Source: a virus
Strand: one strand, 5' to 3'
DNA length: 38,048 nt
Virus record (IMG/VR): IMGVR_UViG_3300046817_001007
Location: 1-38,048 of that record
Below, piece by piece: positions 1 through 38,048 of this stretch. Numbering within the stretch: position 1 is the stretch's first letter; each line of letters starts with the position of its first letter. The notes under the pieces were generated by a model, which saw only the letters and a program-made list of their open reading frames with translations, was not told the origin of the DNA and ran no database searches. A program made the position numbers and the translations under genes.

Positions 1-55
1 TGGTGGCGGGCGAGCCGCACATGACGGCGTATCGCGAAGGCCGGCGCTCGATCGC
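1..55. repeat. Terminal redundancy, left copy (assembly overlap)
   Basis: These 55 bases are identical to 37994-38048. A coding frame passes unbroken across the join when the ends are overlapped. The exact length of 55 equals a commonly used assembly k-mer, so I read this as the overlap of a circular contig rather than a biological terminal repeat. Confidence 0.93.
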
Positions 56-167
56 GCTGGAAATCATCCAGCTGATGCAGTGGAGCGAAATGGAACTGGT
101 GCGGTTGTCGATGCAGCGCACCGCCGCGGCCCTGCGCGAAATGGGAGAATCCGGTGCCGCTAACTAG
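1..167 (+). CDS. Bbp19-like phage protein, C-terminal part (gene crosses the circular join)
   Basis: This is the 3' part of the gene that begins with GTG at 37867. Joined, it encodes 97 residues. The conserved core contains a PHMTAYREGRRSIALEI segment, which resembles the Bbp19 family of small proteins found between the portal and capsid genes of BPP-1-like podoviruses; their exact role is not well defined. The frame enters the window at base 3 and ends at TAG 165-167. It overlaps the next gene by 14 bp, which suggests translational coupling. The family call is recognition from sequence only. Confidence 0.85.
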   Translation, partial: VAGEPHMTAYREGRRSIALEIIQLMQWSEMELVRLSMQRTAAALREMGESGAAN

Positions 168-303
168 CAAGGGCCAGACCATCCTTACACGGATGGAGAG
201 CGAGTACGGCAAGAAGAAGGGCAAAGGCGTGTTTTACGCCTCGATCAACAAAGGCAATGTGAAGGGCGCGGAGAAACCCGCGGGGGAGAAGAAGAGTGCT
301 TAA
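154..303 (+). CDS. Small basic phage protein, 49 aa
   Basis: I start this at GTG 154, preceded by a GGGAGAA ribosome-binding site inside the end of the previous gene, rather than at the internal ATG 193. The resulting N-terminus, MPLTSKGQTILTRM, followed by a YGKKKGKGVFYASINKG core, matches a very common class of about 45-60-residue proteins found upstream of the scaffold and capsid genes of many podoviruses. Members have no assigned function. It is lysine-rich and probably does not enter membranes. It overlaps the scaffold start by 8 bp. Confidence 0.8.
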   Translation: MPLTSKGQTILTRMESEYGKKKGKGVFYASINKGNVKGAEKPAGEKKSA

Positions 304-1210
304 GTCGAAATGGTTTGACAACGGATCGGGTTTCGTTCTCGCACGGCTTTCTGGAATGCTTGACGATGCAGGCGCCGGCGCCGGAGCCGGAGGCGGGAGT
401 GGAACGGCCACTCCCGCCTTCGCTGAAACGCTGCCGGCGGATTTGCGCGGGGATCCGGCGTTCAAGGACATCAAGGATCTGCCGGGCCTGGCGAAATCCT
501 ATGTCAATGCGCAGAAGATGATCGGGCTTCCCGCCGATCGGCGGTTGGCGCTGCCGGCGGGCGATGATCCGAAGGAATGGGCGGAAGTCTTCGCACGGCT
601 CGGGCGGCCGGAAGGCGCGGACAAGTACCAGATCCCGAAACGCGGCGACAACAAGGATTATTCGCCGGCCGATGTCGAATTCCAGAAGGCGATTTTGCCG
701 GTGCTGCACGAGGCGGGCCTGTCGCAGCGTCAGTTGAACGTCATCCTTCCGAAATGGAACGAGATGATGGACGGGCTGACGACGAAATCCGAGCAGGCCG
801 CCACGGCGGCGCGCGCCGATGCCGAAGCGAAGCTGAAAACCGAATTGGGCGCCGCCTACCAGGAGAAGGTCGGCCTCGCGCGCAACGCCTTTGTTCACTA
901 TGCGGAGCAGTTGAAGCTGGGCGACGGCATTGTCGCGGCGTTCGACAAGGCGGGCATGGGGAACGATCCCGCGGTTATCAAGCTGTTCGCCCATCTCGGC
1001 GAGGCGCTGAAGGAAGATCCCCTGCACGGCAAGAATTTCTCCGGCAGCGGCGACACGCTGTCGCCGGCAGAGGCCGAACAGCAGATCAGGTCGAAATATG
1101 CCGACAAGGCGTTCATGAAGGTTTATGGCGACAAGCGCGCCCCCGGACATGCGGAAGCGGTCCAGGCGATGGCGAAGCTGTTCGAGATGAAGGCGGCCGC
1201 GGCCGCTTAA
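296..1210 (+). CDS. Capsid scaffolding protein
   Basis: A 304-residue, charged, helix-rich protein immediately upstream of the major capsid gene, the usual place for the scaffold that guides procapsid assembly and is then expelled. Recognisable features are a Gly/Ala linker (residues about 26-36), an LPADLRGDPAFKDIKDLPG segment, an AQKMIGLPADR motif and a DPKEWAEVFARLGRP motif, all typical of podovirus scaffold-like proteins. The C-terminal half is acidic/basic helix. GTG 296 is chosen because GGGGGAG lies 7 bases upstream; ATG 356, giving a shorter N-terminus, is the alternative. About 150 bp follow before the capsid gene, with no gene that I can support. Confidence 0.82.
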   Translation: MLKSKWFDNGSGFVLARLSGMLDDAGAGAGAGGGSGTATPAFAETLPADLRGDPAFKDIKDLPGLAKSYVNAQKMIGLPADRRLALPAGDDPKEWAEVFARLGRPEGADKYQIPKRGDNKDYSPADVEFQKAILPVLHEAGLSQRQLNVILPKWNEMMDGLTTKSEQAATAARADAEAKLKTELGAAYQEKVGLARNAFVHYAEQLKLGDGIVAAFDKAGMGNDPAVIKLFAHLGEALKEDPLHGKNFSGSGDTLSPAEAEQQIRSKYADKAFMKVYGDKRAPGHAEAVQAMAKLFEMKAAAAA

Positions 1211-1361
1211 GGAATTGCTGCGTCCGGGGAGCGCGTGATGCGTCCGGACAAGGCCGTGGGGACAGGGCGCCCTGACAGCCCAGGCACGGGTCCGTCGTGA
1301 TGCGCGAGCATGGGGGCGGGGAGCTCAGCCGGTATCGATCAAACCGGAAGGAGCGAGGCCC

Positions 1362-2294
1362 ATGAGCTTCACTGTTACGGACGCCTTCGTGCAGCAATTC
1401 GGCGCGAACGTCCAATATCTGGCGCAGCAGCGGCAGTCCCGCCTGCGTAATACCGTTACCGAAGACACCATCACCGGCGACTCGGCCTATCTCGAACAGG
1501 TGGCGCCGACGGCTGCCCGCAAGGTTCTCGCGCGGCATTCCGATTCGCCTGTGATGAACACCCAGCATCTGCGCCGGCGTGTTGCACCTTACGACTACGA
1601 TTGGGGCGACCTGGTCGATAAGCTGGACAAGGTCCGTCTGCTGATCGATCCGACTTCGACCTATGCGCGTAATGCCGGTTTCGCGCTGAACCGCGGTTTC
1701 GATGACGAAATCATCGGATCGCTTTTCGCCACCGCCTATACCGGCCATTCCGGCTCGACCACGGTGACCTGGCCGAACGGCAACGCCGAATCGGCGCCCA
1801 CCACGCCGGCGGGAACGCAGGTTGCGGTGAACGACTGGACCTATGGCAATGGTTCGGGCAATGCGGGACTGACCATCTCCAAACTCGTCTCCGCGATGGT
1901 GGCGCTCGATGCCGCCGAAGGCGACGAAGAGGAGGAGGAGCGTTACTGCATCATCGCGGCCAAGCAGAAAGGCAATCTGCTGGCGACCACCGAAGCGACG
2001 CTGAAGGAATTCGGCGTGGCCAAGGAAGACATGGCGCCGCTCCGCGACGGCAAGATCGCCAAGATCCTCGGCTTCGAACTCCGGCATTCCGAACGGCTGC
2101 TGCTGAATGCCAGCAGCCAGACGCGCGTGCCGGCCTATCGCAAGTCGGCGGTCGGCATCGGGCTGGCGAAGGACATCGAAGTCCAGATGTCGGTTCGGCC
2201 GGACAAGCGCTTCAGCATGTACGTGTATGCGGACATGAGCGTCGGAGCGGCGCGTCTGGAAGAGGCGAAGCTGGTGGAGCTCATTTGCGCCTGA
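1362..2294 (+). CDS. Major capsid protein (BPP-1 Bbp17-like)
   Basis: A 310-residue protein that would form the head shell. It begins MSFTVTDAFVQQFGANV and contains stretches typical of the BPP-1-like capsid family: QRQSRLRNTV near residue 25-35, a tyrosine/aspartate-rich RRVAPYDYDWGDLVDK segment around 70-90, and a C-terminal VGIGLAKDIEVQMSVRPDK block. The family has an HK97-type fold. A clear GGAAGGAG site precedes the ATG. Context agrees: scaffold upstream and a probable cement protein downstream. The ends of the protein look intact, and no propeptide is obvious. Confidence 0.9.
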   Translation: MSFTVTDAFVQQFGANVQYLAQQRQSRLRNTVTEDTITGDSAYLEQVAPTAARKVLARHSDSPVMNTQHLRRRVAPYDYDWGDLVDKLDKVRLLIDPTSTYARNAGFALNRGFDDEIIGSLFATAYTGHSGSTTVTWPNGNAESAPTTPAGTQVAVNDWTYGNGSGNAGLTISKLVSAMVALDAAEGDEEEEERYCIIAAKQKGNLLATTEATLKEFGVAKEDMAPLRDGKIAKILGFELRHSERLLLNASSQTRVPAYRKSAVGIGLAKDIEVQMSVRPDKRFSMYVYADMSVGAARLEEAKLVELICA

Positions 2295-2332
2295 TCGCGT
2301 GAGCGCATCAGAGCAGAAAGGAAGTTAATAAT

Positions 2333-2848
2333 ATGGCGGCTACTCCGGCCACTGTTTGGACTCCAAACATGAACAACATCGTCGGGAATCTCGGCGGTGC
2401 CATTCAGACGCTGCCGAAGGGGTCCTTCGTCGGCGGCAAACAGCGTGGTTTCGGCGACACGCTGGTGCTCAATACGCAGGCTGCGGCGACCATTGTCGGC
2501 GTCGCGCGCGTTCCCCTGCCGTTCGTGTTTCTCGGCATTCTGCTGTGCACGGACACTTCACTCGCCACCGCGACCATCGCGTTCGGAAACGCCGGCAACG
2601 GCAACTCCGCGCTCTATGCCGCGGCAGCCACCTTCACGGCGACCGATACGCCGACGCTGAAGGGCAAAACAAGCGTGCTCGGCACCGAAATCACTTCGGG
2701 CTTCGATTCCGTGACGGGTCTCGCGACCTCTTACAGTTCGAGCTCGGGTTTCGGCGGCGCCTATGAAGACGTGATCATGACCACCGCGGTGGCGTCACTG
2801 CCGGGCTCGGGCAATCTGAGAATCGTCTTCGAATATGCAATCGACTGA
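2333..2848 (+). CDS. Probable capsid cement/decoration protein
   Basis: A 171-residue, Gly/Ala/Thr/Ser-rich, beta-type protein with very few charged residues, directly after the major capsid gene and preceded by an AAAGGAAG site. In BPP-1 the gene next to the capsid gene encodes the cementing protein, and the low-charge beta composition fits such a role. This is a positional inference; I do not recognise specific family motifs. It has no membrane helix of convincing length and no signal peptide. Confidence 0.55.
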   Translation: MAATPATVWTPNMNNIVGNLGGAIQTLPKGSFVGGKQRGFGDTLVLNTQAAATIVGVARVPLPFVFLGILLCTDTSLATATIAFGNAGNGNSALYAAAATFTATDTPTLKGKTSVLGTEITSGFDSVTGLATSYSSSSGFGGAYEDVIMTTAVASLPGSGNLRIVFEYAID

Positions 2849-2878
2849 TTGTTGAGAGGCGAGGGGGCGGCGAGAGCC

Positions 2879-2950
2879 GGTCCCCTCCCCTCGTTCCCCC
2901 GGATCAAGTCCGGGGTCACTCGACCCTCCCTCAAGGGGAGGGTGAAGGAC
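2879..2950 (+). repeat. Structured dispersed repeat, subtype B copy 1
   Basis: Architecture: GGTCCCCTCCCC, then a central stem (CCCCGGA 2897-2903 with TCCGGGG 2909-2915), then CCCTCCCTCAAGGGGAGGG. The final GGGGAGGG plus GAAGGA lies just before the ATG of tail tubular protein A at 2957 and probably provides its ribosome-binding site. Confidence 0.88.
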
Positions 2951-2956
2951 AGATAG

Positions 2957-3529
2957 ATGGCCGCCGGGGACAGCATCGTTTCGATTTGCAATATTGCTTT
3001 GATCGAGCTGGGCGAGGATCCGATTGTGGATCTGGCGCAGAACGTCAAACCGGCCATCCTCTGCCGCGCCCGTTATGACGATGTCCGCCGCGGGGTGTTG
3101 CGCGCCTCGCTGTGGAGTTGCAACACGGCCTACGCGCAGCTCGCGGCTTCACCGACGCCGCCGCCGTTCGGCTGGTCGCAGTCCTATCCGCTGCCGGCGG
3201 ATTTTCTGCGCATGATCAAAATCTGGGACAATTCCGACGCCAAATGGGAGGTTGTCGGGCGCAATCTGTACACGAATGAAGGCGCGCCGCTGAACGTGGT
3301 CTATGGCACCGATTTGCAGGATCCTTCCGTCATGGATCCGCTGCTGGTGCAGACCATCGGTTACACCCTGGCGCTGGATCTGTGTCACCCCATTACCAAT
3401 TCGAACGATATCTTCGATCGCGTGGCGAAGAAGATGGAAGGGAAACTGGATATCGGGCGTCTGACCACGTCGCAGGAGAATAGCCCGCGCGAGTGGGATG
3501 AGGATGTCTGGTTGCGGAGCCGGCGTTAG
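2957..3529 (+). CDS. Tail tubular protein A (T7 gp11-like)
   Basis: A 190-residue protein resembling T7-type tail tubular protein A, the ring that joins the portal to the nozzle of the short tail. Typical features are the N-terminal ICNIALIELGEDPI segment, the YDDVRRGVLRASLWSC block (residues about 38-55), a YPLPADFLRM motif, and a C-terminal region ending in an acidic DEDVW stretch. The start codon sits six bases after repeat B copy 1. The stop TAG shares one base with the GTG start of the nozzle gene, indicating coupled translation of the two tail parts. Confidence 0.88.
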   Translation: MAAGDSIVSICNIALIELGEDPIVDLAQNVKPAILCRARYDDVRRGVLRASLWSCNTAYAQLAASPTPPPFGWSQSYPLPADFLRMIKIWDNSDAKWEVVGRNLYTNEGAPLNVVYGTDLQDPSVMDPLLVQTIGYTLALDLCHPITNSNDIFDRVAKKMEGKLDIGRLTTSQENSPREWDEDVWLRSRR

Positions 3530-6081
3530 TGCGGACCGATTTTGAGATCAGCAATTTTACGGCGGGGGAGCTCAGTCCGCGGCTGAAGGGGCGGACGGAT
3601 TACAAGAATTATTACAGCGGGCTCGATACCTGCCTCAACATGGTGGTGCTGCCGCAGGGCGGCATGACGCGGCGGCCGGGCTGCTTGCTGGCGGCGCTGG
3701 CCAAGGATCAGACGGATACTCCATTCCGTACCCGGAACATCCGGTTCATTTTTTCGACCGTGCAGGCCTATGTGCTGGAATTCAGCAATCTGAATGTGCG
3801 GGTTTACATGAATGACGGCGTGGTGCTGAACGGCCTCACACCGGTCGATATCGTGACACCCTACACGGCCGCCGAGCTGGCGCAGATCCAGTACACGCAA
3901 TCCGCCGACACCCTGTTCCTGCTGCATCCCAATCATCCGCCGGCGAAGCTGACCAGGTCGAGCCATATCAATTGGGCTTATGCGGCGCTGACATTTCTCG
4001 ACGGCCCCTATCTGCCGGTCAACACGACCACGACGACGCTGACGCCGTCCGGTGTTTCGGGCAGCATCACCATCACGGCGTCCTCGATCGTTGGCATCAA
4101 TGTGACGCCGCAATCGACCGGGCAGGGGTTTCTGGCAAGCGATGTCGGCCGGTTGATGCGTATCCAGCTGCTGAGCCTGTGGGCGTGGTGCATCATCACC
4201 GCGGTTGCCGATACGCTGAACGTCACAGCGACGGTGCAATCCGCGGTCGCCAATGGCGCATCGGGCGCGCTGGATGGCGCGCCCTGGGTGGCCAATACGA
4301 CCTATGTCACCGGCGCGGTGGTGCTGCAGAGCGGGGCGACTTACCAGGCGATTGTCGGCGGCGTTTCGGGCCCGGCCGGCCCGTCCGGTACCGGCGCGGT
4401 GATTACGGATGGCACCGTGCAATGGCAATTCCTCGCGGCGGGTATCCTGCCGGCGGCGACGACGCAATGGCGGCTCGGCAAATGGGGCGCCACCAATGGC
4501 TATCCGCAAATCCCGATGTTCTGGCAGCAGCGGCTGGTCTTTCTCGGGACCAATTTCCAGCCTTCCGCGGTCGAGGCATCGGTGACCGCCGATTACACCA
4601 ATATGTCGCCGACGCAGGCCGATGGCACCACGACCGACAACAACGCGCTGTCCTGGGTGATCAGCGATGACCAGGTGAACGGCGTGCGCTGGGTGTCGCC
4701 TGCGGGCAGCGCGATCGCGCAGCAGCTCGGCATCGGGACTTCGGGCGCGGAGCAGATCATGCAGCCGGCGACCAATAGCCAGGCGCTGTCGCCGACCAAT
4801 GTCCAGGTTTACCAGGAAACCCAGATCGGATCGTCGGAAGTGCCGGCGCTTCGCATCGGAAAATCGGTGCTGTTCGTCAATCGCTCGGGCCGCTTCCTGA
4901 TGGACTGGCTGTGGCAGTGGGCGATCAACGGTTATATGGCGATCGACCGCACGGTGGATTCCGAGCACATCACGCGGCCTGATCCCGCGACACTGCAGGG
5001 CATCATCGCCACCGCCTATCAGCAGACGCCATACCGCGTGGTGTGGTGCGTGCGCGGCGACGGGGCGCTGATCGGGCTGACCTTCATGCCCGAGCAGAAT
5101 GTCTATGCCTGGCACCGCCATCAGCTGGGCGGGCAATATTACGGCGGGCCGCCGGTGGTCGAATCGGTGTGCTGCATTCCTTCGCCGGATGGCTCGTATG
5201 ACGAGCTCTGGCTGTCGGTGCTGCGGACGGTGGCCGGCGTGCCGACGCGGACGATCGAAGTCATGGCGCGCTATTTTGACGGCGTGCCGGCCGAGCAGGC
5301 GTTTTTTGTCGATTGCGGGCTGTCCAGCGCGCTGAATTTCCCGATCAACGCCACCATCACGCCGAGCGCGGCCAGCGGCAATGGCGCGACATTCACGACC
5401 AATGTGGGGGCGTTCTCGCCGGCGGTTGTGGGCAATTTCCTGCGGCTGAATGGCGGGCTGGTGCTGGTCAAGACGTTCTTCATGGATACGAAGATCGGCG
5501 GCGATTACTGGCGTCCGGCGCGCAATGTGCGGCCCGTGGCGCCGGGGGAATGGAGCATCACGGCGCAGTCCGCGAGTTTTTCCGGGCTTTCCTATCTCAA
5601 CGGCGAAACCGTTCAGATGCTGGGCGACGGCGCCGATATGGGCAAGGCGGTTGTGGCGGGCGGTTCGGTCACCCTGCCAAACGCGTTCACGGCGTCCTAC
5701 GCGACCATCGGCCTGCCCTACGCGTTCCGCGCCGTCACAATGCCGTTTGCGCCCCAGCGTGCGCCGCAGAGCGTGCAGGGCCGCGCCAAACGCATCGACC
5801 ACCTGTATCTGCGCTTTGTGGAGACGCTGGCGGTTTCTTATGGCCGGGTGAAGACGGATTCCATCACCGCGGTGCAAACCGATGTGGTCGATGCCGTGCT
5901 GACGCGTTCGGCCGGCGATGTCATGGGGCAGGCGCCGGCGCTGTTCAGCGGCATCAAGCGGCTGCCGTCGCCCGGCGGCTATGACGAAGAGGGCCAGATC
6001 CTGATCACGGGCGAGGGGCCCTATCCCTGCACCGTGCTGGCGATCGAAGCCAAGGGCGCGACGGGGGAAGTCGGCACATGA
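3529..6081 (+). CDS. Tail nozzle protein (tail tubular protein B, T7 gp12-like)
   Basis: An 850-residue protein whose N-terminus (SNFTAGELSPRLKGRTDY, then YYSGLDTCLNMVVLPQGGMTRRPG) is a strong signature of phage nozzle/tail tubular B proteins: a GELSPR motif followed by GG-x-x-RRPG. It forms the distal tube of the short tail, through which DNA leaves. The length agrees with the family's usual 750-900 residues. The start is GTG 3529, overlapping the previous stop by one base. The last four bases overlap the next ATG. A long antisense open frame covers this gene but is a composition artefact. Confidence 0.92.
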   Translation: MRTDFEISNFTAGELSPRLKGRTDYKNYYSGLDTCLNMVVLPQGGMTRRPGCLLAALAKDQTDTPFRTRNIRFIFSTVQAYVLEFSNLNVRVYMNDGVVLNGLTPVDIVTPYTAAELAQIQYTQSADTLFLLHPNHPPAKLTRSSHINWAYAALTFLDGPYLPVNTTTTTLTPSGVSGSITITASSIVGINVTPQSTGQGFLASDVGRLMRIQLLSLWAWCIITAVADTLNVTATVQSAVANGASGALDGAPWVANTTYVTGAVVLQSGATYQAIVGGVSGPAGPSGTGAVITDGTVQWQFLAAGILPAATTQWRLGKWGATNGYPQIPMFWQQRLVFLGTNFQPSAVEASVTADYTNMSPTQADGTTTDNNALSWVISDDQVNGVRWVSPAGSAIAQQLGIGTSGAEQIMQPATNSQALSPTNVQVYQETQIGSSEVPALRIGKSVLFVNRSGRFLMDWLWQWAINGYMAIDRTVDSEHITRPDPATLQGIIATAYQQTPYRVVWCVRGDGALIGLTFMPEQNVYAWHRHQLGGQYYGGPPVVESVCCIPSPDGSYDELWLSVLRTVAGVPTRTIEVMARYFDGVPAEQAFFVDCGLSSALNFPINATITPSAASGNGATFTTNVGAFSPAVVGNFLRLNGGLVLVKTFFMDTKIGGDYWRPARNVRPVAPGEWSITAQSASFSGLSYLNGETVQMLGDGADMGKAVVAGGSVTLPNAFTASYATIGLPYAFRAVTMPFAPQRAPQSVQGRAKRIDHLYLRFVETLAVSYGRVKTDSITAVQTDVVDAVLTRSAGDVMGQAPALFSGIKRLPSPGGYDEEGQILITGEGPYPCTVLAIEAKGATGEVGT

Positions 6082-6545
6082 GTCTGGCGCGCAATCTTGC
6101 CGGCATGATCGGCCAGGTGGCCGGCATGGATGACATGAACGCCACGCTGAAAGCGATTTTGGCGGCGCTGAAGGCGATCGAGATTTCGCGGCAGTTGAAT
6201 CCGGAATTTTCCTATCGCGACATTTCGCTGCTGCCGCTGGGCGTGGTTGTCGGGCGCTATGTCGCGGTGCTGAACTGCACCTTCCCGACGCCGGGCGGCG
6301 GTTTGGTGCTGGCGGGACGGGTCGATACGGCACCGGCGTCGCAAACCGATTTCCTATTTTTGAAAAACGGCGTGGCGGCGATTACCGCGCGCTTTGCGGC
6401 GGGCTCGCATACGCCAACGGCGATCGCGGCGGCGGATACCGCCCTTCTCGCCAATCTCGATTACCTCGATTTGCAGATGCCGGCCAATCTCAACGGCATG
6501 GCCGGCCCGTTCTGCCTCGCACTTCTCGGCAACGTTACGGGATAG
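6078..6545 (+). CDS. Tail-region protein of unknown function, 155 aa
   Basis: Starts by ATGA overlap with the nozzle gene. The N-terminal half has a helical MIGQVAGMDDMNATLKAILAA segment. The C-terminal half is beta-like and rich in Ala/Leu. The region RQLNPEFSYRDISLLPLG suggests a compact domain, but I do not recognise a family. Its place between the nozzle and the fibre-like genes suggests a virion component, perhaps an adaptor between the tail hub and the fibres. Confidence 0.6.
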   Translation: MSLARNLAGMIGQVAGMDDMNATLKAILAALKAIEISRQLNPEFSYRDISLLPLGVVVGRYVAVLNCTFPTPGGGLVLAGRVDTAPASQTDFLFLKNGVAAITARFAAGSHTPTAIAAADTALLANLDYLDLQMPANLNGMAGPFCLALLGNVTG

Positions 6546-6553
6546 CAACCATC

Positions 6554-7024
6554 ATGCGGCTCTACACGGTCACCTTCACGAATGTCGCGCTCTCGGCGGC
6601 GCAAGATCTTTTCGGCCTGCTGGCGACGGCGAACATGGCGGTGCGCATCCGCTCGATCGAGCTCGGCCAGAAAACGCTGACCTCCTGGGAGGCGAAGGAA
6701 CTCAAATTCGTCCGCCACACCGGCACCGCCGCGGCGGGCTCTGGCGGCAACGCGTTTACGCCGCTGGCGCTGCGGTCGAGCGACGCGGCGGCGACGTTCA
6801 CCGCGCGCATCAACGACACGGCGGGGCAGACCCAGGCGGGCGGCGCCGATCAGACGCTGTTCAGCCGGGAGTGGGAATTTCTCAACGGTTTTTACTGGGG
6901 ACCGCAGCGGCTGGAAGAATGCCCGATCATCAAGCCCTCAGAAGGCTTCGCGCTGCAGCTCGGCACCGCGCCGTCCGCGCCGATGACGGGATCGGGCGTG
7001 CTGACGGCCGAGGAACTGTTCTGA
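6554..7024 (+). CDS. Tail-region protein of unknown function, 156 aa
   Basis: A 156-residue, beta-rich protein beginning MRLYTVTFTNVALSAAQDLF. Similar short beginnings (a beta strand followed by sequence about exposure to position-dependent quantities) occur in small phage virion proteins encoded near fibres, but I cannot name a family. It contains a central Ala/Gly/Thr-rich portion and ends EELF. It is separated from its neighbours by 8 and 12 bp, so it is in the late operon and likely structural. Confidence 0.6.
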   Translation: MRLYTVTFTNVALSAAQDLFGLLATANMAVRIRSIELGQKTLTSWEAKELKFVRHTGTAAAGSGGNAFTPLALRSSDAAATFTARINDTAGQTQAGGADQTLFSREWEFLNGFYWGPQRLEECPIIKPSEGFALQLGTAPSAPMTGSGVLTAEELF

Positions 7025-7036
7025 TGCGGTGCTGCG

Positions 7037-8572
7037 ATGGCTGACATCCTCTGGGAAGGCTTCGACGTTTACGGTATCGCGGGGCAGATCGCCCACACCA
7101 ACGGCGTGTCCTATACCGCCGGAAACAACATGCTTGGGTACTGGAACACCCTGACCACTGGCGGCTCTGGCAACAGCATTATTTCCCTGGTGCCGGGGAG
7201 GTTTTCAGGGCAGGCGATAAAGCTCGCGGCAAATCCAAATGCCGTCTCGATCAGTAAGACGCTTCCGGCGAATTATGGGACTATTATTTTCGGCGTTGCT
7301 ATCAATGACGCCTTGGCCGCCGACTGCGGCATACAATTCGGTGACAGTGGGACAATTCAGGTTTCGATCAACGTCAATACTTCAGGACAGATCACGGTTT
7401 ACCGTGGGAACCGCACGACACTGCTCGCAACTTCGGTGCAGTCTATTACGGCTGGAACATGGCATTGGTTGGCGGGCAAAATTAAATTCGATGGCGCGGC
7501 GGGGACCGTTGACATCTCGCTGGACGGGTCGCCCACAAGCATCAGTCTTACGGGCCAAAACACAGCCCCTTCTACCCATGCGCAGGCGAACACCTGCGGG
7601 CTCTACAACGCCGGCAACGGCAGCATCACCTTCGATGATCTTGTGCTGTTCGACACTACCGGCGGCACGAACAATGCAATTCTTCCGGACAGCAGGGTCG
7701 AGACACTGTTTGCGAGCTCGGACAGCGCGGTGCAATTTGCGTTCGGGGCAGCGGTTCTTGGAGCGGCGTATCAGGGCAACGGAACGGCCACGAATGCGCC
7801 CGGGGCCAATCAGCTCGCGCTAAGGCCGTTTACGACCGGGCCATCCGGCACGCTTCAGGATGTTCGTCTGCTGCCCGCCGCGACCAGCGCCGGAGCCAAT
7901 TTCAAAGCCGTTCTGTACAATGACAACGGTTCGGGCACGCAGCCGTCCGGCGCGCCTGTGGCAACCGGCACCCAGGTCACCGGCTGCACATCCGGCACGA
8001 CGCTGATTCTGCCGTTCAGTGTGGGCCAGTCGCTTTCGGCATCGACGACTTACTGGATCGGCTTCATTACCGATACGTCCGTGGTGCTGAACGAGAGCGA
8101 TTCCAATGCTTCCGGATTCAGCGTGGCAAACACTTACGGCAGCGGCGCGCCAACCAGCCCGACAATGACGGGGGGAAAGCCGAGCTGGATGATCTGGGGC
8201 AACCTGACGGCCACCGGCGTCAACTGGTGGGAAGTGGATCAGAACTGCCCGGTGGGCGACTTGTCCTATGTGTTCGACAGCACGGTGGGACACGAGGATT
8301 TGTTCGCGACAGCCGGGCTGTCATCGACGCCGACGACGATTTATGGCGTCAAAGTCAATGCGCTGATGAAGAAGTCCGACGCCGGCGCGCGAACCGTCAG
8401 CCTGCGCATCAAATCGGGAGCGACGGACAGTGGCGGTTCGCTGACCGGGCAAAATCTCACGGCTTCCTATCTGTATCGCGAGAGCTATTTCGACGTTGAT
8501 CCGAACACCGGCGTGGCGTGGATTTCCGGCGGTGTTGGCTCGGCTCTCCCCGGCTACAGGATCGACAGCTAA
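7037..8572 (+). CDS. Probable tail fibre/adhesin with a concanavalin-like N-terminal domain
   Basis: A 511-residue protein. Residues about 1-215 look like a LamG/concanavalin-A jelly-roll: alternating strands, an ITVYRGNRTTLLATSV segment, the characteristic WHWLAGKIKFDGAAGTVD stretch, and TFDDLVLFDTTGG at the end of the domain. Two further beta-rich regions follow, each rich in Thr/Ser/Gly, including FKAVLYNDNGSGTQPSG and a C-terminal ASYLYRESYFDVDPNTG. This is a usual make-up for phage surface proteins that bind or decorate glycans. The stop overlaps the next start (TAATG). Confidence 0.7.
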   Translation: MADILWEGFDVYGIAGQIAHTNGVSYTAGNNMLGYWNTLTTGGSGNSIISLVPGRFSGQAIKLAANPNAVSISKTLPANYGTIIFGVAINDALAADCGIQFGDSGTIQVSINVNTSGQITVYRGNRTTLLATSVQSITAGTWHWLAGKIKFDGAAGTVDISLDGSPTSISLTGQNTAPSTHAQANTCGLYNAGNGSITFDDLVLFDTTGGTNNAILPDSRVETLFASSDSAVQFAFGAAVLGAAYQGNGTATNAPGANQLALRPFTTGPSGTLQDVRLLPAATSAGANFKAVLYNDNGSGTQPSGAPVATGTQVTGCTSGTTLILPFSVGQSLSASTTYWIGFITDTSVVLNESDSNASGFSVANTYGSGAPTSPTMTGGKPSWMIWGNLTATGVNWWEVDQNCPVGDLSYVFDSTVGHEDLFATAGLSSTPTTIYGVKVNALMKKSDAGARTVSLRIKSGATDSGGSLTGQNLTASYLYRESYFDVDPNTGVAWISGGVGSALPGYRIDS

Positions 8573-9624
8573 TGGCGATATCGGTTGTCCAGACGAATCA
8601 GGGTGGCAACTCTGCCGCTACGACCTCGTTTGCGGTGACCTTTGGCGGTGCGACCGCCGCGGGCAATCTGCTTGTTGTCATTGTGCACAGCCGCGGATCC
8701 GAGACGGTCACGCTCACCGACAGCGCGGGAAATACATATCAGCAACTCGGAAATTACATTACGGACAGCGGCGGGAATAACACCGCCAGCATCTGGTATT
8801 GTCGGAACGCGCTCGCAAACGCAGGCACGGTCACCGCGGCATATTCGACCAGCGCCGTGTTTCATGGCTTGGCGATATATGAAATTTCTGGCTGCGACAC
8901 GGCTCTGCCGTTTGACGTGGTTCGCACCAACAACGCCACCGGGACCGCCATTACTTCCGGAACGCTGCCGCTCTCGACTTCGACTGAAATAATAATCGCT
9001 GGCGGTGAGGCCAGTGGCCCGCCAATCACAGCCTTCGGCGCCGGATACACCGGCACCAATTGGGCCATGACGGGAAATGCCAGTAAGTTCTTTTTTCACG
9101 AATGGCATTTGGTGGCTGCCAGTGAAGCGGCGACAGCAACACAGACAACCAGTGCGACATGGGTTGCCATAGCCGCCGCCTTTAGTACGACTTCCATCAA
9201 CGCACAGGCCAATGTCGATCAGGTCACCAAGGAGGTCCTGGAGACCAGCGCGCCGCCACTATGGGTCGCCGGCAACAGCATCGAAGTGCTGCGCACCGTG
9301 TCGTTTACTCCAACTCAGGTGCTTGTCGCGCAGCTGAGCGAAGAAGTCCTGCGGACGAAAATTCCGGCGGTCCGGGTTGCGCAGTTGACGGTCGAAGTTC
9401 TGCGCGCGGTTACATCGGTGGCGACTCGCAGCTTTGCGCGCCGGACGCATCGCTCCGCCGATGAACCCGAGAATGGCCTTCCGATGATGCTGCATCGCCG
9501 CAGATTCGCGCGGCCGGGTGCGCCGGTGGCGCCCTATATCGACGACATGCTGGTGATGCAGCCGCTGACCGTCACGCGCAAGCTGTTTCCGGCCCTGATG
9601 AAAGTGGCGGTGTCATGCGGTTGA
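8572..9624 (+). CDS. Fibre-like virion protein with C-terminal EVLR repeats
   Basis: A 350-residue protein. Residues about 1-215 form a beta-rich Thr/Ala/Ser domain. Residues about 220-285 contain four imperfect repeats of roughly 18 residues built around EVLET, IEVLRT, SEEVLRT and TVEVLRA, each with a preceding V-x-Q segment. Such V-Q-E-V-L repeats are common in phage tail proteins near fibre genes. The C-terminal 65 residues are basic and rich in Arg/His/Pro. ATG 8572 overlaps the TAA of the previous gene, fixing the start. It may assemble with the preceding adhesin-like protein. Confidence 0.65.
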   Translation: MAISVVQTNQGGNSAATTSFAVTFGGATAAGNLLVVIVHSRGSETVTLTDSAGNTYQQLGNYITDSGGNNTASIWYCRNALANAGTVTAAYSTSAVFHGLAIYEISGCDTALPFDVVRTNNATGTAITSGTLPLSTSTEIIIAGGEASGPPITAFGAGYTGTNWAMTGNASKFFFHEWHLVAASEAATATQTTSATWVAIAAAFSTTSINAQANVDQVTKEVLETSAPPLWVAGNSIEVLRTVSFTPTQVLVAQLSEEVLRTKIPAVRVAQLTVEVLRAVTSVATRSFARRTHRSADEPENGLPMMLHRRRFARPGAPVAPYIDDMLVMQPLTVTRKLFPALMKVAVSCG

Positions 9625-10049
9625 TTCCTCTGACTTCGGATTTGTTGCGGTTGGCGGGGGAGCTCGATCGGGATCCGTTTACGGCCAAGATCAGCAATAT
9701 CTCGCCGCTGCATCTGACGCCGAATTATTCCTGGGCGGCCGTCGATGGCGGCTACATCCTGGGCGCCGGCGGCGTGATCCAGAACTGGCACGGCCGCGCC
9801 GAAGCCTGGATGCGCGTCACCTGCTTCGCGCGCGCCCGCCAGATCGTGGAAGCCTATCGCTGGACCCGCGCCTGGCTGGACGATTTGCAGGAGAACCCCG
9901 GTTATCGCCGCATCGAGCTGCATGTGCGCGCCGATGCTCCGTTTGCGGAGCGTCAGGCCCGGGTGCTCGGTTTCGCGCTGCCGGGGCATCTGCAGCGCGC
10001 GTGGGGACCGGATGGGCGGGATTATGTGGAATTTGAGAGGGTGCGATGA
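9615..10049 (+). CDS. T7 gp13-like GNAT-fold virion-associated protein
   Basis: A 144-residue protein with a GNAT-like pattern: an N-terminal helix, a strand containing SWAAVDGGYILGAGGV (beta strands 2-4), a helix FARARQIVEAYRWTRAWL, and IELHVRADAPFAERQARVLGF, resembling the acetyl-CoA-binding helix region. T7 gp13 and relatives have this fold, and the gene lies where gp13 does, just before internal virion protein B. Whether it is catalytically active cannot be seen. It overlaps the upstream gene by 10 bp and the downstream gene by 4 bp. Confidence 0.72.
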   Translation: MRLIPLTSDLLRLAGELDRDPFTAKISNISPLHLTPNYSWAAVDGGYILGAGGVIQNWHGRAEAWMRVTCFARARQIVEAYRWTRAWLDDLQENPGYRRIELHVRADAPFAERQARVLGFALPGHLQRAWGPDGRDYVEFERVR

Positions 10050-10672
10050 CCGGCATTGAGGAACTGGCCGCTGCGGCGGTTGATGCCATTGGCTCGCTGT
10101 TTGCGGCGGCGCCGGAAGCGATTCCCGCGGCGGTTGCCGTTACGCCGGAAGTGGCCGGCGTCGGTACCGCAGCGGCCGGTGGTTTCACCATCGGTACCGC
10201 GGCCGATGTTCTGGCGTTGACGGGGTCGGCGGTTTCGGCGGCCAGCACCATTGCGGCGGCCAATTCCTCCGCGGCGGCGCTGAAGTTCAACCAGGCGCAG
10301 CAGCAGCAGGAGGCGACCACAACCGAACAATCCGCCGCGATCAATGCGCAGCAGGTGGAATACCAGAATGCGCAGCGTTACGGCGCCGCGGCGGCCGCGC
10401 TCGGTGCTTCCGGTGTTGATCCCTCGCAGGGCACGCCGCTGGATGTGATGAGCGATCTGACGCGCCAGGGCGAGCTGTCGCGGCAATTGACGCTCCGCAA
10501 CGGCACGCTGACCGCCCAGCAGCTGCGCGCACAGGCGGCGCTGACCGGCGCGCAGTCGCAGCAGGTGCAGGGCGCGGGCGCGATCGCGGCGGGGACCACG
10601 CTGGTGTCGTCGGTGGCGAAAAATCTGGGCACGCGGACGAATTCTCCGCTGGCCGTGCCGGTGTCGTTCTGA
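10046..10672 (+). CDS. Internal virion protein B-like (T7 gp14-like)
   Basis: A 208-residue, Ala/Gln/Gly-rich protein with a hydrophobic N-terminal half (Ala/Val/Gly-rich, residues about 20-75) followed by a long glutamine-rich helix (AQQQQEATTTEQSAAINAQQ) and an ASGVDPSQGTPLDVM motif. That motif is characteristic of internal virion protein B relatives, where SGV-x-x-SGS-like turns follow the coiled coil. The T7 counterpart is ejected and forms the outer-membrane part of the DNA channel. Position (gp13-like gene before, gp15/gp16-like genes after) supports the assignment. Confidence 0.78.
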   Translation: MTGIEELAAAAVDAIGSLFAAAPEAIPAAVAVTPEVAGVGTAAAGGFTIGTAADVLALTGSAVSAASTIAAANSSAAALKFNQAQQQQEATTTEQSAAINAQQVEYQNAQRYGAAAAALGASGVDPSQGTPLDVMSDLTRQGELSRQLTLRNGTLTAQQLRAQAALTGAQSQQVQGAGAIAAGTTLVSSVAKNLGTRTNSPLAVPVSF

Positions 10673-10695
10673 TGGGCGCGCGCGCGATGACAGCC

Positions 10696-10758
10696 GGTCC
10701 CCTCCCCGAAATTTCGCTGCGCGAAATTATCGACCCTCCCTCAAGGGGAGGGTAGGAA
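10696..10758 (+). repeat. Structured dispersed repeat, subtype B copy 2
   Basis: GGTCCCCTCCCC, central stem AATTTCGC / GCGAAATT (an entirely different sequence from copy 1 but again self-complementary), then CGACCCTCCCTCAAGGGGAGGG. The 3' G-tract followed by TAGGAAC directly precedes the ATG at 10760. Confidence 0.9.
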
Positions 10759-10759
10759 C

Positions 10760-12373
10760 ATGCCGCAGATTCCGGTTTTTTCGAATGAGGTTCGGGCGGT
10801 TACGCCGGGGGCGGCTTTGGCCAGTCCGGGTGCGCTGTCGCAGGCGCCTGCCGCGCTCGCGTCTGGCGCGGAGCAGCTCTCGGGTGAAGCGCAGGCCTTT
10901 GCTTCGCGCTATGCCGAAGCGCGGCGCCAGGCCGATGCCGCCAATCTGGTATCGGCGGCATCGCAGCAGCTCGGCGAAATGCAGTTCCGCTGGTCGAAGA
11001 CGCCAGACCGGCAGGCCGCCTATGACGGGTTCAACCAGGAGGCGGCGGGTTATACCAAGCAGCTGCTGGACGGCATTCAGGATCCCGAGATCCGCGCCCA
11101 TGTCACGGAGCGCGTGGGACAGGAAGCCACCATCCGCAGCCTCGATACGCAGAACGCCGCCTGGCAGCTGGAAAGCCAGAAGCGCCGCGGCGAGCTCGAT
11201 CTGCGCACCACTCAGTATGCGGACAGTGCGGCGGCGGCGAGCTCGGATGAGATGCGAGCCAAGATCTATGACGATGCGCGGGCCGATATCTCGTCTTCCG
11301 TGGCGGCCGGCTGGCTGCGCCCCGATGAAGGCGCGGTCAAAATGATCGCGCTGGGCTCGCAATTCGCCGAAGTCCGGGCTCGGCAGATGCTGAACGGGGC
11401 GCTCGATCGCGGCGATGCCGATGCCGCCAATGCGGTGGCGCAGCAGCTGAACGATCCCTCGACCTTCCCGGGGCTGCTGCCGGAACGCCGCGAAGTGCTG
11501 GCGGCGCGCGCGGAAGGTGTCGCCTATCGCCTGGGTGCGCGTGATGCTGCCCGCATTGCCCATGAAGATGCCGAGTCCGCGCGCCTGTTGCGCCAGACGC
11601 AAAGCAACAACGAAACGCAGCTGCTGTCCGCGATCTACAACGGAAAATTGCCGTCGCCGGCGATGCTGGAGCAGCTCGCCAATGCGCAGCAGATTTCGCC
11701 GGGCGGGCTGGAGGCCATCCATTCCGCGATGCAGCGGCGCGAGGAAGGCAAGGACGATCCGCGCGCGGCGGCGCTGCTGTGGGCGGGCACCGTGGCCGGC
11801 GGTTCGACCACGAAACAGGATGTATTCGACGCCATGACGGCGGGGCGGCTGAAAACCGCGACCGGCGCGGAAATGATGCGCACGCTGAACGAACGCGAAA
11901 AGCAGAAAGACGACGCGGTGGAACGCGGGGCGTTTGCGACATTGCGGACCACTCTGTCCGGCCAGGCGGTGGAGCAGGGGCTGATCAAGGACGATACCGT
12001 GCGCGCGAAAGCCGAAAAGCTGTGGGCGGCCGCCCAGGGCGAATGGAACCGGCGCGTGGTGGCGGGGAATGAAGATCCTTTCGCGGTGCTGTCCGACATG
12101 GCGCCGCGATACGCGTCGGCGCTGCCGCAGCGGCCGAGCTGGTTGCCGCAGCCGAAATTCGGCGCGGTCGGTTCGCTGGAAGACGTGAAGAAAGTCTGGT
12201 CGGCGACGAAGTCCGCCTACGGACAGAAGGCGATTTCGGAGGGCGATTACCAGGCGGAAGCGCGCACGCTCGATGCCTATCGGCTGTTCTATGCAGAGAA
12301 GCAGGCCCGCGAAACGAAAGTGCCGTTCGCGCCGGGCAAGGCGCCCGCGTCTGAAGCAACGGGGGCGCAGTGA
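10760..12373 (+). CDS. Internal virion protein C-like (T7 gp15-like)
   Basis: A 537-residue, mostly helical protein beginning MPQIPVFSNEVRAVTPG, then a long Ala/Gln/Arg helix (FASRYAEARRQADAANLVSA) and an EAGG/FNQEAAGYTKQLLDGI-type segment. This beginning (PQIPV...) and all-helical body are typical of podovirus internal core proteins that are ejected with the DNA and line the periplasmic channel. The ribosome-binding site appears to be donated by repeat B copy 2. The C-terminus (WLPQPKFG, KKVWSATKSAYGQKAIS) is also helical. The stop overlaps the next ATG by one base. Confidence 0.75.
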   Translation: MPQIPVFSNEVRAVTPGAALASPGALSQAPAALASGAEQLSGEAQAFASRYAEARRQADAANLVSAASQQLGEMQFRWSKTPDRQAAYDGFNQEAAGYTKQLLDGIQDPEIRAHVTERVGQEATIRSLDTQNAAWQLESQKRRGELDLRTTQYADSAAAASSDEMRAKIYDDARADISSSVAAGWLRPDEGAVKMIALGSQFAEVRARQMLNGALDRGDADAANAVAQQLNDPSTFPGLLPERREVLAARAEGVAYRLGARDAARIAHEDAESARLLRQTQSNNETQLLSAIYNGKLPSPAMLEQLANAQQISPGGLEAIHSAMQRREEGKDDPRAAALLWAGTVAGGSTTKQDVFDAMTAGRLKTATGAEMMRTLNEREKQKDDAVERGAFATLRTTLSGQAVEQGLIKDDTVRAKAEKLWAAAQGEWNRRVVAGNEDPFAVLSDMAPRYASALPQRPSWLPQPKFGAVGSLEDVKKVWSATKSAYGQKAISEGDYQAEARTLDAYRLFYAEKQARETKVPFAPGKAPASEATGAQ

Positions 12374-12567
12374 TGCGCGGTGAAGCAGCCGTCATCAATG
12401 CGGCCTATCGCGAGCACTTGCGCACGCTGATGGTGATTTGTTTCGCGAGCCATGAGTCGACCGATCCGGTGGCAAGATTCCGCAGCAATCTGGCGTCGGC
12501 GCGAAGCCGGCGGGACGGCGCGCTGGCGATCCTGCGCGAAAAACCTGAAACCGCGGGAGCGAAGTGA
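12373..12567 (+). CDS. Small unknown protein between internal virion genes, 64 aa
   Basis: A 64-residue, basic, Ala/Arg-rich protein with two predicted helices (AAVINAAYREHLRTLMVICF and FRSNLASARSRRDGALAIL). It starts by TGATG overlap with the gp15-like gene, and its TGA overlaps the next ATG in the same way, so it is almost certainly translated. GTG 12370 is a possible alternative start. I do not recognise it. By position it could be a small virion or assembly factor. Confidence 0.6.
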   Translation: MRGEAAVINAAYREHLRTLMVICFASHESTDPVARFRSNLASARSRRDGALAILREKPETAGAK

Positions 12568-15500
12568 TGGCAGATCCGGCCGGTGATTTTTTGGCTTCGC
12601 ATGCTCTGGCGCAGAACGGGACGCCGGCGGCGAGTCTGGATGCTTTGTTGGGCGGGTCGCCGCAGGTGGCGACGGTGACCAAGCCTGTTGCGCCTGCCGG
12701 CGCGGTCCCCCCATCCGTCGCGCCTGACGGCGCGCCACCTTCCCCCTCAAGGGGGGAAGGGAATGGGGCCTATGTGCCTTTGGGGCAGCGGGTGCTTGAT
12801 GTGCTCGGGCAGTTGACTTCGCGGTTTACCGGGGATGTCGCGGGGAGTTTTGATGCTCTGAAGGCCGACTGGCTGAAGGGGCAGGGGCTGAATGATGAGG
12901 CGGCGAAGCAGCCGTTCTGGCAGGGGCTGAAAACCAGTTTCGAATCGCAGTTGCAAACCGGCAAGACCGCGGCATCGGCGTTCAAGCTGGTGATGTCGCC
13001 AATTTCCGCGGCATTCGATACCGGCTCGAATGCGGTGGCGAAGGCGATCGGCGCGGCCGCCGGGCTGGGCGACCAGGATGTTGAGAAGCTCACCAAAGAT
13101 CTGAGCGATAATCTGTGGGCGCTCGGTCCGAAGGATGGACTCGGCGAAGCGCTTAACGCTCCAAAGCCTGGCGCAACGCCGCCGGGCGGGACACCGCCGC
13201 CGCCGCCAGCTGCAGCAGCTCCGGCCGCTCCGGCAACGCCGCCGGCGGGGCGGGATTGGCTTTTTCTTGGCAAGAAGTTGCTCAACGTCACGGCCGACGT
13301 GCGCAATGCGACGGCGGATTATCTCAGCGGCAAGAAGGCGGATAATCCTATTCAGGCTTCGCTCGATACGCTGTCCGACGCCAATGGCGCGCGCGATGTG
13401 ATCAAGGATGTGGCGCGCACCATTCCCGATGGCGATGTGAAACCCGACGACGTGCTGCGCTCGGCCGCCTACACGCTGCAGCGTTCGCCCGATGAAATCA
13501 TGACCGGGTTGAAAACCGCTCTGCCGACCGATGCCGAGATCCTGTCGTGGAAAATGACGATGGAGGCGGGCGGCGCGCAGTTGAAGCAGGCGGCCGATGC
13601 CTATGTCGCCGCTCCGACGCCGGAGAATTTCGAAGCGGCCGCACGCGCTTTCGGGCTATCGCTGCATATGGTCGAGAATTGGGACCAGGTCGGCACCGAA
13701 CAAGCGCGCGCATTTCGCGCCCGGCAGCTCGCGGCGGAAGGGACTTCCGAGCAGACCAAGGGGATCATGCAGATCCTGCAGAACGCAGGGCCAGACAATG
13801 TCGAGGACGCGATCCGCCGCGCGGCCGCGCTGGAGGATCCGGCGAAAGTGCCGGGCTGGCTCAATCTGCTGCGCCGTGCGACTTCGCGCGATTCCATCGT
13901 GGCGAGCTGGACCAATCTGCTGCTGTCGAATGTGCCGAAGACGCTGACCAAGAAACTGTTCGGCGATGCGTTTGCCGCGGCATGGCAGGTTTCGACGCGC
14001 GGGATTGCCGAGACGGCCGGCGGAGTCGACCAGGGCACCACGCTGAACACGCTCTACGGTTATTGGGGCGCCATGGGTGATGGCGTGCGCGCGGCCGGCA
14101 AGGCGCTGCGGCAGGGCGGGTCGCAATTCCACGGCGAATATCAGACCGTCGAGGGACTGGAGAAGCAGCGGCTGGGCGAGCTCGCCAAGGGAATGTCCGG
14201 CGCCGATGAACCGACATCGGGTGCGATCGCGCTGCTGCGGGCCGCGCTGCCGACCGACTGGATCGGCGCCGCCGATGATTTCGCCAAGACCATTCACTAT
14301 CGCGCGGAACTGCGGCGGCTGTCCTGGGCGTCGGCATCGAAAGAGGGACTCGAGGGTGACGCGATGAATGCGCGCATCAGCGAATTGATGGATGTGCCGC
14401 CGCCCGCGATCCATGAACAGGCGCTGGCCTATGCGCTGAAAAATTCCTTCCAGGAGCCGCTGCCGGGCGTGATGCATGATCTGCAGAACGGCGTCGATCG
14501 CATGAACTGGGATGTCGGCGGTACCGGCATCAGCGTTCCCTTCGGGCGTTTCATCCTGCCGTTCGTAAAGGTGCCGTCCAACCTGGTGCGCTATGCCTAT
14601 AACGCTTCGCCGCTGCCGGCACTGGCGCCGTCGCCGGCGTTCCTGGCGGAATTGCGGGCAGGCGGTTCGCGCGCGGCGCTGGCCAAGGCATCGGTGGCGC
14701 TGGGCTCGGCCGTCGCCGGGATTGCCGGGTCGCTGGCCTATCAGGACAGTCTGACGGGCATGGGGCCGAGCGAACCGGATGAGCGGCGCTTCTGGCTCGC
14801 CACGCATCAGCCCTATTCGGTGAAGCTCGGGGGCACCTGGTACGGCTTTGGCGGCTTGCATCCGCTGGGAATGATCCTGGGCGCGGTCGGCGATACCGCT
14901 GACGTGATCCGTTACAGCAAACAGCGCGACGCCGAAGACGCGGCCGCCTCGATCGTGTTCGGGCTGGCGCATGCGCTGATGGAACCGACCTTCATGGTGG
15001 GTCTCGGCGATTTCCTCGAAGCGGTGAATGATCCGACTGCGGACGGCCGGCGCTTCATGGAAAACATCGCCGCCGATTTCGCCGCGCCGCAGGGCGGGGT
15101 TGCGGTGGACAACGCCACGGATCCCTGGCGCCGGGCGCATTATGACCTGGTCGAAGCGATCCGCGCGCGCACGCCGGGGCTGTCGAAGGATCTGCCGCCG
15201 GCGCGCACGATCTGGGGCGACCCGCTGCCGCGCGCGCATGGCTGGGCGCCGTGGGGCGATGCCGGCGCGCTGGGGCGGGCCTTTTCGCCGGTGCCGATGC
15301 GCGGTGAAGACGAGCTCGCACAGCCGATCGACAAGTGGATTTGGGAGAACCGCAAGGCGTTCCCGAATGACGCCAGCGAAGGGCGTCTCGGGTTGACGCC
15401 GCCGGGGCAGTTTCAGACGTTTTCGAGCGGCGCGGTTTCGACGCCGGTGCAGTTGACGGCGCAGCAGCTCGACAAGCTGCGCGTGCTGGCGGGCAACGGG

Positions 15501-15797
15501 CTGAAGGATCCCGCGACCAAGCTGGGCGCGAAGGATGCGCTGAATGCGCTGGTCGAAGGGAAATTCCCGATCGCCAGCGTGCAGAAGCAGTGGAACGACG
15601 GATCGCCGGAATTGCGCGCCATCATGGTGCAGCGCTTCTGGGGGCAATATCGCGACGGCGCGAAGAAGGCGATTTTGCGGGAGGATCCGGAGCTGCTCGA
15701 TACCGTGCAGAACGGGCTGCGCCTGCGCGCCGCGGCGCTGTCTTCCGCACAAGGACAATCTCAGGTGAAACAGCCGGTGATAGGGGCAGGGCCATGA
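12567..15797 (+). CDS. Internal virion protein D-like (T7 gp16-like), 1076 aa
   Basis: The largest protein of the genome, helical and Ala-rich, in the position of the ejected inner-membrane channel protein gp16 of T7-like phages. Residues about 47-65 (PSVAPDGAPPSPSRGEG) are encoded by an inserted B-type repeat. Another Pro/Ala-rich linker is at about 205-230. The middle and end contain patches such as NLLLSNVPKTLTKKLFG, MNWDVGGTGISVPFGRFILP, WYGFGGLHPLGMILG and a DFAAPQGGVAVDNATDPWRR segment found in large internal proteins of this phage group. I see no lysozyme/transglycosylase motif at the N-terminus, unlike T7 gp16. ATG 12567 is chosen over GTG 12564. Confidence 0.75.
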   Translation: MADPAGDFLASHALAQNGTPAASLDALLGGSPQVATVTKPVAPAGAVPPSVAPDGAPPSPSRGEGNGAYVPLGQRVLDVLGQLTSRFTGDVAGSFDALKADWLKGQGLNDEAAKQPFWQGLKTSFESQLQTGKTAASAFKLVMSPISAAFDTGSNAVAKAIGAAAGLGDQDVEKLTKDLSDNLWALGPKDGLGEALNAPKPGATPPGGTPPPPPAAAAPAAPATPPAGRDWLFLGKKLLNVTADVRNATADYLSGKKADNPIQASLDTLSDANGARDVIKDVARTIPDGDVKPDDVLRSAAYTLQRSPDEIMTGLKTALPTDAEILSWKMTMEAGGAQLKQAADAYVAAPTPENFEAAARAFGLSLHMVENWDQVGTEQARAFRARQLAAEGTSEQTKGIMQILQNAGPDNVEDAIRRAAALEDPAKVPGWLNLLRRATSRDSIVASWTNLLLSNVPKTLTKKLFGDAFAAAWQVSTRGIAETAGGVDQGTTLNTLYGYWGAMGDGVRAAGKALRQGGSQFHGEYQTVEGLEKQRLGELAKGMSGADEPTSGAIALLRAALPTDWIGAADDFAKTIHYRAELRRLSWASASKEGLEGDAMNARISELMDVPPPAIHEQALAYALKNSFQEPLPGVMHDLQNGVDRMNWDVGGTGISVPFGRFILPFVKVPSNLVRYAYNASPLPALAPSPAFLAELRAGGSRAALAKASVALGSAVAGIAGSLAYQDSLTGMGPSEPDERRFWLATHQPYSVKLGGTWYGFGGLHPLGMILGAVGDTADVIRYSKQRDAEDAAASIVFGLAHALMEPTFMVGLGDFLEAVNDPTADGRRFMENIAADFAAPQGGVAVDNATDPWRRAHYDLVEAIRARTPGLSKDLPPARTIWGDPLPRAHGWAPWGDAGALGRAFSPVPMRGEDELAQPIDKWIWENRKAFPNDASEGRLGLTPPGQFQTFSSGAVSTPVQLTAQQLDKLRVLAGNGLKDPATKLGAKDALNALVEGKFPIASVQKQWNDGSPELRAIMVQRFWGQYRDGAKKAILREDPELLDTVQNGLRLRAAALSSAQGQSQVKQPVIGAGP
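12704..12762 (+). repeat. Structured dispersed repeat, subtype B copy 3 (in frame inside a gene)
   Basis: GGTCCCCCC, central stem CCGTC / GACGG around 12713-12730, then CCTTCCCCCTCAAGGGGGGAAGG. It lies wholly within the gp16-like gene and keeps its frame, adding a Pro/Ser-rich loop near the N-terminus. Confidence 0.82.
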
Positions 15798-16642
15798 CGG
15801 TTTCGACCACTTCCAGCGTGATCCAGTATGTCGGGAATGGCGCGACCAGGGCGTTCGCGTTTCCCTATATTTTCTTCGTGCCGGCAGACCTTGTCGTGAC
15901 GTTGTTCGACACCAATGCGAACGCCAATGTCGCGCCGGCGCCGGTGCTGAATGGCGGCGGCACCTATGATTACACCGTGACCGGCGTCCAGGACGCGGAT
16001 TCCGGGGAATATCTCGGCGGCGCGACGGTGACGTTCAACAATGCGCCGCTGGGCAATCATCGCGTGGTGCTGCAGCGGCTGCTGCCGGCGACCAATAATC
16101 TCAACCTGATCGACAACGCCAAGTTTCCGGCATCGTCGGTGAACGGCGAATTCGACCGGCTGACGATGCTGGATCAGCAGAACACCGATGCGATCGCGCG
16201 CACCGTGCAGACGCCGCCGACCGATACGCCGGGCGTGCTGGTGCTGCCGCCGGCGACGGTGCGCGCCAATCAGTATCTGGGGTTTGATTCGTCGGGCAAT
16301 CCCGTGATCAAGCCGCCGCCGCAGACGGTGCCGGCGGGCACGCTGCCGATTACCGATGGGCTGATCACGGCGACCGGCGTCACGATCGACACCGCGGTTT
16401 ACAATTATGCGCCGGTGAACAACCTGACGGGCGCGGCGCTGACGCTGCTGCTGAAGGCGGCGCCGACCGATGGCGTGGACGAGCTGACGGTGAAGGATTG
16501 GGCGGGCAATTGCACGCTGGCGCTGCCGATCATCATTGACGGTAACGGCCACAACATCGACACCGACGCGACGTTTGAGATGGTGTTTCCGGGGCAGGCC
16601 GTGCGCCTGAAATTCAAGAGCGGCAAATGGCTGGCGAGCTGA
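15794..16642 (+). CDS. Tail fibre protein with T7 gp17-like N-terminal anchor
   Basis: A 282-residue protein. Residues 1-150 match the virion-attachment domain of T7-type fibres: YVGNGATRAFAFPYIFF, TYDYTVTGV, GATVTFNNAPLGNHRVVLQR, and a helix FDRLTMLDQQ that starts the shaft. The remainder is short and beta-rich, ending KLKFKSGKWLAS-like; there is no long shaft or receptor-binding head. It could serve as an adaptor that carries a separate adhesin, such as the tailspike at 23139. The start is ATG 15794, overlapping the previous gene by 4 bp. The end overlaps the endolysin by 16 bp. Confidence 0.82.
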   Translation: MTVSTTSSVIQYVGNGATRAFAFPYIFFVPADLVVTLFDTNANANVAPAPVLNGGGTYDYTVTGVQDADSGEYLGGATVTFNNAPLGNHRVVLQRLLPATNNLNLIDNAKFPASSVNGEFDRLTMLDQQNTDAIARTVQTPPTDTPGVLVLPPATVRANQYLGFDSSGNPVIKPPPQTVPAGTLPITDGLITATGVTIDTAVYNYAPVNNLTGAALTLLLKAAPTDGVDELTVKDWAGNCTLALPIIIDGNGHNIDTDATFEMVFPGQAVRLKFKSGKWLAS

Positions 16643-17124
16643 ACGACCGCATCATCGCGGACGAAGGCGGTTACGTGAACGATCCCGCCGACGCCGGCGG
16701 CCCGACGAAATATGGCATCACGCTGGCCACGCTGTCGGCCTTTCGCGGGCGACCCTGCACGGCCGCCGATGTCGCCGCCCTGACGCGCGACGACGCGATC
16801 GCGATCTATGACGCGAAATACGTCACCGGGCCGGGATTCGACAAAATCACCGATGCGATGCTGCGCACGGCGGCCGCCGATGCCGCGGTGCTGTTTGGGC
16901 CGGATCGGGTGATTGGCGCGTTGCAGTCGCTATGTGGCGTGACGGCGGACGGGATTTTCGGGCCGGTGACGGTGGCGGCAGTGAACAAGCGCGAGGCGCG
17001 CGAGCTGGTGAACCGTCTGTCGCTGTGGCGGATCCGCAAGCACATCACGCGCGTGGTGACAGACGAATCGCAGATCCGGTTTCTGCGCGGCTGGTTCGAA
17101 AGGGCGGCGAGTTTCGTGACGTAA
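16627..17124 (+). CDS. Endolysin, glycoside hydrolase family 108 (ZliS-like)
   Basis: A 165-residue muramidase-type lysis enzyme. The N-terminal IIADEGGYVNDPADAGG followed by PTKYGIT is the family signature, with Glu13 as the expected catalytic acid. A C-terminal putative peptidoglycan-binding part contains LQSLCGVTADGIFGPVTVAAV and ends with the LxxxRxxxY-like RLSLWRIRKHI segment. The length is typical (160-190). There is no signal peptide, so it needs a holin; the TM protein at 17391 is the nearest candidate. The ATG lies inside the 3' end of the fibre gene. Confidence 0.93.
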   Translation: MAGELNDRIIADEGGYVNDPADAGGPTKYGITLATLSAFRGRPCTAADVAALTRDDAIAIYDAKYVTGPGFDKITDAMLRTAAADAAVLFGPDRVIGALQSLCGVTADGIFGPVTVAAVNKREARELVNRLSLWRIRKHITRVVTDESQIRFLRGWFERAASFVT

Positions 17125-17133
17125 CGGGGACGT

Positions 17134-17367
17134 GTGGTGAAGGCCTTCGTCGAGATCCTGTCGGGAATTGTGCGTGTCGGTCCGGAGGCCGATCAATATG
17201 GCAAACCGTTCGAATTTGCGGTGGCGTTTTCCGTGGATGGCGAAGTCGCGACGATCAAGGGATTGGTGAACGACGGCTCGATGAAAATGACGCCGTCGCA
17301 TTGGCGGGCCGGCCAGAAGGCGCTGGAGGAGCTCGGACTGAAAGTGCGCTGGCAGCGGAAAAAGTAG
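17134..17367 (+). CDS. Small protein of unknown function in the lysis cassette, 77 aa
   Basis: A 77-residue protein starting with GTG 17134. It has two beta-hairpin-like segments (VRVGPEADQYGKPFEFAVAF and VDGEVATIKGLV) and a basic C-terminal helix ending KVRWQRKK. There is no membrane segment. Its position between endolysin and the TM/coiled-coil gene is the only hint of a link to lysis. Small proteins of this look are common after GH108 genes in alphaproteobacterial prophages, without known function. Confidence 0.65.
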   Translation: MVKAFVEILSGIVRVGPEADQYGKPFEFAVAFSVDGEVATIKGLVNDGSMKMTPSHWRAGQKALEELGLKVRWQRKK

Positions 17368-17390
17368 AGCGTGTGGGAAGGGGGCGGGTG

Positions 17391-17651
17391 ATGGCGATCG
17401 ATGAGGACAAGGGCAAGGACAAGATTCGCGCGGCGATCGTCGGCGAGCTGGCCACCGTAATGGCGCGCGTGGTGCAATTGATCGGCATTCCGCTGATGCT
17501 GGTGACGCTGGGCTGGGCGGCGCATACGCTCAACAGCGGGCAGCAGGCGATCACGCGAATCGAGCAGGAACTGATGGACCGCTTCGATGCGATCGACCGG
17601 CAGGAAAACGACCACGAAGCGCGGTTACGTCTGCTGGAACGGGGCCGGTAG
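17391..17651 (+). CDS. Single-TM protein with C-terminal coiled coil; holin or spanin-like candidate
   Basis: An 86-residue protein: charged N-terminus, one hydrophobic segment at about residues 27-47 (VVQLIGIPLMLVTLGWAAHT), then a charged helix with heptad-like spacing (ITRIEQELMDRFDAIDRQE...EARLRLLERGR). This topology is seen in phage holin-like and i-spanin-like proteins at the end of lysis cassettes. A GGAAGGGGG stretch precedes ATG 17391. It is the last rightward late gene. A 16-nt hairpin without a T-run follows at 17656-17671. Confidence 0.68.
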   Translation: MAIDEDKGKDKIRAAIVGELATVMARVVQLIGIPLMLVTLGWAAHTLNSGQQAITRIEQELMDRFDAIDRQENDHEARLRLLERGR

Positions 17652-17655
17652 AAGC

Positions 17656-17671
17656 GTGCGAGTTTTCGCAC
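17656..17671 (+). terminator. Weak hairpin after the late operon
   Basis: GTGCGA (17656-17661) pairs with TCGCAC (17666-17671) around a 4-base loop, a few bases after the last late gene. There is no following T-run, so a terminator role is only a possibility. It separates the late operon from the convergent lysogeny operon. Confidence 0.25.
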
Positions 17672-17703
17672 ATCTGCCCCCTATCTCGCACAGCGAATAC
17701 GGT

Positions 17704-18483
17704 CTAAGTGGTTGTTTTTGCTGAAGGCTTCCGCTGATTTGTAATCACGGGGTCGCGGGTTCGATCCCTGCAGCCGGCACCAATTTTCCCAATGTTTTCA
17801 ACGGGCGCGGGAGAACAAACGTTCTCGCTGTGAGAGGTTTGGCCTCTCACGTGAGAGTAAATCAATTGCGCGGCGGCATAGTCGCCCCACTGTTGCGCCA
17901 TCGCGGCGGCAATTCCGGGAAAGAAACGGCTGCGTTCTTTCCACCGCGTCGGGCTCGGCGGCATCCGGTGAACGCGGGCGCGGCGGCCGTCCACAATGTC
18001 AGTCGGCCGCAGGGGCGGCAGGTTCTTCAGCCAGAAGCAGGTGCGCTTGGTTTCGCCGTGCCCGAACTGCCACGGCTGCACCGATTGCGCGTGTGTCTCG
18101 TAGTTCGCGATCAGAGCTTTTGCATGCCGGTGCATCACCGGGTTTTCAACGGCGATGCGCTCGATCGGCGCATTCCAAAAAGCAGAAAACAGGGCTGCGC
18201 CTTCTTCGAGCTCGCGGCGCATGTCCGCGATCGTGCGACCCGGTGGTGGCGCCGATAGCCAGCGAACACCGGAATTGCACAGCCGCGTGCATGGCGGATG
18301 CGCAACGATCAGCAGATCCCATCCGTCGTGCAAATAATCGCGGGCGTCGCCGGTAATGTGACGGTTGCTGCGATCATCGGCCGGCAGCAGATCACAGGAC
18401 CAGGCATCATAATCGCGGGCGAGAAACGCATTGCGCACCGTGCCCGAAAATTCACAGGCAATCAGGACTCGCGGGCGTCTCAT
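17704..18483 (-). CDS. Cytosine-C5 DNA methyltransferase-like protein
   Basis: A 259-residue protein starting MRRPRVLIACEFSGTVRNAF (the nucleotide-binding start, motif I-like). It has AHPPCTRLCNSG around residue 60-72, carrying the Pro-Cys of motif IV, and IAVENPVMH, an EN motif VI equivalent. It is short and lacks an obvious target-recognition domain, as in many small phage proteins annotated as cytosine methyltransferases. The last 45 or so residues are encoded by the attP region, including antisense reading of the tRNA-Thr fragment, so the C-terminus would change on integration. The natural end may be earlier. The ATG overlaps the TGA of the preceding gene. Confidence 0.75.
   Translation of the reverse strand: MRRPRVLIACEFSGTVRNAFLARDYDAWSCDLLPADDRSNRHITGDARDYLHDGWDLLIVAHPPCTRLCNSGVRWLSAPPPGRTIADMRRELEEGAALFSAFWNAPIERIAVENPVMHRHAKALIANYETHAQSVQPWQFGHGETKRTCFWLKNLPPLRPTDIVDGRRARVHRMPPSPTRWKERSRFFPGIAAAMAQQWGDYAAAQLIYSHVRGQTSHSENVCSPAPVENIGKIGAGCRDRTRDPVITNQRKPSAKTTT
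17735..17782 (+). other. Probable attP core: 3' half of a tRNA-Thr(UGU) gene
   Basis: From the anticodon loop onward the sequence is that of a tRNA-Thr: TTTGTAA loop with anticodon TGT (17740-17742), T-arm GCGGG-TTCGATC-CCTGC, acceptor strand AGCCGGC, discriminator A and encoded CCA at 17780-17782. The 5' half is missing, and the upstream sequence cannot complete the anticodon stem. A tRNA 3' end about 1.1 kb from a tyrosine integrase is the usual form of attP. Integration would rebuild the host tRNA. Confidence 0.85.
17830..17850. other. Strong 8-bp hairpin beside attP
   Basis: GTGAGAGG (17830-17837) and CCTCTCAC (17843-17850) are perfect complements with a five-base loop. It lies 50 bp from the tRNA fragment, inside the apparent 3' end of the methyltransferase frame. 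It could be the leftward operon's terminator stem or an arm-type site. It overlaps the first copy of the 17-bp direct repeat. Confidence 0.5.
17845..17861. repeat. 17-bp direct repeat flanking the methyltransferase, copy 1
   Basis: TCTCACGTGAGAGTAAA differs in one base from TCTCATGTGAGAGTAAA at 18478-18494. The two copies bracket the core of the methyltransferase gene. Confidence 0.75.
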
Positions 18484-18494
18484 GTGAGAGTAAA
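18478..18494. repeat. 17-bp direct repeat flanking the methyltransferase, copy 2
   Basis: TCTCATGTGAGAGTAAA contains, on the - strand, the overlapping stop of the 69-aa gene and start of the methyltransferase. One mismatch to copy 1 at 17845. Confidence 0.75.
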
Positions 18495-18689
18495 GAGCGT
18501 CCGGTTGTTTTCTTCGACCGCCTGCCAGTGGGATTCGATGGCGGTGTCCTGGACCGTGTGATTGCCCGGCCAGGGGTAGCGGCTCTCCCAGCCGCAATCG
18601 CAATGCGCGACGCTGATGCTCTGCGCCGGATCGTCGTGATCGAGGCTCATGTGAATGACGTGGCCGGCCGGGTAGCGCGTGCGCGTCAT
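18480..18689 (-). CDS. Small unknown protein, 69 aa, CxCGW motif
   Basis: A 69-residue soluble protein with His/Asp-rich composition and the segment VAHCDCGWESRYPWPG, reminiscent of half of a zinc-binding site; the histidines elsewhere (GHVIHMSLDH, ESHW) could complete it. It starts at 18689, overlapping the stop of the upstream 65-aa gene, and its TGA overlaps the methyltransferase ATG. Translation is therefore well supported by coupling on both sides. Function not recognised. Confidence 0.7.
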   Translation of the reverse strand: MTRTRYPAGHVIHMSLDHDDPAQSISVAHCDCGWESRYPWPGNHTVQDTAIESHWQAVEENNRTLFTLT

Positions 18690-18883
18690 TCGGCGATCTG
18701 TTTGGCGTCGCGCAGCAGGCGCAGCAGCTCATCGCAGGTTCGGCCGAGATTGCCGATCTTGCGATCCTTACGCTTTAGCATGCGCCGGGCGTTCTGGATC
18801 ACGCGAACAAATTTGTCGCGCTCCTGCAACACCAGCAGCGACTCGATCGCAGCGAGCTGCTGATCGAGATCGGCCTTCACCAC
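18686..18883 (-). CDS. Small helical protein, about 65 aa, coupled to the integrase
   Basis: A charged, all-helical protein (VKADLDQQLAAIESLL, RKDRKIGNLGRTCDELLRLL) starting with GTG 18883 (or GTG 18880) inside the last codons of the integrase, AAGTGGTGA. Its stop overlaps the next start. The heptad-like leucines suggest a coiled coil or dimer. No family is recognised. Confidence 0.62.
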   Translation of the reverse strand: MVKADLDQQLAAIESLLVLQERDKFVRVIQNARRMLKRKDRKIGNLGRTCDELLRLLRDAKQIAE

Positions 18884-20211
18884 TTCTGCCCGGCCAGGAA
18901 GGTGTTGAATTTTTTGGCGGCGCTTTGGGCCATGGCGTCTGTGCGCACGAAGTAATGCTTGTCCAGGATGTCCTGGACGGTGCGCAGGCTGTGGCCGGTG
19001 ATGGTGGCGATTTCGGCCACCGTGCAGCCCGCCATGAACAGCCAGGTGACGGCGGTGTCGCGCAGATCGAGGAACCATTTGCCGGCGACGGACGGGCAGG
19101 TGGCGAGCGTGGGCAGCACATTGCCGAGCCGGGCGGCGCGCGCGGGACCGAGCTCGTCATGCACGCGTTTGGCGGCATCTTCCGCGCCGGCCGCCACCGC
19201 GCGCACCATCCGGAACAGCGCCCGGAAGCGCGAGCCGCCGGCGTGATAGGGCGCGCCCGTCAGTTCACAGACGATTTCGGCGGTGTGCTTCACGTTGGGC
19301 CATGTTTCGGCCTTGCGTTTGCGCGCGGTTTCGATGCGGGCCTTCAGCGCGTCGGCCGCCTGCAGCTTGATCATCGCGCCGGTTTTGCCGGTGCGGAAAA
19401 CCATGAGCGTCGGTGGATCTGACTTGCCCCCTTCGGCGCTTTGCGCCACTTCCCCCCGCGATGCGGGGGAAGAGAAGCTTACGTCGCGGAGGGCGATCAC
19501 GTCGCCCTGGCGCTGTCCCGTGAGCACGGCGAGAATGACGGCATCGCCCATGCTGGGCAGTTCGAGCGCATCGGCGGCCGCCGTGAAGGCGCGGATTTCT
19601 TCGGTGGTCCACAGCACCAGGCGGCCGGTGGTGGCGGCGAAATCGACGTTGCGGCACGGGTTCCTGGTCAGCCAGTCGCGGTCCTCGATCGCGTAATTGA
19701 ACACGATCTTCAGTGTGCGGAGAACCGCGTTCGCCCAGGCGGCGCCGGAGTTTTCCTCCAGCGCGGCGTGGAATTCCGCGATCGCCGGTTTGGTCAGCCC
19801 GGTGATGGGGACATCGCCGCACCATTCCCGCAGCGCCGCGATGTGGTAGCCGTAGCCGTCGCGGGTGCCTTTTTTCAGCCGGCGCGTGAAGTGCGGCGAG
19901 GTTTCGTAGGCGGTGAAGAGGGTGGCCATTGTGCGGGACTGTGGATCAGACTTGCCCCCCTCGGCCGCTGCGCGGCCACTCCCCCCCGCGATGCGGGGGG
20001 AGATGAAAGCTGCGGGGGAGGAAAGGTTTGGTGATTTGATGGTGGCGTTGAGTTTTTCGGCGGCGTCGATCGCGGCGCCGCGCGGCAGCCAGTGTCCCGC
20101 TTCGTCCTTCAGATCCTGTCCCTTGAAGCCTTTGGCGCGCAGTTCGGGGCTGGGCACCCAGCGCGGCCGCCCGTGACGCCAACAGAGATAGGGGACTTTC
20201 TCGCGCGACAT
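18877..20211 (-). CDS. int: Tyrosine-type phage integrase
   Basis: A 444-residue site-specific recombinase that would integrate the phage at a tRNA-Thr gene. The C-terminal catalytic domain shows TGQRQGDVIALRD (first Arg), LDLRDTAVTWL (second Arg, about 384), ITGHSL (His about 407) and LDKHYF (nucleophile Tyr about 420). The HxxR histidine position is Leu, a variation seen in related families, where it is often Gln. The N-terminal 60 residues are the arm-binding part (GRPRWVPSPELRAKGF). Two in-frame insertions of the A-type repeat enlarge it: FISPRIAGGSG... to ...AEGGKSDP at about residues 69-90, and SFSSPASRGEV...AEGGKSDP at about 246-267. Both fall in expected linkers or loops, so activity may be kept. 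Confidence 0.95.
   Translation of the reverse strand: MSREKVPYLCWRHGRPRWVPSPELRAKGFKGQDLKDEAGHWLPRGAAIDAAEKLNATIKSPNLSSPAAFISPRIAGGSGRAAAEGGKSDPQSRTMATLFTAYETSPHFTRRLKKGTRDGYGYHIAALREWCGDVPITGLTKPAIAEFHAALEENSGAAWANAVLRTLKIVFNYAIEDRDWLTRNPCRNVDFAATTGRLVLWTTEEIRAFTAAADALELPSMGDAVILAVLTGQRQGDVIALRDVSFSSPASRGEVAQSAEGGKSDPPTLMVFRTGKTGAMIKLQAADALKARIETARKRKAETWPNVKHTAEIVCELTGAPYHAGGSRFRALFRMVRAVAAGAEDAAKRVHDELGPARAARLGNVLPTLATCPSVAGKWFLDLRDTAVTWLFMAGCTVAEIATITGHSLRTVQDILDKHYFVRTDAMAQSAAKKFNTFLAGQKW
19415..19475 (+). repeat. Structured dispersed repeat, subtype A copy 1 (inside integrase)
   Basis: GGATCTGACTTGCCCCC, central stem GGCGC-TTT-GCGCC, then CTTCCCCCCGCGATGCGGGGGAAG. It lies in the catalytic-domain part of the integrase, antisense to that gene, and adds about 20 residues in frame. 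Confidence 0.9.
19943..20004 (+). repeat. Structured dispersed repeat, subtype A copy 2 (inside integrase)
   Basis: GGATCAGACTTGCCCCC, central stem GGCCGC-TGC-GCGGCC, then CTCCCCCCCGCGATGCGGGGGGAG. It is a second insertion in the same integrase and in the same frame as copy 1; both encode AEGGKSDP on the - strand. Confidence 0.9.
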
Positions 20212-20220
20212 GGCTTGGGC

Positions 20221-20526
20221 CTATGACTCCGACTTGGCCGTGGTGTCAACACGGTCGAAAAGCTGATCGGCAATTCTGGAATCCGCGCGGAGAACATTGT
20301 AAGCGGAAACCCAGTAGGTTTTTTCGGTCTTGTCGTTGCAAACGAGAACGTGCTCAACGCTGAGGTTGCGCACAATGCCAGTGTGCAAATGGCCGCCACG
20401 CTCCCACGTGATCGGGCAGCCCACCGGCCACTGCTGAGCCAAAACTTCGCCGACAGCCGCCTGCGCAGAGTATACCCGCCGCATCGCCTGCATCAGCGCC
20501 ACCCGCGGAGATCCCATATCGCTCAT
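20221..20526 (-). CDS. Unknown protein upstream of integrase, 101 aa
   Basis: Starts at 20526 by ATGA overlap with the AlpA-like gene; the longer upstream frame is a shadow. The protein has a helix MQAMRRVYSAQAAVGEVLAQ and then a small beta domain (CPITWERGGHLHTGIVRNL, EHVLVCNDKTEKTYWVSAYN) that resembles an SH3-like or PRC-like barrel. Function not recognised. The stop is 9 bp from the integrase start, so the two are co-transcribed. Confidence 0.72.
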   Translation of the reverse strand: MSDMGSPRVALMQAMRRVYSAQAAVGEVLAQQWPVGCPITWERGGHLHTGIVRNLSVEHVLVCNDKTEKTYWVSAYNVLRADSRIADQLFDRVDTTAKSES

Positions 20527-20828
20527 GCTTTGCGCCTGAGATTTTGGGTGCGGAGGCGGAGGATGTTTTCGAAGTTGGTGCCCACGGCCTGGTTGGTGGT
20601 TTTGTCGCGGGCGAGCCACTGGATGAGATCGTAACCGCGCCAGCGCGGCAGGCCGTATTTGCTGATCGGGCGCGGGAAGTTTTCTTCCCGCATCAGCGCC
20701 ACGCGGTGGCGATAGAACCATTGCCGATACTGGCGGAAGACGATGCGCGCCACTTCGTCGGCGGTGTAGATCGCATCGGGGTGCAGCGGCTCGGGCGGCG
20801 GAAAGCCGGAGGGCAGGGGATCAGACAT
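20523..20828 (-). CDS. AlpA/excisionase-like DNA-binding protein
   Basis: A 101-residue protein containing the sequence DAIYTADEVARIVFRQYRQW, then MREENFPRPISKYGLPRWRGYDLIQWL. This is the winged-helix MerR/AlpA layout: a helix-turn-helix, a Phe-Pro-x-Pro turn, a basic wing and a final Asp-Ile-x-x-Trp helix. Such proteins act as recombination directionality factors or activators of the integrase operon. It lies two genes before the integrase, which supports an excisionase role. It starts inside the end of the upstream gene and overlaps the downstream gene by four bases. Confidence 0.75.
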   Translation of the reverse strand: MSDPLPSGFPPPEPLHPDAIYTADEVARIVFRQYRQWFYRHRVALMREENFPRPISKYGLPRWRGYDLIQWLARDKTTNQAVGTNFENILRLRTQNLRRKA

Positions 20829-21048
20829 TTACGCCGGCCTTCAGCACTTCGGCTGCAAGTTCGGTGGACAACTCGCAGGCGATCCTGAGCGCGCGTTCCG
20901 GCGCCGTGGTGCGCGTGACGTAAATGAACCATTCCATGAAGGGTGCATTCAGGCCGAGAAAAAATCGGCGTTCATCATCATTGCTTGCCGCCTCCAGACG
21001 CTGCGTCAGAGCAGCGGCGACGGCTGCTATCGCCTCGATACGATCCAT
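20821..21048 (-). CDS. Small helical protein of the lysogeny operon, 75 aa
   Basis: The start MDRIEAIAAVAAALTQRL at 21048 is preceded by AGAGG at a spacing of 7; the longer frame from 21087 has no ribosome-binding site. Two amphipathic helices are visible, with an aromatic FFLGLNAPFMEWFIYV stretch between them. Function is unknown. The stop overlaps the AlpA-like gene's start region by 8 bp. Confidence 0.68.
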   Translation of the reverse strand: MDRIEAIAAVAAALTQRLEAASNDDERRFFLGLNAPFMEWFIYVTRTTAPERALRIACELSTELAAEVLKAGVNV

Positions 21049-21058
21049 CCGTGTACCT

Positions 21059-21340
21059 CTAAAAGGTGCCGCGCGTGGTCCCCCCACGCGCGGCCAGTGG
21101 CGCCTGCCAAACTTTGAGGGAGTCGGGCGGCGAAGTTGGGTGCAGGGGCGTCAGCCAGGGCCATGACAATTGGTGGTTGAACACGGCGTAGAGAATGACG
21201 CTGACGGCGATAATGCTGCGCAGCTCGTTCAGCGCGATCAGCACGATGATGATGGAGCGGAAGGAGGGCGCTGCCCCCTCCGCGCGCCGGCGGAGGGCTT
21301 GCATTCCCATTCCGGCGCGCACCATCTCTGGCTTCCGCAT
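21059..21340 (-). CDS. Single-TM protein, 93 aa
   Basis: Start ATG overlaps the stop of the 37-aa gene (TAATG), which supports translation. Residues about 27-55 (FRSIIIVLIALNELRS, IIAVSVILYAVF) form one long or two short hydrophobic helices. The C-terminal part is Pro-rich and may be unstructured. It contains a GGGCGCTGCCCC-type hairpin in its coding DNA (about 21264-21279). It might be a superinfection-exclusion or membrane immunity factor, but nothing beyond the membrane segment supports that. Confidence 0.6.
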   Translation of the reverse strand: MRKPEMVRAGMGMQALRRRAEGAAPSFRSIIIVLIALNELRSIIAVSVILYAVFNHQLSWPWLTPLHPTSPPDSLKVWQAPLAARGGTTRGTF

Positions 21341-21453
21341 TAGTGAACGACGGCGAAGAGGTTGGCGAAGAGCTGGTAAATTTCGTAGGCCGCGAAGCCG
21401 TAGAAAAACCAGGTGGCCATGCAGAAAATGAAAAGCTGTTTAATCGTCCACAT
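21340..21453 (-). CDS. Very small membrane protein, 37 aa
   Basis: ATG 21453 gives MWTIKQLFIFCMATWFFYG followed by a second hydrophobic stretch. It is nearly all aromatic and aliphatic, so it would insert in the membrane. It is the first gene of the leftward lysogeny operon, about 35 bp from the nearest repressor operator, and is coupled to the next gene by a TAATG overlap. ATG 21420 is an alternative start (26 aa). Confidence 0.58.
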   Translation of the reverse strand: MWTIKQLFIFCMATWFFYGFAAYEIYQLFANLFAVVH

Positions 21454-21487
21454 CGGTGCAAGCCCCAGCGAATCGAGGGCGGATGTC

Positions 21488-21504
21488 AACACCGTTTTGG
21501 TATG
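21488..21504. promoter_or_regulatory. Repressor operator OL1
   Basis: AACACCG-TTT-TGGTATG, a 17-bp imperfect palindrome matching the three operators at 22137-22212. Together with the next site it lies between the leftward lysogeny operon and the rightward TM gene at 21547. Confidence 0.8.
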
Positions 21505-21510
21505 ACGGTC

Positions 21511-21527
21511 AATACCGGAATGGTATT
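21511..21527. promoter_or_regulatory. Repressor operator OL2
   Basis: AATACCG-GAA-TGGTATT, centred 23 bp from OL1, with a near-perfect palindrome. It matches the same consensus (ACC-pur-nnn-pyr-GGTAT). Confidence 0.82.
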
Positions 21528-21546
21528 TAATCCACAGGGCGGAACC

Positions 21547-21792
21547 GTGATAAAACTTGCTTCAATGCGTCCGGAAAAACTTGCGCGAATCGGCAATCTG
21601 CTGGCCGGAATCGGTTTCGCCGGCGGCGCGCTGTGGTTCGAATTGACGCTGATCCGCGAGCTGCACGGAACTTGGTCTGACGCGCTGCTGCTGGCCGGCG
21701 CTTTACCGGGCGCGGTGTACACCGGCGCGTGGTGCGCGGTGCCGGGCGGGCTGCTGATGGTTGTGGCCTGGCGCCGGGGCGCGCGGCGATAG
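21547..21792 (+). CDS. Two-TM protein convergent with and overlapping the repressor gene, 81 aa
   Basis: From GTG 21547 (preceded by AGGGCGG) the protein has two hydrophobic segments, IGNLLAGIGFAGGALWFELT and LLLAGALPGAVYTGAWCAV followed by PGGLLMVVAW, and a basic C-terminus RRGARR that fits the positive-inside rule. ATG 21565 is an alternative start without a ribosome-binding site. Its last 90 bp are antisense to the end of the repressor. It lies just downstream of OL1/OL2, so it may be repressed in the lysogen. Function unknown. Confidence 0.52.
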   Translation: MIKLASMRPEKLARIGNLLAGIGFAGGALWFELTLIRELHGTWSDALLLAGALPGAVYTGAWCAVPGGLLMVVAWRRGARR

Positions 21793-22128
21793 CGGTTCGG
21801 GTTTGTTGCCGTGGGCGAGTGCCGTCGCATGGCGATAAACCGCGGCCTGATCGTCTTCCGAGAGGCCTTCAACCACTTCGGCGATCGCCTTGGTTTGCGG
21901 TGAATAGGCGGCTTGCGGCTCGCCCATAAGGTCAAGCCAGTGACATTGTAACGCAGGGGCCAGACGCTTCGCCCAATCGACGGACATCCGCCGCAGACCC
22001 TTCTCCAGGCGGTCAATCTGCGGTTGGCTCGTATGCGCGCGCTCGGCAAGTTCCGCCTGGGATAACAGGCGGTCTTCACGCAAACGCCGCAGCGGCGTGT
22101 CCCCCACGCCCGCGCGTTTCCTTACCAT
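21703..22128 (-). CDS. HTH (Cro/C1-type) repressor
   Basis: A 141-residue protein with a clear XRE-type HTH at residues about 13-65: LRRLREDRLLSQAELAERA, HTSQPQIDRLEKGLRRMSVD, WAKRLAPAL. The middle has an acidic helix EVVEGLSEDDQAAVYRHATAL, possibly a dimerisation part. There is no S24 peptidase domain, so induction is not by RecA-type self-cleavage. The last 30 residues are Pro/Ala/His/Arg-rich and lie antisense to the TM gene. The ATG sits about seven bases from a perfect TATAAT box, so the mRNA is probably leaderless. It is the likely binder of the five operators. Confidence 0.85.
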   Translation of the reverse strand: MVRKRAGVGDTPLRRLREDRLLSQAELAERAHTSQPQIDRLEKGLRRMSVDWAKRLAPALQCHWLDLMGEPQAAYSPQTKAIAEVVEGLSEDDQAAVYRHATALAHGNKPEPLSPRAPAPGHNHQQPARHRAPRAGVHRAR

Positions 22129-22134
22129 TCGTTC

Positions 22135-22163
22135 ATTATACCGATCCGGTATATAGTTACTAA
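22135..22163 (-). promoter_or_regulatory. Leftward repressor promoter
   Basis: On the - strand a perfect TATAAT lies at 22140-22135, with TTAGTA at 22163-22158 as a poor -35 box at 17-bp spacing. The expected start site coincides with the repressor ATG at 22128, which predicts a leaderless transcript. Operator OR1 overlaps the -10/spacer, and a weak -35 box suggests low or activated expression. Confidence 0.6.
22137..22153. promoter_or_regulatory. Repressor operator OR1
   Basis: TATACCG-ATC-CGGTATA, a perfect 7-bp inverted repeat with a 3-bp spacer. It overlaps the repressor's own -10 region and so may mediate negative autoregulation. Confidence 0.85.
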
Positions 22164-22178
22164 CACCGTCTCGGTATA
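22162..22178. promoter_or_regulatory. Repressor operator OR2
   Basis: AACACCG-TCT-CGGTATA, 25 bp from OR1. The right arm is identical to that of OR1. Confidence 0.82.
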
Positions 22179-22185
22179 CAAACTG

Positions 22186-22214
22186 TTGTTGCGTTAACAC
22201 CATTTTGGTATTGC
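22186..22214 (+). promoter_or_regulatory. Rightward early promoter
   Basis: TTGTTG at 22186-22191 and TATTGC at 22209-22214 are separated by 17 bp. Operator OR3 covers the spacer and -10 box. The expected start at about 22220 is one or two bases before the Cro-like ATG at 22222, so this transcript may also be leaderless. Confidence 0.6.
22196..22212. promoter_or_regulatory. Repressor operator OR3
   Basis: AACACCA-TTT-TGGTATT, an inverted repeat with one non-complementary arm position. It overlaps the -10 of the rightward promoter, so binding would block early gene expression. Confidence 0.82.
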
Positions 22215-22221
22215 TCAGGCC

Positions 22222-22428
22222 ATGACGATTGATTCGTGGCTGGCTCAGCAGGGGATGACGGAGACCGAATTTGCGAAGGCGATCGGCTGCACGCAGGCGG
22301 CCGTCAATCGCTACCGCAACGGCCGGGTTCCAAATGTGCAGACGATGCGCCGTATCGTCAAGGCCACGTCTGGCCAGGTGCAGCCGAACGATTTTTACGC
22401 GCTGACCATCGAAGAGGTGGCGGCATGA
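22222..22428 (+). CDS. Cro-like HTH regulator
   Basis: A 68-residue protein that is nearly all HTH: IDSWLAQQGMTETEFAKAIG, then CTQAAVNRYRNGRVPNVQTM and a last helix of RRIVKATSGQVQP. It diverges from the repressor gene and is the first rightward early gene, the classic Cro position. A dimerising C-terminal tail (NDFYALTIEEVAA) is present. The TGA overlaps the next ATG by three bases. Confidence 0.87.
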   Translation: MTIDSWLAQQGMTETEFAKAIGCTQAAVNRYRNGRVPNVQTMRRIVKATSGQVQPNDFYALTIEEVAA

Positions 22429-22583
22429 GACTGCGGCGAGGCGTGGAATGGCTCCGGGGTGACGCCGCATACGGTTGCGGAACCGTCCTCCTGCACCCCG
22501 GAGCTGAGGAACCAGAAGTATCCCCCACCCGAAATTCGCAAGTGCGAATTGTCGGCCTCCCCTCAAGGGGGAGGCGGGGATGA
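22425..22583 (+). CDS. Small ORF with a repeat-derived C-terminus, 52 aa
   Basis: ATG 22425 overlaps the Cro stop, and TGA 22581-22583 overlaps the next ATG, so coupling supports translation. The first 30 residues (MRLRRGVEWLRGDAAYGCG...) are unique. The last 20 or so, beginning SPTRNSQVRIVG and continuing to the end, are encoded by repeat B copy 4. It is either a small gene whose end was replaced by the repeat, or a non-functional spacer ORF. Function unknown. Confidence 0.45.
   Translation: MRLRRGVEWLRGDAAYGCGTVLLHPGAEEPEVSPTRNSQVRIVGLPSRGRRG
22519..22580 (+). repeat. Structured dispersed repeat, subtype B copy 4
   Basis: TATCCCCCACCC, central stem AATTCGC / GCGAATT, then GCCTCCCCTCAAGGGGGAGGC. 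The G-tract GGGGGAGGCGGGG immediately precedes ATG 22580 and acts as its apparent ribosome-binding site. Confidence 0.87.
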
Positions 22584-22942
22584 CTGACACGACGCCCATC
22601 GAGCGGTTTTGTTTGGATTGCCGGCGGGCGGGTTCGCCGGATGTGCCGAAGGATCGCGACATCGCCCTGGCGGGATTGGTGGAGACGCCGTTTTTTCCGG
22701 CCAGTGAATATGGCGTGGTGCGGGCGCGGCTGATGGCGGCGGTGCGCAACCTGGCGCTGGCCGCGGAAGCGGCGCGCGGGGATCCGGTGGTGGTGCAGGG
22801 GATCTGTTTCGTCATCGCTTCGCTCGGCGTGATGATCTCGGCACTTGCCCCCTCCGGCGCTTCGCGCCCCCTCCCCCCGCGAAGCGGGGGAGGACAGGAC
22901 ATCGATCCGGACTCGGTTCCCTACAAGCCGGGGGTCGATTGA
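22580..22942 (+). CDS. Early protein of unknown function with a repeat insertion near its end, 120 aa
   Basis: The first 90 residues include a CLDCRRAG motif, a PFFPASEYGVVRARLMAAVR helix and a hydrophobic VQGICFVIASLGVMISAL stretch that could be a membrane or buried helix. Residues about 88-108 (LAPSGASRPLPPRSGGG) are encoded by A-type repeat copy 3. A unique 12-residue tail follows the repeat, so the frame was kept through the insertion. The stop overlaps the next ATG by one base (TGATG). No family recognised. Confidence 0.6.
   Translation: MTDTTPIERFCLDCRRAGSPDVPKDRDIALAGLVETPFFPASEYGVVRARLMAAVRNLALAAEAARGDPVVVQGICFVIASLGVMISALAPSGASRPLPPRSGGGQDIDPDSVPYKPGVD
22841..22894 (+). repeat. Structured dispersed repeat, subtype A copy 3 (inside a gene)
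   Basis: CTTGCCCCCTCC, central stem GGCGC-TTC-GCGCC, then CCTCCCCCCGCGAAGCGGGGGAGG. It is inserted in frame near the 3' end of the 120-aa gene, sense orientation. Confidence 0.9.
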
Positions 22943-23142
22943 TGCCGCGGGACGAAGTGAACCGGCTGGTGGCGGAGTTTTGCGAGCTGGGCGAGATCGC
23001 GCGGCTGCCGGAAGGCGCGTTCAGCGTCGATTGGCGGGAGACGAAATTGCGCAAGGCGGCGCGGGCGGCGGGCGCGCGCGGGCATCGCCGGCGCTGGGTT
23101 GTGCGGCGGAATTTGGCAAAACGGAAAGGCGGGAAGTCGTGA
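22942..23142 (+). CDS. Small basic protein preceding the tailspike, 66 aa
   Basis: ATG 22942 shares a base with the previous TGA. The C-terminal half is strongly basic (KLRKAARAAGARGHRRRWVV, RRNLAKRKGGKS), suggesting nucleic-acid binding. The N-terminal half is acidic helix (DEVNRLVAEFCELGEIARL). No family is recognised. The last codons overlap the GTG of the tailspike gene. Confidence 0.55.
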   Translation: MPRDEVNRLVAEFCELGEIARLPEGAFSVDWRETKLRKAARAAGARGHRRRWVVRRNLAKRKGGKS

Positions 23143-24833
23143 CCGTAAGCACTTTGGGCATGTCCACGAGCTCAGGCACTTCGCTGGCTTCATTGATCAC
23201 GAATGCCGGCGCCAATGCGACGCAGATCTGGGTCAACCAGCCGCAGAACATCGCCAACAACCTGACCATTCCGGCCAATGTGACGCTGCATATCCTGCGC
23301 GGCGGCACGCTGAAACCGGCGTCGGGCAAGACCGTGACGATCAATGGCCGCGTCGAGGCCGATGTGCATCAGTGCCTCGATCTGTCCGCAGGCGGAACGA
23401 TCACATTCGCCGGCAGCCTGCAGGAGGAATTCACCGCGGAATGGTGGATCAATAACGACTATGGCAGCGGCGCGGATTGCTCGGCGCGGCTGAACGCGAT
23501 GATCACGGCGGTGCCGGATTACACGACCATCCTGTTCCGCAGCAAAGGCACGCTGACGCTGGGCGCCACCTGGCTGATCAACAGCCGCACCGGGCTGAAG
23601 ATCCGCAGCCCGCGCCATGTCGAGGAATTGCCGCAGGTAACGCTGCAATCGAGCAGTCTGCCGCAGGATCCGACCATCAACCGGGTGATGACGGTGTGGC
23701 TGAAGGGTTGCGGCCACTGCGAATTTTCCGGCTTTCAGGTCAATTGCAGCGAACCGATCTCCAACACTTCTGGCATCGCGCTGACCTTTGGCGGGGTGCG
23801 CATCAACACCAACAACACCATCCAGCACAACCGCATCGCGAATGGCGGTTCGAACGCCAGCTGGCGCGGCATCGATATCTCGCCGGACAGCGGCCAGAAC
23901 AGCGAAGCCATGCAGATTATCGGCAACTGGCTGGACGGTAACGGTATCGCCAGCGCCGGGCTTGGCACCGGGATATGGCTCGGCGGTAACAGTAACAATC
24001 ACATGCATTTCCTGTTCCGCAACCTGACAACCGGCTGCCGCTATGGCGTCGACGGAACGTGGTGGGGGGCGCATGTGCTGCACCACATCAGCGAGAGCGA
24101 CCAGACGGTTTTCAACATCCAGCATCTGTCATACCCCGCGCTGATCGAATTCCCCGATGTGGAGTCGTCGCAGACCATTCTGGACACCACGATGACGGGC
24201 GGCGAATCCGCGATCGTGCTGCGCAATGGGCGCTTTGCCAGCTGCGGCGCGAACGGCGTCGGCTGGTTCGAATTCGGTCAGTACACGCCGACGACTTTGA
24301 TCGAAGGCTGCGACTACCAGAACTACAATGCCAATAATTCCATCCTCTATCATCTGCCGTGGATCAGCGGCGGCAATCCCGGCCAGGCGATCAAGCTGCA
24401 GAGCAATTTCTACGGCAACCTGATCGGGCAGAGCTTTCCCTTTGCCAATTTCATCGTGCGCACGGGTTCCACCACGGGTGGCGCGATCCTGCCGATCGAG
24501 AGCGACGCCGAATCCATCACCAGCGGGATGGGGCAGACCTTCGAAGTCAATCCGGCAACACTGACGATTTCGGCCAATGCGATCACACTGAACTGCGCGC
24601 CGGTGAATTACGTCAACAGCGGCACCCTCTCCACGATCACGCTGGACACGCCGATGAATTACGGCCCGGCGATGGCGCCGACGCGCGGCCTGATGGTGTT
24701 CATCAAAGCGGTGGGCGGCGCGATCACGGTCAACACGGCGGGCAACATCCTGACCGGCGGGACAATCGCGCAGAACACGATCCAGCAATTCATGTACGAC
24801 CCCGCGGCCACGAAATGGCTGTGGGTGAATTGA
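23139..24833 (+). CDS. Beta-helix tailspike-like protein
   Basis: A 564-residue protein. Residues about 1-75 form an N-terminal segment (ANATQIWVNQPQNIANNLTI, PANVTLHILRGGTL) often seen before phage beta-helices. The body (about 110-470) is a pectate-lyase-like right-handed beta helix, with many short Asn/Gly-rich rungs such as NTNNTIQHNRIANGGSNASW and IIGNWLDGNGI. Residues about 490-564 are a beta-rich C-terminal domain with TTGGAILPIESDAE. It probably binds or cleaves surface polysaccharide, though I cannot identify catalytic residues. The start is GTG 23139, overlapping the previous stop. Its place in the early, Cro-side operon is unusual for a spike. Confidence 0.78.
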   Translation: MTVSTLGMSTSSGTSLASLITNAGANATQIWVNQPQNIANNLTIPANVTLHILRGGTLKPASGKTVTINGRVEADVHQCLDLSAGGTITFAGSLQEEFTAEWWINNDYGSGADCSARLNAMITAVPDYTTILFRSKGTLTLGATWLINSRTGLKIRSPRHVEELPQVTLQSSSLPQDPTINRVMTVWLKGCGHCEFSGFQVNCSEPISNTSGIALTFGGVRINTNNTIQHNRIANGGSNASWRGIDISPDSGQNSEAMQIIGNWLDGNGIASAGLGTGIWLGGNSNNHMHFLFRNLTTGCRYGVDGTWWGAHVLHHISESDQTVFNIQHLSYPALIEFPDVESSQTILDTTMTGGESAIVLRNGRFASCGANGVGWFEFGQYTPTTLIEGCDYQNYNANNSILYHLPWISGGNPGQAIKLQSNFYGNLIGQSFPFANFIVRTGSTTGGAILPIESDAESITSGMGQTFEVNPATLTISANAITLNCAPVNYVNSGTLSTITLDTPMNYGPAMAPTRGLMVFIKAVGGAITVNTAGNILTGGTIAQNTIQQFMYDPAATKWLWVN

Positions 24834-24849
24834 TCCGTAGGGGGAGCAC

Positions 24850-25389
24850 ATGACGAGTTTTCTCGACAAAATCCTGCCGACGATCGGCGCGCTGGCACCG
24901 ACGATCGCCACCGCGCTGGGCGGTCCGCTTGCCGGCATGGCTGTGACGGGGCTTGCCAGCGCGCTGGGGGTTGAACCGGCCGCGGCGCAAACGCCAGCCG
25001 GCCAGGCCGACATGCTGAAGAAGCTGGGCCTGATGGATCCGGCGACCGTCGCTGCGATGCAGAAGGCGGAAAATGATTTCAAGCTCGCGCTGTCGCAACA
25101 GAACATCGATCTTGCCAAGATCAATGAAGCGGATACGGAATCGGCGCGGGCGTTGCAGGTGCAGACCAAAAGCCTGACGCCAGCGGCGCTCGCGGGCTTC
25201 GTGACGGCGGGGTTCTTCGGGTTGCTGTCGCTGATGGCGTTCCATTCGGTGCCGGCCGAAAACCAGACGGTGCTGAACACGATGCTGGGTGCGCTGGGCA
25301 CTTCGTGGCTCGGCATCATCCATTTCTATTTCGGCAGTTCGGCGGGGTCGCAGGCGAAAGACGCCACCATCCAGAAGATGGCGTCATGA
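24850..25389 (+). CDS. GTA-type holin (3TM holin family)-like protein
   Basis: A 179-residue protein with an N-terminal hydrophobic stretch (LAPTIATALGGPLAGMAVTG), a soluble helical middle (AQTPAGQADMLKKLGLMDPA, FKLALSQQNIDLAKINEADT) and two close hydrophobic segments near the end (LAGFVTAGFFGLLSLMAFH, MLGALGTSWLGIIHFYFGSS). This make-up is that of the holin family associated with gene-transfer-agent release. AGGGGGAG precedes the ATG. It would permeabilise the inner membrane for the endolysin encoded 7.7 kb away. The stop overlaps the next ATG. Confidence 0.8.
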   Translation: MTSFLDKILPTIGALAPTIATALGGPLAGMAVTGLASALGVEPAAAQTPAGQADMLKKLGLMDPATVAAMQKAENDFKLALSQQNIDLAKINEADTESARALQVQTKSLTPAALAGFVTAGFFGLLSLMAFHSVPAENQTVLNTMLGALGTSWLGIIHFYFGSSAGSQAKDATIQKMAS

Positions 25390-25517
25390 GGGCGCGCGAT
25401 TTTATCACCGTAGTGGCCTGCGGTTCGCTGGTCTGTCTTCTGGCCATGACGGCGTTCCTGATGTTGTTGTCGGCGTTGTTCTGGCCGGCGCTGCTGCTGG
25501 CGCCGTTCTCGCGATGA
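25386..25517 (+). CDS. Small TM protein following the holin, 43 aa
   Basis: ATG 25386 overlaps the holin stop. Almost the whole protein is one or two hydrophobic helices (FITVVACGSLVCLLAMTAFL, MLLSALFWPALLL) with a basic N-terminus MRARD. The Cys at about residue 12 and the position after a holin allow a small spanin-like or antiholin role, but there is no lipobox I can rely on. The stop overlaps the methyltransferase start. Confidence 0.6.
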   Translation: MRARDFITVVACGSLVCLLAMTAFLMLLSALFWPALLLAPFSR

Positions 25518-26197
25518 GAGCGTCGGGGGGCGCGGCGGTGATGGAAAATCGGGCGGCCGCGGCGCTGTCCGAAGATCCTCAACGCGCCAGGTGGCGGCAG
25601 CTGGATTTTTTTCCGACTCCGCCCTGGGCGGCGCGCGCCGGGGCCGAGCTGCTGAAGCAGCTTTATCCGTCTGCGGAATGTGTCTGGGAGCCGGCCTGCG
25701 GCGAAGGGCACATGGCCGAGCCGCTGAAAGAGACGTTTTCGCGCGTGCTGGCCAGCGATATTTACGATCACGGCTATGGCGCGATCGCGGATTTTCTCGC
25801 GCCGACGCCGCTGGACATTCAGTGCGACATCGTGGTGACGAATCCCCCGTTCGCCAGCGCGGCCGAGTTTGTGCGGCGCGGGCTCGAACATGCGCCGGCT
25901 GTCGCTCTGCTGTGCCGTTTGGCGTTTCTGGAAGGCGCGGAACGCTATCGGCTGTTTTATGAGGAATGCAATCTGCGCGTGGTGGCACCGTTCGCCGAGC
26001 GCGTGGCCATGCAGCTGGGTTCATGGGATCCGGAGCTTTCGTCCGCGACGGCCTATGCCTGGTTTGTGTTTGAGCGCGGGCCGCGGCTGCGTGGCACGCG
26101 GCTGCAGCCGATCGCGCCGGGCGCAAAGGCGCGGCTGAGCAAAGACAGCGACGTGCGGCGCTTTGTGCGCGCGCGCGATCTGCCGATGAATTTCTGA
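25514..26197 (+). CDS. Adenine-N6 DNA methyltransferase
   Basis: A 227-residue SAM-dependent methyltransferase: FFPTPPWAARAGAELL at residues 32-47 is the family lead-in, EPACGEGHM (59-67) is the SAM-binding motif I, and VVTNPPFASA (108-117) holds the catalytic NPPF motif IV typical of N6-adenine enzymes. The C-terminus is basic. It may protect phage DNA from host restriction or alter gene regulation. ATG 25514 overlaps the upstream stop by four bases. Confidence 0.88.
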   Translation: MRASGGAAVMENRAAAALSEDPQRARWRQLDFFPTPPWAARAGAELLKQLYPSAECVWEPACGEGHMAEPLKETFSRVLASDIYDHGYGAIADFLAPTPLDIQCDIVVTNPPFASAAEFVRRGLEHAPAVALLCRLAFLEGAERYRLFYEECNLRVVAPFAERVAMQLGSWDPELSSATAYAWFVFERGPRLRGTRLQPIAPGAKARLSKDSDVRRFVRARDLPMNF

Positions 26198-26211
26198 GGG
26201 GGGATCAGGCC

Positions 26212-26586
26212 ATGGGGTGGAACGAGATACGTCCGGTTCGGTTAGCGCAGCAGAAAAAAAGCGAGACGGTGAAACTTGGAACGCGCACGCGAAACGGTTT
26301 TACCTACGGGCTTCTCAGCATGGGCGCCGCGATTCGCGATGGCAGAGACCAGGTCAAAATCGAAATCGATGAGGCGGCGCGGCGCATCCGCGTGACATTC
26401 GATCGCGCCGGCGCGTTCAAGATCAATCATTTGCATAAGGGCGGTGGCACGATTCTTTTGCCCACGGCGAAGTGGCTGCCGCCAACGCAGTTTCGCGCGC
26501 TGCCGATTACGATGGTCGAAAACAAGGGCACCTATTTCGTCGTGGAATGGCCGGAAGAATGGCCAGCGCCCCCGGCGGCGGCGTGA
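26212..26586 (+). CDS. Early protein of unknown function, 124 aa
   Basis: A 124-residue soluble protein that starts 14 bp after the methyltransferase with a GGGGGGAT site. It has a basic N-terminal part and a beta-rich core: VKLGTRTRNGFTYGLLSMGA, VKIEIDEAARRIRVTFDRAG. Its last ten residues are Pro/Ala-rich. The position between a methyltransferase and the primase, and the basic strands, would fit a DNA-binding role, but I recognise no family. Confidence 0.65.
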   Translation: MGWNEIRPVRLAQQKKSETVKLGTRTRNGFTYGLLSMGAAIRDGRDQVKIEIDEAARRIRVTFDRAGAFKINHLHKGGGTILLPTAKWLPPTQFRALPITMVENKGTYFVVEWPEEWPAPPAAA

Positions 26587-27699
26587 ATGTCCCGGTATCT
26601 TTACAGCGTTGAAGAGATTGACCGGATGTTGGTGGACCGGATGGCGGAGCTGGCGAAGCTGCTGCTGCCCGATGGCGAGAAGCGCGGGACGGAATGGGTT
26701 GCGCTGAACCCCGGCCGCGCCGATCGCCGCAAGGGTTCGCTGTCGGTCAATCTCAATACCGGCGTGTGGAAGGATTTCGCCAGCGGGCAGGGCGCGCGCA
26801 ATCTGCCGGGACTCGGGCTGGTGGCGAATTTTGCCGCCGGCGGGGATTTTCTGGCCGGCATTGCCTGGGCGAAGAAGTGGCTGGGCATCGAGGAGGGCGG
26901 TGCATCCGTCGCCAAAGCCAAGGATGTCGAGGAGGCCGCGCGGGCGGCACGGGCCAAGCGCGAAGCGGAAGAACAGCGCCGTGGCGTGTTCAAGCGCGAG
27001 CTGGCGTTCAAGCTGTTCCTGGGAGCGCGGCCACTGGATGGGACAGATCCGGCGTCGCTGTATTTGCGCGGGCGCGGCATCGAGATGCGATCATGGCCGC
27101 GTGCTCTGCGGTTTCATCACGGGATCGAGCATCCGGGGCATCCGGGACGGTGGCCGGCGCTGCTGGCGTGCATGTCGCTGGAGGGCGCGCCGAATGGGTT
27201 TGGCGGGGTGCATCGGATTTATCTGGAGCGCGGACTTGCCCCCCTCGCCGGCTGCGCCGGCACTCCCCCCCGCGATGCGGTGGGAGAGAATTGGGTTAAG
27301 GCGTTTGGGGGTGTCGAGGCGAAGCTGGCTTTGGGGTATTTGCCGGGCGCGACCATCCGCATACAGAATGGCGCGTCGGGCAAGCGGCTGGGTGATGCGC
27401 CGGAAGGCGAGGAGCTGCTGCTGACAGAAGGCGTCGAGGATGCCTGCGCTCTGGCGATTGCTCTGCCTGATGCGCGGATCTGTGCGGCCTATTCCCTGGC
27501 CGCGATCGGGCAGGCCAAGTTTCCGGAAAATATCCGCCGCGTGACGATCGTCGCCGACAATGACGAAGGGCAGGCGGTCGAGCAGCTGGAACGTGCGAGC
27601 GAGCATCTGGCGCACCGGCACGAGCTCGTGTCCGTGGCGCATCTGCCGGCCGCCTACAAGGACGTGAACGACGCGCTGATTGGGAAGGTGCGCGGATGA
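26587..27699 (+). CDS. Toprim-domain DNA primase
   Basis: A 370-residue phage primase. The N-terminal 70 residues contain WVALNPGRADRRKGSLSVNL and NTGVWKDFASGQGARNL, the primase zinc-ribbon-like entry domain in which the usual Cys are replaced. A middle part follows with LYLRGRGIEMRSWPRALRFH. The C-terminal Toprim domain has EELLLTEGVEDACALAIAL (conserved Glu, about 279-296) and RRVTIVADNDEG (DxD-like, about 316-327). The segment LAPLAGCAGTPPRDAVGEN, at about residues 218-236, is encoded by A-type repeat copy 4, in a loop before the Toprim domain. It would prime DNA synthesis with the helicase at 27854. ATG follows the previous TGA directly. Confidence 0.85.
   Translation: MSRYLYSVEEIDRMLVDRMAELAKLLLPDGEKRGTEWVALNPGRADRRKGSLSVNLNTGVWKDFASGQGARNLPGLGLVANFAAGGDFLAGIAWAKKWLGIEEGGASVAKAKDVEEAARAARAKREAEEQRRGVFKRELAFKLFLGARPLDGTDPASLYLRGRGIEMRSWPRALRFHHGIEHPGHPGRWPALLACMSLEGAPNGFGGVHRIYLERGLAPLAGCAGTPPRDAVGENWVKAFGGVEAKLALGYLPGATIRIQNGASGKRLGDAPEGEELLLTEGVEDACALAIALPDARICAAYSLAAIGQAKFPENIRRVTIVADNDEGQAVEQLERASEHLAHRHELVSVAHLPAAYKDVNDALIGKVRG
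27232..27287 (+). repeat. Structured dispersed repeat, subtype A copy 4 (inside primase)
   Basis: GGACTTGCCCCCCTC, central stem GCCGGC-TGC-GCCGGC, then CTCCCCCCCGCGATGCGGTGGGAG, with one mismatch in the last stem. Inserted in frame in the primase, sense orientation. Confidence 0.88.
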
Positions 27700-27857
27700 G
27701 TGAGGCGCGGCTGACGGTGGAGCAGTGGTTGGCGCTGAAGCGGGAGCTGGCGTTTCGCGAGGTGATTGCCGATCGGGAGTCGCCCGACCAGGCGCACAGC
27801 CGCAACGTCGCCGATGGGTTGAAGCTGTTGCTCGAAATCTACGATCGCACGCCATGA
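27696..27857 (+). CDS. Small helical protein between primase and helicase, 53 aa
   Basis: ATG 27696 overlaps the primase stop, and TGA 27855-27857 overlaps the helicase ATG. The protein is helical with LTVEQWLALKRELAFREVIA and ADGLKLLLEIYDRTP. Coupling on both sides supports it. It could be a helicase loader or accessory protein, but this rests on position alone. Confidence 0.65.
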   Translation: MSEARLTVEQWLALKRELAFREVIADRESPDQAHSRNVADGLKLLLEIYDRTP

Positions 27858-29821
27858 GCGATAATCCGCCCACCGATAATATCGTGAACATCCGCGACGC
27901 GGTGAAGTCGGCCAAGCCGGTCAAGCGCAAGCCGGTACAAAAACCCGCCAGTGCGGCGTCGCACCCGCCGGAGCTGGATCTGCCGCCGCCGATGGAGGAT
28001 TTGCCGGAGGGGTCGCCGGTTCGCGCGCTGGGCAAGCTGGGGCGGGTTTTTTATTTTCTGGATTCGCTGGGGCAGCTGATCGCGCTGAAGTCGTCGGAAA
28101 TCGGCCGGCTGGAAATCGTGGCCCTGTTCGGCGGCGAGCATTTTCTGATCACGCATTGGCCGGGCTTCAACAAGGACGGCGAGAAGAACGGCGAATGGAA
28201 GCATGGCCGCGTCGGGCCCCTGCTGATCAAGGCCTGCATGAATCGCGGGTTGTGGAATCCGCTCGATCGGGTGCGCGGCGCGGGCTGCTGGGCCGAAGAT
28301 GACGGCAGCCTGGTGATGCATTGCGGCGACGTGCTGTATGTCACCAAAGACGGGAAAACCGTCCAGACGGGCACCGGATTGCGCGGTGCGCTGCTTTATC
28401 CGCATGGCGAGGCGCTGCCGCGGCCCGAGCTGAAAGCCAAACCCGGACTCGAAGGACCAGGCGCCAAGCTGATGGATCAGCTGAGCACGTGGAATTGGGC
28501 GCGCGGGGATCTCGACGCGAAGCTGCTGGCCGGTTGGATCGGTTGCGCCTTTCTGGGCGCGGCCCAACCCTGGCGGCCCGGAATGTGGCTGCGCGGCGGC
28601 AAGGGCAGCGGCAAATCCACGACGCAGAGGATGGTGCGCTGGATCATGGGGCCGGGCGCGGTGTTGAAAGCGGAGAACGCCACGCCGGCGGGAATTTCGC
28701 AGACGGTTGGTTATTCGACTTTGCCGGTGTCGCTCGATGAGCTGGAGGCGAAGACCAATAATCAGCGGACGCAGGAAACCATCGAACTGATGCGCATTGC
28801 CGCATCGGGCGGTGAGCTGCTGCGCGGCGGCGCCGATGGCAATCCGACCAAAACGCAGCTGCGCAGCTGCTTCCTGGCATCGTCGGTGTTGATGCCGCCG
28901 CTGAAACCGCAGGATCGGTCGCGCATGGCCATTCTGGCGATGAAGAAGCTGCACGATCGTTCCGGTGATGACGAGATTGATGGCGACGACGACGACGACA
29001 TCGATTCCGACCAGGTGCTGGGATCGCGCGCCTCGTGGGAACGCTGTGGGCGGGAAATTCGCGGGCGGTTGATCTCGCAATGGCCGAGATATTCCCAGAC
29101 GCTACGGGCCTTCCGGCGCGCTCTGATCGCGGCCGGCCATGATGCGCGCGGCGCGGACCAGTTTGCCGCCATGGGCGCGGCCTATGATTGCATTTGCCAT
29201 GACGGTTTCTCCGGCGAACGCGCGGGCGAGTGGGGCAAGATGCTGCCGGCGAAGGCGCTGGCCGAAACCGCCGATCAGCTGAGCGAGGAACGCGAGTGCC
29301 TGTCGCATTTGCTGGCCTTCATGCCGGATCATTTCCGGGGCGGATCGCGCGAGAGCGTGTCCTGGTGGCTGCGCCTGGCGCGATCGGAATTGCTGGGCGG
29401 TTTACAGGACGAAGAGGGCTGCAAGGCGCAGCGGACGCTGGCGCGGCTGGGCATGCGCGTCTATCGCGATAAGGCGAGCCACGAGCTGTATCAGCTGCGC
29501 GCGCGATCGGGCGTGAAGGTTTCGACGGACGATCAGATTTTCTGGCTGGCGGTGTCGAACACCCATGCGGAGCTGGCCAAGGTGTTCGCCGCAACCCACT
29601 GGAAAGGCGAAGCCGGCGCGGCCGGCACCTGGGCGCAGGCGCTGGGCGGGCTGCCCAAAGCGGTGCAGCGCCGGACCATGGCGGACGGCGAAGAACGCGC
29701 GATCCGTATGCGGATTGATCACGATCGGCCCTATGTGACGTGCATCCCCTGGGAGACGATTTTCCCGGAAGACGACGGCGACGAAGACATGATCGCGCCG
29801 GAAGACCGGGTGAAGGATTGA
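27854..29821 (+). CDS. Replicative helicase-like P-loop ATPase, 655 aa
   Basis: A 655-residue protein with a Walker A motif GGKGSGKSTT at about residues 246-255 and a Walker B-like LPVSLDELEA about 45 residues later. The sequence after it (RTQETIELMRIAASGGELLR, then RSCFLASSVLMPPL) fits the sensor region of SF3/DUF927-type phage helicases. The N-terminal 60 residues are Pro-rich and disordered. An acidic run (DDEIDGDDDDDIDSD) sits at about 375-390. The C-terminal domain is a likely DNA-binding part. With the adjacent Toprim primase it forms the replication module; no polymerase is encoded. Such helicases often bind iterons, and iterons lie 1.4 kb downstream. Confidence 0.78.
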   Translation: MSDNPPTDNIVNIRDAVKSAKPVKRKPVQKPASAASHPPELDLPPPMEDLPEGSPVRALGKLGRVFYFLDSLGQLIALKSSEIGRLEIVALFGGEHFLITHWPGFNKDGEKNGEWKHGRVGPLLIKACMNRGLWNPLDRVRGAGCWAEDDGSLVMHCGDVLYVTKDGKTVQTGTGLRGALLYPHGEALPRPELKAKPGLEGPGAKLMDQLSTWNWARGDLDAKLLAGWIGCAFLGAAQPWRPGMWLRGGKGSGKSTTQRMVRWIMGPGAVLKAENATPAGISQTVGYSTLPVSLDELEAKTNNQRTQETIELMRIAASGGELLRGGADGNPTKTQLRSCFLASSVLMPPLKPQDRSRMAILAMKKLHDRSGDDEIDGDDDDDIDSDQVLGSRASWERCGREIRGRLISQWPRYSQTLRAFRRALIAAGHDARGADQFAAMGAAYDCICHDGFSGERAGEWGKMLPAKALAETADQLSEERECLSHLLAFMPDHFRGGSRESVSWWLRLARSELLGGLQDEEGCKAQRTLARLGMRVYRDKASHELYQLRARSGVKVSTDDQIFWLAVSNTHAELAKVFAATHWKGEAGAAGTWAQALGGLPKAVQRRTMADGEERAIRMRIDHDRPYVTCIPWETIFPEDDGDEDMIAPEDRVKD

Positions 29822-30135
29822 TGAACTGCGAACACAAGGATTGCGCTTCGCCGGCGACGTGCATGCCAAAAATGAACGTGCCGGCGACAGGATGGGCGAT
29901 TGATCAGCATCGGCCGATCAGCTTCGTGATCGGTTTATCGCTGTGCGATGCACATTTTGCGGAATGCAAGATCGGCGATTTCCTGCACGACGGTCTGCGC
30001 GGTGGGCCAAGCACGAAAGATATCGTGCGGATCATGGCGCGCGGAAGATGCCCGCCGGATTTCGATCGCGCGTTTCTGAGCAAATGCCGCATCGATAGCG
30101 ACGAAGCGAAGGTAATGCTTAGCCAGCGCGGCTAA
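29821..30135 (+). CDS. Cys/His-containing early protein, 104 aa
   Basis: Starts one base inside the helicase stop (TGATG). The first 15 residues have CEHKDCASPATC, and SLCDAHF comes at about residue 41, a C-x4-C...C...C-x2-H arrangement that could bind zinc. The C-terminal half is helical and charged (KDIVRIMARGRCPPDFDRAF). It is the last gene of the rightward early operon and overlaps the convergent regulator by 17 bp. Function is not recognised. Confidence 0.65.
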   Translation: MNCEHKDCASPATCMPKMNVPATGWAIDQHRPISFVIGLSLCDAHFAECKIGDFLHDGLRGGPSTKDIVRIMARGRCPPDFDRAFLSKCRIDSDEAKVMLSQRG

Positions 30136-30562
30136 GTATCGCGTCCAGGCCGGGCGGTTTGGCGCCGGCGAGCATCATTTCGATCAGCACCGATAACGGG
30201 CCGGAAACGGCGGTTTTGCCGCGCTCATAATCGCGCACCGATTGATCCGGCCGCACCCCGCCGAGACGAAGCACGCGCCCGAATTCTGTCAGCGTCAGCG
30301 GCCGATCGAGGCCCCACATCTGCCCCAGCCGGCCGCGCGCGTCGCGGAATTCTTCTGCGGTCATGTCTTCGCGCCTCTTGCGTGGTTTCGCCGGCGCAAC
30401 ATCGGCCGCGAAGTGATTCGGGTCAAATGCATCATCCAGGGGATCCTCAAAATATTGCGGCACTCCACATTTGCGATTGTAGGCCTCGATGCCGCCGGCG
30501 CGTGACGCGCGCATGGCGATGTCAAATTTTATGTCCTGGCCGGCGAAATAGCGGTTGCTCAT
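30119..30562 (-). CDS. HTH regulator of the second leftward operon
   Basis: A 147-residue protein. The C-terminal 80 residues are an HTH of the kind common in phages: MTAEEFRDARGRLGQMWGL, TLTEFGRVLRLGG, RPDQSVRDYERGKTAVSGPL, then a last helix VLIEMML. The N-terminal half (SNRYFAGQDIKFDIAMRASR, VPQYFEDPLDDAFDPNHF) is unlike the usual short forms and may bind a partner. It may bind the two TGTAGAT-type palindromes upstream of its operon. It overlaps the upstream gene by about 40 bp. Confidence 0.75.
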   Translation of the reverse strand: MSNRYFAGQDIKFDIAMRASRAGGIEAYNRKCGVPQYFEDPLDDAFDPNHFAADVAPAKPRKRREDMTAEEFRDARGRLGQMWGLDRPLTLTEFGRVLRLGGVRPDQSVRDYERGKTAVSGPLSVLIEMMLAGAKPPGLDAILSRAG

Positions 30563-30713
30563 CGGTTGTCCTCGATTGCGGCGGGGCGCTGCCCCAAAGG
30601 TTCAATTGTGCCGGGCCTGAGCGCGTGTCGCGCTCACAGCCGGGGATGATGAATTGCTCGCCGATCGGCGTCAGCTCCGACGCGATCGGCAGCGGTTTGG
30701 GTTTGGCGGCCAT
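30522..30713 (-). CDS. Small unknown protein, 63 aa
   Basis: ATG 30713 overlaps the stop of the preceding gene (TGATG). The N-terminal part, ASELTPIGEQFIIPGCERDT, resembles short conserved phage peptides that end in a QxNLW-type motif (here AQLNLW). The C-terminal part overlaps the HTH gene by 41 bp in another frame and includes a GGGGCGCTGCCCC hairpin. Function unknown. Confidence 0.5.
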   Translation of the reverse strand: MAAKPKPLPIASELTPIGEQFIIPGCERDTRSGPAQLNLWGSAPPQSRTTDEQPLFRRPGHKI

Positions 30714-30901
30714 CAGGATTGCTCCTCGATGCTGAACAGCCAGCCATTCACGCGGATGAATTCTTGCGCGTCCATATCCCAAGCCTTGAATGCGCCGTCG
30801 AATTCGGTGCCAGGCCGCACGAGCAGCGACAGCACGTATTCGCCGCCGGCCGCGACGATCTCCTGGGTGAATCCTGCCTGAATTGCGAGGTTGTCTGACA
30901 T
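30713..30901 (-). CDS. Small unknown protein, first gene of the second leftward operon, 62 aa
   Basis: AGGAG lies 8 bases before ATG 30901. The protein is a compact alpha/beta form (IQAGFTQEIVAAGGEYVLSL, GTEFDGAFKAWDMDAQEFIR). It has no motif that I recognise. Its position directly after the promoter with the TGTAGAT palindromes suggests a regulatory or anti-host role, which is inference only. Confidence 0.65.
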   Translation of the reverse strand: MSDNLAIQAGFTQEIVAAGGEYVLSLLVRPGTEFDGAFKAWDMDAQEFIRVNGWLFSIEEQS

Positions 30902-30948
30902 CGGTTTGTCTCCTGGTGAGCGGGGCGCTGCCCCTGTCCAATGCGGCC

Positions 30949-30977
30949 GATGTAGATAATCTCTACGGAATTGTCAA
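30949..30977 (-). promoter_or_regulatory. Leftward promoter of the second regulatory operon
   Basis: On the - strand a perfect TTGACA lies at 30977-30972, and TACATC at 30954-30949 gives a 17-bp spacing. Operators lie on both sides. It would drive the genes at 30901-30119. Confidence 0.6.
30951..30967. promoter_or_regulatory. Second-switch operator, site 1
   Basis: TGTAGAT-AAT-CTCTACG, an imperfect 17-bp palindrome over the spacer and -10 region of the leftward promoter. It is centred 33 bp (about three helical turns) from site 2. Confidence 0.72.
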
Positions 30978-30983
30978 CAGCGA

Positions 30984-31000
30984 TGTAGATAAAATCTACA
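30984..31000. promoter_or_regulatory. Second-switch operator, site 2
   Basis: TGTAGAT-AAA-ATCTACA, a perfect 7-bp inverted repeat, just upstream of the -35 box. Confidence 0.78.
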
Positions 31001-31067
31001 GCCGGCGGCTGCGCGGCGGGCCGTCCAAACCCTGTTGCGCCATAAGATGATCGCGCGCCCGGCCGGA

Positions 31068-31100
31068 GCACAACGTGCGCGTTACACGCGCGCGTTGTGC
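31068..31100. repeat. Imperfect inverted repeat upstream of the iterons
   Basis: GCACAACGTGCGCG (31068-31081) is complementary to CGCGCGCGTTGTGC (31087-31100) with one mismatch, around a five-base centre. Confidence 0.7.
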
Positions 31101-31229
31101 GCAGGTCGGAACAGCGCGCGTCCGCATTCACTTCGCCGCATCAGGTGTTTAGGCGCGTCAATGCGGCAATCTGGCACGCCCGCACCCGCACCCTTTCATG
31201 GAAAACAAAGGCGCGTGCGAGTTCTGTTG

Positions 31230-31462
31230 TGTCCCATGGGTCCGGGACAGCGGCGCTCGCCCTAATCGCTTGCGGCACCTGAACAATCGCGGCGCTGTCC
31301 CATTGTCCCGCTGTCCCATGCCGAATGCTCGCACATATGCGCACGCTCGCACGCGCGCGTGCGAGGCAAACCCATGGGACAATGGGACAATGGGACAGTA
31401 GGTATATATATCAATGAATTCAGCGTCTTATGCTCTGAAACGCTGTCCCATGGCTGTCCCAT
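31230..31462. repeat. Octamer iterons TGTCCCAT / ATGGGACA
   Basis: Forward copies lie at 31230-31237, 31296-31303, 31304-31311 (variant TGTCCCGC), 31312-31319, 31444-31451 and 31455-31462. Reverse copies lie at 31374-31381, 31382-31389 and 31390-31397. The middle blocks are three directly adjacent octamers on each side of a palindrome, arranged as an inverted repeat. This is characteristic of initiator-binding sites. Confidence 0.9.
31346..31365. repeat. Perfect 20-bp palindrome at the centre of the iterons
   Basis: CTCGCACGCGCGCGTGCGAG reads the same on both strands. It is near the midpoint of the two inverted iteron triplets (31296-31319 and 31374-31397). Confidence 0.88.
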
Positions 31463-31834
31463 TGACAGGACGGGCCTGATCGTGGCGGTCCTGAACCAAT
31501 TAAAAATGGGGGTTTTAATGGGTGGGTGGCGCCGATTTCCGGGGGTTTTCGCGGGCGAGGAGCTGGCGATCGGCCTGGTCGAATCGGGCGATCTCTCACG
31601 CCGATCCTCTCACGGCGCGCCTAGTCGCTTGCACCTGTTCAGTTTTTCGCCAGTCGGCGCGGTGATTGGGAATCACGAGGCCTCGACCAGGCGCCGCGAA
31701 TTCGCGCCGGCGGAGGGGGTACCCCGGTTTTCGCGCCGAGCGCCCCCGCGCCCCCCTGCTGGTGTGCTTTACCGCCGATCGGGGAGTTTTCGTCCGCGCA
31801 CGGATTTTTATTCTCCGGACCCGGGGGTCGGGGT

Positions 31835-32305
31835 TTGAAGGCGGTGCTGGAACTGGTTCAGCCCGGCGATCCGCCTACGGACGAAGCGCAGCAGCTGGAT
31901 CTGATCGGGGCGGAGAAGCCGGAGGAGTTTGCGGCGCGCATCGAGCGGCGCGGGCCGGGGCGGCCGCCGGGCGCACGAAACAAGCGCACCCAGGAATGGG
32001 CGGAATTTTTGCTCGCGCGGAATGCGAGCCCGCTGGAAGTTCTAATGCAGATCGCGAATGCCAGAGTCGATGATCTTGCGAGGCAGCTAGGTTGCAAAAG
32101 ACTGGAGGCTTTGCAAGAGAAACGTTTGGCGGCGATCGCGCTGGTGCCGTACCTGCATCAGAAGATGCCGCTGGCGGTCGATCTCACAAACCGCAATGTG
32201 GTCTATCTGACAATCAACGAAACATCCGAGCTGCAGCCGTCCGATGGTGATCTGACGCTGACGGCAACTGTCGTTAAGGCGATCGATGACAAATCTGAAT
32301 CTTGA
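31835..32305 (+). CDS. Small terminase subunit-like protein
   Basis: A 156-residue protein starting with TTG 31835, with GTG 31844 the alternative. It contains RRGPGRPPGARNKRTQEWAE, an AT-hook-like GRPPG basic motif commonly found at the start of small terminase-like and DNA-recognition proteins of these phages. A helical region ANARVDDLARQLGCKRLEAL follows, with a C-terminal beta part. It is directly before the large terminase and overlaps it by 20 bp. It would recognise the packaging site, likely in the non-coding region just upstream. Confidence 0.75.
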   Translation: MKAVLELVQPGDPPTDEAQQLDLIGAEKPEEFAARIERRGPGRPPGARNKRTQEWAEFLLARNASPLEVLMQIANARVDDLARQLGCKRLEALQEKRLAAIALVPYLHQKMPLAVDLTNRNVVYLTINETSELQPSDGDLTLTATVVKAIDDKSES

Positions 32306-33740
32306 GTGGCGCTCTCCGGGTCCGGTGAGCACGGCCTTCATGGCGAGCACGAAACCCGTGCCGGTGCTGAATGGGCCGATCGGCGCGGGCAAAACCACAA
32401 CGGTGTTCATCAAGGCGATCCGCACCGCAGCGAAGCAGATGCGCTCGACGCGCGACGGAAAAAGAAAATTCAAACTGTGCGTGGTGCGCGACACCTATCG
32501 GCAATTGTGGAAAACGACGCTGCCGAGCTGGTGGAAGCGGGTGCCGCGCGCGGTGGGCGAATTCACCGGGGCGGAAAATGCGCCGGCGACGCATCGCGTC
32601 GATTTCCAGCTGGCCGACGGCAGCGTGGTGGAATTCCAGGCGGACTTCGTCGCGATCGGCGAGAATGCGGTCGAGGATGTGCTGCGCGGCTATGAACCGA
32701 CTGCGTTCTATCTCAACGAAGCGGATCTGCTGGCGAAAGAGGTTTTCACCTTCGCCCGCGGCCGCGCCGGCCGCTATCCCGACATGAGCGAGGGCGGCCC
32801 GTCCTGGTACGGCATCTTCATGGACTGCAACGCGCCGGAACTGACGGCGTGGATGTACACGGACATTTTCCGCAACACGCCGGAATTCGTCGATCTGTTT
32901 CGCCAGCCGTCCGGCTTGTCGCCGGATGCGGAGAACCTGATCAACCTGCCGCCGGGTTATTACGATGCGCAGGTTGGCGGCCAGCCGGACTGGTACCTCA
33001 AGCGCATGATCATGAACGTGCCGGGTTACAGCCGCGCCGGTAAGCCGATCTACAGCGAATTCAATTTCGATCTGCACGTGTCGCGGCGGCCGCTCGAACC
33101 GATCCCGGGCCTGGCGCTGACGATCGGGCTCGATGCCGGCATGAGCCCGGCCGCGGTGATCGGGCAGCGCTTGCCGGACGGGCGGCGGCACATCCTGGAC
33201 GAGCTCGTGAGCGAGCAGGGCACCGGGGCGATGCGCTTCGGCGACATGCTGGCGAAGCTGCTGCATGACCGCTATCGCTTCATCCGCAATGTGCGCGCCT
33301 TTGCCGATCCGTCCGCGGCCTATGGCAACGACAAAAAGGCGGGCGAGAAAAGCTGGATCGAGATCGTGGCGGCAAAGGCCGGCATCCGCATCGAGCCGGC
33401 CCCGACCAATCGCATCCTGCCGCGCATCGAGGCGGTGCGGCGGCCGCTGTGTTCGCTGATCGAGGGCAAGCCGGCGGTGCTTTACGACCAGCGCTGTGCG
33501 GTGCTGATCGAGGGGTTCAATTCGGGCTATCGCTTCCGCAAGCTGCAGGGCAGCGAAGAGCGGTACACGGATCAACCGGAGAAGAACGAATATTCGCATG
33601 TGCATGATGCGAATCAGTATCTGCATTCGGCCGATGGCGAGGATCTGGAAATCCGCGAGCGCAAGACGGCGCACGAGGGGCAGCTGCGCGCCTGGGCGGC
33701 GGCGGCGCAGCATGATTGGGATCCGCTGGCGGCGCGGTAG
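32286..33740 (+). CDS. terL: Large terminase subunit
   Basis: A 484-residue DNA-packaging motor. The ATPase domain has Walker A GPIGAGKT (residues 30-37) and Walker B TAFYLNEAD (139-147, catalytic Glu145). The nuclease domain begins at LTIGLDAGMSPAAV (about residue 280, first metal-binding Asp), has FADPSAAYG (second acidic site) and HVHDANQYL near the end (third Asp). The length and motif spacing agree with podovirus large terminases of the BPP-1-like group. It starts inside the end of the small terminase gene. Repeat A copy 5 follows the stop. Confidence 0.93.
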   Translation: MTNLNLEWRSPGPVSTAFMASTKPVPVLNGPIGAGKTTTVFIKAIRTAAKQMRSTRDGKRKFKLCVVRDTYRQLWKTTLPSWWKRVPRAVGEFTGAENAPATHRVDFQLADGSVVEFQADFVAIGENAVEDVLRGYEPTAFYLNEADLLAKEVFTFARGRAGRYPDMSEGGPSWYGIFMDCNAPELTAWMYTDIFRNTPEFVDLFRQPSGLSPDAENLINLPPGYYDAQVGGQPDWYLKRMIMNVPGYSRAGKPIYSEFNFDLHVSRRPLEPIPGLALTIGLDAGMSPAAVIGQRLPDGRRHILDELVSEQGTGAMRFGDMLAKLLHDRYRFIRNVRAFADPSAAYGNDKKAGEKSWIEIVAAKAGIRIEPAPTNRILPRIEAVRRPLCSLIEGKPAVLYDQRCAVLIEGFNSGYRFRKLQGSEERYTDQPEKNEYSHVHDANQYLHSADGEDLEIRERKTAHEGQLRAWAAAAQHDWDPLAAR

Positions 33741-33747
33741 GCCGCGG

Positions 33748-33804
33748 CCAGACTTGCCCCCTCCGGCGCTTCGCGCCCCCTCCCCCCGCGATGCGGGGGA
33801 GGAA
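33748..33804 (+). repeat. Structured dispersed repeat, subtype A copy 5 (intergenic)
   Basis: CAGACTTGCCCCCTCC, central stem GGCGC-TTC-GCGCC, then CCTCCCCCCGCGATGCGGGGGAGG. It lies a few bases after the large terminase stop, almost identical to copy 3. Its hairpins could lower read-through but there is no T-run. Confidence 0.92.
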
Positions 33805-33881
33805 AGTGCTTGACAGGATTCGGGGTTTTGTGGCGGTCCTTGGTTACTGCAACTCGATTCGATTTTGCAGGAGATCCCCTT

Positions 33882-34154
33882 ATGGCGAAGCACGGCCCCA
33901 AACTTGGGCAGGCGGTGGTTTACCGCGTCCAGGAGAGCCACCTCACGACCACGGTCAAGACCAATCCGGACAAGACCACGACCGAGTTGAAGGGGTCGGT
34001 TTTTCATCAGGACATGGACGCGTTCGCCGGGCAGGTGACGCGCGTGCATGACGACGGCAGCGCCGACCTGGTGATCTTCCCGCCCAACCGCGCGCCGCTG
34101 CATGTCGATGGCGTGAAAGCCGGTGATGGCGCGGGCGAGTTCAGCCCGGCCTGA
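33882..34154 (+). CDS. Small head-region protein of unknown function, 90 aa
   Basis: ATG 33882 follows CAGGAG at a good spacing; the longer frame upstream is not supported. The protein begins MAKHGPKLGQAVVYRVQESH and has a small beta-barrel look (FAGQVTRVHDDGSADLVIFP, APLHVDGV). Proteins of this size and look occur after terL in many podoviruses, without known function. Confidence 0.7.
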   Translation: MAKHGPKLGQAVVYRVQESHLTTTVKTNPDKTTTELKGSVFHQDMDAFAGQVTRVHDDGSADLVIFPPNRAPLHVDGVKAGDGAGEFSPA

Positions 34155-34156
34155 TC

Positions 34157-34330
34157 ATGGAAGCCTGCGGGAGCTGCAAGTTCTTTCGCCAGCGTGCTCT
34201 GCCAGAGTCGGCGGCGAAGGAAGCCGCGGCGGCAGGGATACCGCTCCGCGGGCTCTGCCGCCGCTTCCCGGAGGAAATCACGAAACGGCCTGACGATTGG
34301 TGTGGCGAATTCAGCGGGGTGCAAGCATGA
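34157..34330 (+). CDS. Small Cys-rich (zinc-ribbon-like) protein, 57 aa
   Basis: Starts two bases after the preceding stop. MEACGSCKFFRQRAL has CxxC, followed by LRGLCRRFPEE and PDDWCGEFSG, giving C-x2-C...C...C typical of a widespread small phage/bacterial family whose end is WCGEF. It likely binds a metal ion. Function unknown. The stop overlaps the next start (ATGA). Confidence 0.75.
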   Translation: MEACGSCKFFRQRALPESAAKEAAAAGIPLRGLCRRFPEEITKRPDDWCGEFSGVQA

Positions 34331-34668
34331 GCTGCCTGGAACAGATGGGCACGCGGACCCGGCAGGGCCAGCGCAAGGAACATCCCTTCGGCACGAGCTT
34401 CACGCGCTCGCTCACGCGCGACAAGGGCATGAGCAAGAACGTCACGACATCGGCGACCTTCACGGCCGCCAATGGCCGCATCACCGGCTCGAACGGCGAT
34501 TTCGCCGCATTCGTCGCCGGCGACACGGTGCTGATCGAAAACACGCTGCTCAACAACGGCGAATTCATCGTCACCGGGTTGGACGGCGGCAGCCAGGCCT
34601 ATCTGGTGCTTGACCCCGCGCCGAAAAACGAAGGGCCGATCGCCAGCACTCTGGTGAGGACGCCGTAA
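34327..34668 (+). CDS. Head-region protein of unknown function, 113 aa
   Basis: A 113-residue protein that starts by ATGA overlap. The N-terminus is charged and probably flexible (EQMGTRTRQGQRKEHPFGTS). The rest is beta-rich (TSATFTAANGRITGSNGDFA, AFVAGDTVLIENTLLNNGEF), which resembles a small Ig-like or decoration domain. I cannot name a family. The last base of its stop is shared with the next start. Confidence 0.65.
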   Translation: MSCLEQMGTRTRQGQRKEHPFGTSFTRSLTRDKGMSKNVTTSATFTAANGRITGSNGDFAAFVAGDTVLIENTLLNNGEFIVTGLDGGSQAYLVLDPAPKNEGPIASTLVRTP

Positions 34669-34940
34669 TGGCCGCCTATGCCGCCCCGGCTTCGCCCCGT
34701 CATCCCGTCGTCAACGAGTGCTACGAAAACGCTGTGGCGATCACGCCCGCGGACAATACCGCGATTGGTCCGTACCAGGCGCTTTATGTCGGCGGCGCGG
34801 GGAACGTCGTCCTGATCCCGTACAACAGCACGACGCCGGTGACCTTCACCGGGGTGCCGGCGGGCACGATTTTGCGGGTGCATTTTCAGGGCATCAACGC
34901 GACCAGCACCACGGCAACCGCTCTGGTCGGTCTGGGGTGA
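34668..34940 (+). CDS. Spike-base-like small beta protein, 90 aa
   Basis: A 90-residue beta protein with AITPADNTAIGPYQALYVGG and TFTGVPAGTILRVHFQGINA. The order YVGGAGNVV...VTF-x-GVPAGTIL is a pattern shared with the small spike-base protein family known from gene transfer agents and many alphaproteobacterial phages. It is therefore a probable virion component. It overlaps the upstream gene by one base. Confidence 0.65.
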   Translation: MAAYAAPASPRHPVVNECYENAVAITPADNTAIGPYQALYVGGAGNVVLIPYNSTTPVTFTGVPAGTILRVHFQGINATSTTATALVGLG

Positions 34941-34944
34941 CCGG

Positions 34945-35217
34945 ATGGCGGGGGCCAATCCGAATTACGATTTGCAGGGCGCGCTCGAAATCCTGTTGCC
35001 CGGCGTCGTGATGCAGCGCGCGGTGCTCGATGCGGGCGCCGCCGCCTATGCCGCGAAAAACTATCAGCCGCTCGATGCGACCGACGTGCCGGGAATTCTC
35101 GCAGCCGCCGGCGTGACGCTGCCGTCCTATCCGGCGGGGTTGCCGCGTTTTCCGGACAGCAATGCGAGCCCGCGCGACGGCTGGGTGAAATATGGCGCGG
35201 AGCTGATCTATGGGTAA
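34945..35217 (+). CDS. Head-region protein of unknown function, 90 aa
   Basis: A 90-residue protein starting 4 bp after the previous gene (GTGACCGG before ATG). It has a helical start YDLQGALEILLPGVVMQRAV and an Ala/Pro-rich remainder ending DGWVKYGAELIYG. No family recognised. The end overlaps the next start by 8 bp. Confidence 0.62.
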   Translation: MAGANPNYDLQGALEILLPGVVMQRAVLDAGAAAYAAKNYQPLDATDVPGILAAAGVTLPSYPAGLPRFPDSNASPRDGWVKYGAELIYG

Positions 35218-35446
35218 TCTGTTTGGCGGGGCGAAGCTTCCGCCGGCGCAGCAAACGCCGGCCGGTACCGGAACGGCGGTTGCGCCATCGGTGAATGCGC
35301 CGCTGGTCGCCAAACCATCGCAGAGTTACGTCGCGGCACTGTCGCAGGCGATGGGCCGCGGCTCGACCATCCTGACATCCGGCCAGGGCGACACGTCGGC
35401 GCCGAACGTGCAGCGGAAACAGTTGTCCGGAAGCCTGGGCGGCTGA
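35210..35446 (+). CDS. Small Gly/Pro-rich protein preceding the portal, 78 aa
   Basis: A 78-residue protein starting MGNLFGGAKLPPAQQ and ending NVQRKQLSGSLGG. Short, mostly unstructured proteins that begin MG-x-LFG-x-x-K-P and carry an ILTSGQGD/N-type motif (here STILTSGQGDTSAP) are very common just before podovirus portal genes. Their role is not known. The stop shares one base with the portal ATG. Confidence 0.75.
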   Translation: MGNLFGGAKLPPAQQTPAGTGTAVAPSVNAPLVAKPSQSYVAALSQAMGRGSTILTSGQGDTSAPNVQRKQLSGSLGG

Positions 35447-37122
35447 TGGGCGCGCTGGCCAATGGCGTGATTTCGGATTGGGAGCGGGGCGAGAGCGACC
35501 GTTCGGTGTTCCTGACGCATTGGCAGGATGTTGCCAATTACGAGCTCGTCAACCGCAACGATTACATCACCACGCGCGTGCCCGGTCAGAAGCGCATGAC
35601 TTACGTTTACGACGCTTCGCCGATCTGGGCCGCGGAGCAGCTCGCGGCCGGGCTGCATTCGCTGCTGACTTCGACATCGCTGCCCTGGTTCTACCTGTGG
35701 CCGGATTCCGAAGCGCTGATGCAGATCGATCGCGTGCGCGTCTGGCTCGAAGTCGTGTCCGCCGTGATGTACGGGCTGTTCAACGGCTCGCGGCACAATT
35801 TCGCTTCGCAGAGCCACGAAATCTATCTCGATCTTGCGACGATCGGCACCGGCGCGATGGCGGTGCTGGAAAGCGACCGTTCCGGCGTGCTGTTCAGTAC
35901 ACGGCACATGAAGGAATGCGTGATCGCCGAGAACGAAGAAGATCGCATTGACCAGAATATCCGGCGCTGGCAGTGGACCGCGAAGCAGGCGGTGCAATGC
36001 TGGGGCCGGGCGGCCGGCGAGAAAGTGTCGGCGGCATTCAACGGCGACAAGCCGAACCAGAAATTCACTTTTCTGCACGCGGTGCGCCCGCGCAAGGAAC
36101 GCGACAGCCAGCGCGGCGACAAGCTGAACATGGAATGGGAATCGGTCTATGTCAGCCTGGAGGACAAGGCCGAAATCAGCGTCGGCGGCTTTCCGGAATT
36201 CCCCTATCTGATCCCGCGCTTTTCGAAATGCACCGGGGAAACCTATGGCCGCGGCCCCGGCATGATCGCGTTGCCCGACGTGAAGATGCTCAACGAAATG
36301 AAGAAGACGCTGCTGAAGGCGGCGCAGAAGGTGGTCGATCCGCCGCTGCAGGTGCCCGACAGTTCATTCCTTATGCAGATTAAAACCGTTCCGGGCTCGA
36401 TCAATTACTACCGCGAGGGCAGCGCAGGCCGCATCGAGCCGATCGAGACCAAGGGCCAGATCCAGCTCGGCATCGAGCTGCTGAACGCTTTGCAGGCGCA
36501 GATCCTGAAGACGTTTTATGTCGAATGGCTGATCATGCCGTCCGATCTGAAGGATCCCGCGAGCTCGGGCAAGGGCGTGACGGCGACCTATGTGCTGCAG
36601 CAGCGCGATGAGAAGATGCGGCTGCTGTCGCCGATGCTGGCGCGGCTGCAGAGCGAATTCCTGGGGCCGCTGATCGATCGGGTGTTCGCCATCCTGTGGC
36701 GCAAATCGAAGCGGCTGAATTTCGGGCCGGGCTCGCCTTTCCCGCCGCCGCCGCCGGAGCTCTCGGGCGTGCCGCTGCGGGTTGAGTATGTGTCGCCGAT
36801 CGCGCTGGCGCAGAAGTCGTCGCAGATGGATGGCGTGACGCGGCTGATGCAGATCCAGACCGCGCTGAAGCAGATGGATCCGCAATCGGCGACCGTGCTG
36901 GATGGCGAATATATCCTGCGCCTGGCGCAAAAGGATTTTTACGCTCCGGTCAAGACGCTGAAATCGCCCGAGCAGCTGCAGCAGGAGGCGGAAGCCGCGC
37001 AGCAGGCGCTGGCGCAGCAACAGCAGGGCGAGAACATCGCCAGCATCGCCGGCGCGGCGAAAGACGGCGCGGGGGCGCTCAAGAACATCGCCCAGGCGGT
37101 GCCGATGAAAGAGGCAGCATGA
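35446..37122 (+). CDS. Portal protein (head-tail connector)
   Basis: A 558-residue protein of the T7-like head-tail connector family, forming the twelve-subunit ring at the DNA entry vertex. Typical segments are RMTYVYDASPIWAAEQLAAG, LHSLLTSTSLPWFYL, YLDLATIGTGAMAV, ETYGRGPGMIALPDVKMLNE and the MLARLQSEFLGPLIDRVF helix. A proline run (PFPPPPPEL) precedes the C-terminal part, which ends in a glutamine-rich helix (EAEAAQQALAQQQQGE). The length fits the family (500-560). Confidence 0.93.
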   Translation: MGALANGVISDWERGESDRSVFLTHWQDVANYELVNRNDYITTRVPGQKRMTYVYDASPIWAAEQLAAGLHSLLTSTSLPWFYLWPDSEALMQIDRVRVWLEVVSAVMYGLFNGSRHNFASQSHEIYLDLATIGTGAMAVLESDRSGVLFSTRHMKECVIAENEEDRIDQNIRRWQWTAKQAVQCWGRAAGEKVSAAFNGDKPNQKFTFLHAVRPRKERDSQRGDKLNMEWESVYVSLEDKAEISVGGFPEFPYLIPRFSKCTGETYGRGPGMIALPDVKMLNEMKKTLLKAAQKVVDPPLQVPDSSFLMQIKTVPGSINYYREGSAGRIEPIETKGQIQLGIELLNALQAQILKTFYVEWLIMPSDLKDPASSGKGVTATYVLQQRDEKMRLLSPMLARLQSEFLGPLIDRVFAILWRKSKRLNFGPGSPFPPPPPELSGVPLRVEYVSPIALAQKSSQMDGVTRLMQIQTALKQMDPQSATVLDGEYILRLAQKDFYAPVKTLKSPEQLQQEAEAAQQALAQQQQGENIASIAGAAKDGAGALKNIAQAVPMKEAA

Positions 37123-37430
37123 TGAATCGCGAGCAGCTGGTGAAGGAAGCGACGGCGGCTGTGTGCTGGGCCATCATTGACGATTACCGCAAGGGGCGGC
37201 TCGACGGTGTCGAAGGCCGGACACCGGAAGAAGAAATGCGCAAGCGCATCGAGAAGCGCACGGGGCTGATCGCCGATTACATGCGGCAGCGCTTACAGCC
37301 GCAGCGCGTGACGGTATGCGCGGAATGCGGCATGCCGGCTTCGACGGTGATGGGCGGCGCCGATTATTGCGAACGCCACGCGGCCAATCACCGCCTGGCG
37401 CTGCCGGCGGGCATTGGAGCGGCGGCGTAA
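37119..37430 (+). CDS. Small protein with a C-terminal zinc-finger-like motif, 103 aa
   Basis: ATG 37119 overlaps the portal stop; ATG 37122 is equally possible. The first 65 residues are helical and charged (EEMRKRIEKRTGLIADYMRQ). Residues about 68-86 carry VCAECGMPASTVMG...YCERH, a C-x2-C...C-x2-H arrangement likely to bind zinc. Function unknown. It is followed directly by the next ATG after TAA. Confidence 0.68.
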   Translation: MMNREQLVKEATAAVCWAIIDDYRKGRLDGVEGRTPEEEMRKRIEKRTGLIADYMRQRLQPQRVTVCAECGMPASTVMGGADYCERHAANHRLALPAGIGAAA

Positions 37431-37880
37431 ATGGATATGAAATTCAAAGCGCGCATGTTGTCCGGCGAGGCGGCACACGACCGCCGCCTCGCATTGGGCG
37501 CGATCGATGGGATGCGTTGTGATCATTCGCTGGCGCTGATCGGGTGTCTGACGCCGCCGAGTGTTTCTCCGCGGATCTATGTGCCGTCGAAGACGCAGAT
37601 GGCGCCGGGGCATGCGAATTTGCGGATGACGACGCCGCTGCATTATTGCGACGCGCATGTCGGCACGCTGACGATCGATGCCTTCCTGACCGACAAGATC
37701 AAGGCGGATTTCGAGACGGCGGCGAAGCGGGCGCGTCCGATCGATTTCAAATGCGATTTCGACAACGCGTTCATTCACTATGTCAACATCTTCACGCCGG
37801 AATATATGGCGTATGTCGCCAAGCTCGATCGCGGGCTGGTGGCGGAATTCGGCGGGGTGCAGTTCCGTGGCCGAAGCTGA
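37431..37880 (+). CDS. Head-region protein of unknown function, 149 aa
   Basis: A 149-residue protein starting at the first base after the previous TAA. It has a CDHSLALIGCLTPPSVSPRI segment and a C-terminal FDNAFIHYVNIFTPEYMAYV segment rich in aromatic residues. HYCDAHVGTL could be half of a metal site. No family is recognised. Its 3' end overlaps the Bbp19-like start by 14 bp. Confidence 0.65.
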   Translation: MDMKFKARMLSGEAAHDRRLALGAIDGMRCDHSLALIGCLTPPSVSPRIYVPSKTQMAPGHANLRMTTPLHYCDAHVGTLTIDAFLTDKIKADFETAAKRARPIDFKCDFDNAFIHYVNIFTPEYMAYVAKLDRGLVAEFGGVQFRGRS

Positions 37881-38048
37881 AAGCGATCCGCGCGCCAAGA
37901 TCGGCGACTCCTACCGGCGCTTGTTCGAATCGCCGGACGGGCAGTTTGTGCTGATGGATCTGCTGAACCGTTCCGGCGTGCTGCAGACCTCCATGGTGGC
38001 GGGCGAGCCGCACATGACGGCGTATCGCGAAGGCCGGCGCTCGATCGC
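37867..38048 (+). CDS. Bbp19-like phage protein, N-terminal part (continues at base 1)
   Basis: Starts at GTG 37867 within the end of the upstream gene, with GGCGGGG about 11 bases before it. The N-terminal sequence is MAEAESDPRAKIGDSYRRLF, then VLMDLLNRSGVLQTSM. The frame is open to the end of the window and continues in the same frame from base 56 after removing the 55-base overlap, to TAG at 165-167. Confidence 0.86.
   Translation, partial: MAEAESDPRAKIGDSYRRLFESPDGQFVLMDLLNRSGVLQTSMVAGEPHMTAYREGRRSI
37994..38048. repeat. Terminal redundancy, right copy
   Basis: Identical to 1-55; see the left copy. Removing one copy gives a 37,993-bp circle. Confidence 0.93.

What the first reader, a model, noticed from the sequence alone, without database searches (positions are those of the whole stretch)
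2879..33804. Nine copies of a structured dispersed repeat with covarying stems, all on one strand
Copies lie at 2879, 10696, 12704, 22519 (type B) and 19415, 19943, 22841, 27232, 33748 (type A). Each has a 5' C-tract, a central stem-loop, and a terminal hairpin (CCCTCCCTCAAGGGGAGGG in B, CCCCCGCGATGCGGGGG in A). The central stem differs in sequence between copies yet stays complementary: AATTTCGC/GCGAAATT, CCCCGGA/TCCGGGG, AATTCGC/GCGAATT, GGCCGC/GCGGCC, GCCGGC/GCCGGC. That implies selection on the structure. All nine have the same orientation regardless of gene direction, as expected if they enter by a strand-specific, single-strand route such as the one used by REP/RAYT elements. No transposase is encoded here, so the host would have to supply it. 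I know of similar GC-rich elements in alphaproteobacterial chromosomes; dense carriage by a phage is what I find striking.
Basis: partly seen in the sequence, partly recalled or inferred. Interest (0 to 1): 0.82.

Follow-up and report, generated by a model that had tools for sequence, protein, structure and literature searches.

The report
Triple-helix-type DNA repeats inside a phage
A temperate bacterial virus carries nine short DNA inserts, five of them in open reading frames without breaking them, whose letters co-vary the way a strand folding back on itself into a three-stranded helix would require; relatives of the virus have none, so this looks like a mobile bacterial repeat that has moved into a virus.

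Summary
The nine copies are real, all on one strand, and far beyond chance. A motif-free triplex search finds eight of them in the window, none in 15 shuffles and none in 0.53 Mb of related phages. Related phages have short gaps where the two checked intergenic copies sit. Five copies lie in open reading frames, which stay open; two of these are in one integrase.

The 5' C-tract is a mirror image of the terminal hairpin's left arm, and it covaries with the hairpin in 199 elements: 561 of 593 positions fit, against 443±6.5 shuffled (0/2000). Opposite G the tract has C; opposite A it has T or A. Read on the minus strand these are the purine-motif triplex rules (G·GC, A·AT, T·AT). The copies therefore resemble the known intrastrand-triplex repeats of E. 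coli (PIT/TMECO), but with a covarying hairpin as second loop.

In Caulobacterales and other bacteria the same unit occurs mostly as inverted doublets. The RAYT idea is not supported: the three element-rich Caulobacter isolates have no Y1 transposase, and there is no GTAG motif. How the elements move is unknown, and triplex formation was not measured.

The parts
2881..2943 (+). Copy B1, between a gene ending 2848 and the tail gene starting 2957; third tract CCCCTCCC / purine arm GGGGAGGG, central stem CCCCGGA/TCCGGGG
   Evidence: the gap is 108 nt here against 10-15 nt in L142, L177, L236, L179
10698..10754 (+). Copy B2, intergenic, just upstream of ATG 10760; central stem AATTTCGC/GCGAAATT; purine arm GGGGAGGG near the ribosome-binding position
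   Evidence: relatives have about 0-4 nt between these genes, 87 here; sub-threshold Rfam whalefall-1 hit on the minus strand
12706..12762 (+). Copy B3, inside the internal virion protein ORF 12564-15797 (peptide PAGAVPPSVAPDGAPPSPSRGEGN), frame kept; 10/10 triads
19422..19475 (+). Copy A1, inside the integrase ORF (minus strand), frame kept (SFSSPASRGEVAQSAEGGKSDP), between GDVIALRDV and LMVFRTGKTG
   Evidence: the integrases of L141, Paracoccus phage Psul1 and EBPR podovirus 2 align with a gap here
19950..20005 (+). Copy A2, second in-frame copy in the integrase (FISPRIAGGSGRAAAEGGKSDP), N-terminal linker
22521..22576 (+). Copy B4, intergenic, ends directly before ATG 22580; central stem AATTCGC/GCGAATT
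22843..22896 (+). Copy A3, in frame near the end of ORF 22580-22942 (peptide ALAPSGASRPLPPRSGGGQD)
27234..27289 (+). Copy A4, in frame in the primase ORF 26587-27699 (LERGLAPLAGCAGTPPRDAVGEN); one arm base changed (GGTGGGAG)
   Evidence: primase homologues align with gaps here
33752..33805 (+). Copy A5, intergenic, after the terminase gene (ends 33740); 96% identical to A3
18877..20211 (-). Tyrosine integrase carrying copies A1 and A2
   Evidence: PHROG phrog_1 integrase E 3.3e-28
26587..27699 (+). DNA primase carrying copy A4
   Evidence: phrog_510, Toprim_3, DUF7146
12564..15797 (+). Internal virion protein carrying copy B3
   Evidence: phrog_6651 E 1.7e-20

Best explanation
The nine copies are a dispersed, non-coding repeat of bacterial origin that has been inserted into this temperate phage several times. 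Each unit is, on the minus strand, a GC-rich hairpin (pyrimidine arm, loop, purine arm), then a covarying stem-loop, then a purine tract that can lie antiparallel along the purine arm and form a purine-motif intrastrand triplex. Shown by sequence: the hairpin, the central stem, the tract-to-arm covariation, absence from related phages, preserved reading frames. Inferred: that the triplex forms, probably when the strand is single (replication, transcription or supercoiling). Inferred: that the pool it came from is a host chromosome of the Caulobacterales/Hyphomonadaceae type, where the same unit sits mostly in inverted doublets. Inferred: that copies enter by a host-supplied, structure-dependent reaction on one strand, and that GC-rich stop-free units survive in genes because frames stay open. 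The enzyme is unknown and is not a RAYT in the element-rich Caulobacter genomes.
For: Tract-arm rule in 199 elements: position 6 arm A has tract T/A in 191 of 193, arm G has C in 6 of 6; position 7 arm A has T in 61 of 63, arm G has C in 133 of 136; score 561/593 against 443.0±6.5 (0/2000); shuffled only within genomes 252/261 against 235.8±1.9 (0/2000); 30 unique combinations 74/87 against 53.9±3.1 (0/2000). With Watson-Crick-type partners only, 0/500 shuffles, and sliding the partner by one to three columns lowers the covariation score. Nine phage copies: 73/77 triads with six different tract sequences. Motif-free search: 8 of 9 found, 0 in shuffles, 0 in 534,582 bases of relatives. Empty sites. 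Bacterial doublets. Type A copies open in all 30 frames against 74% background.
Against: Triplex formation was not measured, and nearest-neighbour folding cannot score it. The A-or-T rule was noticed before it was tested, and related sequences are not independent. Bacterial alignments were made with a model built partly from the phage copies. No close relative with a polymorphic site was found, so insertion ends and target sites are only approximate. Copies A1/A2 and A3/A5 resemble each other, so some may be internal duplications. The host was not identified.
Confidence: 0.74

Rival explanations
1. REP/REPIN-type elements moved by a RAYT (Y1 transposase) supplied by the host: the phage copies are single REPs inserted as single-stranded DNA.
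For: Inverted doublets in bacteria look like REPINs; one orientation in the phage; Y1 transposases do occur in several xanthomonads that carry the element.
Against: No PF01797 in Caulobacter Root343, RHG1, BP25 or Alkalicaulis, nor in the phage; no GTAG motif; xanthomonads with Y1 have fewer copies (7-28) than Caulobacter without (51-67).
Confidence: 0.12
2. The units work as RNA or as gene-expression parts (terminator, ribosome-binding context, small RNA) and are kept for that; they are not mobile DNA.
For: Three of four type B copies sit in gaps before a start codon, and in two (B2, B4) the purine arm is within a few bases of it; whalefall-1 (a predicted noncoding RNA) scores 27.7 and 25.3 bits, below its threshold of 37, on the minus strand.
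Against: Five of nine lie inside ORFs; two lie antisense within one integrase; no relatives have any; whalefall-1 does not hit other element-rich loci.
Confidence: 0.1
3. The tract-arm match is only C-richness plus shared ancestry; the units are ordinary two-hairpin palindromes and there is no third strand.
For: Five of eight tract positions are nearly invariant C; sequences are related.
Against: The non-C positions covary (T with A, C with G) in the right register only, also within single genomes and between two units of one doublet, and across Chloroflexi, xanthomonads and Alphaproteobacteria.
Confidence: 0.1
4. The triplex is the pyrimidine type on the plus strand (C+.GC, T.AT) and not the purine type on the minus strand.
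For: Geometry is equally good: the tract is parallel to the purine arm.
Against: A opposite A at position 6 is common (67 against 124 with T), which the pyrimidine motif does not allow but the purine motif does (T.AT); it also needs acid pH.
Confidence: 0.1

Closest known systems
Intrastrand triplex motifs TMECO / PIT elements of E. coli (Hoyne et al. 2000 and Holder et al. 2015, PMC4666352)
   Same: Purine-motif hairpin plus third purine tract, GC-rich, about 8-9 triads, dispersed, sometimes in inverted pairs of unlike units.
   Different: TMECO has a 3-nt second loop and a fixed sequence (CCCTCNCCC...GGGNGAGGG); it was reported always intergenic, without strand bias and not in phages.
REP/REPIN elements with RAYT (TnpA-REP)
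   Same: Short palindromic dispersed unit; inverted doublets in chromosomes.
   Different: No GTAG motif; element-rich Caulobacter isolates lack Y1 transposases; third-tract covariation is not a REP feature.
Rickettsia palindromic elements (PMC10969869)
   Same: Short palindromic elements inserted in frame into genes.
   Different: About 150 bp and in Rickettsia genes; here about 55-63 nt and in phage genes, with a third tract. Sequence relationship not tested.
Rfam whalefall-1 RNA (RF01762)
   Same: Hairpin, second hairpin, then a G-rich tract; two type B copies align over the full length.
   Different: Below the curated threshold; described as noncoding RNA from one metagenome; whether its tract covaries with its arm was not tested.
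Caulobacter CIR (CcrM-associated intergenic repeat)
   Same: Intergenic repeat of Caulobacter (recalled; listed in PMC10969869).
   Different: CIRs carry GANTC (recalled); six of eight Caulobacter stretches examined here lack it.

Membership tests
Intrastrand triplex repeat (PIT/TM class) | Pyrimidine arm, purine arm and third purine tract obeying G.GC, A.AT, T.AT over at least 8 triads with at most one mismatch | tested here: met
   73/77 triads; eight of nine copies found by a blind search, 0 in shuffles
Intrastrand triplex repeat (PIT/TM class) | Second loop of 1-6 nt (ITxF definition; 0-10 in Hoyne et al.) | tested here: not met
   Second loop is a stem-loop of about 13-35 nt: a variant, not TMECO itself
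Intrastrand triplex repeat (PIT/TM class) | Triplex shown by CD, NMR or DMS footprint | not testable with these tools
   None
REP/REPIN with RAYT | Y1 transposase (TnpA-REP) in the genome | tested here: not met
   PF01797 absent in G012, G400, G401, G001, G002 and in the phage; control genomes ring. The phage's real host is unknown
REP/REPIN with RAYT | GTAG-type tetranucleotide 5' of the palindrome | tested here: not met
   No GTAG next to either hairpin in alignment A1; conserved end is CTTG before the C-tract
REP/REPIN with RAYT | Inverted doublet arrangement | tested here: inconclusive
   Met in bacteria (68 of 79 opposite pairs CTTG-inward); not in the phage, where all nine are single
Rickettsia palindromic element | In-frame insertion into genes | tested here: met
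   Five of nine; this is a likeness in behaviour only
Rickettsia palindromic element | Sequence relationship to a known RPE family | not tested
   No RPE sequences compared
whalefall-1 RNA | Score above the Rfam gathering threshold (37 bits) | tested here: not met
   27.7 and 25.3 bits

The most novel reading that the evidence does not exclude
A mobile family whose transposition substrate is a triplex-folded single strand, moved by an unidentified host enzyme that is not a RAYT, entering phage genomes strand-specifically during unidirectional phage replication and tolerated in genes because the unit is almost stop-free.
Probability: 0.2. Interest if true: 0.86.

Novelty: new variant of a known kind. 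Interest (0 to 1): 0.63.

Why it matters
Intrastrand triplex repeats have been known in E. coli since 2000; the survey read here gives biophysical evidence for them but no covariation evidence that the third strand is under selection, and it reports none in phages. Joint changes of tract and hairpin across many bacteria give such evidence, and the limits of that survey (second loop of 1-6 nt) would explain why this variant was not listed. A phage full of copies with element-free relatives makes the open question of how such repeats move testable.

Tried and rejected
Strict type A pattern: 0 hits in viral and genome collections; relaxed pattern worked. BLAST of single elements against plasmids and phages: no match. 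Host search by the attP tRNA piece: best match G232 with one mismatch, but that genome has no elements; rejected as the element source. Integrase relatives in viral contigs: none by pattern. RAYT: rejected for the Caulobacter-type copies. A first count of the tract-arm rule with the register taken from the C-run start was noisy because some units read CTTC instead of CTTG; the register was then taken from the model alignment. Several B-like viral contigs (L323, L329, L339, L340) carry capsid or portal genes, and L339 has gene transfer agent domains, so they were not counted as phage carriage. Window-wide Rfam search gave only sub-threshold whalefall-1 and one chance hit. Prophages with a related head protein in Alphaproteobacteria were only about 40% identical and did not identify the host.

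Full report
WHAT THE WINDOW IS. An IMG/VR virus record of 38,048 bases with a 55-base direct terminal repeat (bases 1-55 = 37994-38048; virus record). It encodes a short-tailed phage: major head protein, internal virion protein, tail protein, terminase, portal, primase, and a tyrosine integrase. The portal is 45% identical to that of Pelagibacter phage HTVC010P. It is probably temperate: next to the integrase, bases about 17733-17782 read like the 3' part of a tRNA gene ending CCA (sequence). ARAGORN calls no complete tRNA, so this is a putative attachment site.

OBSERVATION. All nine copies are there and all are on the plus strand. Four sit between genes and five inside ORFs that stay open. 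Two copies are in the integrase, which is read from the minus strand, so orientation does not follow gene direction. Nine of nine in one orientation has p of about 0.004 if copies are independent; A3 and A5 are 96% identical and A1/A2 share flanking bases, so the true figure is weaker.

THE KEY FEATURE. Beside the two stems, the 5' tract is a mirror image of the left arm of the terminal hairpin, so it is complementary, in parallel register, to the purine arm: CCCCCTTC with GGGGGAAG (A1), CCCCCCTC with GGGGGGAG (A2), CCCCCTCC with GGGGGAGG (A3, A5), CCCCTCCC with GGGGAGGG (B1, B2), CCCCCCATCC with GGGGGGAAGG (B3), CCCCCACC with GGGGGAGG (B4). In all, 73 of 77 positions obey the rule: opposite G the tract has C, opposite A it has T or A. 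Read on the minus strand, the third tract is antiparallel to the purine arm and gives G.GC, A.AT and T.AT triads, the purine-motif rules as given in PMC4666352. The pyrimidine motif on the plus strand would not allow A opposite A.

STATISTICS. In 86 elements found with a pattern that leaves the tested positions free, the rule holds at 225 of 258 positions against 163.7±5.4 shuffled. In 199 elements aligned by covariance model R1, 561 of 593 against 443.0±6.5, none of 2000 shuffles reaching it; shuffling only within genomes 252/261 against 235.8±1.9 (0/2000); one example of each distinct combination (n=30) 74/87 against 53.9±3.1 (0/2000). A separate tool that allows only Watson-Crick-type partners gives 0/500 shuffles, and slides of one to three columns lower the covariation score. 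Position 8 also shows arm C with tract A in 22 of 23, mostly Caulobacter-type units, which the simple rule does not cover. In bacterial doublets the two units can differ while each is consistent within itself (L251). Cautions: the rule was noticed before it was tested; the model was built partly from phage copies; related sequences are not independent.

BLIND SEARCH. A script that looks only for a hairpin plus a third strand by these rules (8 triads, one mismatch, second loop up to 45) finds eight of the nine copies in the window, all with the third tract on the minus strand, plus one overlapping alternative fold on the plus strand at 12739; the ninth (27234) has a changed arm base. It finds nothing in 15 dinucleotide shuffles and nothing in 534,582 bases of related phages.

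INSERTION. Thirty related phage loci with head proteins 60-78% identical, and further relatives, have no R1 match in 653,790 bases searched. Between the gene ending at 2848 and the tail gene the gap is 10-15 nt in four relatives and 108 here; between the genes ending 10672 and starting 10760 it is 0-4 nt in relatives and 87 here (some relatives have longer gaps with unrelated sequence at the first place). Integrase and primase homologues align with gaps at the inserted peptides, at about 30% identity. Type A units are open in all 30 frames (background 74%), which would ease in-frame survival. Insertion is therefore well supported, but exact ends and target sites are not known.

WHERE ELSE. The same unit is in Caulobacter, Phenylobacterium, Henriciella, Oceanicaulis, Alkalicaulis, xanthomonads and scattered other phyla. 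At E 1e-5, Caulobacter RHG1, BP25 and Root343 have 67, 53 and 51 copies. In bacteria they form inverted doublets with the CTTG ends facing (68 of 79 adjacent opposite pairs, median spacer 14); in the phage all are single. One other phage contig, L008, has a doublet between a tail gene and the head gene. BLAST finds no copies in INPHARED phages or PLSDB plasmids.

MECHANISM. RAYTs are not supported: PF01797 finds nothing in the three Caulobacter isolates, Alkalicaulis, G001 or the phage, while control genomes ring. The GTAG motif of REPs (PMC8266576) is absent. My preferred reading is a host-supplied, structure-dependent insertion of one strand. This is inference: only structure, covariation, absence in relatives and frame preservation are shown. 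If the route is single-stranded, unidirectional phage replication could explain the single orientation, and chromosomal copies should show a replication bias; not tested.

RELATION TO KNOWN THINGS. The closest kind is the intrastrand triplex repeat: PIT elements and TMECO, shown to fold by CD, NMR and DMS, 23 copies in E. coli MG1655, always intergenic, no strand bias, some inverted pairs, reported not associated with phages (PMC4666352). This is a variant: the second loop is a covarying hairpin, longer than the 1-6 nt that survey allowed. In-frame insertion recalls Rickettsia palindromic elements (PMC10969869).

VERDICT. Observation confirmed; interpretation partly supported; new variant of a known kind, in an unusual carrier.

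Noticed in passing
window 17733-17782: 3' part of a tRNA-like sequence with anticodon TGT and CCA end beside the integrase: putative attP. Best match in 385 alphaproteobacterial genomes is G232 with one mismatch.
   Followed up: partly
L008:8400-8540: Another phage contig with a full inverted doublet of the element between a tail gene and the head gene.
   Followed up: partly
L323, L329, L339, L340: Contigs filed as viral carry several element units, mostly doublets, near capsid and portal genes; L339 has gene transfer agent domains (GTA_TIM, Rcc01698_C), so these may be chromosomal GTA clusters.
   Followed up: partly
window 10697-10755 and 22521-22577, minus strand: Sub-threshold matches to Rfam whalefall-1 RNA, whose layout is similar; that family may itself be a dispersed DNA repeat of this kind.
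   Followed up: partly
window 31295-31398: Inverted repeat with 26-nt arms (CTGTCCCATTGTCCCGCTGTCCCATG), 92% complementary, in a gene-poor region; possible origin or regulatory site.
   Followed up: no
window 19405-20025: The two integrase copies share flanking bases on both sides (GTGGATC.GACTTG before, AAGCT after), which suggests a common target sequence or an internal duplication.
   Followed up: no
199 bacterial elements: Where the arm has C at position 8 the tract has A in 22 of 23 cases, a regular exception to the simple triad rule, mostly in Caulobacter-type units.
   Followed up: no
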